64,000 bases of DNA. Source: Lethocerus indicus. Taxonomy: Eukaryota > Arthropoda > Insecta > Hemiptera > Belostomatidae. How positions within the stretch are numbered: the stretch's first letter is position 1; each line of letters begins with the position of its first letter. The stretch lies in the NCBI GenBank assembly GCA_019843655.1, contig JACDQD010000003.1, positions 9,426,925 to 9,490,924 on the forward strand, read 5' to 3'. The notes beneath the pieces were generated by a model. The model saw nothing but the letters and a program-made list of their open reading frames with translations, was not told where the DNA came from and made no database searches. Below are positions 1 through 64,000 of this stretch, in pieces. The position numbers were made by a program, and so were the translations under genes.

Positions 1-3000
1 AGTGTCCAGCTCGCCGCTAATTGATGCACGTGATAGTTAGTTATAGCGTACTTGGATCTGCGCTATTGGAATCATTTTCTTCTTCATTTGGATGCAGGCC
101 CGTTCACTTGACTGGCAATAGAAGTTTCATGAAGCACCGGGGTTTATTATTCAGCCTGTCTCCGATTTATCGTAAGTAGTAAAGTAATTTTATAAACGCA
201 AAGGGAACATTAATACAGAGAACTTTTTCTGATAGAACATGAAACAATCAAGCTGAAATTTATACACGGATTCAATTAATATAAGAAATTACCCTTAGCA
301 ATGAGGTGACAAGAATGTACAATAATATGACGACATGTTTTGATTTTTTCTTAGTAAATTTTCAATCTAGTCGATTGCACAATTCGAATCGAGTTTAGTT
401 AGGCCTGGAGAGTGACCAAAACAACAACTCGTTCTCATTTTAATTGCCTAGTCCTATTGTCGAGTCTAAAAATTCCGCCTATGCGCCTGCCTATTCTCTA
501 CCAAACGCCGCTATATCAAGTGCTGGATATGCGCCAACAACAACGTTATTCAGTCAGCTCATTGGACACGCAATCCAGTATATATGTATATTAAAAATTG
601 CCCGTTTAACGGTTCAGTTTGCGGGTACATTGTTATTATTGGAATAGATCTGTAGATACGGAACTCTATACGAGGCCAGATACATTCTCCTGTCGGTTGT
701 ATGTATGTAATGGTGGCTTTAAAACTGTTGAGAAGTGCCTTTGTCCTTCTCTTATAACTATATTCACCGCTTACTGCAAGTAATATTTTCACTCAATTTC
801 ATACGAACGAAGTTGGTGCTAAATCAAATGTGCCTGCGTTTTAAAAATGTCGGTCGTTCGAATATACTTATTGAACCAAATCTAAATTGGGCTGTTACCC
901 TCATCTGACATAAACTTAATCGGCCGATAAATTGGTCCTGTCACGCAGACAGGATGCTGTCGGCCTGCACGAGACTTATACGGCAATCTGTGGGGTAACG
1001 AGTCTCCAGATGCATACCGGTGGACGGATGAAGGCGGCGCGATGTAACAGTAATTATACCTGTGTAATTGTTCTAAACCGGTAACAGATTTCCACTCCCA
1101 ATGCAATTTACTTCGGCCAGTGTAAGAAAAGAGAAAAAACGAGCGGTCGTTTCAGAACGCGCCATTATAACATTTTTCAAGATCTTTAGTCTTTTTTCTA
1201 GGTTTATAAATAAGCTACACGAAATAGCATAATTCTAGTGCCATTTGCGCGCGTTCCAGTTTACAGAAAAACTGGTCACCACAAAATACGACGCAGCAGC
1301 GAACCGTTCTGTTGAAAATTGACCAAAGAAAGTTCCAGCTTTATCAACATACTTTGGTCCACCATTAAGGACTCAAAACTAAATGTACGAATTTCCTATC
1401 GACTATTTATAAAATTCTGAATGCAGTTTTTGTTTGGACAACGTAGCCTGGGTGCCTTGTAAGGCATGAAATTCACTTATCAGATACAAGGTATATATGA
1501 GCGTGACGTATGTTAGATCGTGAACGTGCGTTATTGATGGGGCCCACTGCACATGTGTACGGTTGTGTCGCTCCTCCGGCTTTCCTAATTAATTTATTGT
1601 AAGAGTCCCCTTTTATCCGATGCCTCTGTTCGACAGTCTAAATATGTAACCGCCACCTCCCCACAAGACAGATACACTCCGATATCGTCTCTAAACCTAA
1701 ACGATAATTTGGATGAAATAAGAGAACGAATATCTACGCAGCTATCGGATTTGATTATAAAATTAATTTGATTTATACGTGTCCGCAATGCACTGATTTA
1801 TTTGTAAAATCACCGAAACGAATGAGTTTACATTTTGTTATATCTGAAAAATAAATACTAGCTCTACACTTATGAAGATCATTGAACTTTTATGAAGATT
1901 AAGTTTACGTTATATTCGCAAACAAAACGTGAAGTGATAAAAATGTTTTTCCTTTTTACCTCGGGGCTTTTTGCCCTGGCAGGTTCCAACGGACATCGAA
2001 TTTCCACTAGTGCAGAACATAATCGTAGTAAAAATATTTTTATACAAAGTTTTTTATGATCATCCGGATACCCGGCAGAAAACGGTTGTTATCTTAAGGT
2101 TACGGTTTAGAAAGAATTTCAGTGAAATGGTGGTTATATTTACCAGGCAATTAAAAATGCCTCCCGATAGCGCCAGATGTTTTCTGTGCCATGCATATTT
2201 TTAACCTGTCCCAGCGAGAACGGAGGAGTAAGGATGATGGAGCGGGGCCTTCGCTAATTGGGGGGGGGGGCCATGTTGGCCGACACCAGTTATTTTACTG
2301 ATTACTAATTAACCTAAAGGCAAATGGGCTGGGGGGTTGGGTTGTCCCCTCCTTTTGACTTATCCCTCCCTCCCTCCCACCCTCTGATAAGCCACCGGCC
2401 TAAACCATCAGCATAATTTATAGAAGACAGCTTATGAGAGACTTATATTTAAATCGGTATCAGAAGAAGACGCGTTCACGTTTAAAAAGGGCTAGTCTTT
2501 TTAGGAAATTATGGATAATTACGATTGGTGTTGATCTCTAGCTGATTCGACGCCTGAACGTTTTGATTCCCGACATTCAGCTTCGTACTATTATTTTCAT
2601 TCTACGTTAATAGCTTTTATATTAAATCGAAACTATACGAAGGTTATACCGTAGATTTCGTGTGTTTGGTCTTTTGCTAGACCGGTTTCTGCTAGTCACT
2701 TTTGGCACTTTGGATTGTAGCAAAACACCGCTACTGAGAAGGTGGCGAGCAGCCGAAACCGGTCTGGCAAAGGGAGGATGTATTGAATCTGAAGCCGACA
2801 AAATGTCCGAGTGTTGCGTCCGGTGAGGCTACTTTTCTTAGGACTACCGGTTTCATCGTGGACTTTAAATACTGTGTACCCAGGGTAGTGATTGCGGTTG
2901 AAAATTCCTTCACGTGTGGACGGCCGGTGTCCTCAACCCCGGCTAATGGCCGACTCGCTAGGTCCGACCACATGCCGCTCATCTTAGATCCTAAGAGGTT

Positions 3001-3318
3001 ACCAGAAGAAGGCCGCAAACCGAACCATCCTAGCGTCCTCTTAAGCAAAACTGCTAACCGAAAACCATTCAAAGGATGAACTAATAGAATAGAGGGGCAG
3101 ACTATTCATATTTCAATATCGCTTCAATAAAATTGGAGAGAAACAATCAATTCTATAGTTTCGTTACTGCGTATACAATTGCGAGGAAATGAAGTTATGA
3201 TTTCAACGATTCAAGTGAAATTTTCTATCTGAAAAATTATTAAGGAATAGGCGACAATAATCTTCCTACTGAAATTCCGTATGGAGTTGAATAAAAAATT
3301 CCGTGGATAGTCCAACAA
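1..3318. other. Non-coding flank left of the tRNA arrays
   Basis: No gene is recognised here. Short open frames occur on both strands, the longest being a GC-richer 113-codon minus frame at 2731-3072 and an overlapping 98-codon plus frame. None shows a domain, a conserved motif or consistent coding character. A G11 run lies at 2260-2270 and a C-rich tract at about 2345-2382. An inverted pair of short repeats (2673-2771) is listed separately. Confidence 0.5.
2673..2771. repeat. Imperfect palindrome of two facing GAAACCGGTCT repeats
   Basis: The arm at 2673-2693 (core AGACCGGTTTCTGCT) is the reverse complement of 2751-2771 (core AGCCGAAACCGGTCT), with about 19 of 21 positions pairing and a loop of about 57 bp. 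The right arm continues inward through GCTACTG (2730-2736) and GGTGGCGAGCAGCC. A related string occurs at 26294-26340 (plus) and 40771-40832 (minus), so this is probably two facing copies of a dispersed short element rather than a simple hairpin. Confidence 0.55.
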
Positions 3319-3615
3319 TTGTTCAGTGGTGGTACAGAATGGCGGTTCAGGTGGATGAGATATTTTGAACGTTCGGGATATTATACAGTCCGATTGATGC
3401 ATAGAGCCGGTGTAGTGAGAGCTGAGTGGACGTGTGTCGGTCAAACTGTCAACAGCGCCTACTTCCGGGTCCGCCGTGCTGAAATGAACCGGCCCCACCA
3501 AAAACTAGCGAATCCACTTTGCAATTGGACCCTGCACAACGACAAACAACAACGACACATCGAAATATACTACAGTTCGAGTAGACCGCCGAGAGGAATA
3601 CAATGTAGAGTGTGA
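3319..3615 (+). pseudogene. Mariner-family transposase fragment (relic)
   Basis: This 98-codon open frame has no credible start and looks like the middle of a mariner (IS630/Tc1/mariner, DDE/D) transposase. Residues 41-48 read GQTVNSAY, matching the family's GQTVNxxY block after the first catalytic strand. Residues 30-33 (AGVV) match the RGVV-like strand just before it. Residues 58-66 (RPHQKLANP) occupy the place of the family's basic KRPEL stretch. Residues 70-80 (WTLHNDKQQRH) align with the second catalytic aspartate block WxLHHDNAPAH: Asp75 and His80 are kept, but the N-A-P-A that follows the Asp is lost. Only about 50 residues of a protein normally near 345 are recognisable. The helix-turn-helix region, first Asp and third Asp were not found. 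It ends at a stop about 125 bp before the tRNA-Met array, so it is an inactive relic. Confidence 0.6.
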
Positions 3616-3908
3616 AAACAATATTCGACCAGATACGATCTCTCTTCCATAATTCTCCGAATATTCTACGAAGTTCGAATCAAAATAAACTAAATTGAAA
3701 TAATCGCACATTATATGCAAACAAAAATTACGTTCATTCATTATATAGGAGAAGTAGCCTTCGTTATCTCATTTATCGTGCGGTCTCTCGACAACTCCCA
3801 GGAATAATCTTAAAACACAATTGTACATATCCGATATCAATAAATTCTGATGCAGTGTTTAATTAGGGATCCTCAATTTCTACTCCAACGGTTTCATCAA
3901 AACGTTAG

Positions 3909-3981
3909 TGCCCCGGGTGAGGATCGAACTCACGACCTTAAGATTATGAGACTTACGCGCTGCCTACTGCGCTACCGAGGC
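3909..3981 (-). tRNA. tRNA-Met-CAT: tRNA-Met (CAT), copy 1
   Basis: This is the full 73-nt elongator methionine tRNA. The acceptor 5' arm GCCTCGG pairs with CCGGGGC (one G-U), the discriminator base is A, and the D stem is GCGC/GCGC. The anticodon loop CTCATAA carries CAT, the stem has the U-U pair usual for eukaryotic elongator Met, and the T arm is GTGAG/CTCAC around TTCGATC. It is not the initiator, which starts AGC and has GGG/CCC pairs in the anticodon stem. The A box is TAGCGCAGTAGG and the B box AGTTCGATCCT. A TTTT terminator begins 6 nt after the gene. As the outermost copy it has the most diverged flanks: the upstream palindrome is degraded and the 3' flank reads CTAACGTTTT. Confidence 0.97.
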
Positions 3982-4242
3982 TGATAGTGATAGTTGCGCA
4001 ATACGTGCCATCGTCAATTATTTCATCTTCCGAAACTGATAAAGATTCCGTTACATATTCCAGTCTTTTCCCTCAATAGGAGGAGTATATTTAGTTGCAT
4101 AATTTGTCATGCACTGTCTGAAATTAAAACTGCTCTGAATAGTCTTAAAACATGGTTTTCATCACTAATCTCAATCAATATTAATGCAGTTTTTAATTAG
4201 GGACCCTCAATTTCTACTCCAACGGTTTCATCAAAACATTAG

Positions 4243-4315
4243 TGCCCCGGGTGAGGATCGAACTCACGACCTTAAGATTATGAGACTTACGCGCTGCCTA
4301 CTGCGCTACCGAGGC
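4243..4315 (-). tRNA. tRNA-Met-CAT: tRNA-Met (CAT), copy 2
   Basis: Body identical to copy 1, 334 bp from it. Type I 3' spacer; standard upstream palindrome. Confidence 0.97.
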
Positions 4316-4576
4316 TGATAGTGATAGTTGCGCAATCCGCGCAACCGTCAATTATTTAATTTTCCGAATCTGATAAAGATCTAGTTACATATTCCAGTAT
4401 TTTCCCTCAATAGGAGAAGTATATTTAGTTGCATAATTTGTCATGCACTGTCTGAAATTAAAACTGCTCTGAATAGTCTTAAAACATGGTTTTCATCACT
4501 AATCTCAATCAATATTAATGCAGTTTTTAATTAAGGACCCTCCATTTCTTCGTCAACGGTTTCATCAAAACATTAG

Positions 4577-4649
4577 TGCCCCGGGTGAGGATCGAACTCA
4601 CGACCTTAAGATTATGAGACTTACGCGCTGCCTACTGCGCTACCGAGGC
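4577..4649 (-). tRNA. tRNA-Met-CAT: tRNA-Met (CAT), copy 3
   Basis: Intact body. Type II 3' spacer (TTCGTC variant). The upstream palindrome lacks one base (CCGCGAACC). The 5' spacer carries a 9-bp insertion near 4732, making this unit 343 bp. Confidence 0.97.
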
Positions 4650-4919
4650 TGATAGTGATAGTTGCGCAATCCGCGAACCGTCAATTATTTAATTTTCCGA
4701 ATCTGATAAAGATCTAGTTACATATTCCAGTCTAATTTCATTTTCCCTCTGAATAGGAGAAGTATATTTAGTTGCATAATTTGTCATGCACTGTCTGAAA
4801 TTAAAACTGCTCTGAATAGTCTTAAAACATGGTTTTCATCACTAATCTCAATCAATATTAATGCAGTTTTTAATTAGGGACCCTCAATTTCTACTCCAAC
4901 GGTTTCATCAAAACATTAG

Positions 4920-4992
4920 TGCCCCGGGTGAGGATCGAACTCACGACCTTAAGATTATGAGACTTACGCGCTGCCTACTGCGCTACCGAGGC
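4920..4992 (-). tRNA. tRNA-Met-CAT: tRNA-Met (CAT), copy 4
   Basis: Intact body, type I 3' spacer, standard 5' flank. Confidence 0.97.
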
Positions 4993-5253
4993 TGATAGTG
5001 ATAGTTGCGCAATCCGCGCAACCGTCAATTATTTAATTTTCCGAATCTGATAAAGATCTAGTTACATATTCCAGTATTTTCCCTCAATAGGAGAAGTATA
5101 TTTAGTTGCATAATTTGTCATGCACTGTCTGAAATTAAAACTGCTCTGAATAGTCTTAAAACATGGTTTTCATCACTAATCTCAATCAATATTAATGCAG
5201 TTTTTAATTAGGGACCCTCAATTTCTACTCCAACGGTTTCATCAAAACATTAG

Positions 5254-5326
5254 TGCCCCGGGTGAGGATCGAACTCACGACCTTAAGATTATGAGACTTA
5301 CGCGCTGCCTACTGCGCTACCGAGGC
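5254..5326 (-). tRNA. tRNA-Met-CAT: tRNA-Met (CAT), copy 5
   Basis: Intact body, type I 3' spacer. The 5' spacer (about 5385-5430) holds a partial duplication of the GCTCTGAATAGTCTTAAAACATG segment found once in other units, so the unit is 355 bp, the longest in the array. Confidence 0.97.
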
Positions 5327-5608
5327 TGATAGTGATAGTTGCGCAATCCGCGCCAACCGTCAATTATTTAATTTCCGAAACTGATAAAGCTCTGAATAGT
5401 CTTAAAACATGTTTTCATGCATAATTCCAGTATTTTCCTCAATAGGAGAAGTATATTTAGTTGCATAATTTGTCATGCACTGTCTGAAATTAAAACTGCT
5501 CTGAATAGTCTTAAAACATGGTTTTCATCACTAATCTCAATCAATATTAATGCAGTTTTTAATTAAGGACCCTCCATTTCTTCGCCAACGGTTTCATCAA
5601 AACATTAG

Positions 5609-5681
5609 TGCCCCGGGTGAGGATCGAACTCACGACCTTAAGATTATGAGACTTACGCGCTGCCTACTGCGCTACCGAGGC
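5609..5681 (-). tRNA. tRNA-Met-CAT: tRNA-Met (CAT), copy 6
   Basis: Intact body, type II 3' spacer (TTCGCC variant). The 5' spacer has GATATAGATC instead of GATAAAGATC, shared with copy 8. Confidence 0.97.
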
Positions 5682-5942
5682 TGATAGTGATAGTTGCGCA
5701 ATCCGCGCAACCGTCAATTATTTAATTTTCCGAATCTGATATAGATCTAGTTACATATTCCAGTCTTTTCCTTCAATAGGAGGAGTATATTTAGTTGCAT
5801 AATTTGTCATGCACTGTCTGAAATTAAAACTGCTCTGAATAGTCTTAAAACATGGTTTTCATCACTAATCTCAATCAATATTAATGCAGTTATTAATTAC
5901 GGACCCTCAATTTTTTCTCTAACGGTTCCATCAAAACATTAG

Positions 5943-6015
5943 TGCCCCGGGTGAGGATCGAACTCACGACCTTAAGATTATGAGACTTACGCGCTGCCTA
6001 CTGCGCTACCGAGGC
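5943..6015 (-). tRNA. tRNA-Met-CAT: tRNA-Met (CAT), copy 7
   Basis: Intact body, type III 3' spacer with an extended T-run on the plus strand and CGGTTCCATC near the tRNA. Palindrome variant CCGCGGAACC. Confidence 0.97.
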
Positions 6016-6276
6016 TGATAGTGATAGTTGCGCAATCCGCGGAACCGTCAATTATTTAATTTTCCGAATCTGATAAAGATCTAGTTAGATATTCCAGTAT
6101 TTTCCCTCAATAGGAGAATTATATTTAGTTGCATAATTTGTCATGCACTGTCTGAAATTAAAACTGCTCTGAATAGTCTTAAAACATGGTTTTCATCACT
6201 AATCTCAATCAATATTAATGCAGTTTTTAATTAGGGACCCTCAATTTCTACTCCAACGGTTTCATCAAAACATTAG

Positions 6277-6349
6277 TGCCCCGGGTGAGGATCGAACTCA
6301 CGACCTTAAGATTATGAGACTTACGCGCTGCCTACTGCGCTACCGAGGC
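6277..6349 (-). tRNA. tRNA-Met-CAT: tRNA-Met (CAT), copy 8
   Basis: Intact body, type I 3' spacer, GATATAGATC 5' variant as in copy 6. Confidence 0.97.
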
Positions 6350-6610
6350 TGATAGTGATAGTTGCGCAATCCGCGCAACCGTCAATTATTTAATTTTCCG
6401 AATCTGATATAGATCTAGTTACATATTCCAGTATTTTCCCTCAATAGGAGAATTATATTTAGTTGCATAATTTGTCATGCACTGTCTGAAATTAAAACTG
6501 CTCTGAATAGTCTTAAAACATGGTTTTCATCACTAATCTCAATCAATATTAATGCAGTTTTTAATTAAGGACCCTCCATTTCTTCGTCAACGGTTTCATC
6601 AAAACATTAG

Positions 6611-6683
6611 TGCCCCGGGTGAGGATCGAACTCACGACCTTAAGATTATGAGACTTACGCGCTGCCTACTGCGCTACCGAGGC
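6611..6683 (-). tRNA. tRNA-Met-CAT: tRNA-Met (CAT), copy 9
   Basis: Intact body, type II 3' spacer (TTCGTC variant). Confidence 0.97.
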
Positions 6684-6939
6684 TGATAGTGATAGTTGCG
6701 CAATCCGCGCAACCGTCAATTATTTAATTTTCCGAATCTGATAAAGATCTAGTTACATATTCCAGTATTTTCCCTCAATAGGAGAAGTATATTTAGTTGC
6801 ATAATTTGTCATGCACTGTCTGAAATTAAAACTGCTCTGAATAGTCTTAAAACATGGTTTTCATCACTAATCTCAATCAATATTAATGCAGTTTTAATTA
6901 GGACCCTCAATTTCTTCAACGGTTTCATCAAAACATTAG

Positions 6940-7012
6940 TGCCCCGGGTGAGGATCGAACTCACGACCTTAAGATTATGAGACTTACGCGCTGCCTACTG
7001 CGCTACCGAGGC
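6940..7012 (-). tRNA. tRNA-Met-CAT: tRNA-Met (CAT), copy 10
   Basis: Intact body. The 3' spacer is shortened (TTTCTTCAACGG), giving 329 bp from copy 9, the smallest spacing. The 5' spacer is of the TCTCCCAAAACTG subtype. Confidence 0.97.
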
Positions 7013-7273
7013 TGATAGTGATAGTTGCGCAATCCGCGCAACCGTCAATTATTTAATCTCCCAAAACTGATAAAGATCCAGTTAGATATTCCAGTATTTT
7101 CCCTCAATAGGAGAAGTATATTTAGTTGCATAATTTGTCATGCACTGTCTGAAATTAAAACTGCTCTGAATAGTCTTAAAACATGGTTTTCATCACTAAT
7201 CTCATTCAATATTAATGCAGTTTTTAATTAGGGACCCTCAATTTCTACTCCAACGGTTTCATCAAAACATTAG

Positions 7274-7346
7274 TGCCCCGGGTGAGGATCGAACTCACGA
7301 CCTTAAGATTATGAGACTTACGCGCTGCCTACTGCGCTACCGAGGC
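7274..7346 (-). tRNA. tRNA-Met-CAT: tRNA-Met (CAT), copy 11
   Basis: Intact body, type I 3' spacer with a TCATTCAATATT variant. 5' spacer TCTCCCGAAACTG, shared only with copy 19. Confidence 0.97.
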
Positions 7347-7607
7347 TGATAGTGATAGTTGCGCAATCCGCGCAACCGTCAATTATTTAATCTCCCGAAA
7401 CTGATAAAGATCCAGTTACATATTCCAGTATTTTCCCTCAATAGGAGAAGTATATTTAGTTGCATAATTTGTCATGCACTGTCTGAAATTAAAACTGCTC
7501 TGAATAGTCTTAAAACATGGTTTTCATCACTAATCTCAATCAATATTAATGCAGTTTTTAATTAGGGACCCTCAATTTCTACTCCAACGGTTTCATCAAA
7601 ACATTAG

Positions 7608-7680
7608 TGCCCCGGGTGAGGATCGAACTCACGACCTTAAGATTATGAGACTTACGCGCTGCCTACTGCGCTACCGAGGC
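7608..7680 (-). tRNA. tRNA-Met-CAT: tRNA-Met (CAT), copy 12
   Basis: Intact body, type I 3' spacer, standard 5' spacer. Confidence 0.97.
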
Positions 7681-7940
7681 TGATAGTGATAGTTGCGCAA
7701 TCCGCGCAACCGTCAATTATTTAATTTTCCGAATCTGATAAAGATCTAGTTACATATTCCAGTATTTTCCCTCAATAGGAGAAGTATATTTAGTTGCATA
7801 ATTTGTCATGCACTGTCTGAAATTAAAACTGCTCTGAATAGTCTTAAAACATGGTTTTCATCACTAATCCCAATCAATATTAATGCAGTTTTAATTAGGG
7901 ACCCTCAATTTCTACTCCAACGGTTTCATCAAAACATTAG

Positions 7941-8013
7941 TGCCCCGGGTGAGGATCGAACTCACGACCTTAAGATTATGAGACTTACGCGCTGCCTACT
8001 GCGCTACCGAGGC
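7941..8013 (-). tRNA. tRNA-Met-CAT: tRNA-Met (CAT), copy 13
   Basis: Intact body, type I 3' spacer. The 5' spacer lacks CT (TTTTCCGAATGATAAAG), a deletion shared with copy 20. Confidence 0.97.
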
Positions 8014-8271
8014 TGATAGTGATAGTTGCGCAATCCGCGCAACCGTCAATTATTTAATTTTCCGAATGATAAAGATCTAGATACATATTCCAGTATTTTC
8101 CCTCAATAGGAGAAGTATATTTAGTTGCATAATTTGTCATGCACTGTCTGAAATTAAAACTGCTCTGAATAGTCTTAAAACATGGTTTTCATCACTAATC
8201 TCATTCAATATTAATGCAGTTTTAATTAAGGGACCCTCCATTTCTTACCAACGGTGTCATCAGAACATTAG

Positions 8272-8344
8272 TGCCCCGGGTGAGGATCGAACTCACGACC
8301 TTAAGATTATGAGACTTACGCGCTGCCTACTGCGCTACCGAGGC
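8272..8344 (-). tRNA. tRNA-Met-CAT: tRNA-Met (CAT), copy 14
   Basis: Intact body, divergent type II 3' spacer (TTCTTACCAACGGTGTCATCAG). Confidence 0.97.
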
Positions 8345-8606
8345 TGATAGTGATAGTTGCGCAATCCGCGCAACCGTCAATTATTTAATTTTCCGAATCT
8401 GATAAAGATCTAGATAGATATTCCAGTATTTTCCCTCAATAGGAGAAGTATATTTAGTTGCATAATTTGTCATGCACTGTCTGAAATTAAAACTGCTCTG
8501 AATAGTCTTAAAACATGGTTTTCATCACTAATCTCAATCAATATTAATGCAGTTATTAATTACGGACCCTCAATTTCTACTCTCAACGGTTTCATCAAAA
8601 CATTAG

Positions 8607-8678
8607 TGCCCCGGTGAGGATCGAACTCACGACCTTAAGATTATGAGACTTACGCGCTGCCTACTGCGCTACCGAGGC
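8607..8678 (-). pseudogene. tRNA-Met-CAT: tRNA-Met (CAT), copy 15, one-base deletion
   Basis: This copy is 72 nt because the GGG run of the plus strand is GG: on the RNA strand CTCACCCGGGGC becomes CTCACCGGGGC. The 3' acceptor strand loses its innermost base next to the T arm. The anticodon, D arm and both pol III boxes are intact, so it may be transcribed but would have a strained acceptor/T junction. A homopolymer sequencing error is an equally good explanation. Type III 3' spacer. Confidence 0.7.
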
Positions 8679-8939
8679 TGATAGTGATAGTTGCGCAACC
8701 CGCGAATACCGTCAATTATTTAATTTTCCGAATCTGATAAAGATCTAGTTACATATTCCAGTATTTTCCTCAATAGGAGAATTATATTTAGTTGCATAAT
8801 TTGTCATGCACTGTCTGAAATTAAAACTGCTCTGAATAGTCTTAAAACATGGTTTTCATCACTAATCTCATTCAATATTAATGCAGTTTTTAATTAGGGA
8901 CCCTCAATTTCTACTCCAACGGTTTCATCAAAACATTAG

Positions 8940-9012
8940 TGCCCCGGGTGAGGATCGAACTCACGACCTTAAGATTATGAGACTTACGCGCTGCCTACTG
9001 CGCTACCGAGGC
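8940..9012 (-). tRNA. tRNA-Met-CAT: tRNA-Met (CAT), copy 16
   Basis: Intact body, type I 3' spacer with the TCATTCAATATT variant. Confidence 0.97.
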
Positions 9013-9273
9013 TGATAGTGATAGTTGCGCAATCCGCGCAACCGTCAATTATTTAATTTTCCGAATCTGATAAAGATCTAGTTACATATTCCAGTATTTT
9101 CCCTCAATAGGAGAAGTATATTTAGTTGCATAATTTGTCATGCACTGTCTGAAATTAAAACTGCTCTGAATAGTCTTAAAACATGGTTTTCATCACTAAT
9201 CTCAATCAATATTAATGCAGTTTTTAATTAAGGACCGTCCATTTCTTCGCCAACGGTTTCGTCAAAACATTAG

Positions 9274-9346
9274 TGCCCCGGGTGAGGATCGAACTCACGA
9301 CCTTAAGATTATGAGACTTACGCGCTGCCTACTGCGCTACCGAGGC
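9274..9346 (-). tRNA. tRNA-Met-CAT: tRNA-Met (CAT), copy 17
   Basis: Intact body, type II 3' spacer with GGACCGTCC, shared with copy 21. Confidence 0.97.
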
Positions 9347-9607
9347 TGATAGTGATAGTTGCGCAATCCGCGCAACCGTCAATTATTTAATTTTCCGAAT
9401 CTGATAAAGATCTAGTTACATATTCCAGTATTTTCCCTCAATAGGAGAAGTATATTTAGTTGCATAATTTGTCATGCACTGTCTGAAATTAAAACTGCTC
9501 TGAATAGTCTTAAAACATGGTTTTCATCACTAATCTCATTCAATATTAATGCAGTTTTTAATTAGGGACCCTCAATTTCTACTCCAACGGTTTCATCAAA
9601 ACATTAG

Positions 9608-9680
9608 TGCCCCGGGTGAGGATCGAACTCACGACCTTAAGATTATGAGACTTACGCGCTGCCTACTGCGCTACCGAGGC
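9608..9680 (-). tRNA. tRNA-Met-CAT: tRNA-Met (CAT), copy 18
   Basis: Intact body, type I 3' spacer. In the 5' spacer GAAGTATATT is changed to GAAGAGTATT near 9781. Confidence 0.97.
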
Positions 9681-9941
9681 TGATAGTGATAGTTGCGCAA
9701 TCCGCGCAACCGTCAATTATTTAATTTTCCGAATCTGATAAAGATCTAGTTACATATTCCAGTATTTTCCCTCAATAGGAGAAGAGTATTTAGTTGCATA
9801 ATTTGTCATGCACTGTCTGAAATTAAAACTGCTCTGAATAGTCTTAAAACATGGTTTTCATCACTAATCTCAATCAATATTAATGCAGTTTTTAATTACG
9901 GACCCTCAATTTTTTCTCCAACGGTTCCATCAAAACATTAG

Positions 9942-10014
9942 TGCCCCGGGTGAGGATCGAACTCACGACCTTAAGATTATGAGACTTACGCGCTGCCTAC
10001 TGCGCTACCGAGGC
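9942..10014 (-). tRNA. tRNA-Met-CAT: tRNA-Met (CAT), copy 19
   Basis: Intact body, type III 3' spacer. 5' spacer TCTCCCGAAACTG as in copy 11. Confidence 0.97.
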
Positions 10015-10275
10015 TGATAGTGATAGTTGCGCAATCCGCGCAACCGTCAATTATTTAATCTCCCGAAACTGATAAAGATCCAGTTACATATTCCAGTATT
10101 TTCCCTCAATAGGAGAAGTATATTTAGTTGCATAATTTGTCATGCACTGTCTGAAATTAAAACTGCTCTGAATAGTCTTAAAACATGGTTTTCATCACTA
10201 ATCTCAATCAATATTAATGCAGTTTTTAATTAGGGACCCTCAATTTCTACTCCAACGGTTTCATCAAAACATTAG

Positions 10276-10348
10276 TGCCCCGGGTGAGGATCGAACTCAC
10301 GACCTTAAGATTATGAGACTTACGCGCTGCCTACTGCGCTACCGAGGC
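10276..10348 (-). tRNA. tRNA-Met-CAT: tRNA-Met (CAT), copy 20
   Basis: Intact body, type I 3' spacer. The upstream palindrome carries a C-to-T change (TTGCGTAATCC). The 5' spacer has the CT deletion of copy 13. Confidence 0.97.
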
Positions 10349-10607
10349 TGATAGTGATAGTTGCGTAATCCGCGCAACCGTCAATTATTTAATTTTCCGA
10401 ATGATAAAGATCTAGATACATATTCCAGTATTTTCCCTCAATAGGAAAGGTATATTTAGTTGCATAATTTGTCATGCACTGTCTGAAATTAAAACTGCTC
10501 TGAATAGTCTTAAAACATGGTTTTCATCACTAATCTCAATCAATATTAATGCAGTTTTTAATTAAGGACCGTCCATTTCTTCGCCAACGGTTTCATCAAA
10601 ACATTAG

Positions 10608-10680
10608 TGCCCCGGGTGAGGATCGAACTCACGACCTTAAGATTATGAGACTTACGCGCTGCCTACTGCGCTACCGAGGC
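10608..10680 (-). tRNA. tRNA-Met-CAT: tRNA-Met (CAT), copy 21
   Basis: Intact body, type II 3' spacer with GGACCGTCC. 5' spacer TCTCCCAAAACTG. Confidence 0.97.
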
Positions 10681-10941
10681 TGATAGTGATAGTTGCGCAA
10701 TCCGCGCAACCGTCAATTATTTAATCTCCCAAAACTGATAAAGATCCAGTTAGATATTCCAGTATTTTCCCTCAATAGGAGAATTATATTTAGTTGCATA
10801 ATTTGTCATGCACTGTCTGAAATTAAAACTGCTCTGAATAGTCTTAAAACATGGTTTTCATCACTAATCTCAATCAATATTAATGCAGTTTTTAATTAAG
10901 GACCCTCCATTTCTTCGTCAACGGTTTCATCAAAACATTAG

Positions 10942-11014
10942 TGCCCCGGGTGAGGATCGAACTCACGACCTTAAGATTATGAGACTTACGCGCTGCCTAC
11001 TGCGCTACCGAGGC
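10942..11014 (-). tRNA. tRNA-Met-CAT: tRNA-Met (CAT), copy 22
   Basis: Intact body, type II 3' spacer. The palindrome is shortened (GCGCAACCGCGCAA). 5' spacer has GATCCCTAG. Confidence 0.97.
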
Positions 11015-11273
11015 TGATAGTGATAGTTGCGCAACCGCGCAACCGTCAATTATTTAATTTTCCGAATCTGATAAAGATCCCTAGTTAGATATTCCAGTAT
11101 TTTCCCTCAATAGGAGAAGTATATTTAGTTGCATAATTTGTCATGCACTGTCTGAAATTAAAACTGCTCTGAATAGTCTTAAAACATGGTTTTCATCACT
11201 AATCTCAATCAATATTAATGCAGTTTTAATTAGGACCCTCAATTTCTACTCAACGGTTTCATCAAAACATTAG

Positions 11274-11346
11274 TGCCCCGGGTGAGGATCGAACTCACGA
11301 CCTTAAGATTATGAGACTTACGCGCTGCCTACTGCGCTACCGAGGC
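11274..11346 (-). tRNA. tRNA-Met-CAT: tRNA-Met (CAT), copy 23
   Basis: Intact body; short type I 3' spacer (CTACTCAACGG). 5' spacer TCTCCCAAAACTG. Confidence 0.97.
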
Positions 11347-11606
11347 TGATAGTGATAGTTGCGCAATCCGCGCAACCGTCAATTATTTAATCTCCCAAAA
11401 CTGATAAAGATCCAGTTAGATATTCCAGTATTTTCCTCAATAGGAGAAGTATATTTAGTTGCATAATTTGTCATGCACTGTCTGAAATTAAAACTGCTCT
11501 GAATAGTCTTAAAACATGGTTTTCATCACTAATCTCAATCAATATTAATGCAGTTTTTAATTAAGGACCCTCCATTTCTACTCCAACGGTTTCATCAAAA
11601 CATTAG

Positions 11607-11679
11607 TGCCCCGGGTGAGGATCGAACTCACGACCTTAAGATTATGAGACTTACGCGCTGCCTACTGCGCTACCGAGGC
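11607..11679 (-). tRNA. tRNA-Met-CAT: tRNA-Met (CAT), copy 24
   Basis: Intact body. The 3' spacer is a type I/II mosaic (AAGGACCCTCC followed by CTACTCC), which suggests recombination between subtypes. The 5' spacer has small insertions, including GCAGTTACTG, giving a 341-bp unit. Confidence 0.97.
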
Positions 11680-11947
11680 TGATAGTGATAGTTGCGCAAT
11701 CCGCGCAACCGTCAATTATTTAATTTTCCCGAATCTGATAAAGATCCATAGTTACATATTCCAGTATTTTCCTCAATAGGAGAAGTATATTTAGTTGCAT
11801 AATTTGTCATGCAGTTACTGTCTGAAATTAAAACTGCTCTGAATAGTCTTAAAACATGGTTTTCATCACTAATCTCAATTCAATATTAATGCAGTTTTAA
11901 TTAAGGGACCCTCAATTTCTACTCCAACGGTTTCATCAAAACATTAG

Positions 11948-12021
11948 TGCCCCGGTGTGAGGATCGAACTCACGACCTTAAGATTATGAGACTTACGCGC
12001 TGCCTACTGCGCTACCGAGGC
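11948..12021 (-). pseudogene. tRNA-Met-CAT: tRNA-Met (CAT), copy 25, one-base insertion
   Basis: This copy is 74 nt: the plus-strand CCCCGGGTGAGG reads CCCCGGTGTGAGG, so the T stem/acceptor junction has an extra base and an altered pair. The remainder of the gene is unchanged. It is the same site as the indel in copy 15, so this G-run is the weak point of the array or a recurrent consensus error. Confidence 0.7.
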
Positions 12022-12278
12022 TGATAGTGATAGTTGCGCAATCCGCGCAACCGTCAATTATTTAATCTTTCCGAATCTGATAAGATCTAGTTACATATTC
12101 CAGTATTTTCCTTAATAGGAGATGTATATTTATTTGCATAATTTGTCATGCACTGTCTGAAATTAAAACTGCTCTGAATAGTCTTAAAACATGGTTTTCA
12201 TCACTAATCTCAATCAATATTAATGCAGTTTTAATTAGGGACCCTCAATTTCTTCCAACGGTTTCATCAAAACATTAG

Positions 12279-12351
12279 TGCCCCGGGTGAGGATCGAACT
12301 CACGACCTTAAGATTATGAGACTTACGCGCTGCCTACTGCGCTACCGAGGC
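12279..12351 (-). tRNA. tRNA-Met-CAT: tRNA-Met (CAT), copy 26
   Basis: Intact body; shortened 3' spacer (TTTCTTCCAACGG). 5' spacer TCTCCCAAAACTG. Confidence 0.97.
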
Positions 12352-12612
12352 TGATAGTGATAGTTGCGCAATCCGCGAAACCGTCAATTATTTAATCTCC
12401 CAAAACTGATAAAGATCCAGTTAGATATTCCAGTATTTTCCCTCAATAGGAGAATTATATTTAGTTGCATAATTTGTCATGCACTGTCTGAAATTAAAAC
12501 TGCTCTGAATAGTCTTAAAACATGGTTTTCATCACTAATCTCAATCAATATTAATGCAGTTTTTAATTAGGGACCCTGAATTTATACTCCAACGGTTTCA
12601 TCAAAACATTAG

Positions 12613-12685
12613 TGCCCCGGGTGAGGATCGAACTCACGACCTTAAGATTATGAGACTTACGCGCTGCCTACTGCGCTACCGAGGC
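12613..12685 (-). tRNA. tRNA-Met-CAT: tRNA-Met (CAT), copy 27
   Basis: Intact body, type IV 3' spacer. 5' spacer TCTCCCAAAACTG. Confidence 0.97.
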
Positions 12686-12947
12686 TGATAGTGATAGTTG
12701 CGCAATCCGCGCGAACCGTCAATTATTTAATCTCCCAAAACTGATAAAGATCCAGTTAGATATTCCAGTATTTTCCCTCAATAGGAGAAGTATATTTAGT
12801 TGCATAATTTGTCATGCACTGTCTGAAATTAAAACTGCTCTGAATAGTCTTAAAACATGGTTTTCATCACTAATCTCAATCAATATTAATGCAGTTTTTA
12901 ATTAGGGACCCTGAATTTATACTCCAACGGTTTCATCAAAACATTAG

Positions 12948-13020
12948 TGCCCCGGGTGAGGATCGAACTCACGACCTTAAGATTATGAGACTTACGCGCT
13001 GCCTACTGCGCTACCGAGGC
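12948..13020 (-). tRNA. tRNA-Met-CAT: tRNA-Met (CAT), copy 28
   Basis: Last and first-reading copy of the minus-strand array. Intact body, type IV 3' spacer (shared only with copy 27, so these two units duplicated recently). Its 5' flank keeps unit homology to about 13172, then gives way to Trp-array sequence. Confidence 0.97.
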
Positions 13021-13032
13021 TGATAGTGATAG

Positions 13033-13049
13033 TTGCGCAATCCGCGCAA
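13033..13049. promoter_or_regulatory. Conserved inverted repeat upstream of tRNA-Met units
   Basis: TTGCGCAATCCGCGCAA (arms TTGCGC/GCGCAA around 5 bp) lies 12-28 bp upstream of the copy 28 tRNA. It recurs in most units, with small changes in copies 1, 3, 7, 20, 22, 26 and 27. A TTAAATAATT AT-rich box follows about 20 bp further upstream. The position fits an external element that modulates RNA polymerase III initiation, but the repeat may simply be inherited spacer sequence. Confidence 0.4.
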
Positions 13050-13181
13050 CCGTCAATTATTTAATTTTCCGAATCTGATAAAGATCTAGTTACATATTCC
13101 AGTATTTTCCCTCAATAGGAGAAGTATATTTAGTTGCATAATTTGTCATGCATTATCTGCAATTAAAGCTGCGCTATTTAA

Positions 13182-13235
13182 GACAGCAATAAACCTCTGA
13201 CTCCAATAGAAGGTTGGTGTTCAATCATGAGGTCA
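13182..13235 (+). pseudogene. tRNA-Trp-CCA: Decayed tRNA-Trp relic at the array junction
   Basis: This stretch keeps CTGACTCCA (anticodon region), AGAAGGTTG, a damaged T arm (TGTTCAATCATG) and GAGGTCA with the array's TTTTATAGTGGCGAT 3' flank. The acceptor 5' strand and D arm are destroyed, leaving about 54 of 72 nt. It sits directly between the Met and Trp arrays and is followed by a normal Trp spacer, so it is the worn outermost unit of the Trp array. Confidence 0.85.
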
Positions 13236-13408
13236 GCATGTTTTATAGTGGCGATTGTTCAATATAGTGCCCGATTCCAATTTTATACCCAGGACGTCCA
13301 TTAGAGGCACAGAATGAATTCAGACAGAGTTTCAAAGATTTTCTTTATATCATTATAATTGATTTACCCGTCTCATTAAATTAATGGGTTTATTTCAACA
13401 TTTTTTCA

Positions 13409-13480
13409 GACTTCGTGGCGCAACGGTAGCGCGTCTGACTCCAGATCAGAAGGTTGCGTGTTCAAATCACGTCGAGGTCA
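13409..13480 (+). tRNA. tRNA-Trp-CCA: tRNA-Trp (CCA), plus copy 1
   Basis: This is the full 72-nt tryptophan tRNA. The acceptor GACTTCG pairs with CGAGGTC (one T-G), the discriminator is A, and the D arm starts GCGC with the AACGG loop. Anticodon stem TCTGA/TCAGA surrounds the loop CTCCAGA (anticodon CCA). The T arm is GCGTG/CACGT-type around TTCAAAT. The A box is TGGCGCAACGG and the B box GTTCAAATCAC. The body matches the animal tRNA-Trp consensus closely. A T6 stretch precedes the gene and TTTT follows it. Confidence 0.97.
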
Positions 13481-13692
13481 GCATAGTTTTATAGTGGCGA
13501 TATGTTCAATATAGTGCTGATAAGAAACCGATGGAGAAGAAGTTTGGACACACCGGAATCACAATTTTATACCCCGGGACGTCCATTAGAGGCACAGAAT
13601 GAATTCAGGCATTGAGCTTCCAAAGATTTTTCTTTTATATCATTATAATTGATTTACCTCTCATTAAATCAATGGGTTTATTCAACATATCA

Positions 13693-13764
13693 GACTTCGT
13701 GGCGCAACGGTAGCGCGTCTGACTCCAGATCAGAAGGTTGCGTGTTCAAATCACGTCGAGGTCA
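13693..13764 (+). tRNA. tRNA-Trp-CCA: tRNA-Trp (CCA), plus copy 2
   Basis: Body identical to plus copy 1. The 5' flank CAACATATCAG and the spacer before it (GGCATTGAGCTTCC) are diverged from the array core. Confidence 0.97.
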
Positions 13765-13972
13765 GCATAGTTTTATAGTGGCGATATGTTCAATATAGTG
13801 CTGATAAGAAACCGATGGACAAGAAGTTTAGACACACCGGAATCACAATTTTATACACCGGGACGTCCATTAGAGGCACAGAATGAATTCAGGCATAGTT
13901 TCAAAGATTTTCTTTATATCATTATAATTGATTTACTCTCATTAAATCAATGGGTTTATTCAATACATTTCA

Positions 13973-14044
13973 GACTTCGTGGCGCAACGGTAGCGCGTCT
14001 GACTCCAGATCAGAAGGTTGCGTGTTCAAATCACGTCGAGGTCA
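13973..14044 (+). tRNA. tRNA-Trp-CCA: tRNA-Trp (CCA), plus copy 3
   Basis: Intact. Its whole 280-bp unit is nearly identical to that of plus copy 4, a recent duplication. Confidence 0.97.
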
Positions 14045-14252
14045 GCATAGTTTTATAGTGTCGATATGTTCAATATAGTGCTGATAAGAAACCGATGGAC
14101 AAGAAGTTTGGACACACCGGAATCACAATTTTATACCACGGGACGTCCATTAGAGGCACAGAATGAATTCAGACATAGTTTCAAAGATTTTCTTTATATC
14201 ATTATAATTGATTTACTCTCATTAAATCAATGGGTTTATTCAATACATTTCA

Positions 14253-14324
14253 GACTTCGTGGCGCAACGGTAGCGCGTCTGACTCCAGATCAGAAGGTTG
14301 CGTGTTCAAATCACGTCGAGGTCA
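14253..14324 (+). tRNA. tRNA-Trp-CCA: tRNA-Trp (CCA), plus copy 4
   Basis: Intact; twin of plus copy 3, differing by a few spacer substitutions. Confidence 0.97.
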
Positions 14325-14498
14325 GCATAGTTTTATAGTGGCGATATGTTCAATATAGTGCTGAAAGAAACCGATGGACAAGAAGTTTGGACACACCGGA
14401 AGGGACGTCCATTAGAGGCACAGAATGAATTCAGGCATAGTTTCAAAGATTTTCTTTATATCATTATAATTGATTTACTCATTAAATCAATGGGTTTA

Positions 14499-14570
14499 GA
14501 CTTCGTGGCGCAACGGTAGCGCGTCTGACTCCAGATCAGAAGGTTGCGTGTTCAAATCACGTCGAGGTCA
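14499..14570 (+). tRNA. tRNA-Trp-CCA: tRNA-Trp (CCA), plus copy 5
   Basis: Intact body in a 246-bp unit. The spacer has lost part of the ATCACAATTTTATACC block, and the usual TTCAATACATTTCA is missing just upstream, so the gene follows GGGTTTA directly. Confidence 0.96.
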
Positions 14571-14781
14571 GCATAGTTTTATAGTGGCGATATGTTCAAT
14601 ATAGTGCTGATAAGAAACCGATGGACAAGAAGTTTGGACACACCGGAATCACAATTTTATACAACGGGACGTCCATTAGAGGCACAGAATGAATTCAGAC
14701 ATGAGTTTCAAAGAATTTTCTTATATCATTATAATTGATTTCACCTCATTAAACTTCAATGGGTTTATTCAATACATTTCA

Positions 14782-14853
14782 GACTTCGTGGCGCAACGGT
14801 AGCGCGTCTGACTCCAGATCAGAAGGTTGCGTGTTCAAATCACGTCGAGGTCA
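14782..14853 (+). tRNA. tRNA-Trp-CCA: tRNA-Trp (CCA), plus copy 6
   Basis: Intact; the spacer before it has small insertions (AAAGAATTTTC, AAACTTCAATGGG). Confidence 0.97.
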
Positions 14854-15055
14854 GCATAGTTTTATAGTGGCGATATGTTCAATATAGTGCTGATAAGAAA
14901 CCGATGGAGAAGAAGTTTGGACACACCGGATTCACAATTTTACGGACGTGCATTTGAGGCACAGAATGAATTCAGGCATAGTTTCAAAGATTTTCTTTAT
15001 ATCATTATAATTTATTTCCTCTCATTAAATCAATGGGTTTATTAAATACATTTCA

Positions 15056-15127
15056 GACTTCGTGGCGCAACGGTAGCGCGTCTGACTCCAGATCAGAAGG
15101 TTGCGTGTTCAAATCACGTCGAGGTCA
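15056..15127 (+). tRNA. tRNA-Trp-CCA: tRNA-Trp (CCA), plus copy 7
   Basis: Intact; the preceding spacer has lost TACCCCGG, and the 5' flank reads ATTAAATACATTTC. Confidence 0.97.
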
Positions 15128-15333
15128 GCATAGTTTTATAGTGGCGATATGTTCAATATAGTGCTGATAAGAAACCGATGGACAAGAAGTTTGGACACAC
15201 CGGAATCACAATTTTATACCCCGGGACGTCCATTAGAGGCACAGAATGAATTCAGACAGAGTTTCAAAGATTTTCGAAATCATTATAATTGATTTACTCT
15301 CATTAAATCAATGGGTTTATTCAATACATTTCA

Positions 15334-15405
15334 GACTTCGTGGCGCAACGGTAGCGCGTCTGACTCCAGATCAGAAGGTTGCGTGTTCAAATCACGTCGA
15401 GGTCA
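15334..15405 (+). tRNA. tRNA-Trp-CCA: tRNA-Trp (CCA), plus copy 8
   Basis: Intact; spacer variant GATTTTCGAAATCATT upstream. The 3' flank reads GCAAAGTTTT. Confidence 0.97.
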
Positions 15406-15593
15406 GCAAAGTTTTATAGTGGCGATATGTTCAATATAGTGCTGATAAGAAACCGATGGACCACACCGGAATCACAATTTTATACCCCGGGACGTCCATT
15501 AGAGGCACAGAATTGCAGGCATACTTTCAAAGATTTTCTTTATATCATTATAATTGATTTAATTAAATCAATGGGTTTATTCAATACATTTCA

Positions 15594-15657
15594 GACTCGT
15601 GGCGCAACGGTAGCGCGTCTGAGATCAGAAGGTTGCGTGTTCAAATCACGTCAGTCA
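15594..15657 (+). pseudogene. tRNA-Trp-CCA: tRNA-Trp, plus copy 9, anticodon deleted
   Basis: Only 64 of 72 nt remain. One T is missing from the acceptor 5' strand (GACTCG), CTCCA is deleted from the anticodon loop (GTCTGAGATCAG) so no anticodon is left, and two bases are lost near the 3' end (CGTCAGTCA). Both internal promoter boxes survive. It cannot make a working tRNA-Trp. Confidence 0.92.
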
Positions 15658-15859
15658 GCAGTTTTATAGTGGCGATATGTTCAATATAGTGCTGATAAGA
15701 AACCGATGGACAAGAAGTTTGGACACACCGGAATCACAATTTTATACAACGGGACGTCCATTAGAGGCACAGAATGAATTCCATAGTTTCAAAGATTTTC
15801 TTTATATCATTATAATTTATTTCCTTACTTAAATCAATGGGTTTATTCAATACATTTCA

Positions 15860-15930
15860 GACTTCGTGGCGCAACGGTAGTGCGTCTGACCCAGATCAGA
15901 AGGTTGCGTGTTCAAATCACGTCGAGGTCA
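15860..15930 (+). pseudogene. tRNA-Trp-CCA: tRNA-Trp, plus copy 10, short anticodon loop
   Basis: This copy is 71 nt. The D stem reads GTGC instead of GCGC, and the anticodon loop has lost its T (GACCCAGATC), leaving a 6-nt loop. It is probably non-functional. Confidence 0.8.
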
Positions 15931-16114
15931 GCATAGTTTTATAGTGGCGATATGTTCAAATAGTGCTGATAAGAAACCGATGGACAAGAAGTTTGGACAC
16001 ACCGGAATCACAATTTTATACCCCGGGACGTCCATTAGAGGCACAGAATTCACAGAGTTTCAAAGATTTTCTTTATATCATTATAATTGATTTACTCTCA
16101 TTAAATCAATGGGT

Positions 16115-16186
16115 GACTTCGTGGCGCAACGGTAGCGCGTCTGACTCCAGATCAGAAGGTTGCGTGTTCAAATCACGTCGAGGTCA
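16115..16186 (+). tRNA. tRNA-Trp-CCA: tRNA-Trp (CCA), plus copy 11
   Basis: The body is intact although the 5' flank is deleted up to CAATGGGT, so the upstream AT-rich segment is closer than in other copies. Confidence 0.95.
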
Positions 16187-16353
16187 GCAAAGTTTTATAG
16201 TGGCGATATGTTCAATATAGTGCTGATAAGAAACCGATGGACAAGAAGTTTGGACACACCGGAATCACAATTTTATACCCCGGACGTCCATTAGAGGCAC
16301 AGAATGAATTTGCTTTATATCATTATAATTGATTTACTCTCAGAAACATTTCA

Positions 16354-16420
16354 GACTGTGGCGCAACGGTAGCGCGTCTGACTCCAGATCAGAAGGTTGC
16401 GTGTTCAAATCACGAGGTCA
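16354..16420 (+). pseudogene. tRNA-Trp-CCA: tRNA-Trp, plus copy 12, acceptor stem broken
   Basis: This copy is 67 nt. TC is missing from the acceptor 5' strand (GACTGTGG) and three bases from the 3' strand region (CACGAGGTCA). The CCA anticodon is intact. The spacer before it is also heavily deleted (239-bp unit). Confidence 0.9.
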
Positions 16421-16627
16421 GCATAGTTTTATAGTGGCGATATGTTCAAATAGTGCTGATAAGAAACCGATGGACAAGAAGTTTGGACACACCGGAATCA
16501 CAATTTTATACCCCGGGACGTCCATTAGAGGCACAGAATGAATTCAGATTGAATTTCAAAGATTTTCTTTATATCATTATAATTGATTTACTCTCATTAA
16601 ATCAATGGGTTTATTCAATACATTTCA

Positions 16628-16699
16628 GACTTCGTGGCGCAACGGTAGCGCGTCTGACTCCAGATCAGAAGGTTGCGTGTTCAAATCACGTCGAGGTCA
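16628..16699 (+). tRNA. tRNA-Trp-CCA: tRNA-Trp (CCA), plus copy 13
   Basis: Intact; the spacer upstream carries CAGATTGAATTTC, shared with plus copy 16. Confidence 0.97.
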
Positions 16700-16907
16700 G
16701 CATAGTTTTATAGTGGCGATATGTTCAATATAGTGCTGATAAGAAACCGATGGACAAGAAGTTTGGACACACCGGAATCACAATTTTATACCCCGGGACG
16801 TCCATTAGAGGCACAGAATGAATTCAGGCATAGTTTCAAAGATTTTCTTTATATCATTATAATTGATTTACTCTCATTAAATCAATGGGTTTATTAAATA
16901 CATTTCA

Positions 16908-16979
16908 GACTTCGTGGCGCAACGGTAGCGCGTCTGACTCCAGATCAGAAGGTTGCGTGTTCAAATCACGTCGAGGTCA
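16908..16979 (+). tRNA. tRNA-Trp-CCA: tRNA-Trp (CCA), plus copy 14
   Basis: Intact; 5' flank ATTAAATACATTTC as in plus copy 7. Confidence 0.97.
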
Positions 16980-17186
16980 GCATAGTTTTATAGTGGCGAT
17001 ATGTTCAATATAGTGCTGATAAGAAACCGATGGAGAAGAAGTTGAGACACACCGGAATCACAATTTTATACCCGGGACGTCCATTAGAGGCACAGAATGA
17101 ATTCAGGCATAGTTTCAAAGATTTTCTTTATATCATTATAATTGATTTACTCTCATTAAATCAATGGGTTTATTCAACACATTTCA

Positions 17187-17258
17187 GACTTCGTGGCGCA
17201 ACGGTAGCGCGTCTGACTCCAGATCAGAAGGTTGCGTGTTCAAATCACGTCGAGGTCA
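17187..17258 (+). tRNA. tRNA-Trp-CCA: tRNA-Trp (CCA), plus copy 15
   Basis: Intact; first unit with the TTCAACACATTTCAG 5' flank typical of the right half of the array. Confidence 0.97.
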
Positions 17259-17465
17259 GCATAGTTTTATAGTGGCGATATGTTCAATATAGTGCTGATA
17301 AGAAACCGATGGACAAGAAGTTTGGTCACACCGGAACTCACAATTTTATACCCGGACGTCCATTAGAGGCACAGAATGAATTCAGATTGAATTTCAAAGA
17401 TTTTCTTTATATCATTATAATTGATTTACTCTCATTAAATCAATGGGTTTATTCAACACATTTCA

Positions 17466-17537
17466 GACTTCGTGGCGCAACGGTAGCGCGTCTGACTCCA
17501 GATCAGAAGGTTGCGTGTTCAAATCACGTCGAGGTCA
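17466..17537 (+). tRNA. tRNA-Trp-CCA: tRNA-Trp (CCA), plus copy 16
   Basis: Intact; the spacer upstream has GGAACTCACAATTTTATACCC and CAGATTGAATTTC. Confidence 0.97.
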
Positions 17538-17742
17538 GCATAGTTTTATAGTGGCGATATGTTCAATATAGTGCTGAAAAGAAACCGATGGACAAGAAGT
17601 TTGGACACACCGGAATCACAATTTTATACCCCGGGACCTCCATTAGAGGCACAGAATGAATTCAGACAGAGTTTCCAAGATTTTCTTTATATCATTATAA
17701 TTGATTTACTCTCATTAAATCAATGGGTTTAGTCAATTTTCA

Positions 17743-17814
17743 GACTTCGTGGCGCAACGGTAGCGCGTCTGACTCCAGATCAGAAGGTTGCGTGTTCAAA
17801 TCACGTCGAGGTCA
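17743..17814 (+). tRNA. tRNA-Trp-CCA: tRNA-Trp (CCA), plus copy 17
   Basis: Intact; 5' flank TTTAGTCAATTTTCAG, a unique variant. Confidence 0.97.
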
Positions 17815-18022
17815 GCATAGTTTTATAGTGGCGATATGTTCAATATAGTGCTGATAAGAAACCGATGGAGAAGAAGTTTAGACACACCGGAATCACAATT
17901 TTATACCCCGGGACGTCCATTAGAGGCACAGAATGAATTCAGACAGAGTTTCAAAGATTTTCTTTATATCATTATAATTGATTTACTCTCATTAAATCAA
18001 TGGGTTTATTCAACACATTTCA

Positions 18023-18094
18023 GACTTCGTGGCGCAACGGTAGCGCGTCTGACTCCAGATCAGAAGGTTGCGTGTTCAAATCACGTCGAGGTCA
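18023..18094 (+). tRNA. tRNA-Trp-CCA: tRNA-Trp (CCA), plus copy 18
   Basis: Intact; first of a near-identical run of 280-bp units (copies 18-20). Confidence 0.97.
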
Positions 18095-18302
18095 GCATAG
18101 TTTTATAGTGGCGATATGTTCAATATAGTGCTGATAAGAAACCGATGGAGAAGAAGTTTGGACACACCGGAATCACAATTTTATACCCCGGGACGTCCAT
18201 TAGAGGCACAGAATGAATTCAGACAGAGTTTCAAAGATTTTCTTTATATCATTATAATTGATTTACTCTCATTAAATCAATGGGTTTATTCAACACATTT
18301 CA

Positions 18303-18374
18303 GACTTCGTGGCGCAACGGTAGCGCGTCTGACTCCAGATCAGAAGGTTGCGTGTTCAAATCACGTCGAGGTCA
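18303..18374 (+). tRNA. tRNA-Trp-CCA: tRNA-Trp (CCA), plus copy 19
   Basis: Intact; 3' flank GCAAAGTTTT. Confidence 0.97.
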
Positions 18375-18582
18375 GCAAAGTTTTATAGTGGCGATATGTT
18401 CAATATAGTGCTGATAAGAAACCGATGGAGAAGAAGTTGAGACACACCGGAATCACAATTTTATACAACGGGACGTCCATTAGAGGCACAGAATGAATTC
18501 AGACAGAGTTTCAAAGATTTTCTTTATATCATTATAATTGATTTACTCTCATTAAATCAATGGGTTTATTCAACACATTTCA

Positions 18583-18654
18583 GACTTCGTGGCGCAACGG
18601 TAGCGCGTCTGACTCCAGATCAGAAGGTTGCGTGTTCAAATCACGTCGAGGTCA
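18583..18654 (+). tRNA. tRNA-Trp-CCA: tRNA-Trp (CCA), plus copy 20
   Basis: Intact; the spacer upstream has TACAACGGGACG, also seen before plus copies 6 and 10. 3' flank GCAAAGTTTT. Confidence 0.97.
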
Positions 18655-18861
18655 GCAAAGTTTTATAGTGGCGATATGTTCAATATAGTGCTGATAGAAA
18701 CCGATGGACAAGAAGTTTGGACACACCGGAATCACAATTTTATACCCCGGGACGTCCATTAGAGGCACAGAATGTATTCAGACAGAGTTTCAAAGATTTT
18801 CTTTATATCATTATAATTGATTTACTCTCATTAAATCAATGGGTTTATTCAACACATTTCA

Positions 18862-18933
18862 GACTTCGTGGCGCAACGGTAGCGCGTCTGACTCCAGATC
18901 AGAAGGTTGCGTGTTCAAATCACGTCGAGGTCA
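18862..18933 (+). tRNA. tRNA-Trp-CCA: tRNA-Trp (CCA), plus copy 21
   Basis: Last plus-strand copy. The body and the first 15 bases of 3' flank (GCATAGTTTTATAGT) are normal; the unit then joins inverted-unit sequence at about 18949. Confidence 0.97.
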
Positions 18934-19269
18934 GCATAGTTTTATAGTGGGGTTATATAATCAATGGTATTTAATGAGCTACGTCAATTGTAATGATAAG
19001 GATGAAATCGTAGAAGTAGTTATCATTTTGATTGTTTGATTGTTTCTTTGATTGTTGTTTCCTACCATTCACACGGACGTGTTTTTAATCAGTGGTCCAA
19101 GTGCATTATCTCTCAACGGACCAAATTAATTCGCAAAATAATGTAATGAATTCTGTCTCTTTAATAAACATAGCGGGGTATAAAATTTTGATTCCGGTGT
19201 GTCTAAAGTTCTAGTGTATCGGTTTCTTTTCAGCACTATATTGAACATATCGCCACTATAAAACTATGC

Positions 19270-19341
19270 TGACCTCGACGTGATTTGAACACGCAACCTT
19301 CTGATCTGGAGTCAGACGCGCTACCGTTGCGCCACGAAGTC
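19270..19341 (-). tRNA. tRNA-Trp-CCA: tRNA-Trp (CCA), minus copy 1
   Basis: Body identical to the plus copies. It faces plus copy 21 tail to tail across 336 bp. Its 5' flank (CCAAAGAATAATAAGTGG) is diverged from the next three copies. Confidence 0.97.
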
Positions 19342-19685
19342 CAAAGAATAATAAGTGGACCCATTCATTTAATGAAACTACGTCAATTATAATGATATCA
19401 ACGAAATGTTAGAAATACTGATACAATTTACTCTAGTGTTTAACGAATCACACGGACTAGTTTTCAGTCAATATTCCAGATGCATTATGCTTTATTAGGG
19501 GTAAATTAGTTTTTAAAGGGCTAAATTGTTTGGTTTGGAAACTTCTTCTCCAATAAATGAATCCGCCACCCGTGGCACTCGGAGGCATGAAAATTGTACC
19601 CGGTGGGTAAATATCTCGCCAAAGGGCTTGTGCATGGCATCCTTCTCAGCACTATATTGAACATATCGCCACTATAAAACTATGC

Positions 19686-19757
19686 TGACCTCGACGTGAT
19701 TTGAACACGCAACCTTCTGATCTGGAGTCAGACGCGCTACCGTTGCGCCACGAAGTC
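19686..19757 (-). tRNA. tRNA-Trp-CCA: tRNA-Trp (CCA), minus copy 2
   Basis: Intact; the 5' spacer (19758-19990) is almost identical to that of minus copy 3. Confidence 0.97.
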
Positions 19758-20077
19758 TGAAATGTATTGAATAAACCCATTGATTTAATGAAAGTTCAGC
19801 AATTATAATGATATAAAGAAAATCTTTGAAATTCTGATCATTTGCACTGCAGTTTCTTACCATTCAAACGGACTAGTTCTCAGAGAATAATCCAGATGCA
19901 TTATGGTTCGATGGATAAAAATGGATTCGAAAATTATGTAATGAATTTACTCCGTGGCCTAAAAGGGAGTCCGTAAGTATAAATTTGTGCCCGATGGTCT
20001 TACTCTTCCCCAGCTACTTGTGTATCGTCCATCCTTTTCAGCACTACATTGAACATATCACCACTATAAAACTATGC

Positions 20078-20149
20078 TGACCTCGACGTGATTTGAACAC
20101 GCAACCTTCTGATCTGGAGTCAGACGCGCTACCGTTGCGCCACGAAGTC
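20078..20149 (-). tRNA. tRNA-Trp-CCA: tRNA-Trp (CCA), minus copy 3
   Basis: Intact; unit nearly identical to minus copy 2, a recent tandem duplication of about 392 bp. Confidence 0.97.
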
Positions 20150-20473
20150 TGAAATGTATTGAATAAACCCATTGATTTAATGAAAGTTCAGCAATTATAA
20201 TGATATAAAGAAAATCTTTGAAATTCTGATCATTTGCACTGCAGTTTCTTACCATTCAAACGGACTAGTTCTCAGAGAATAATCCAGATGCATTATGGTT
20301 CGATAGATAAAAATGGATTCGAAAATTATGTAATGAATTTACTCCGTGGCCTAAAAGGGAGTCCGTAAGTATAAATTTGTGCCTCCGATAGGTCTTACTC
20401 TTCCCCAGCTACTTGTGTATCGTCCATCCTTTTCAGCACTACATTGAACATATCACCACTATAAAAATTATGC

Positions 20474-20545
20474 TGACCTCGACGTGATTTGAACACGCAA
20501 CCTTCTGATCTGGAGTCAGACGCGCTACCGTTGCGCCACGAAGTC
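20474..20545 (-). tRNA. tRNA-Trp-CCA: tRNA-Trp (CCA), minus copy 4
   Basis: Intact; the terminator run is lengthened (plus strand ATAAAAATTATGC, a T5 on the RNA strand). The 5' flank keeps TTAATGAGAGTAAATCAATT as in the plus array. Confidence 0.97.
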
Positions 20546-20861
20546 TGAAATGTATTGAATAAACCCATTGATTTAATGAGAGTAAATCAATTATAATGTT
20601 ATCAACAAAATCTTTGCAATTCTGATCATTTTTATTGCAGTTTCTTACCAATCACACGGACTAGTTTTCAGACAATATTCCAGATGCATTATGGTTCGAT
20701 GGATAAAAATGGATTCGACAATTATGTAATGAATTGCCTCCGTGGCCTAAAAGGGAGTCCGTAGGACCCCGATCCGATAGACCTGAATCTTGCCAAAGGA
20801 CTTGTTCCTCGCACATCCTTATCAAAATGACATTTAATATATCACCACTATAAAACTAAAT

Positions 20862-20933
20862 TGACCTCGACGTGATTTGAACACGCAACCTTCTGATCTG
20901 GAGTCAGACGCGCTACCGTTGCGCCACGAAGTC
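20862..20933 (-). tRNA. tRNA-Trp-CCA: tRNA-Trp (CCA), minus copy 5
   Basis: Intact body at the right edge of the array. Its 3' flank is diverged (TAAAACTAAAT) and unit homology stops 3 bp upstream of the tRNA, where unrelated sequence begins. Confidence 0.97.
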
Positions 20934-20936
20934 TGC

Positions 20937-23305
20937 GAAGTTAATGCACGGAATGTTTTATTGCCGTAGATAGAAAATCAGCAAACTTACGAGACTAATC
21001 AGTAACAATTGGCTTACTATCAAAGCTTATATAGAAATCGTATAACTGTCACTAATTCTACTGTTGATTATTCTACCAAATCTCTAGTCACATTTATAAT
21101 TTATATTAACTGAAAATACAGTTTGCTACTGTACCGCCGAATGTGAACCTAAATTAGAACAAACTAAATATAAAATAAACTTACATTTAGGAAGACTTTG
21201 GACGTTATTCAACTCCCACAGTACGTTTTCCGCCCCTTCTCCATGTAAGATCCCAGATGAAGCTCCGGAGAGAAAGTAAACCCAAGAATGTCTTGCTTGG
21301 TTATGAAGTGAAACCGGTGAAAGTTTACAGAACACTGATCCCCAGGAGGCGGTGTAACAAACTAAACCCCGATTCCTGGAAACCGTTGAAAAACTTTAAC
21401 CTTTCAAAAGAATTAACACATGTTGGGATACCCAGCCCCTCAAAGACCCCTTCAGTAAACCCTTCACTACCCAGGTAGAAAAAAAGCTAAAAAATCTCCA
21501 GTTCATACATTTTCTTAAAATATTCACAACATTTAACTCAGAATCCTTTAACTTATTATTAAATATTTGATACCTTTTATATATTTAATAATAACAGGAG
21601 GGGAATGAAACAAAGAAGAGATAAAAGACATGGAAACAAGCGTTGTTCTCATATGAAATAAATAAAATTTAAAAACACGATTCGTTTCTTTATTAAAATG
21701 TAAGATAATTATATTTTGTATTAAGTTATAAAATTAGATCTCTCTACGGAGAGAAAGAAAGTCGGTACTTCCTCCGACACAAGTTCTATTTTCCCTGCCT
21801 ACCAGAATGAACATGGTCATACTTGAACTACAAAACTTATTCTAAATGATTTACTTTTAGCTAATGCATTGTAATATTACTCAGTGTTTGCTGGAAAGCG
21901 TCTTTTGGTTGAAAAACCTAGTGCATTTCGGATACAAAAACCAAGTTGTATTATGGTGTTAACTCACATGAAAACGGTTTAGATGGATCTACAATGTGTA
22001 TTTGCACCGTTGCATGTTTTATTCTATATCTGTGCGTGTTGAGGCTATATTTTCTTTATTACCAGCCCCTGAAAGTAATTTTATTGGTAGAAAATTAATC
22101 TATTATTGTCACTGTATCTATACTTAAATGAATTATTATATTATAATTATCAGACCATTTAGATGGCATGACAGTTGAACACCTTGCACAAAACACGTCA
22201 TAAAAACAGTAGGTATAAACAAAAATCATATCCTACTACTATAAAATAGTTGTATTTTTAAAATGACGTGCAGAAAATTCATGGCCGCCCCGGGACGTAT
22301 TTTTAATAACAGATCATAACAGCTCGCAATGAATTAAAAATATGTAAAAAAGGGAACCGGGCGGAAGTGTCAGGGATCAGGAGTGGGCGTTTATTTATCC
22401 AACGTTAGTGTGTGCGAGGAGAGAGGCCCGAGGCTCATCATAGGACGAAGATAATGATTAATAGACACCGATTTGTTTTCAGAATTCCTTTTGTTTTTGT
22501 CTACTTTTTCTTCTTTTTATACATTTTTCAAAAGAAACCCACCCACCTTACAGAGAACAAAGGGGCCGCCAGTTGGAGGCTGGCCCGCCTGCCCACTCGA
22601 ACATCTTCTTATATCTCAGAAAGCTCTCTCACCACAAATCACCAATAATATTCGATATTGAACCAGTTTTATATGTGGCCAAGAGAGTGAGGATTTTAAA
22701 TAAATTTAGGGTATTTGCTTGGGGGTCAACCAGGTTTTATGATAACGGTCGTATAAATGTACTTCGGAATTTAAAATTCAATAATTCATTTCGCATCATA
22801 CGGGAAAACCCCTTTGTGCTGTGTCAATTGGCTCAATTAGCTGGCCATTGTCAATTAACATAGGGAGGTGTACCGCCACGTACATACAAACACACACACC
22901 CTCGCCGGTCCAGCCGGCATCCCGTGAATGCTCCCTTGAATAGGGTCCTCTAAAGGTTTCCAAATAAACGGATAAAAAATAAGGAAAACGAACCGAAACC
23001 CCGGTACCGACACAGGAAGCGACTATTATTGCGCCTTTGGTTCCACTCTGGGTCACAGTAGGAGCCGAATCGATTTCGAGGTATTCTTGACTTTTTTCAG
23101 TATCGTAACAGTTCGAGTGAAACGCCCCCCCAGGAAAGAACAAAGGGTCTAATTCCTTTACACTTTCAGATTGCAATGTTAAAGGAATATGCCAGAAAAA
23201 GTATTCCCCGTAGTCGAATCACACTGGCAGATTATGGCAAATATTATCATGACAAAAGTAGATGGGAAGTAAAATGGTGGAATCTCTTAGTGAGCGGTTT
23301 CATGA

Positions 23306-23308
<3 letters not shown>
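20937..23308. other. Non-coding stretch right of the tRNA arrays
   Basis: No gene recognised. AT-rich sequence with a few open frames below 130 codons (the longest at 22796-23176, minus) that show no known motif. Confidence 0.5.

Positions 23309-23362
<54 letters not shown>
23309..23362. repeat. (TA)n microsatellite
   Basis: About 27 uninterrupted TA repeats. Open frames across it translate to tyrosine/isoleucine runs and are artefacts. Confidence 0.97.
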
Positions 23363-23363
<1 letters not shown>

Positions 23364-24740
23364 GAAAAATATCGTCAGAATTTTACAAAAAGCAATCGTC
23401 CCTTTGTGCCTCAGCTACCATATGTGAAACAGATGGGGACAGACGAAGATGGGGCCATAAAGATATAAAGTCCCGCCGCCCCCATAAAAGTTTTCGGGTA
23501 TTTCCAAGCCCAGCCTATATACACTTTGCTTTCGAGCCCCTTTCATCTCTACTATTTTCTTCTTGTACATTTTATGAGAAGACCACCATGAAGAAAAGTA
23601 GCGTCGGCCTATGCGTACAGAGCACACCGGCTTATTGCGAATGTCTCCATGAAACCGAATATGACGAGAGTTTAGATAACTGTATTTTAAAATTACAATA
23701 GTGACTGAAGAGGGGCGCGGTGAGATTATTTTACGTCTGAAGAAACTACACTCAATCAAGGATAATTAAATTTGTATAGTAAATTACTTAGATCAGTGTC
23801 ACCTGTAGAAATGCTCGTAAGAGCTTATCAGCTCTTAAAATGAAAGATTAAAAGCCGGAGACCACTTCCGGCTTGTGACTGGAGTCACAATTATTGGATA
23901 ACGTTTAAAGCCTCGAGCTATTTCCAATATCTGTCCCAAACCATGAATAGGTTAAACTTATATTAAATAGTTTCAGTTTTTATTTTCGAGAGCAGATCAC
24001 ACTCTGCTAACGGAACAAGTGTCGGTTTCTGAATTCATTGTCCGGTGAATCTCATAGATGGAAGGATGGTCTTAATTGACACTGACTTGGTGGAAGTAGC
24101 CGGTACCTACCGGGCGCGGTTGAAAACTGATAAATCAAGTTCCGAGGACGGGCGTCTATTTACGAAAAAGTCAATTTGTCAGGATCCACCGCCCCCCTCC
24201 CCCCGAACTCAAACTTGATTTATGCCCCCTCTCGAGAAATTGAAGCCTGTCAGCCCTACACGATCTTCGGCCCGCGGACCTCTTTTATTTGGAGCCGTGA
24301 GAAAATTCATAAGCGTCGAGCCGCGGGTCGGTTTTCTTCCAGGACCCTCGGGGCTTTGGACTATAAGAACTCCTCTGTCTTCTTACTCAGCTTTTCTACA
24401 ATTTCTGTGTTTAAAAAGTGGACAACTTTGAAAATAGTTGTAGCTGAAGGTTTAAAATAAGCGGGTTAATCCTTAATCGACTCAAACTCGAAGCCTTTTT
24501 AAGCGTCTTTCCAAACAGGAAAAAAGGAAAATTTTACTATTCTAAACTTCTAATATCTTTCAATATTTAACACAGATAATATCCAATTTTGCATGCCTGA
24601 GTAGTTTCCACATTCCGACAATGCATTTTTTACGATGGTCTCGTTTTTCATACTAGTTCCTTATATTTATTGAATAGAATGTGGGAGGTGTCGTCCAAAA
24701 GACCAGTTTATATATTCATAAAGTATATTCATAATATTCA

Positions 24741-24815
24741 TTTGGAGGCAAGGATTCGTACTTCGGACCTTCCGATGGTGGCGGGTTGCCGGTTGAGTAA
24801 ACGACGCATATAAAT
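24741..24815 (-). other. Possible tRNA-like or SINE-head fragment
   Basis: On the minus strand, GAAGGTCCGAAGTACGAATC followed by CTTGCCTCCA resembles a tRNA T arm and 3' end, with a B-box-like AGTACGAATCC. It is preceded by a loosely A-box-like TTTACTCAACCGG. The acceptor strands do not pair convincingly and the anticodon arm is not clear, so it is at best a decayed tRNA or tRNA-derived SINE head. Confidence 0.2.
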
Positions 24816-26293
24816 TTCAATTTCGGTTGTGGAGTTTGGAGTTGGTAGGGTAGGGGGTTGGCTAAATGTTTACAGGATAAATATCGGGGCCGGGAGCGAG
24901 CCTAGTAAGAGCAAGCGAGCGGGCGAGCCCAGCTAGTAAATTCCGGAACAGAAACAGCCGTGTGCCGCCCCCCTATAGTCACACACATGCCATCCTCTCT
25001 CTCTTCGCATCCCTTAGCCCGCCTACCGCGTATAACCGCGCGGTTCGCTTCTCCTTATTACACTGCTCTTACTCAACCCTCAGCCTTAAAGGTTACTTAC
25101 AAATACCCGGTTAATATTAGGGCCTAGATAGAGAACACGGGATATTATTATTTTAATTATTTTATTTTAAATCTATTGCCATTGCGTTCTGTTTAAAATT
25201 TTCAGCCTGTCCTAAGTACCCGTAAATTTTCGGTTTAAAGACTAACAGATTTTGAATGAGCCTATAAATATTCAGCTGAAAACACCAGATTATTATTATT
25301 GTACCTTATTAAAACATATTATATTGCGTTCGTGGATAAAGAAAGAAACAACTATAGATTTCAAAATATCTACAATTCTCTCTACCGAATATTCTGAATG
25401 GGTAGCCGACAGACATTATAGAGGTGAGAATAAAAATTCCGCTAATGAGTAATAATAACGGGAGTATCTTCTACAGTTGTTCGATTAAACCGGTAATACG
25501 CTAGTTATAAATTTAAGACGATAATGACTCGCCGCTGACGTGACTTTTAATTAACCATCGTCACCGCCCTTAATCCTTTTAATTTATATATATTTTGACA
25601 GGATCGAAGGTAAAAAAAAATTTTAAATCGGTTTAAAGTAAAAAACCTACACCGAGAGTCGCCGGATCGTTTAAAATCCGTTGGGGCGCAAAGTGACACC
25701 TACGGTTACACTAGGGAGGTAGAAAAGAACCGAAAACAAAGCGGCAAGTGGTGAAGGGAAGGGTGGGGGGGGGGAAACTAAAAGGATAAAGAAAAATTTT
25801 AAAATGCTTGGGCTCGGCGATTATGCTCCGGGGGACGTCATGTCGGATGGGAGCGGTGGACCGAAAAGCGGCGGTCCCAGACCTGGAAATACGAGACGCC
25901 GCTATCAATGGGCAGGCCTGCCTTTTTCTCCTCCCTCTACACTTAGAACTCAGGAACTTTAGGAGTTGTATCGAACCGATATTAAATGAAACGTTCCAAT
26001 TGAACGCCGTTTCATTCGAGGAAATTCTCTAGCGATATTCCTCATGTTCCGTGTGGAAATCACTTTCAGTCTACTGTTCCCGTGATCTATTGCCCATAAT
26101 CTATTGTATATAAATAGAATCGAAAAATGAAAATATCTGAGACCGCGGTGGAATATCTACGTGTGGAATCAAAAATTGATCCTCGAGGTTTCTCGCCAGT
26201 AGGGTGGACTTAATAATATGGAAAGGCTCGCCTGCACTCTCGCTCTTCTCGGCGCTGATAAGACGCTTCGTTGGCGGCCCCGGTACCGATGGA

Positions 26294-26340
26294 ATGCTAC
26301 TGACGGTGGCGGAAACCGGTTTCGCTTAGGACCAAACAAG
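26294..26340 (+). repeat. Dispersed short repeat, plus-strand copy
   Basis: GCTACTGACGGTGGCG followed by GAAACCGGTTTCGC and TTAGGACCAAACAAG. It aligns with the reverse complement of 40771-40832 (GCTACTGGCGATGGGG...AAACCGGTCTAGGG) and with the right arm at 2730-2771. CCTAGGACCAAATAAGCCGG near 42378 resembles its right end. Confidence 0.5.
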
Positions 26341-28200
26341 GCAGTGGGCTTGGCGAACTGTGTGGGGTCGCAATTGAAATACTAGCTACTTATCGGAGCG
26401 ATGAACCGCTATAACGAAAGTATCAGTGGGATTTCTATTATATATACATATGCGTATATATTTTCAATAATTCTCCTTCATATGCACTTAAAATAGAAGA
26501 TTGAGATAACTACTTTCTAGATAACATAAATACTTTTGGGTAAATTATGACTTTCTTTTCCCTAATGACTCCACTGTCGGCTATTTACGATCCCGAAATA
26601 GGCGAGCGGTGACGCTGATGCAAAGCGATGATGCAACGACCAACTACCTTAAACTGATTTTTGTGTTTTTCAATTCAATTCAATTGAAAACTCCGGTTGG
26701 CTTTGCCCCGGCGAATAGAATTCGACAGGGTTCGAATAACTCTAAACACAATCTAGAAAATCGGTTCGTATAATTGAAAAGCGGACCTTTTAACCGGTAG
26801 CATTTTAAATACTCTCCGACATTAATCTTGATTGACGGATTCAATTTCCAGTTAATGCTTTGGAAATCGGAGGAAAACCGGGCACAACCCGGATTTTATT
26901 CAGCGAGGGAGAAAGTTGCATAATAAAACAATTATTAAAATCATACAGGGTAAAAATACGAAATTTCAATTGAAGGAATTTAGAAATCATTTATTTTAAT
27001 TTAGTTCATATCAACTAACATGATTTCTTCATTTCACGAAGTATAGATATACTTCGTTTTACTTTATACTTTGCCCAATTTCACATATTGTCAATGGCCG
27101 CTGTCTGAGAGGTGGCACTGACCTGAAATTGCATTTCGGTTTGGCGGGAAATTATGGACAAGAGTTTATCGATTAATTAAGGGCATAACGGGGCGTCTAA
27201 TAAATTGCCATGTTAACCGGTACAAATGAAATTGAATTTCGATCATTAAATTAATTGCGCAATATTACACAATTATGAGAAATGCCAACCTCTAGGCAAT
27301 CGTATTGTATAGCCAATGTTCTATATTGTGACACTAATATAAATTGGTCTGGAGAAACAAATAATCAAATCGGAATTTGTAATGTCGCACGGTTAATTTC
27401 GGTACTAACGAATTGACTCTTAAAGGAAAATTTTGAAACGGTAGCGTGCGGGGCTACGCAGAACTGGGCATTCTCGGTGCGTAATCGAGGGTTCAAAATC
27501 GAATTTGATTCGGGAGACACAATTAAACTAACAATTGGGAAGGAAGTAGTTGCCGGTGGACGGGAGGCCGGTGGTAAGCCGATGATATGCCATTTGGCGA
27601 TTACCCAAATGAGCGGCATTAACCAAGAATGCTGAGCTGAACCGGTCTCGCACAGATTTCAAGTAACGGTTCCGACAATTTCCTCTCTAAGGGAGCCGCA
27701 ATCATCCCAAATCGGTCGGTATTTAATAAGCAATAAGAGCTTCGATATTATACCGTCTCGAAGGACGTCCAATTCCGGTCCCGTTTCCGGCTTCGCCACT
27801 CGACTTTCTGTTGCCCCATCATGAAATATGAGTCTCCGATTTCAGTCGCATTTAACATTTCTGACGAGAGTAAACTTAATTCAATTTTGAAAAGAGTTTC
27901 CCGAAATTGCAAAAGCTTGACCCATAATTGTGTTGTGTTTGCCTAATATGTCATTTAGAGGAAGGATTTATTTTTAAATTACGGATTAATTTAAACTAAA
28001 TAATATCTCGTATATGAGCCGAATTGGGCTGGAAATCGGGTTTGTTGGCGAGAGAGATTTGTCGCCACCTCCACTATCAAGGACAGTATATTTGTTGTCT
28101 GTTCTCTGGGCGTTTTGTAGCCAATAAAGTTTGAGGGTAGGGGGGTGGCGTTGTAGGACAAGATTGACGACGGGCGGGGAGGCCTATCGACATCTAGTCC

Positions 28201-28257
28201 GGGAGGAGGAGGCGGTGGCGGTGGAGGAGGCGGTGGTGGAGGAGGAGGAGGAGGAGG
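28201..28257. repeat. GGN trinucleotide run (GGA/GGC/GGT)
   Basis: About 19 GGN triplets in a row. A minus frame across it reads as polyproline, but nothing around it supports a gene, so low-complexity DNA is the better call. Confidence 0.9.
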
Positions 28258-31200
28258 CCGCCCTTTGTGCCTTGACAAGCGCCTAGTTAGACTTGACGGG
28301 CCCGCTCCCCGCCACTCGGGGCTTTCTTATTAAATTCGGAGCCCCTTGATGAAAACTACCCCCGGGTCCGAGACGTGCTCCGAATTCGCCCCCGGCTCTG
28401 ATTTACTTTGAGGGGGAGGCCATTCACGGCTATCCGCACCCCGACTCCGCCCTAAACTTACTTCTAAAGCTTATTTTCGGGGAAAGGGGGAAAAATCAAC
28501 CCCCTACTATGTATTTTTAGTTGAGGGAAAAATTTCTTTCCCGCACGATTGATGAATTGTCGCGAGATATATTCCAATTTCTGTATTTCCTTATAACGCG
28601 TTTCCCTAACATTTTGGCGGCGAATACTGTCAGAATAATAATTAAGATATTTATGTGAGTTGGGGACAATATCACTCGGTAACTGTATTTTCGGTAGATT
28701 ATAATCTATACAAAGTGAACATTCTAGACTAAGGCTAAAACGGTCTATCTTAAATAATGTATATATTGTAATTAAAAAAATGTATATAGTACGAATAATA
28801 AGTATTTATATAGTACGCATCTGTATTCGGGGTACAGAAAAAGCTATGAATTTTGGAGCGGTTCTGTCGGTACTGCGACCTGAGCTGAAAGCGACCAATG
28901 TTGTCCCAGGTTCGGGATTTTTAAATAATTTACAGCGACAAACTGGAAACTCGCGTATTCTGCACGCGTGCGCACGCCCGGCAAAATTTCCGAGGCCCGG
29001 AAAAACGGAGAGAGAAAGTTTAAATAAATAACTAACAGTTTCCGAATTGAAGCGCCGCTGTGGCCTTCCGCTTAAAACTCATGGCCGCCTCCTCCGACCC
29101 GCCAGCCTCAATTATTTGTACGCGGGTTGAAAAAACAAAAAACATAAAATGAAAACTGGCAACCCGCGGAAAAATTGGATGAACGCGACAGACAACGGAA
29201 CAGTGATACGAATGATCATCAATTTAGGGACAAAAATGACGGTTTGTCCATATAAAGTAAAAATGTATTATAAAGCCTGCAGTTGATCAGCTTATTTTCA
29301 AAAAATTAATATGACCCTTCCTGCCTAATAAATTATTGGACTGAATTTGAATGTTTAGATGTGGATCGACTGAAGCTACAAGGCTCCAATATACTTGGAT
29401 ACAGTCCTCCGTAAAGTTCATACCGCCCTAATTATTTTTCCTGTATATGGTATCAAAATTCGTTTAATTGGATATCATGGAGTTTTCAAACTATCTTACA
29501 TCCAATTGCGTAGCTTTCTTTGTTTCATTGTGTGAATCGCGAGAGTCAAGCTGTCTAATAGGTTAAGAAGAAAACAGAGGAAGTTTTCAGCTCAATGCAA
29601 CTAGGTTTAGGCGAAGGCTAAATAATTAAACGGCCACCCCAATTTGGACTCTCCTGCGAATAAAGTTAGAAGTTGAACTTCCTGGCCCTATCTAGCTCTC
29701 AGTAAATGAATAGTCTACAAGATCTCGCAATATATTCCTTGTTCGCTATCAGTATTTAATTATTTTTCATGCTGGCATGGTTTTCCTGGACCTTGACTTC
29801 CAATTGAATAATAGTCGGATCACCACTAGGAATGCCACATTAATCGGCTCCCTACTTTAATGACGGAATGTTACTAACGAAGTAAAAAATCCGAAACTTC
29901 TCTAGCAAAAGACCCAACCCTCGGGAGGAGACAGAGTGTCGAAAAAACTAAAGCGTTTTTAGTATATTCGAAAGTCCGGTCGAGCCCGTCCCGAACATAT
30001 ATCTTAAGTTAAGATCGAATGAAACTTCCAATAACGCGCATTCCGAGCATAAATCAAGGCCCACGAACAGATCATATCAAAAAGCGATATTCGACTGTAA
30101 TACATTGCTAATGCAACTGAATAAATTACGGGTTTATTGGGCATGCCGCTTAAGCAACTGTTGTGCCACCGATTTTAGTTTCGAACAACAAGAATTGGCG
30201 TATAAAGTTTAATTTAAAAAAAAACTCCGGAGCCCGTTAACCTTTTTAAAGAGTGGGATCAGGTTACCCTGGAGGCGGTAATCGCGGAGGGGGGGGGGAG
30301 AGTTATTAATTTACGAGCACGTAGCGCCAAAGTGAACCGGGTTTTTCAATTAGGGACGTGCCGGGGCTTGGGACAGATGTTCTATGTCTTCCCCCTTTGG
30401 AGCCGGCCTATTTACATACATTGCGCGCCGCCCGCCCATAAAAAAATATGTAACGGTAAATAACGTAACAGTGTTGATTTTTAAGACTGATTTATACGGC
30501 TTATTATCCGCCATTTTCTTTTCTAGAAAGCCGTCTAACGAGCCCGGGTCCGGGCGAACTACCTCCGGGGGCCTCGGGGGACCTGTTCCCCAGTCACGCG
30601 TCCACCGTACCGCTATTATTTTTAAACGACAAATAAATTAATTGCGAGTAATAGCGAGTTGTGTAATTCATTTAATAATGGATGTTATATAACACGTGAA
30701 AGGGACGCTGGCCCAAATTTGTAAAAGAGGAGCAATTAATAATGCTTTCCCATCTGCTAGACTTTGGACTTAAATTTACCTTATTCTTGAATTTTCCGCA
30801 AATCAACGCCCATATACAAAAATAATAATAAAGATAAAATGGCGTCATCGGTTTTGTTATCCGCATATCCAAGTTCTATTTCAACTTCATTATTCCCCGT
30901 AAATATCGAAACTACAGTGTTATAATTGCATCTTCCTGTAATAAATTTTTCATAAAGTACTTTCTACATAGGCTTCTAAATCGGTAATGAGTGCAAGGCT
31001 GTAGTCGGAGAACAAGACCGAAGGTCTATTTTCGGTTCATTTGAATTTTTCTAAGGTCATTCCGTATTCGAGGCTGTGGGCCTCCGGTACGTTTTAATTA
31101 GGAAGGCAGGATATCGGAGCTGAGCTTTATGCCTGTTGCAGGCCGAACCGGCACTCATAAAACTGTGAAAGGAAAGGCTGTTGAGAATAAAACAACACGG

Positions 31201-31274
31201 CCAATGATTTAGTGCCAACTTTTACTCGGCGTTTTTCGGTGGGCGTAGCCCGCTGCTTGCTCCAACAAATCTCG

Positions 31275-31277
<3 letters not shown>
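28258..31277. other. Gene-poor stretch
   Basis: No gene recognised. GC-rich just after the GGN run (28260-28500), then mixed. A G10 run lies at 30289-30298. Confidence 0.45.
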
Positions 31278-31310
<33 letters not shown>

Positions 31311-31365
31311 TCACTGTCTCCCTCTATCACTCCGTCTCACTCCCTCTGTCTCTGCCTCTTTCTCT
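31278..31365. repeat. (CT)n microsatellite with pyrimidine-rich tail
   Basis: A clean (CT) run at 31278-31306 is followed by interrupted CTCCCTCT-type sequence to about 31365. A second CT tract lies at 31489-31523. Confidence 0.95.
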
Positions 31366-31488
31366 CGTAAAATGATTTACCGACTGGGCTTCGTTTACGG
31401 GAGGCGTAATTTGTCTTAAAAGCCGGGCCCTCTAATTTGTACGGGAGCAGCATTTCTCCCCCACCCCCGCTTATACTGGCGACTATAA

Positions 31489-31523
31489 CTCTCCTCTCTC
31501 TCTCTCTCTCTCCCTCTCTCTCA
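31489..31523. repeat. (CT)n microsatellite
   Basis: Interrupted CT run (core 31494-31512). It lies about 90 bp before a 17-bp match to the tRNA-Gly T-arm consensus at 31611-31627. Confidence 0.93.
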
Positions 31524-32222
31524 CTCGCGCCAATATCACGACGAATACCTTCCTTTTCTTTCGGCTGTCGGCACACGCACGCACACACTGAAAAGCGAGA
31601 GAAATACATAGGTTCGATTCCCGGCCGTCCTATTTCAATTCTCAACACTCTACCGCGAGTTTTATCCGTATTAGTTGGCCTGCTTCCTCGCTAAATTCTC
31701 GCCATCGGTAGTAGCATTGAGTCAAAATAAATTGTTTAGGAAAAAATCCGATCTGAAGTCAGTAAATAATACAATACTCTAATACGATAACTGAATACAA
31801 TTTTAATACACTTTTGTAAATGTTAACCATAAGCCTGAAGCTCGTGCACTCCTATCATCAAAGTAAATACCAGAATACAGGGGTGAGTTTATGGAGCAGA
31901 GTAAATAATATTCACTAGTCTTTCCTATCCGTTATTAAAAATATAATATGTACCCCATAAAACATAAATAACGTGCGGTGTATAATTTTCGCTTTCTCGC
32001 CGTTCGCTATCGTGCGTGTTCTCTCACTCGCATTTCTCCTACCTCCGAGCCGTCAACAGTGTTTCTGGCTTCTAAACGGGGCTAACCGTTTGTTAATCGG
32101 AGGTCGGGAGAGGGGCCTAGCTGATGGACAATCTGGGTGGGCACTTGTGCAATGCCCGCCGCCTCTCAGACGCTACCTCACGCCCTTCCCCCCTCCTTAA
32201 AACCCATCTCCTTCGTGTGTCA
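31524..32222. other. Gene-poor stretch
   Basis: No gene recognised. It holds GGTTCGATTCCCGGCCG at 31611-31627, a perfect pol III B box, but no upstream half of a tRNA. Confidence 0.45.
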
Positions 32223-33007
32223 CCCTTTGCGGTCGGTGGCTTTTTCGGCCGAGCGAGGATTTTCGCGAAGCTGTCCGGCCCCTTACAGGTACAAATAAAA
32301 TAATCTTAAGGACATTTCTAATTCCCAAAAAAATAATTTGCGCCACCACTTCAATGATTTATGCATAAAGCAGTAGGTCGAGGCGTACTGATCCGCAGGT
32401 TTTCCGCCGGGAATGAAATTTATCGTATTCATTTATGGTATTTCGTCACAAAGTGTACATTCCGATTGATCAAAGGGGTGTGAGGCATCACTGTCATCTT
32501 CAGATTCACTGTCTATTACCCTTAGTTTTCGTTTCCTTACACCCAAGACCACATAATCATCTTCATCACTGCTTTCATATTCATATTAGTCTCTCGATCA
32601 ATGCGATCAATTTCGTCCCGGAGTATTTCGAAACAAAATTCATCTTCGTTAGAACTGATTTCGCTCCTAATATCCATTTTCGTCGGGGTTCGAACAAAAC
32701 CACTTTATACAAGTTTTCCTGGTGCTTCAGCCACGATCGTAGAGTCTCGACTGACTTCGGAGATATTTTCAGAGACACAGCCTTAGAAGAACCTTTTACC
32801 AATTTTATCTTATCTCCTTTAAGATGTGTCATTTCAATACTTCGTACGAAAGAATACAAACAGCTAAGGAACCTTTCCAATGCTGTGTTCCTATCGTTTG
32901 GAGCTAACGTAATCTAACACAAACACCGATTGGCGCCCCTCACTCGCCATCCGACCTGTCGCGCGAAACGCCGCGGTGACTGAGAGCCGCCTTCCGACGC
33001 TAAAGGG
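32223..33007 (-). mobile_element. Putative piggyBac-like non-autonomous element
   Basis: The segment is bounded by inverted ends CCCTTTGCGGTCGG (32223-32236) and, on the minus strand, CCCTTTAGCGTCGG (33007-32994), matching at 11 of 14 positions. Ends starting with CCC and a TTAA target are typical of the piggyBac superfamily: TTAA is present beside the right end (33008-33011) but absent beside the left end. Inside lies a frameshifted acidic open frame on the minus strand. No catalytic DDD core is present, so the element could not move itself. The missing left TTAA keeps the call tentative. Confidence 0.4.
32433..32677 (-). pseudogene. Frameshifted acidic ORF inside the putative transposon
   Basis: From the ATG at 32677 the frame reads MDIRSEISSNEDEFCFEI, then about 13 further residues to DRETN. 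A one-base shift near 32583 connects it to a second frame (YESSDEDDYVV, a basic RKRKLR patch, then DSESEDDSDA and a CTLC pair) that stops at 32433. An acidic, serine-rich N-terminus is common in piggyBac-type transposases, and the position next to the terminal repeat fits. An in-frame stop lies upstream of the ATG. No longer conserved domain follows, so it is the remnant of an internally deleted copy. Overlapping frames on the other strand (up to 160 codons) are its shadows. Confidence 0.4.
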
Positions 33008-33011
33008 TTAA

Positions 33012-36000
33012 TTATCGTTGCGCTGCCGATAGGGGAACGGGGACACGGGTTCGGATTCAACTACTGGCCGAGCCGTTAGGGCCTCTACCGGGTGCTATAC
33101 AACGGCCCGCTCTTGTTTCCGATTGGCGCATATCCAACTCTTACCCAGTTAAATAAACCGGTGGCTGCGCACTCTTTATCCATTACTGTCAATACGGGCC
33201 ATTACCTCGTTTCTGATTTCAATATTACTCGATGTTGTCGAACGCCATTGATTTATAGATGAGGTATACGGGGCGCAGTTGCCACAGAGGCGTTTCACTC
33301 CCAAGTTAAGAGATTACATCTAATACTCAATAGTAGGTCACAACTATTAAAAAACACGGGATCTGCGATGGTTCTGAATCGATTCGCCTGTTCGGTAATG
33401 AGTTAAACATTTATGGGATTCTGTCCATCATTATCGACATTCCGTCAGCATTATGGGTTTCTAGAGTGATTGGAGAAGAATATAGATGGATTCGGGAAAA
33501 CCTCAGACCAGATAATACAGGAAACTATAAACACCAAAGTGTAAATAAATATACATTTTTCAACCTAGGTACAAAAATATATGTAAAACTGAGTTGATAA
33601 ATGTAATTTTACTGTTATCCAATATATCATTGATTATAACGTAGTGAGAACAATGCTAATGTAAATGAAAATTAGTTAAAAATATTACTATGTCCCGCAT
33701 TGCACTATTCATCGGATGGCTAATTAGAGCTCTGTTAATGATGCCTTACAGCCGAGGTGCAGCACGAATTGAATAATATTAATCATCATTTCAATAATAC
33801 ATTTGATTCATTCGAATATTATACTGTTATTGTGTGAATATTCCAATTCATGGCGCATTATATATCATAAGATAACTATTACTCAAATTAATACTTTTCT
33901 TGTTAATTTCCTATTTGACTAGGAAACTGCGAGGGATCCACATTCGTTAGCTTGCCTTCTAGAATGATATAGTGTTTTAGGAAAGCGCCATTATAAATTC
34001 AACGCCGAGCTTCAAGTAGCAAGGCTCCCTCTTCTACCTAGAGGCAAATAAACAAATCGTTAACTTTGAATATTAAAACAGGCATTTATTATGGTCGAAC
34101 AAACCTTTGTCCCAGGAATATATACGGCGGCCTTTAAATTAATTACGCCTCTAGCTTATAAATTTATTGGCCGGTTTCAAATTAATTTCAATTTAGCGCG
34201 AGTCACTTGTTCGATTATTGGAGTTGGGGGGGAAAAGTTGGGTGTTTACTTAGTAAGCGTGACTTTTAACATTTTTGAGCATTTGTAGATACAGCCTAAC
34301 TCTGTGGGTGATCGAGTTATTAACAGGCCTGAATTAAAACTTGGCTTAGATTTGAGTTAAAAGGACAACAAACAAAGAATTAACCTTACCCCAAGAGTAG
34401 TATTTCTAACTGGAAACTTCACATTCGCAGTTATTTTATGACCAATCATTGTGCACATTGAGAGTTGCCTACTCCTCTTTTCTCTAACCGTTCAGAATGT
34501 TGGATGAAGCGTTCGGAAGAAAAGAAAGCAACGAAAAATCTGCGGTAATTAGGCGCCAGAGTCTTTCATTTCTCACAGCGGACCGAATCCAAAAGTCGAG
34601 GCGCATTAAAAATTCAAATCGAAGGTATATTATGCACCGAGGTTCTAAAATAAATGCGTCCCAACTTCACTCGACTCTAGTACCTTTTGATGTCCGGCGA
34701 AAGGAGGAGGATACAATTAAAGCGGAAAGGAATAATAAAAAGTGCAATTTGTAATTGTCAGCCGGTGTCCTGTTAGTCATCGGAACAATGGGGTGGTGTG
34801 TGTGGTTGGTGGGGGGGGTTAGGTCGGGTGGCATTTATTACCGGGCTAGTACAACCCGGCTCAAAACCCCGAGGTGAATAAATTGAAAAATTATCCGCTA
34901 AAGCCTATTTCTTATTAGCATATAATCGAAATTAGCATCCTCCCGTAGCCGAGTGCGCCTTGTAGGGGCCGCCTATGACAGCCCGGTGACGCCGAACTAC
35001 GAAAGGGCCCTGTGTGTTCTTTCCCGTTCCGGGCCGGTTTTTCGCCCGATAGGAAATCGATGAATCTAATTATGCGAGCGCGTGGGACTTAAGAACGGTG
35101 GTGGATTCGGGTTTTCGGACAGGAGGATTTCTTTCAGCCCCCGTCTGGGATATTTGCCTTTCTACCACTCCTAGACAGGCCTACACGCCCACTCTCGATA
35201 ATGGCGGAAGTTGTTAATTCACCGACGATAAGTCTCGAGCCATTAGCATTCCCAATTTTCGTACCAATCGCTTATCGCAGACACTGCCGGAAAGCCGATT
35301 ATAGGCGTGTGTTTGGAACATTTAACGACAGAAATTCGTTTTGTTTATTTAGAGTATTTTTGAGAATTGTTAAGGTTTTGAATATTTTATTATTTTCACG
35401 AAAAATATTGCCTTAAGCGATATGTTAATGTAGGCGACAAATATTGTTTCGGCAAATAAAAATTCTAAAGTGTAAGAAGCTCGTCCGAGCAGTTGATAAA
35501 AATTGATAAACTTGGACATTCACTGATCCTCATTTAACAACTGAATCCCCGAAGGGTGAATAATTAACATTCATTTCGTCTCGCGACTTAATTTATTCCT
35601 TCCGCCCTTTGTCGAAATTTCGTTAGCCCCGGAGTGACAGTTCGGAAGCCGAATAATCGGCCGGCGGGTAAATAACTTGACATATATGTATTTATGCCTG
35701 TTACATAATTGGTATTTATCTGTGGCTTGCACGCAACCGAAAATAACGGGGTCAACTTGCGGGGTGATTGATGGGTTCGGACGCGGAGTCAACAAACCAG
35801 GGGCGTTTTAATTGCCCGCCCAAGCCCGGAATCCGGTCCTTTTCTGGTCCGGGGCGTCGCGAACCGCTGATTTATGGCCAGCTCTTGCGCCAGGCTCCAG
35901 CCCAGTTGCGCAACTTCCTTCACGCCCGGCTACCAGTTCGGCCCCAGAAAGAAAAACTTAAGCCGCAGAAACCGACGTCTTTACAACTGCTAGATGTTTA

Positions 36001-39000
36001 CAATACAGTACCAATGTGGAGGCAGCGTAAATATGAATACTAAAGTGAAGCATCATTTTGTCAGTTTTGTATTAACAGTTTTTGTTATAAGGTACAGTTA
36101 ACACAAAAACCCTTACCACCCTCTACGAAATTTAAGGTTTCTTTTAGCGTACCCTATATATCTTTGTTTCTCATTGTAATGAAAGTGTATCGCGTTAACA
36201 ATAATTGAAACCGACGATGTTTTAGAGTTGGAACATTTGGAAACCATATGCGGGATAAGCGATTGAACAATTTTTCCCCCGCAGTCCAATCCACACGTCA
36301 GGATCAATGGCGGCGGTTGGCGGGTCCCGTGATGGCGGGTGTACCGGTTGTGAACAAGCACGCTATAGAGATTCATTGTCTGTCTTTCAACCTGTCAGCG
36401 ATCGTGAAGTTCTTTCGGGAGCGCTGAGGGAGATATTCGAAACGATGTTGAAACCCTCCTATATTCGTGTCCGATCGTTTTGCTTTTTTTCCCCCCCAAG
36501 AACAATCCGTCCTATTTCTGACGATTGGAATCCTGAACGGTTGTCCGACCTTCGCTAGACCCACAATAATAACCAAACTGAGAAAAAGAAATGAAACCAA
36601 ATCCTCCGACTAGTATAATTGAGTTTCGATGACTCCATCGCTGGGAAAAATTATTTCGAAATTGATCTTAACTTGGAAACTAACTTCTTAAATTTAAAAA
36701 TAGTAACTGTCGTAAAACCCAAGTGAATTAATGATTTATAATTATATGTTTCAGAGATAATGTTCATTACCATATGTTATTATTAGTTAGCAAATAGTGT
36801 CATGTTCATTAAAGCAGAATTGTCAATGAATGTTGTTTCTAGCAGTTTCGTATTACCAGAGAAAATACGGAGTAACGTTAGATGTTTAATTATTCTTTTG
36901 TAATGTATAAGTATATTTTTTAATTTTAATTTTTAATTTTTAAGAAAAAATGAAAATTATTCCAATCGATACGTCGAGGCACACCAGTGACGTAAGAGAT
37001 AGTAAACATAAGATACATATTACTACGTTGTAACTTTCATTTCCTAAGCACTTTGGCACCGGCCGTATGTGCGGCTTTTATTTCTCGAAACGAAGTGACT
37101 TTCATAAGCCGCTGATCTACTTTTTCCCCAAAGACCGCTATTAAGTAATAAATATCGCTAAGCGATAGTAAACAGACCTCCGTTATGCAGCGCCGATTTG
37201 CATACTGGACACCAGTTCATGTAGGATCAGTTTTGCGTTTGAACGGTTTCATTGAATACATGTTGAATCTTGATTTTACGGATTGGTCAATCGTCGAATA
37301 CCAAAGTATATCGAATATTGTGAGAGTTATTACTGCATTTATAACTTGATTAAAATAATTCTGTCCAGGCTACCGGCCCTAAAATGGCAACGTCATAGCC
37401 CACGCGGTTTAAAGTGAAGGGGTTAATTAAGTTATATAAACGAATTGAATGAAAAATATGTGTTTAATAACTTCGGTATTATTACACTTTCAAACTTTTT
37501 CCGATTTTATGTGAATCTTGTATCTCGGTAACACAAGTTACCACGGCCATCGGTCGCTGGACATAATTTAAAATTGAAGATTGACATTTCTTCTCCCTCC
37601 CCCTTCGATGTTTGGTTCTAGACAATCCGTGGTAAAATAGTATATTGGAAACTGGAAAGATTGCAATTCCGCTAAGAGATCCGAAATCGATCGTATCCAT
37701 TTTTGCAGAACCTTCGGCTTTTAAAAGTGCGGAGGAGCATTACTCATAGTAATGCTCCCTGGCGGCTTCGGGCAAAGTGAAATACGTTTTTTGATTAAGT
37801 TGATGGTTAAAATGTCGCGGCAGCTCGCAGGAAGAACGCTGAGAGGGTCGCCGGCCCGCCCACGTTTTCTCGCTTCCGGGTAAGAACCGAGAGGTCGGCC
37901 ATCCACAGGTCGGGGTCAAATGGTATTAAACCCTATTCCATTTCCTATATTTATGACAAGGAATAGTCGACATTTTAAATATGGATGGCCAGTTCACTAT
38001 TCACTTACAACTATGTGGATATTTGATGATCGTGAAGTATTCATCTCTTAGAATTACCACCGGAAATGAGACAGAAAATACATAATATCATAATGCCCTC
38101 TGAATATATCAGTAACTCCCGTTTACAGAATAAATTATGTCTGTTTAATTATAATGAGAATAAAATGTACAAAATTTAATATAATAGTTCTAGCATAGAA
38201 GCGAGTTATTTAAGCAAAGTAACTTTAGTCTTGCGACGATTCTTGTCTTCAACAAGTTCCCATGCTGGGTCACCTCCACGAGGTTGTTATAATAATCACG
38301 TTTAAGCCGTTATACCTTATAACATGTTATATAGCATGTAAAATAATTTCAACAATGTTAACTGGTCGACATCTGCCGTTTTTTTCTTTTAAATTACTCG
38401 AACACAACCGAATGTTCCATTTATTATTCTCACCATTACTCGGAATACCCCGGATGGAAATTAACGTTGGACAAACACTTCAATTTTCATCGCGCCCCGT
38501 GTTACGAATTATTATTTACTATTAAAAGTTCAAATATAATCATACATTTTTATATCTGGTTCCTTCGGCCATAACGAGATTGCCTCTCCGGGTCGTTAAC
38601 TTTAATAATAATGCCCATACCGATAAACGTCCCCGGTTTAATTATAACGGCGATGAGAGGAGGCCTCACCGCTAGCATTCTTCGGACCTAATTTCCTTTA
38701 TAATATAATAAGAAATTATACATTTTGGGAGAAGGGACCCGACATTGAGTTTAATTGGCGACTCTTTAAGTCGAAAATTGTCCCGTCCCAAAATCAGTTT
38801 TTAAATAAAATTTCGTCTTCCAGACCAATTTCCGAGATATACACTATATGGCTGTCGAAAACCTGATTTCTCCAATATAACTCCTTACCCTTAATTATTA
38901 TTATAACAGTTATCTTTGTTAAAGGTTTTCTTGGGAAGAGGTTGACGGCTCTTAGAATGAGTTAAGTGTCGTGTTTTTGACCGGGCTTATCGACTAGCAA

Positions 39001-42000
39001 TTTTAAATTCCGACTGAAATTCGAGTGATCCATTGGGAAGTCCGAGTAATTTTACGAGGACGAACAACAAATATGTGGTCATATGTCAATATATCCAGTT
39101 TTAATATACGTTATCAACAATTAATTTAGTGATATGCGGGGAAACCTTTATCGTTTCTTTGTCTATATCGTTTATTACTTATTTCATCGTGGCTTTTATA
39201 CTATAGATCCATGTGCCAATAAATCTTTATTTAATTCTGTCTAATCTGTAATTATGATTCTGAGAGCTCCCTAACGCCAATTTATTTTCATTGCGGACAC
39301 GAGTTATCGAAATTAATAGATTTTAAGACCGTTAAAATGAGTACCGTTGGGACACCTCCCCTCAGTCATGCTGATGGTGAAGATGAGGGGGGGACGGACT
39401 CCTTCCGAATTACTTAGAGCGAACGAAGCGAGTAGGCGGGTGGTGGGATGATCCCAGAATATAAATTCGTCCGTATGACGGTCGTTAAGATGAGAAGTGA
39501 GCGGCTGGTGGGATCCGACAATAAGATAGGAGAGGAGGAGTCGGTTAGCGATGGGGGAGGAAATGACTACGAGAGCATGAGAAGAGGGGCCGACCCCCAA
39601 CTGAAGTGTCTGGGGACCGGCACTCCTGGAGGTGTACCAAGAACAATACAGAAATTCTATATTATATCGGTGGAGATAACTGGGCGTCATTGATGGAATG
39701 GGGATGCGACGGATGAAATTGGTTGTAAGTAGTGCAGGAATAGTGTGTCGATGGACTCATTGAGGGCCACTGAATTTTGAGAGGAACACTCCACACCAAT
39801 AAATAGTAATAAAATTTAAGACATTTATTTTCAGGTCTCCCTTCACCTTTATAGTGCGAAAACTGTCTGGAACAAATATAATGATGGAAAAGGACAGTAA
39901 CTCGTTATGGTACGGAGGATTCGATCCGGCCGAGATGCTTGTTCCGAAACGGACACAATTATCCATCTTGAATTTCATAAGAAGCGGTATAGCGGAAGTC
40001 CGCTGAAGACGGGGAGAGAAAACGAGATTAAACTGCAGGAGTGGGTTGGTCGGTGCCGAGATGAGGCTCAACGGGCGAGAGAATAGACAAGCTCGGCGGG
40101 GTAACTGCCAGCCAGACAGTTTGATAGATAAGGACATAGAGAGAGAGAGAGAGCTGCGAGCGAGTGTGTATGTGTGTGTGCGTGAGCACGATAGAGTGAG
40201 AAGGTAGAGTAGAAGAGAGAAAGGGAATAAGAGCGAGGGAGGGATGCAATTGGGCGGTGGCTGGGAGTAGGGGGCGCGGCTGTAATTAGCGCGTGTTAAT
40301 CTAATATTCAGGGGCCGTCACTTGTTATAGGAAGAGTTCATAAATCATCCTCCGTTGAGGAAGTGATCACCGAGCCCTCCCCCGCACCGCGCGCACAGTC
40401 CCGGAAACCCAGCCCCATTATTTATTTGCACTAATAATCGTTACGAGGGACCGTTGCTATCAGTTTCTATTTTTGGCCCGAATAATTGAACGCGTTTCGA
40501 TGACTCCGAGGTGTAAAATATTCATGGAGACTAAAATGAGCGTGCAGTAAATTATCCCAGTCCCGGTATTTTCGACGGGAGCGGTTGCTTTCCTGAGGGA
40601 ATCTGTCGAAACATCCGAAAAGTTAAAATGTAAAAATCATCATCATCACTCTCCCCGTTTTCTGCCTCCACTCTCACATTTGGAGCCGTTTCAGTCCCCC
40701 CTAAAATAAACTTATAGGATTTCAATTACCTGTTGGGATTAAGAGATAATTCTGAATATCATCACTCGCTGGTGTGGTCCTACCCTAGACCGGTTTTGGT
40801 TTCTCCCCATCGCCAGTAGCACTCAGCTTACAATGCAGACCTCAGCAGCGACCGGAATGCATATGTGTCTCGCTAATTTATTGACAGGATTCAATTAATG
40901 TTTTATTTTGTTTAACGTTTGTTTAACAAAAACATAAAAGGTTTTATTTAGCTCTGGAATTCAATTAAATTCCTCATTTTATCGAATATTCTCATGCCTC
41001 GTGCTGAATTACGAAAATTGAGATATAAATTGTTTTTCTACTGTTTACATTTTTTGCAATACTGCCAGTGGGGTTTCGGACAGGTTATGACATTATACGA
41101 TTATTTAATTATACAATAAAACAGGTTAATTTTTAACGGACCAAACTTCGATATTTAATATTACATTCATTTAAACAAAAATAAACCTCTCAATTTGCGA
41201 AACTCTCTTGGGCACAACTCGCCGTTATCGATGTTATATTCCAATTCCGTTTGAATTTACGTATTCCTCACTGCTGTACGAATTGTTTATCTTTGAAATT
41301 GACTGGAGATTTTGCTTGCGCAGTCTACCTCGTTCTGTACAAAACATTTGTACTAACAATGGGCAGAGAGAAAAAAAAATTCGCTCATGTTATTGCAATC
41401 AATGCCAGATATGAATTGAAAACAGTGAAGATGCGATCAGAAAATCGCAATGTAAAGAATGGTTAATATAATTCTCCATATTGACTACAAAAGACGGACT
41501 ATTTTTGGTGGATGCAAAACTTCATTTCATTACGTATATTTTTAGTTATGGACATCGTAGCCTCCATTACTTAGAATATTGTAATTTATTCGGAAAGACG
41601 CATAACCTCACCTAAGATGAATGAACGGGTGTTCTGTGTATAAAAATACTGTTACCTTTTGTACGTATGACAAAATTCCGCTTATTTATGCGGAAATAAG
41701 AAGCATTAGTTAGTTGAATATCCGCATACTACTTATCTATTCGTTTAATATTTGATAGAAATATTTTATAATTATTGTTCAACAGAAGCATGTGGTCTGT
41801 TGAAAGGCTGGAAAAACTAGGTAGGGGAGCGGTCCAAGATGCATCGTTCCCTCGCCCTGAGACTGAACCTAATCGGACTCCGGCACTCAAGTGAATGAGA
41901 AAGAGGGAGGCCGCGTTCAAATCCGTTTATTCCCCGGCTAATTGCTCTCGGAGGTAACCGATTGGGCTGCGTACGCAAGTTCGCAACTCGCCCCGAGAGC

Positions 42001-45000
42001 AGTTCGGCCGTGCAGTCCGGCTCTGCCCCGGTCCATCAATCCACCAACGCGGACGGATTTATAGCACTCCTCGGCATTGTAAAATACGGCAGTGGCCAAA
42101 TCAACCGGCGTATAAATATCAGGGGCCCTGCTGTTGGAGGGGTCGGAGCGGCACCTCCTCCAACCGAGGCGGATCCGATTACTTCGCGCTAATCATCCCC
42201 ACGGAGTTGTATTCATTCGCGGATATCTAATCCGGTTGCGAGTTAGAGGGACGGTTTTAGTTTTGGCCCATTCACTTCTTTTGTGCGTTTGAACCAATTT
42301 TTTGACTGGGAGCTTCCCCTTTCGGTGAACGACGCGCAACATCGCCTTTCATCGAATTCATCCTTCGTATTTTAGCCTAGGACCAAATAAGCCGGCGGAG
42401 GCAGAATAAGGCGCCTGAACACTTATCCTACTTACTAGTTGCTGGACGGGCTAATTAGCATTCACTTCGCTTTTATTATATTCGCCTCGACGATTTACAC
42501 TACCGGGTGTTTCGTTAGATAACAAAGTCATTTGGGACTCTGTTCTAGTTTTGCGTATTGATGACACGTGACAGAACGAGCCAAAGACGAAGAAGTTAAA
42601 ATTAGTTCACTTAGGATTGAATTAAAATGGGGCAGAGTACCATCTGTACCATGAGTACAGGGGAATTATCCCAAACGTAGTCAACAATGTTTAGGTTCTG
42701 GACTATATTAGCTTTGACGAAATAGTTGCTCTCATATCGGGCCTTCATTAATTCCGTTTTCGTACACCAAAGAAAGCCTCAGGACATAATTTCAAGGCGT
42801 AAAGGCCAACTAATTTATTGGAAACACTCAACGCATGTTACCGGTTTTTTTTTTTGTCAAGAAAGTGTCACCGTAATTTGTTGTTTGGACTTCTACTGAC
42901 AGTTTCTTTTCTAACGGCAGGAAGCACTAAGGGGGTGGGGCGGTTAGTGGGGTAGGTAGTAGTGACTACACACAACAAATGTCCGCCTCCACGAGGGTGA
43001 GCCACAAAAAAAGTGTGAGAAACCTAGGGCCCAACTCTGCTCTCATTAGCCTCCCTAATTCCCTTATCTATATAACAGAATATTATATAGAATTTTCGGT
43101 GTATCATGAATCAAATACAGACTTATTAAATTTTATTTTATCTATCGTTCAAATCGGCATATTAACAATGTTCTAATTATTATCGATATTTTCTCTACCA
43201 TAGGGAAAATATTATATCATTTCAAGAAAATTTCTACGATATACTTTAGAATTATGTTATTTGTACAAATGTAACTGGATCTAATTATTTGAATAAAAGA
43301 CTAAAAGCTATAAACTAATTCTTACTTAATGCTCTAATGTTTTTTCAAGAAAATGACATCGATATAGGTATTTAAAGTTGGTCCAAAGCAAAATAAGTTT
43401 CAGACATGCAAGTTATTGCAATAGAACTGTAATAGTGGTTATAAACGGCGGCAAGTGCTGGAACTAAAGTGCGGGCTGGGGATGAATGGGGTGGGCGTGG
43501 GTGATGGCCGGGGGCCTCCTCCTAATCGCCGTTAATTTCCATAATTTGACGCCGGGGCAATATCGATTTCGTGGAATCTATAATCGGTCGGGACCTGACT
43601 CTAATTGGTGGTTGACGATGGCACTGTGACTAGCAGCACGAATATTCTCAAACTGCCTGCTATCACTTTATTCTTTCGCTCTGTTAATTAGCCCCGGTGT
43701 GGGTAATTTAAACTAGAAAACTCAGTTTCTTAGTTTATAACTTAAGATAGATTAAGATTAAAAGTTAAGATTAACATCTTAACTAGTTGATAATATTCCT
43801 CCAATTCTTTATTAAAATTCTGAAACTAACTTTCGCAATAACTCAAATTCTCTTGAAAATTGCAGTGGAGGGAAAATGAAATTTCAGAATTCAGAAATAA
43901 ATTTTAAAAAATTGTATTTCTTAAAAATAATCGAGGTTAATTATATTTGTTTGAGAATAAAGAAACGGAAGTTCCCTTTTCACGAGGTCGGAATTTTCAT
44001 TGCGTATAGAGTCGGCCTTAATTTTAATTGAAGCTGCTTCAGAGTTAATTCCAGAGAGGGCTTCTAGCCGAGCTCATCTTGTACACGGCTCGTATATCGC
44101 CTGTTAATTGGATTCTATATCTATTTAAACTAGGAACTCTCTAGCCGTCCGACGAAAGCTAAGAGACAGGATTCTCAAATGCGCAGTGAGTGAGTAGTGT
44201 AAATATTGTTTCCCGAACAGAAAGCTGCCCTCAACCGAAAAAATGGGAACGGTTTTTTCCCACTATCTTCGGACAAGTGGCGATAATAAAAAAATAATCA
44301 ATAGTCCACTATAGCTTATAGGTTTTAATTGAGAATTAATTTTGTTAGACACAGCAACCCAAAAGGTGTTTTGTTTCCTGCAATAAAAGTATAAATAATC
44401 GGGGATTATTTTCAGGCATTTTATAGCGCATACCATCGGTCTGTATTACTCAATGGGGGGAACGGGACCAGGAAAAACGGTATTGACTCCTTAATCCTAG
44501 CATATCTTATCTGGGGGCTGTCTGCTCGCCCTTCCCAAGCTGTCAACGGAGAAAAAAAAATTTAACAAACAGACTTCACAGGCTACCGCAATCGTTAATT
44601 ATGACCCTACAATGTACACCATTCCCGTAAGACCTTGTTGGCTGTGCCTGGGGGGTGCCCGCCCAGATAATAATAAAGATTATTATGTTTGATGGCTCCT
44701 GTTCATACAATATGGGTACCTATATCCCAGGACGAAGGAATAATTCGCTTCAGATATTCAATTTTAAAAACCACTCGCCAAGCAGTATCGTGAGAAAAAC
44801 TTTCACAGAAGCCACACAAGTCGGCAGAATTACAGACTTTATTAGACTTAATTAGACTTTAATTCGTTGGAAAATAATTTTGGTTTTTGCATAAGGCACA
44901 GGAATAATTCAGCTCATTGTCCATCCACGACACAGACGAGCAATTATCAATGTCTCTCGGTTATTGTTGCAGCCGGTACACATAATAAATACAATACAAT

Positions 45001-48000
45001 GATTATATGTGTAATAAAAATATGTCTTAATCTTTTTCAATCTGGTTTGGAAAGGATGCAGTTGGTAGAATACCGATTACTAGTTAAACTCGGTATATAA
45101 ACTTCGAGGGTATTTATGAAACGCGCAAATGAATTACAGGATCCCATAATTTTCAGATATGCCAGAAAAAAGATTGGTCCAAGTATAAACCGCAATTTAA
45201 TTACTTCAATATCGAGTGAGTGCTTAGTTCATAAAAAAAACAGTAGGACAGTTTTAAGGGAAGATCGTTTCAGGCCCACTTATCTAATTGGGCTCAGCCA
45301 TTAAATTTCTTTTAAGTAACAATTTTCATTGGCTAATTCAAAAGTGGTTAAGAGAAAGTTCAATGAAATAGATATTAACTTAAGTGGTTGTAATATAGTT
45401 AATTGACTGAAATGGACTCGTAAAGATTTGTAGTTTAGCGAAATGAATTCGAATGCGACGAGTATCCAAACGTTTCGCGTGGTAATACTGCCTAATGCAG
45501 TGGTCGTAACAAATTATTAAATTTATTGTTCCCTTTAGTTCCTTTCAAGAATAAACAGTTATACCGAAACCCAAAATTGAATAACATATTTTTCCACTAT
45601 AAAACATGTTTATTATACATAACATTAATTATGCTTAGGACATAATAGGTCAGAAGTTTTCCAAACGTTATTGAAATTGAATCATGTAAATTGTCCTACT
45701 GGTTAAATTAAACGTATAGTCTACACAAAAATAGTTGTCTTATATCAATGTATTCATGTAAGCGCAAGTCTCTATGTTTTACAAACTTACATATAAATTC
45801 AATTTTTACAATATATATTCAACATATACATATATATCTATTTACATACAGATATTACCTATGTATGTTACATATATATTCAACTTATAACAAGAGAGTC
45901 TGAGAAAATGTGTTAATCATCATTCCCCTATAACCTTTGACCCTGCCTTCTGCCCATCTTAACAGTAGCATGGCCCGGTCTCTAAACAAAGCTTAGTTGC
46001 ATAATGCCAAACTCAATTAAGTTTCAGCTATTTAGTCTATTTTTTGTTCCGTATTTCTGGAGTGTAGGCAAGATAGAGAGTAGGCGGCGGTGGGGAAAGA
46101 GTGAAATCCCTTCGAAGAAGAACTAGTAATGCTTTGGGTTATTAAACTGCCCTTACTCACAGTCAAATCTTGTTTGACTCAATTTCACATTTTCAACTGA
46201 ATAAAACGGTTCCTCTCTTTGGAATGAACAAAAGCTCCCAACACTGTTAACAGATCCATGAATACCCTTCCTATATTACAATGTATAAGCATGACTCAGT
46301 AAGGAGTGATGAACAAATATTCTTAGGCTGTGAACAAAATGTGCTACTTTCATATCTATTAATACTAGGCTGTTTCATTATTTGCTATAAATCTAGGAAT
46401 AGATCTAAAAAGTGTTTAGAAAGTTATTGCTTTTCACTGCAAGAATGTTACATACTTTACCAACTTTATTTTGTGGAAAGTCACCAAATGTGGACACCTT
46501 AACGCAGGTTATCAATTACACTGATATACCAGCTAATGTTCATTAGCTAAGTAATACATAAATGTTAGCATGGAAGAGTTAGATCATTTATATTCTGTTC
46601 TTATATTCTATAAATATGTTACATCAGTAGCTGGAAATAATGACTGGAAATAAGAATTTAACATATTTCATTACAATCTTTTTCTTTCCACTAATACTGG
46701 TAGATTGATTACCAAAGATACAATTTGAGAAACATAGAACTTTCGTAATGTTTCTTAGAAATATAGACTCAAGGCAAATGAAACTGTCACTGTAAGTGTT
46801 GGAGCCCAAAAGTTAAGTTTGTTTTTATGATTCTTTTAACTCCCTCTGTTGTTAAATCCAAGAGTTTTAGTGGATTTTTATTATAATTCATGATTATTTG
46901 TGATTTCATGATAAATATAGCTTTTGTCAACTATATTAGAGAGAGAGTGATCTTCTGCTACCCTGTGACCCACTACTGGATTATTAAAATTATGTAAGAT
47001 ATAATTTAGAAAGTATAAGGTAATTCAGTCGGTATCTGATAGAAAACTGTATCTGGTAAGACAAATCGGTCAGTGTGTTCTCGTCTGGAATCTGGCAGGA
47101 AACAAATTCTCGAAGTGAAAATCGAACTGTGCGCGTCATAAATATCAAAAGAGATATGCTATCTCGAAGGAGCAGGTGAAAGTGCCGCCACGGAAAGATC
47201 AGGTTCTTTATACCCCGGAGGAGAGAGAAACGTGAATTATTGTATTAGACTGGCGAATAACTGTAAATAACTTATTGTAGGAATTAGGTTGAAGTTACCC
47301 CGTAAGGAATGCTTCTTCTCGGGTATCCAAGACCGATTCATTACAGTGGCATATACCACGACACTGTCAGCCATAGCCCAGTATTCTATTTCCATCGAAT
47401 CCAAAAGCGAGGTAGCGATGGTAATTCGATTAAAGGTTACTTGTACTTCTAAATAGAACTTGTACTTTTAACACCATTTTGGCGGCCTAGAATAATTTTA
47501 GTAGAATCAATCACTATAGTCAAAAAAGGCAAGCAATAATTCATAACTTTCTATTACATTTAGGACTACATTTTATTGTATTTTTCTACAATAAATTGAG
47601 CCCTAAAGAAATCTAATGTTTCTAATTATTAAAGAATGTATTCCTGTAGTGAAGGGAAACTACCTATGAGCCGACGGTCATTTGAAATCCTAATTAATAA
47701 AACTAATGATCTTATATAATACAGTTTATTAGTTTCTAGGTCGGTGAAAAAAAAAGGTTGCATAGTTTCCCTTTGTTCAGAAATTAGTTGTAGCGACTCC
47801 CGTGTAGTGGTCGACTCCAAGGGGATGGCAATTAGCCCGAGAGCAATAAGCGGGGTTTATTTAATGCCCGGTTTATTTAATGCCGCCCTGTAACAATGGG
47901 CCAACTTCATAGGAGAACAATGACTCGGGGCCAAAAGGAGCAGAAAAAAGAAAGGGACCGACTATCGGTTTTCTATCCTTCCCCTCTCATCTCCTCCTAC

Positions 48001-48114
48001 CTATCGTTTGCTTCCTCATTAACTTATAAGGCAACTTATTGTGCACTACTCGAGCTGGAGACCTCCGTGTCGCCTATTAGTAATTGCAAGTTGGAGTCTC
48101 CGATCTTCCGATAC

Positions 48115-48118
<4 letters not shown>
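33012..48118. other. Long gene-poor stretch
   Basis: No gene recognised in about 15 kb. Open frames stay below 130 codons and lack motifs. The DNA alternates TAAT-rich AT segments with GC/CpG patches (34760-35180, 35760-35960, 39360-39640, 41960-42180). A short (GA) run is at 40139-40153 and a T11 run at 42845-42855. 45300-46950 is markedly AT-rich and CpG-poor. Confidence 0.45.
40771..40832 (-). repeat. Dispersed short repeat, minus-strand copy
   Basis: On the minus strand it reads GTGCTACTGGCGATGGGG, then AAACCAAAACCGGTCTAGGG and TAGGACCACACC. It aligns over about 50 bp with 26294-26340. Confidence 0.5.
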
Positions 48119-48211
<93 letters not shown>

Positions 48212-48220
48212 TCTCTCTCT
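48119..48220. repeat. (CT)n microsatellite, about 100 bp
   Basis: Two CT runs (48119-48157 and 48161-48206) separated by ACA, then an interrupted tail. Long open frames on both strands here are Leu/Ser or Arg/Glu repeats and not genes. Confidence 0.97.
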
Positions 48221-49600
48221 GCCCGGTGGAAACGGGAATAGTTTCTTAAATATTTCACGCATTAAACTTTAAATCTGTCCCTATTTTCCTATTTAGTCAT
48301 AATCACGGTCAGTTATGAAGCGTTTTTGAATACGAGAAGTCACCCCTCTTAGAGATCATTATTTCAAAAATACATTACAATAGATCCACTAGAATTCACG
48401 CAACATACTTACCCTAAGAATATTCTTTGTTGCTACGCTATAAATTACCCGAAACCTCGTAAAATAATTTGTTAGAAACGTGTCTGTAATCTATTAAAAT
48501 TAACAGCGCTCAATCCTGCTTCAAACTCAATTAAGGGGTGGACTGAACGTAGAAATCTAAAAAGCCGTTCAACTGTTGTAAAATGGCACCTCGGTTGTAA
48601 AATGGCAATAAAAAGTGGCATTTCACCGGGGACAGGGGAGTCCGCTGATGAAGAGAGAGGAGAGAGAGAGAGAACAGTGAAGGGAAGTAAAGAGGAATGG
48701 TGAGGAATAAAAGAAAAACGGAAAGAGAGCAAGCTCGCTCGTTATTAAATGGACAGCACAACGGGCCAGAGACATTTACTTGGACTTTAGTGGCCTATAA
48801 ATTTACGCAGACCCCTTTATTTACAGGCCTTGACTTCATTTTACAATCACGTTCTCAATAATATGTTTTCTTCTCATTTTTCAATCCAAAAAATTGATTC
48901 TAGGACAGGAAACTGTGGTGATATATAGCATATATGTATTCGACTTCCGATAGCACATATGTTTTCGAAGAAACTCCTTTTAAGGAAAAAGTATTTTCTG
49001 ATTTAAGGCCGATCTTGTCGATTGGGTAACCGTTTCTAATGGCGCGTTTTGGTGAACCGCAGTTTGGTGAACAGTGGCATCAGTTCGCATTATACCGGGC
49101 TGTGCCTAACAGGAGCAGTCGACCCGTGTAATTATGCCGTTCTTTGAGGGGAAACTCAGGAGGTGGCTGCTGCGCAACTCGCGTCCCAATTGCCCAACCC
49201 CGCGACAATCGACCTTTTCCCGGCTGTCTGTTTCGGCCACCTCGCCAATTTGTCATCCCCCGTCGGACGTTTCCAGCCCGCTCTCGAAATTATTTAATCC
49301 GACGAGTAAAAAAAAAAAAAACAAGAAAGAATGAAAATGGAAAGAAATTATAATTAGGGGCGTAGTCCTTGACGGCATTCTGAAAACCGGACCTACTCTC
49401 TAGATATTTACTCCTTCTTCTTTCTCTTTTTTGTCTTTAGTTAAAGAAAACAAACTACAACGAAAAAAATAAATGAGCGGATTCGTTGGATAGGAGCGCG
49501 TAATCGGCGGCGTAATTACATATGTTTACTAAGCCAAATAATGAGAGCGGCCGGTGAGAGTGATGGTTGGAGGGGGCGCGTGTCAGTGGGACAGAAACCG
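48221..49600. other. Gene-poor stretch
   Basis: No gene recognised; a poly-A run lies near 49307-49320. Confidence 0.45.
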
Positions 49601-49668
49601 GAGAGGGAGAGAGAGAGAGAGAGAGGGAGGGAGGGAGGGAGGGAGGGTTGGAGAGAGAGAGAGAGGGG
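49601..49668. repeat. (GA)n / (GGGA)n purine tract
   Basis: GA repeats flank a core of about six GGGA repeats (49625-49647). A G12 run follows at 49795-49806. Confidence 0.95.
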
Positions 49669-52600
49669 CCAGACTGTTTACATAAAATTACCTGGGGGGC
49701 GATTATTTATTCGAGCCTTGGAATGGCGTAATGCGTTATAAATCAAACTATTTTCTCGAAAAAATAAGTAAAATAAAATAAGACAAGCAGAGAAGGGGGG
49801 GGGGGGAATCGCGAAGGTATTCGCCACCGGAATTAAGTGGTTATCGTGTATCCTAATAATTATAAAATTGAACGATTAATTTTATTTAAACTATCTTTCA
49901 ACATTCGAGACCTTGGAATTGGACGTCTGTAATTTCAATGTAGAAATAAAAATTAGATTGTAATGTTAAAACCAAAGTTCACAAACTTAATAATAATAAT
50001 AATATAATTATTTCGCAAATTATACAACTTCACGCTATTATTAGTCATTATATTAGTTATTAGTTGAAGAAATGATTTATTATCCCACCAAAACAACAAT
50101 TTTTTCAGTCAGAAATATCGACTTGAATAAGCGAAATTTAAATGTCGTATGTCTTATACAATTGCATTCTTGCTATAATTTAATATCTGTTTTAGAAAAC
50201 TGTAAGAGTGTCAATTCACAATGAAGAGTATTATCATAATGTCTGGTCATCTTTCCGTTGCATTGCAATCAGATCGGTATATAACACTTATCTCTCTATC
50301 GGGTATGTGTGGAAAAAACGTCCAGATAGGCCGAAGCAAAAATATAAACTGGAGCAAATATTTGCTCGTTGGCTAGGAATAAAATTCCCATTTTTGAATT
50401 CATCATTGACGTTGAGATAGTCAATTTTTTTATATCCCGACGTATTGCAGGTGTTCTGAAATGAAGGATAAGATCGGTAGGCATTTTAGGCGTGATCGGT
50501 ATAACAACTTCTTCGGTTGATAACAACTAAAGAATGAAATGATTACCGACGTTTCGTCCTTGGCGTCTGGAATAATTGTTAAAATTTAATGAAATTATGT
50601 AAATCTCTCTGTCGACAGTGTTCTGTGTAAACCACCATTCAACAAGTGACTAAAATGAAGTCATCAAGACCGTCCTTTCGATATCTGTTTTGTACCGGTC
50701 GGTTGAGAGTGCTTGTCGTCTCTGAGTCTGTTGTCAACTTTATTTGTGTCTCCAGAAATTTATTATTATTTAAATACGCGTTCGTTGCGAATTGTTTCGA
50801 AGATGTTTCGAAGAAGTATAGCACTGATACACCCCACAGACCCGAGACGTGTGTTGACAGATTCTTTTGACGGGCATGATGAGAAAAATATTTTCAATTT
50901 TGCCGACTGGGAGGTAAATTGGCGTGGTAAAAATCAGAGAGTTGTAACGGGTAGTTGTAACGGGTAGTTGGGGAGGTGGGGGCGGCGAAGTTTGCCGAGG
51001 GCGGGACAGAGAGAGCCCGACAACCGAACTCAGTTCACCTCCGACCTCCGACCACGGTGCGCCGCAGCTTCGACGCGACCTCCCCTATTTACCTCCCTTA
51101 TCACCGTCTAATCAGAAAACAAAAATTAGGGACGATCGCTCACGCTTTCGGGTCCTATAGAGTCGTCATTCTTTCGACGCGAGTGGGCACAGTGTTGAGG
51201 AAGGACGCCCCCCAACGGCCCTCTCAGTGGATCCTCTTGACAATCAGTTTGTGGCCTCAAGTGTGACAAGTGCTTTTGATTTCCCGTGCCGGTTTGATAG
51301 CGCTGGATTACGCTCTTGTCAGGCACTAAAAGACGGGGGGGTTATTGACACGAGGAATCGTCATTAAGGTAACAACAGTGCATAAATAAACCGAGTATTA
51401 TCACTTTAGTCATTAAAATGTTTGGGTTGAGCTACTAATAAGTATGTTTTTTGAAGATTATATTATTATATTATTATTATTATTGCAAATTATATGTTCG
51501 TACGCTTTAGCAAACATAGTTATAAATAAACACATATATTTATTCAGACGAAACATCATTTGATAGGGATCAATATTACAAAAAAATGTCAGTCATTGAA
51601 ATTCAATAAATGATAACGAATTATAATCAAATAACTATTATAGTATCTACTTACCTACTATAATATATTGTGTACGCATTTACCTTAGTGCCCCATATGT
51701 CATATTTGGTCATAATACTAATTGCATGTGCATGCGGATATTTCTGTTCTTACATTCACTTATGTAAGAATAGACACATTAATATTGTTTTTATTTTATT
51801 TCTATTCAAATCGATGATAGGTTGTTATGTTTTAAACAAATTTAAATTGAACTAAATGGGAGGCATTTCTTCATGCTTCGGAATTAAGGGTCTGAATCGT
51901 TTGAAATTACGGTAATTAGCGTTACATTTTTGTGTGTTATCAATCACTTTTGTCACGACCTGTCGATATTATAATACTCTACAGCTTCTGTAAATGTGAG
52001 GAGAGATTTTGATGTTCGATTGAACACAATTTTTTTTCAAATTTCCTAATTAGTATTAATGATCGAGGACAGGGTTGTGTATTCATTTGAGACATTAGAT
52101 AAGCGTAGCGGGCCACCGGTTTCATGGGTTGGATGAGGGTAAAGGGGGGGGTGGGGGCGTAAAACTGGGCCTAGCCGCAATGCGGGACCCATAACTTTAA
52201 CATCGGGGTCGCCGGTGCATCCCATCCCTGATATCTTGTCCGAATGCTAAATATTCTGCGCCCCTCCTCCACGGCCCCAGGATAATGTCCAGGAAGGCTT
52301 CCTTGAAACTCAGGGTTATCAAATCTCACTTCTAGAATATAAACTGGACTGGCTAATTTATTGTTACAAGTAATTATATTTTACAACGAACCAACAATAT
52401 TGTATTAACGATAACGTAATCGAAAGTAATTCAGTGACAACACAAAATATTATACTAAGTTATTACTTAATTCTAATTCATGTTTATATACAAGGTTTTT
52501 ATTGAATAATAAGTGCATTTTTTATACTATTATATTCAATCGGCGGCTAGCTTGTTCAATGTGAAATAAACTCTTTCTTGGGATTGCTAACTTAATAGAT

Positions 52601-53238
52601 GTAATAAAAACTAAAGTACTGACATTTTAAATAAGTTATTTGAAATATCTGGAATACTGTCATTAGATCTATCTAGGTGCTTCTGTTTTCGACATTCATC
52701 TCTATCAAACCTCCTTTGATATTAAAATAAGATATCTTGAATCTCCCTGGCCGTTCTGGATTAGAAATCAAGGTGGAAAGAGAAAGAAATTTGTATTCTC
52801 AGTCCCAACTTTTGACTCATTCCAACATAATCCCGTGTCACCTGTTTTTTAAAATAATGGCTTAAAATATAACGATCGAATCGAAAATATTGATTGACAA
52901 AGATTTCAATTACAATGTTTTGCCGGATGTTTGCCCCAAGTTGAAGTTGTTTACTTAACCGAATAAAGGGTTCAAGGGACCGCCGGCGCCCGTCGTGAGT
53001 ACAATGGGCTTCTGTGGACTTTTCAGCTTCTGTCCATTGTATCGATAGTGTAGACAATGCAGGTCTATAATCGGCCCCCCCCATTAAACCGACAATATTT
53101 CGCTACAATATTTTCTGACAGTGACATCCTTAATATTTTCCTGACCAATACAGAAAAGTGTTAATTGTTTTTTAAGTTTACGCTTGAAGTATCACTACAG
53201 CAAAACACTTAATTTCATGGGGCTGTAACAAATTTTAG
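49669..53238. other. Gene-poor stretch
   Basis: No gene recognised. It includes a 13-bp tandem duplication (TTGTAACGGGTAG) around 50942-50968, a GC-rich patch at 50970-51330, TAT-rich sequence at 51460-51486, and a minus-strand GACGAAACGTCGGTAAT string near 50542-50560. Confidence 0.45.

Positions 53239-53282
<44 letters not shown>
53239..53282. repeat. (TA)n microsatellite
   Basis: About 21 TA repeats. Confidence 0.97.
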
Positions 53283-53285
<3 letters not shown>

Positions 53286-53340
53286 ATATGATTCTGGAAT
53301 TATAATAATTGTGTAGAGTTGTGAGGTACTGTGCGCTAAA

Positions 53341-53877
53341 ATGTTTGCACAATGTGTAATATTTGTCATAGACAGTGTGACTAGGTTCACCAGTTCTGAA
53401 ATTAGTATTATTTCATTGAATTCTAGTATAAACGAAGGGTCAGAATACTTCAGCGTATTTCAGGTATTAAACACATTTAATTATACTGTTCACTCTTGTT
53501 GGGAACGGATGCCTAGTGCTGTGTTCACAGTGGGCACGCTTGTGCCTTCTGCCGATCGCGGCATTTCGAAGCCACGGGCCAAGGGGGCCTTATTCAAGGC
53601 GAATAACTTGTCTGAACTTGATTTACGTCCTGTGTTAGATGCGCGAAGTGACAACTTTATGCCCCTCTTGCCACCGTCGTGTAACCCGCACCCGTACGGG
53701 GGGGTCCAATTTGACGCCAAATTAAAAGGGATTTCGCGGCGCTCTGACAGTTACAACCGGCCTCTTGTACAGCCGGCCGGCTCCTTCCACACTCTGTCCG
53801 CGCTATGTCCCCGTGTAACGCGGAAGTGGTACCGTCCACAGTGGCCAAACTCTTCTTTACGATGCCCTCCAGATTGA
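53341..53877 (+). CDS. Unidentified open frame, 178 codons (doubtful)
   Basis: This is the longest open frame outside the repeats. It runs from an ATG just after a (TA)n tract to TGA. The first 55 residues are hydrophobic and serine-rich. The rest (about residues 60-178) comes from a GC-richer patch and is rich in Pro, Arg and Ser. No signal peptide, transmembrane pattern, zinc finger or known motif is evident. The opposite strand is also open for 60-75 codons over the same GC-rich patch, which suggests the openness is compositional. A frame this long can occur by chance in 64 kb, so a real gene or exon is possible but not supported. Confidence 0.15.
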   Translation: MFAQCVIFVIDSVTRFTSSEISIISLNSSINEGSEYFSVFQVLNTFNYTVHSCWERMPSAVFTVGTLVPSADRGISKPRAKGALFKANNLSELDLRPVLDARSDNFMPLLPPSCNPHPYGGVQFDAKLKGISRRSDSYNRPLVQPAGSFHTLSALCPRVTRKWYRPQWPNSSLRCPPD

Positions 53878-56492
53878 ATTTGTTCGATAGTTAAGACTAA
53901 AACTTCGATTTGTCATTCTATTAGTAAATCTGTACGAAGCTACGCATATTCTAAAAGTGCGGGTGGTTCTGAATAATTATACATATTAAACTTGTGGCTG
54001 TAGCATTAAATATTGAATGTTATTGGTTATTTAATTGTTTATAATGCGCAAAGTGAAATTTTATAATAATAATGATCTCAGAGTCAGCATATTAATCTCA
54101 TATTATTATTATAAATTAATAAGCTAGTACTGATTGGTAGAATAAACATTAATGTTGTTTATTAATTAGTAAATTTATACATTAAATTTATTGTGTCATT
54201 ACGTTATTACCTTTTTTCTCACCTAATTGTATATGAAATTTACCACCTCTAATATACGAAGTTATTAGAACATGGGTACACTAATTAGGGCGATGAAACA
54301 TAATTTCAGTTAAATTCATAAGTGCTATTCAGTCTATTCGTGATTTAAAAAAAAAATATGGACATTTTCATTAAAAATCCTAATCAGAAACCGCACCCTC
54401 CTATCATACTCGAAATGTTATTAACGAAACCTGACGATGGCTTAAAGTAAACCGTAGCTTAAAGTAAAACAAGATATGATTGTAAATCATCTACGTTATA
54501 AAGTTACGAACCATCCGAACATGATTAAAATAATATTGAATAATTTTTTGTCGTTCCGAAAAGAGAATTCAAGAATTTGTTTATCATTTATGTCTAAACG
54601 TTACCCATGCGATTTTCTGTTTCCATTCGATTATTTAGTTTTAGTCGAAATTCTATCAGTAATTTATGAATTTACATACTCATATCTAAGCATGCTGTAA
54701 GTTCTAACTGTTACTATACAGGAAATCATTCCAGAAGATTCAACCGCTCGTCTCCGGCCGTTATTCTCAGTTGGGGCAGACATTGCTGAAAGATATAGAG
54801 GGAACATTTTCGTCTTTCGCCGAACAATTTCGCAATCGATAAGTCCGGAGGGCGGTCTAAAAGAAAATAACTAAATTATTGTTGTTTCGCATAATGCGAG
54901 CCGGTCCTCATTTCGCACTCAAATCGTCTTCTCAGGAGCCAATTTATACCGGTTGTTGGAAGGGAGAGGAGGAACGGGAACATCCTCCTGAATAAATTTC
55001 AGTTTCGGAGGCCCCCCCCTCTCAAGACATGAACTCTGGAAGCAATCGAATTTTCTTTGCTACCCCATGCGGAGCCCTCCTGTAGCCCCCACAGGAGTCG
55101 TTTATTTAAGTTGGCCGTGTGTCGAAAGTTTCGCCCAGAGGTCTGGAAAACTTTGCCCTCGACCCCCCCCCCCTTTAGCGTACCACGCGTTTCCCTTAAC
55201 TAGATTGAAGTGGCGGGGGCGGTCGGCCGCCTGGAGGGGAATAGATAAATAGATCTCAACTTAAAACTGCTTTCGACGTTGACACACGATTAATTTTATT
55301 TGATTCTCATAAATTATTTATCGGGTCGAGTTGGGACCGGAATAATAAGCCTCGAAAGTTGTATGTAGTAAATCGCGCCGACTACTACTCGATTCGAGTT
55401 TAATATGTATTTCGTTAAATACAGTGGGAGCAAGCCCGGTCTGTCAGTAGTGAGGAATTATAATGGTTCAATGCACTGGTGCTCTAATCTCGAATTCGCG
55501 CAAATTATTATTATTTTCAATTGCGAAACCCTTACAGTCAAGTGCAGATTTATAAAGTGGGCTGAACGAAGTTTATGATTTTGTATAAACACTCCAGTGA
55601 GCTTCCTTTCAAATAATAATTTTTTGTATATTACATTCAAGTATAGAATAAAATATCAATGCTATTGTAGCTCTAGGAATGTTAGAAGAAATTCTATACA
55701 ACTGTACTGAGTATAAGTATAATTAACCGACATTTTTAAAACAAAGAAATGCCTATAATATTTTTAGTGTGTTCATCTGTTATGAACAGTATTATATATA
55801 GTGTAGTATAATTAAATTTCTTATTAATCATTCAAATAAATGGCAGATCGGGTGAAAGCAAGAATGAGTAACGGAGGCTGCGAAATTTTGTGTAAGTGGT
55901 TTGAAGGAATTTCACCAGGTAGCGCTGGCAGTAAACCGACGTACAGACTCCTAACGGACTGCAATTATTTTTTATGAATATGATTAAACAATCGTATTTA
56001 TTCAAAATTTGGGATGCCTATAACGACATATTCCCACCAATGAGTAGGCATCAATTAAACAATTTTCAGATCTTGAAATATTGAGAAAACCACCATTTGC
56101 TACCGTCTTAAAACACATTACGCTTAGATTCTCCAGTGTTTTTTGCGTTGAAATTATTTTCTTTATCGCATATTTCACTTTTTTATTCCATTATTGATGC
56201 CATTTCCTGTCGACTCCCGCAGGCCCAGAAGAATCTTGTATTGGATAAATCTGCGTGACGCTAAGTCAGGATTAATGAGCGGCCATGTACTAGAGGGTAG
56301 GACACGCCGAACAGAACTAAATTAATAAAACAGAATTACATTGCATGTACCCAACTTGAGAACGCCGCCTCTTTTTGTTTTATTTTCGCCCCACACCCCA
56401 CTCAAGATACAGCGGTTCATTTTCCCGTTTGATTCAACTTCCGCGAGGTAAAGGTTAGTCCCGAAGAACACGATCGGTATAGTGAACTGCTC
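53878..56492. other. Gene-poor stretch
   Basis: No gene recognised; strongly AT-rich at 53900-54720, with a GC-richer patch at 54950-55250. Confidence 0.45.
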
Positions 56493-56516
56493 GTGTGTGT
56501 GTGTGTGTGTGTGTGT
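56493..56516. repeat. (GT)n microsatellite
   Basis: Twelve GT repeats. Confidence 0.95.
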
Positions 56517-59500
56517 TGTCGCTATCTCATGGCGCTGATCTCCTTCTCTGTCCTTCCCGGGCCAGCTAATCGCGCCATGGCGTGACACCGGACAACAAAA
56601 GTCCAATTAATAATACCGCAATTAATTACTTTTTGTTTGTCTATTATTAGGAGAAGACGGCTGTGCGCCAGGTAACGACCCGCCGACCCCGTGACCAATC
56701 TCTTAATGGCAGTTGTCCGAAGGTTTCACCCCTTAATGGGTTCACCGATACCGGCGGTTCTCAGTCTCACGAACTAACGGTTCAACAATTTTGAATTTGT
56801 CAGGCACCGTTCTGTATCAGTAACAGCTCCTCCTTCCGCGAATTTTATATAGTTTGAAGGATTAAATACATCTTATCGATCCATAATTAAAATCAGGTGT
56901 CGCCCCTATTAAATGGACATTATACGATATAATGTATTTTAACACATCCCTTTGTTGACTGTTTCATTGATTGTGATCTTTAGTTTCACGTGTTAGAAGA
57001 CAGAGTCCCTGTTTTAGGAACACATCGGACTATTATTTATGGACAATGTAGCGAGAGAAAACTCTAGATAGATGGTGAAACACTATCGACAAAAATACTG
57101 GCTGCGGGGACACGGCGCTTGTTTTCCGTGCGCTTCACGATTGTCAGTATTGAATATTGCACGGTTCGTCCCACGTATTCCCCGGCCGACAGAGCGGACC
57201 CTCTACATGTTGCACTTCCAATAATTCATATCCCTCGCCTTCCTCCCGCCGCCCCCTGCGACAATAACGCCGGCCGGGTATGCTCGATGGCCTGCCATGA
57301 AATTTTGAAACGGCGAACGGGAATTCTCGAGCCCTGGCGACCTTTCTCTATTACCTATTGAAGACAGTTCATCAGCGAGGGAGGCCGTACATTTTTTAAA
57401 CGGCAATTCTAGCGCGTGTCACGCCCAGTTATTCTGCGCACCCGTTACGAGCCCGTGTGTATTTTTTCGCAAGTAACCCGTCAATCTTAATAACTGTGGG
57501 TGTTGTTATGTTACATCCTTAGTTTTTGTTGTTAAATAAATATTAGCTCAGAAACTACAAAAGCTGAAAAACCTTTCGTTCGTCTAAAGTCGTAAGAGTG
57601 CAATTTTAATCTTCACACTGCAAAAACAATTGTTAATACAAATCAGACAATACAAACTTCGGTATTCGTACCCGCGAATTTAAATATTTTTCCATTGTTG
57701 TGTTTAATTGAATGTTAACTTCTCATTCTCTGAGGCTACTGAAGTGAGCATAGTTGGTTCGTGTACGGGACCTGTACATGTTGGTTTTTGATCTATTTTC
57801 TTTCACATTAGAGTCCCTCGTGTTCCGGTACCTTGACTTTTTAATGGTGCGCCTGAAAACGTAAAAGAAAAAAAGAGGACGACACTTCGGCTTCCCCGAT
57901 TTTTCACGGATGTACACGTTTTCACGGGGGGTCAAGGATGGCCGCGGGCAGTCTCCGATTTGAAAGCATTATAGGCGTTCCCACGCCGCTACCGTGCGCG
58001 GTGCACGTTTCGTTTTTTGAAGTCTCTTAATCCCGGCTGAGATGCCACCAACCATTCATAATATAAATACCTTTGTTTAACACAGTTTTCCTCAATTTAT
58101 TGCTGACCATTGTAACCGGTTTCAACAGTGTTCCAAAATCCAGTTTATTAATTTTAATTCTCTAAAATACTACATTAGGGACATAATATTTTCGTATAAC
58201 GTAAATTGCTTTAATGTTTATGAAACAATGCGTTCATCAACATGCGTTGTTGTGTCTCCATTCCCTCCGTGTCACCAAATATTCTATTATGATATTCAAA
58301 TCCTCTGCGTGTATCTACTGTTTTCTAATTACTCATAAGCAATTTTAATTTAGAAATTTTAATAAGAACAAAATTAATTAATACTATTTGTGAATCTGTA
58401 GCAATTTTAAAATTTGGGATTATTTTTGTTAGTTCCAATTCCAGTTGACTGGGATTTGATGCCACCAGTCTAGACGCATGGTTAGGTGATCAAATAAATA
58501 AAAATAAGCAGCCGGTGAGCTTTCATGTTGCTTCCGCAGGCATCCCCCTGTTCTCAGCACCAAAAAAGGTAAAGCCTACCTGTCCAATTAGATCAGTCTC
58601 CTTGGGTCTTGTTTTTTGTGAGGGCGATTTGTTGACGTAGATAGGGAAAAAATTAATAAACCCCCTTCGGGGAAAAAAGTGACCTCAGTCGTCCAGGTTG
58701 AAGATTGGGGTAAGGACAGTATTTTCAGAGCGGTTTATGTTACCCACTTAAACCCATTAAGAAGGATTCACACAGTTTGGTGAGTGCGCCATAATTGTAC
58801 TACATGTGTTCATGACACCTATATAATTTATTTATGATTATCGTCAGCCATATTAACAGATTATGTGTCGTCCTTTTGTGATGTTTGGAAATTATTTAAA
58901 GGAAAAAAATTTTCTATAAAAAAAATTTAATATGAACAATATTTCCTTCAACATTGAACACTATTTTTATGGAGAAATTATACTAAGTATTTGTGTTTGC
59001 TAATTATACTGGAACAAACTTCTTGTCTGTGTACATTACGCGCTCCATCCTGTCGGTATACAGAAGCATATATATAATTAAAAAACAGATTGCTTACTAT
59101 TGCTTGGCTCTCATTATAAAATCGAACCTCGTCTGGAAATGTGGAGAATAAATTATGCGCGCGAGGCCAATTCTCCTTGGCGATAAATCTTCGTTGGTTG
59201 TCTCTGGAATCGTTTAAAGTCAATTCCGAAGGATGGTGGTGGCTTACTCACTTATCGCGACGATCCGAGCAGGACCTTAGAAGGAAGGGGAGGAGGAGTC
59301 ATGCGCGCCGCCGCGGTCGCTCGCCGTATTTCGAATTGGGACAACCGGTCGGAGATTAATAAAATTCGGTTTCACTCTCGTTCGAGCGAGCGATACATTT
59401 CTTTAAACTGACACACTCTTTATCTGGCCGTTTTCATCCGGTACGAATAAGAAGCCCCCGGCCGTCCCAGGGTCGTTGGGGCCCGAAGCGCAGGCACGCC

Positions 59501-60129
59501 AAACGGACAGCCATAAATATCGCGGACCCGTCCACCAATTAAAATACATTTTTGTATCCGTTCGATTTCTTTTAATTCCGAGCGACGTTCCGACACTTCT
59601 GTGATCGCGCCCCAACCAGAAGATTATTCTCCTTTCGGACCAGTTGCCTCCTCGGTGGTGACAGCTAATGCGATTCGAAAGGAACGCGACATCGGCGGGA
59701 ATTGGAAGGTGTCAGGGCCGTCGCCTTTCCAAATTATCTTCGAATTACAATTCGAATAAAGATTCGCTTCAGTTTTTCTTTACCCTCTCAGAAACACTAC
59801 TACTCTTAGAAATGCTCTTAGAGATGGTGGAAAATCTTAATTTTTTTCTCCGGAAAAATAGTTCAATAGTTGTACCTCTGGCTAAGTCAGTGACCCCTCC
59901 GGAGATGCCCGAAACTTTTTATTGCACATCGTAAGGCCCCGCTGTTGGGTTCCGGGCAAAGTACGAATTAATAATGATCGGCTTTCAAGCCCGATTCTGA
60001 GTCATTGTTGGCTGGAGGCGCCACAGACACACTTGCACCCAACACACACGCACATACACAGACTACACACGAAGTCTTATTGAATTGTTGCCTCTCAGGC
60101 CGAATTTCACCACGCCCACAATATGTCGC
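56517..60129. other. Gene-poor stretch
   Basis: No gene recognised. GC-rich patches at 57100-57480 and 59220-59720 have no assignable function. Confidence 0.45.
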
Positions 60130-60147
60130 GTGTGTGTGTGTGTGTGT
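60130..60147. repeat. (GT)n microsatellite
   Basis: Nine GT repeats; CA-rich sequence lies about 70 bp upstream (60040-60075). Confidence 0.9.
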
Positions 60148-63100
60148 ATGGTGTTTCTTCTCGAACATGCAGCCTTCCCGTTCGTGTACATGTCTCTCGA
60201 GTACTTTCATCGGCGGAGAAAGGGTCTGTCCGTGTCCTGTTCGAAAGGTGAATGAATATTGTGAAGGCGTATGATCCGTTTTCTCATTTCGCATCAACAG
60301 TCAAAGCCCGAGGGGTTAGAGAAAGGGCCCAGAAGTGAAATTATAGGTTTACAAGTTCAAGTGGAAATCGTTTCGCTCATTAACATAATTTTAATTCTTA
60401 TTATAAATTATAATTCTTTCAGAATATCAGTGTATATTCCAAAATAGGAATCCATAACTTTATTAAATGTATTTTGAATAAACAATTTTTGAAACCAAGG
60501 GCTTTCATTTACAAAGATAACTTCGATAGAGTTTAGGATCTAGTAGTGGGATAGGCCTGGGATAGGGTAAAATAACATAGTTATGGGGGAAATTAAATAT
60601 AATAAATAGGATGCAATTTGTAAATTTAAATTGATATTATTAATCTATACTACATTTGAATTTGGTTATTTTGAGTGGGTCCAATTTGCATATAGTTGAC
60701 AGTAGGTATTTTTCCTGGTACTTCTTCTAAGAGGAGGAGGCGGCTCCCGTTCAGGCGGGGAGACTGCTCCGGTTACGTCCACTTTTTTCCCCTCTTATTT
60801 CTTCTTACCATATAATCCAGTGAGTAACACCGCACTCTTATGGTAATTCAGTTTATCTGTTACCTCTTAATGCGGCTATTATTGAAGGGCCGAAAATCCC
60901 GTGTTTTTTTTCAAGCCGGGGTCTGTTCAAAGGGGCGGCGGCATCGGCATCGGCCCGGATGCCCCGGGGCCGCCCCCTCCAATACTGTCGCTGTAATTGT
61001 TGCCCCCACCAGAAATATTAAATGGTTTATTGTTACGATTGCTTTCGACCTCCCGGCGGACGAAAAAACCGGCCATCTTAGATATACGATAAATGCCGCC
61101 CGGCCTTCCGACTGCGGTAGAAAAAAGCGGTATTAGCTTATAATTTAGTGTCCGTAATTATCGGAGGTTGGCACGTAGCAATTGACCGGACCGGCATCCA
61201 TGGAAATGCCGTTCTCTAACTTATTCCGGTTTATTGAACGTATTTTTATAAAAAATACAAGATAAATTCCAATTTTATACAGTTCGCATCGACTACTCTT
61301 GAGTCGGAAAATTTAAGACAAACACTTTGAAAATTTGAACTCAGAAGCAGACTTTAGAACCAATTCCCTTCCAAGAAGTCCTCAGTTGACACGTCGTTTC
61401 TTGTCTATTCTTAAACTGTTAATATTGAAATGTTCATTACGTTTGTGTGTCATTACTTTTCGCCGTCCTCAGTAGCATTGCGCCAGTCATCTTAGAGCGA
61501 AGCCTTCATATATTCAGCCCTGTCACCACTGATACCGTAAATCTAGGCTATAATCAAATAAACGATCCTTTCCCTCTTCAAATCGTTAGCTTTAGAAATT
61601 TTCGATGTGTATACACATGTAACGATATAATGAGAACAGATAATGCGTTATGGTTCACAATTACATACAAATATGTTATTATTTATATTATATAATAATT
61701 ATTTCCGCCTTTCATTGCATTTCTATTATTACCGTGTTTAAACGGACGGGCATGTTCAACCGTTATCTTATCCTAAGTGTATCCGGTTGCGCTTTCACTA
61801 GAGTATGAATAGCCTCAAATAGGCGAATAGAGAAGGAAAATCGCATGATAATATTCGAAACCTTCGCGGGTTATCTAACTTAAATAGTATGTAATTTATT
61901 GGAAGTCGTCTCTAAAAATAAATAGCCCCCAGAGCATAATGTATTGGGTTATATAACAGTTGTACAAGAGCGGACAACGGGGCGTATGCGATGGTCGGGG
62001 ATGTGTCGAGTACCCATAACTCGGCTGTAATTATGGTTTCAGTCCGGCCCATATAATTGGGCGCCGGGTTTAGTCGCGCATAAATTCGACACATGGACCG
62101 TCCGTGATCAGAATTTCGGGGCCGTGTCCAGAATTCCTTAGCCCGTCGCCGCTAAGCTGGCCACAGTCGAACATATACGGAACATAATAAAATGAAACAA
62201 CCCTAAAGCTATATAATTGTATAAAACTGGATAAGTTTATGATTGTTCAAAACATCATCACTCGTGCGATATTCTGACTCCAGTCGCGGTAATTCATTTC
62301 CAATTGAAAATAACTGTGGAAAGACACAGTAATGAATAATGTTTACAGTAAAATATACTGTACGCTCGACTATGAATTTTTTATTTAGGTTAGTGAGTCT
62401 AATCTGTAACATTAAATCTTAACAAGAGTCAACACTTTTCTGGTTCATTTAGTTAAATACCCCGAATGATTTTCCGCCATTTTGTAAATGTTTTACGGCG
62501 TTAAGAGGACATACAGACCTCCAGGAGGGGTAGTTGTGTAGGCTTTTAATCCAGGTCCGTCTCCCGAAAGCGCTGGCCGTGTCCTGAAAACACAACAAAA
62601 AATCCCATATCCGACGGTAGACCGCACCGATATCAACCAACTTGTTAATACACAAGTGCAAACAGGGAACGGCCGCAAAACGGAAAATAATAAAAAATAA
62701 ATATTGCGGGCCGGAAGAGGGTCGGGAGGTTTTTCGGGTGGGGGGTTCTTTTTCAGTTTTAACGGCCGAATGTTTGCGGGGCAGACCAGAGCCGAAAAAT
62801 ATTTTTTGTTTAATAACTGACAACGAGTGCGGAGTCACGCCCGCTCCTACTTTACACCGCGCCTATTTTTTTCATTTTTTTTTTATTCACCTCGTATAAA
62901 GTCAACCGTGTGACGTCCGGAGATGTAAACAATTTATTCAACAAGAGTATTGGACTGCGATGACAATTCCAAACTGGAATGGACGTGTGCCGTCATTCTA
63001 CCATGTTTTCTGATATTTAAATAAAGTTAATTGCTATATAAAATGAAAACTAACAACAGAAAGTAATAAAAACAAGGGAGTTAATATTTAACAGTTTTAA

Positions 63101-64000
63101 TTAATGCGAGTACTATAATAGTTCTTTAATATTATTTATTACCACGTACTTTCATTCTTACTGAGTAATTATAGTGCAACAATATGGGTAACTCGATTTA
63201 AGAATACACCATTTTTAAATCTGTGAAAAATCGCCGGTTTTATTAGTTGAATGAATTTAAATCATCTATATCCCGGATATTGATTAGCAAGAAAAATACA
63301 AAGCCTATTATGAGGAAACCATTTCTACGAAGGAAGTATCTCCCAGGGCGCCATTGCACAAATTTGGTTTCCATATGTTTACTACAGCTTCACGATATCA
63401 ATATACTATTACACGACTTCGATAAAGAGAACAAGATGTATGTCCGGTATGGCTTCGAGGCAGAATTACTGCACGTCCTTTGCTAATATTATCATGGCAA
63501 TTTAATCCAGGGGCGCAACTATATTTTGGGTACGCGATCGTATATATCACTGGTGGTATAACACCATTTTTGGGAATTTCGAAATAGAATTTCATGCTGC
63601 CAGTTGAAATGTATTGTAAGAACTGTAAGCGCCAATTTAATCAATTAATGAAAGATAAGTTCTTTCATCATATTACGGATAAGCCCCGACGAGGTTGCAG
63701 AAATAGCACGCAACCGATTCGTCACGAATTCGATATCTTTTATTATTTGATTTTATTTTAATACAGATACAGGTGGACTAAAATAAAAATAAAGAAACAC
63801 GTCTCGTTGTCGAGAATTCAATTAGCATATTTATGTTATATCATCTCTTGATGCTATCAACGCTTTAATAAATATTTCAAACAGATATTTGAATATCTAT
63901 TTCTAACACAGCGGCATGATAACATTCGTTTAACAACAATAATTCAAGTGAAGTAATATTCAATCTTTAAATTATATATGTTAAATTTTTAATATTTTCA
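60148..64000. other. Gene-poor stretch to the window end
   Basis: No gene recognised. GC-rich around 60900-61130 and 62700-62860, otherwise AT-rich. The longest frame is a 129-codon minus frame at 62449-62838 with no motif. CAGGGGCGCAACTATATTTT at 63508-63527 resembles a transposon end but has no partner in the window. Confidence 0.45.

Follow-up and report, generated by a model that had tools for sequence, protein, structure and literature searches.

Adjacent tandem arrays of tRNA-Met and tRNA-Trp genes in Lethocerus indicus, probably grown independently

In a 64,000-nt stretch of the Lethocerus indicus genome (hereafter the window), 28 elongator tRNA-Met and 26 tRNA-Trp genes lie side by side in tandem arrays. 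We consider it highly probable that the Met and Trp arrays grew independently, with recombination among units and selection on the genes, and that the two single-codon families became neighbours by coincidence. In fact, the locus is one among several tRNA array loci of the same genome. This removes any special meaning from the Met/Trp pairing and leaves a clean case of tRNA family expansion, with independent arrays that touch, decayed edges, and genes that stay constant while their spacers move.

A BLAST search with the two gene sequences as queries found all 54 genes between positions 3909 and 20933, thus reproducing the 28 and 26 adjacent copies within 17 kb that a first-pass annotation had reported. 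The Rfam tRNA model gave 54 matches above its gathering score, every one in this interval and none in the rest of the 64 kb. ARAGORN called 53 genes in the window (28 Met-CAT, 24 Trp-CCA and a single gene whose anticodon is damaged) and found no tRNA in the 20 kb to its left or the 10 kb to its right. A chance origin of the arrays is excluded by their tandem periods of 334, 280 and 392 and the corresponding TRF scores of 16985, 7499 and 2144. Gene starts are spaced 239-461 nt apart, with a gap of 388 nt between the last Met and the first Trp gene, so that all 54 copies have neighbours closer than 1000 nt, the cluster criterion of a survey of 74 genomes (PMC2888827).

Forty-nine of the 54 genes are intact and letter-identical within their own family; the cloverleaf fold scores 65.6-67.5 bits (Rfam) in 49 copies and 36.6-55.6 bits in the five damaged ones. 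A run of at least four T follows within 40 nt downstream of all 26 Trp and 27 of 28 Met copies, the sole exception being the Met gene at 8272. Judged from these sequence features, Pol III can probably transcribe most of the copies. A tRNA-derived SINE or other mobile repeat could also present tRNA-like sequence in high copy number, and with 21983 tRNA candidates in the genome, 63 of them scored, such repeats may be common elsewhere; for this locus, we regard the idea as extremely unlikely, and reject it, given the head-to-tail periodicity, the full cloverleafs, the lack of any further copy elsewhere in the window, and four dispersed Met genes that have only the gene, and no flanks, in common. 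Rfam found no known non-tRNA RNA in the spacers at its gathering scores or at E 5, and a Plastid-ycf2 antisense match over the Met genes (20.4 bits, cut-off 65.7) was taken as chance. Outside the arrays, 137 distinct ORFs out of 436 of at least 45 aa (10 searched at E 1, 128 at E 0.01, one common to both sets) gave no Pfam family at or above cut-off, a search that short exons could escape; the best match among the 10 was a sub-threshold DUF7563. The exact Met and Trp genes had no match in viral_contigs, a result of little weight, as the public collections compared (genome_contigs and viral_contigs) cover prokaryotes and viruses.

The Met array (3909..13020, minus strand; ARAGORN, TRF, Rfam and BLAST) is built of AT-rich 334-bp units, each with one gene. 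Its genes are letter-identical in 26 of 28 cases, the exceptions carrying a 1-nt deletion (8607..8678, minus strand; 53.5 bits against 65.6 for an intact gene) or a 1-nt insertion (11948..12021, minus strand; 55.6 bits), both in the 3' half and found by BLAST and Rfam. On the left, a partial unit with many substitutions and a 4-bp gap (3745..3908, minus strand; aligned locally to the consensus of the Met unit with a score of 82.5) marks a decayed edge, in good agreement with the array start previously placed at 3740. At the right edge, the spacer that lies upstream of the last Met gene (13021..13185, minus strand) matches the consensus exactly for about 130 bases and then decays.

The 26 Trp genes fall into two groups. 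A forward array of 21 tRNA-Trp(CCA) genes, 18 of them intact, occupies 13409..18933 on the plus strand in units of about 280 bp (ARAGORN, TRF, Rfam and BLAST). Behind it, an inverted array of five identical genes with diverged spacers and a period of about 392 bp occupies 19270..20933 on the minus strand (ARAGORN, TRF and BLAST). Altogether, 23 of 26 Trp genes are letter-identical, the genes at 15594, 15860 and 16354 having lost bases. Neither the inversion of the last five genes nor a Trp gene remnant at 13196-13235 had been recorded by the first-pass annotation.

This remnant belongs to a relic Trp unit at the junction (13196..13403, plus strand), where it is followed by spacer; compared with the Trp consensus, the relic shows 12 deletions that each remove 1-26 bases, a single insertion of 3 nt and about five substitutions. 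Both arrays, as assembled, are therefore decayed where they meet. Decayed edges around a homogeneous core are the usual sign of unequal exchange. Met and Trp units show no similarity to each other at E 1e-3, and the three distinct unit types each carry a single gene. A compound Met-Trp unit is thus rejected: there is no Met-Trp repeat, and the proposal that the two families were amplified together as one compound locus finds no support.

How did these arrays evolve? Met spacers are on average 96% identical, and among 17 informative sites all four allele combinations occur in 89 of 136 site pairs, failing the four-gamete test and revealing exchange between units. Neighbouring Met units show no clear excess of similarity over distant ones (lowest p 0.06, at offset 8), the correlation of similarity with distance is weak (Spearman 0.15, p 0.005 on non-independent pairs), and no offset is significant that would reveal a higher-order repeat in the Met array. 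This counts against our preferred explanation, as simple stepwise duplication would make neighbours more alike.

The genes behave very differently from the spacers. Across 27 Met units, substitutions make 60 of 261 spacer columns variable versus 0 of 73 gene columns (Fisher p 1e-7); when indels are counted, three of the 73 gene columns vary (p 8e-5). In 17 Trp units (20 less the three damaged), the figures are 43 of 208 versus 0 of 72 (p 2e-6). We also count for gene constraint the five inverted Trp genes, identical even though their spacers are only 74-84% identical in five of six pairs (99% in the remaining one). Inside arrays, gene conversion limited to the gene could mimic selection. Outside, Met copies do exist, as the first-pass annotation had asked: the genome contains 32 exact Met-gene cores, 28 of them in the window and four elsewhere, the latter 100% identical to the array genes but in unrelated flanks, with similarity stopping within 2 nt of the gene. 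Identity in such settings points to constraint on the Met gene itself.

To explain these results, we propose that the locus would have started from neighbouring Met and Trp genes, adjacent by chance and oriented away from each other. Each gene would then have been amplified separately, most likely through unequal crossing-over, the Trp side additionally acquiring the inverted group of five. In this scheme, recombination among units shuffles and homogenises the spacers, and purifying selection, perhaps with the aid of gene conversion, preserves the genes.

A search of the 427-Mb assembly, in which 63 of 21983 tRNA candidates were scored, places the locus in context. Other families are arrayed as well, with 47 Lys-TTT, 31 Thr, 10 Arg-TCG and 8 His-GTG genes; the eight His genes adjoin the 10 Arg genes, two Cys genes lie near the 47 Lys genes, and the Thr array holds two anticodons within one unit family. 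Dispersed Met and Lys genes are also present. Because Lys, Thr, His and Arg genes are arrayed too, the single-codon pairing looks like coincidence, which is the best supported of the three options originally offered (coincidence, dosage or a boundary role). The pairing was also said to be unremarkable if most tRNA families form arrays; these four families go far in that direction, "most" being a claim that reaches beyond the 63 candidates scored.

Selection for dosage could in principle have favoured many copies under high demand, since Met and Trp each rely on a single elongator tRNA species. The intact, identical and constrained genes, with the T-run kept in 53 of 54, are consistent with this, and the array, with most of the exact Met cores, would supply most of this tRNA if it is active. 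An Arabidopsis study reports that root cap cells express a Ser/Tyr tRNA cluster which is silent in most circumstances, and that deleting this cluster alters how a transgenic Ser/Tyr/Pro-rich protein accumulates (PMC12308677). Yet 28 versus 26 copies fits poorly with amino acid usage: typical proteomes contain roughly two Met residues for every Trp. Moreover, multi-codon families are arrayed too, so a single codon is not the cause. We therefore judge dosage an unlikely explanation and retain independent growth of the two arrays.

Among the matches listed in the open literature, many of them mitochondrial, titles and abstract openings contain no description of paired Met and Trp arrays. Animal tRNA clusters, as in Nematostella and teleosts, likewise bring together tRNA genes by the dozen at distances below 1000 nt, with homogeneous or heterogeneous neighbours and suspected local duplication; the part of the survey consulted names no Met/Trp case, and at our locus Met and Trp have separate units (PMC2888827). 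The Arabidopsis Ser-Tyr-Tyr (SYY) and Cys clusters also consist of tandem tRNA units, as far as the consulted parts of the two reports describe them: SYY is a tandem repeat of Ser and Tyr genes (PMC12308677), unlike our locus with no Met-Trp unit, and the Cys cluster, whose copy number is variable, starts with a pseudogene (PMC10701932). In Entamoeba, again from a partial view of the source, several families are arrayed with obscure function, as here, but almost all tRNA genes are in arrays with up to five genes per unit, whereas L. indicus has dispersed Met and Lys genes and one gene per Met or Trp unit (PMC2652664).

One feature of the Met spacers is not accounted for by independent growth. 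A nearly invariant 97-nt block (unit positions 52-148) contains a 54-nt core found exactly in 26 of 27 spacers, first at 4097..4150 on the minus strand; spacer M24, the one without it, has a 4-nt insertion at unit position 129. The block has two variable columns, compared with 58 of 164 in the remaining spacer. The test of this deficit depends on how neighbouring variable sites are merged: with merging below 1, 3, 6 and 10 nt, it gives 0 of 20000, 0.0001, 0.004 and 0.06, respectively; it ignores insertion columns, and the longest invariant run is 76 nt, or 56 with insertions counted. The four-gamete test fails for 45 of 63 pairs of sites that lie on opposite sides of the block. Tentatively, and with considerable doubt, we suggest that the block, nearly as invariant as the gene, may be a second constrained element of each Met unit, with flanking variants recombining freely. 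If so, it would serve the array rather than the gene, since it is missing from all four dispersed Met genes, and could be an insulator site, an enhancer for the whole array or a start point for gene conversion.

Could the cluster have a structural role in chromatin, as a boundary or insulator, in which this block would be a binding site? In its favour, besides the scarcity of variation in the block, a tandem repeat of human tRNA genes at 1q23.3 retains a 24-bp CTCF site in units otherwise unconserved with mouse. That short conserved non-tRNA element within a tandem tRNA repeat resembles our case, although the human units, from what the consulted part conveys, are 7.3 kb long and GC-rich, whereas ours are 334 bp, AT-rich and with a block that matches no Rfam family (PMC4041453). 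Against it, the block is absent from the Trp units, from the four other Met genes and from 20 other stretches of the genome compared, spacer variation in the Lys array is clumped as well, and the block test weakens to 0.06 at the widest merging. A structured RNA in the block was considered and rejected, with z-scores of -1.8 on the gene strand and +1.0 on the opposite strand. The exact block had no match in genome_contigs, a result of equally little weight. A structural role, such as the boundary function suggested in the first-pass annotation, appears very unlikely as the explanation of the locus.

Damage in the forward Trp array likewise falls outside independent growth. Units F08-F12 (15334..16627, plus strand), which include the three damaged genes, hold 19 of 30 deletions among 20 forward units (binomial p 1e-5, the group being picked after inspection). 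They have no insertions and two private substitutions; a further 14, each at most 4 nt away from a gap, were excluded as possible misalignment, and 12 are common to other units. Microhomology at the deletions averages 0.57 against an expected 0.73 (95% 0.43-1.10), not above chance. This pattern would suit an assembly artefact, with errors at the junction, in the copy numbers or in the damaged Trp units. Elsewhere in the assembly, the His/Arg array occurs as two identical inverted copies on different contigs, 9889 bases without a mismatch, which looks like a duplicated stretch. We nevertheless hold an artefact to be distinctly unlikely here: a misjoin of clean units would not yield arrays decayed at the junction, the window contains no N, deletions of 12-20 bases are, in our judgement, long for base-calling error, and none of the four further exact Met cores lies in a second copy of the Met array. 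With the independent growth of both arrays as the preferred reading, the 97-nt block of the Met spacers and the Trp units F08-F12 provide leads on how arrays are kept uniform and how they become damaged.

Between 3909 and 13020, the minus strand carries 28 elongator tRNA-Met(CAT) genes. Next to them, at 13409-20933, lie 26 tRNA-Trp(CCA) genes, the first 21 in plus orientation and the final five in minus orientation. ARAGORN, Rfam and BLAST thus recover the copy numbers and the adjacency reported by the first-pass annotation. Tandem-repeat finding (TRF) gave periods of 334 bp for Met, ~280 bp for forward Trp and ~392 bp for inverted Trp, and the gene copies are identical in 26/28 and 23/26 cases, respectively. 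Outside both arrays, no further tRNA reached the Rfam gathering score in the whole 64 kb, and ARAGORN found none in the window's flanks (20 kb left, 10 kb right). The Met gene at 8272 is the sole Met copy that lacks a run of at least four Ts within 40 nt downstream.

Seen at first as one compound locus, Met and Trp do not form a single array. Compared with the Trp consensus, a Met unit gives no match at E 1e-3, whereas Trp units of the two orientations resemble each other (90-97% across gene and 3' flank). Unequal exchange leaves a homogeneous core with decayed edges, and both arrays have such edges at the junction. The upstream spacer of the last Met gene (gene end 13020) extends up to 13185, matching the consensus for ~130 bases and decaying beyond, and a relic Trp unit that has undergone 12 deletions, a single insertion and ~5 substitutions starts at 13196. 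At the left Met edge, decay reaches back to 3745. A misjoin at the junction is disfavoured because the Met and Trp edges are both decayed there.

Is such arraying particular to these two families? We searched the assembly holding the window (426.8 Mb, 209 contigs) for tRNAs, scoring the best 63 of 21983 candidates and so sampling only the best-scoring families, and annotated the stretches extracted around matches with ARAGORN. Within this scope, Lys, Thr, His and Arg genes are arrayed too. One contig (C11) holds at least 47 Lys-TTT genes, 38 on the minus and 9 on the plus strand, in several groups over ~26 kb with a period of 149, together with 2 Cys-GCA genes, counts that are lower bounds as one extracted stretch contains N. 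Another (C7) holds 31 Thr genes (18 AGT, 12 TGT, 1 damaged; period 272). There, in stretches L014 and L020, both anticodons are intermixed in one 272-bp unit family, as if anticodon switching had occurred within the array. On a third (C8), 8 His-GTG genes immediately adjoin 10 Arg-TCG genes, which are split evenly between the strands (five each) and include one damaged copy. The C99 stretch (L013) equals the C8 stretch (L012) in inverted orientation over 9889 bases with zero mismatch; it is probably a duplicated assembly stretch, and was counted as such. Thus, arrays, adjoining arrays of different families and within-array inversion all recur in this genome, and single-codon status, the trait that Met and Trp share, is not the cause of arraying here. 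Met and Trp usage in proteins is unequal, and the near-equal gene counts do not track it. Large tRNA clusters are known from several animals through a survey (PMC2888827), and the locus is of that kind; its gene sequences, too, have an animal-like appearance.

How are the arrays kept uniform? Met spacers differ pairwise by ~4%, and the units have exchanged sequence, since 89/136 pairs among 17 informative sites show all four combinations; adjacent units are not clearly more similar than remote ones (the correlation is weak). Across 27 Met units, substitutions vary 0/73 gene columns vs 60/261 spacer columns, and across 17 of the 20 forward Trp units, leaving out three damaged ones, 0/72 vs 43/208. 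The five inverted Trp genes are identical, even though 5/6 of their spacer pairs show 74-84% identity. Met copies do exist elsewhere: the assembly has 32 exact matches to a 37-nt Met core, 28 in the window and 4 on another contig (C5), where ARAGORN calls all four genes Met. Selection is favoured over array-wide conversion because these four genes match the array gene at 100% identity despite unrelated flanks (similarity of at most 2 nt). For Trp, a DNA search of the assembly matched two damaged window copies only, and an exact pattern search gave zero matches, missing even the 23 intact window copies. In one block of the Lys array, 21/26 genes are identical and 8/73 gene vs 19/76 spacer columns vary, a looser constraint than on the Met and Trp genes.

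The Met units may hold a second constrained stretch besides the gene. At unit positions 52-148 of the spacer, 2/97 columns vary vs 58/164 in the rest, and a 54-nt core is exact in 26/27 spacers, the 27th carrying a 4-nt insertion; at up to 3 mismatches, this core is found nowhere else in the window. Significance varies with how clumped variable sites are merged, p rising from 0.0001 (<3 nt) through 0.004 (<6 nt) to 0.06 at the coarsest merging (<10 nt). Variants flanking the block recombine (45/63 site pairs). A function for the Met gene itself is disfavoured because the four C5 genes lack the block, and the block is less likely to be special because Lys spacer variation is also clumped. An Rfam search of the block matched no family, and its folding was unremarkable. 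Separately, an inverted repeat with an 8-bp stem lies ~11-31 nt 5' of each Met gene (unit positions 231-251); a 36-nt stretch folds there with z -4.4, and the repeat is exact in 18/27 units and changed in 9.

Damage in the Trp array is concentrated in five neighbouring forward units (F08-F12, 15334-16627), which hold 19/30 deletions found across 20 forward units (binomial p 1e-5, for a grouping picked post hoc, after inspecting the data). They show zero insertions and 2 private plus 12 shared substitutions, a count excluding 14 further ones near gaps. Substitutions are fewer than ordinary decay should leave, and either poor local sequence quality or a repair process prone to deletions would account for the pattern. 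Microhomology was not above chance.

Elsewhere in the window, a 48-bp sequence (2724-2771) recurs at 87-91% identity in 4/10 other compared genome stretches and is a dispersed repeat. Long TC/GA-rich repeats and TA runs lie at 23309-23362, 31270-31366, 48118-48220, 49601-49667 and 53241-53282. CpG observed/expected over the entire window is 1.15, and this undepleted level would fit an animal having little germline methylation.
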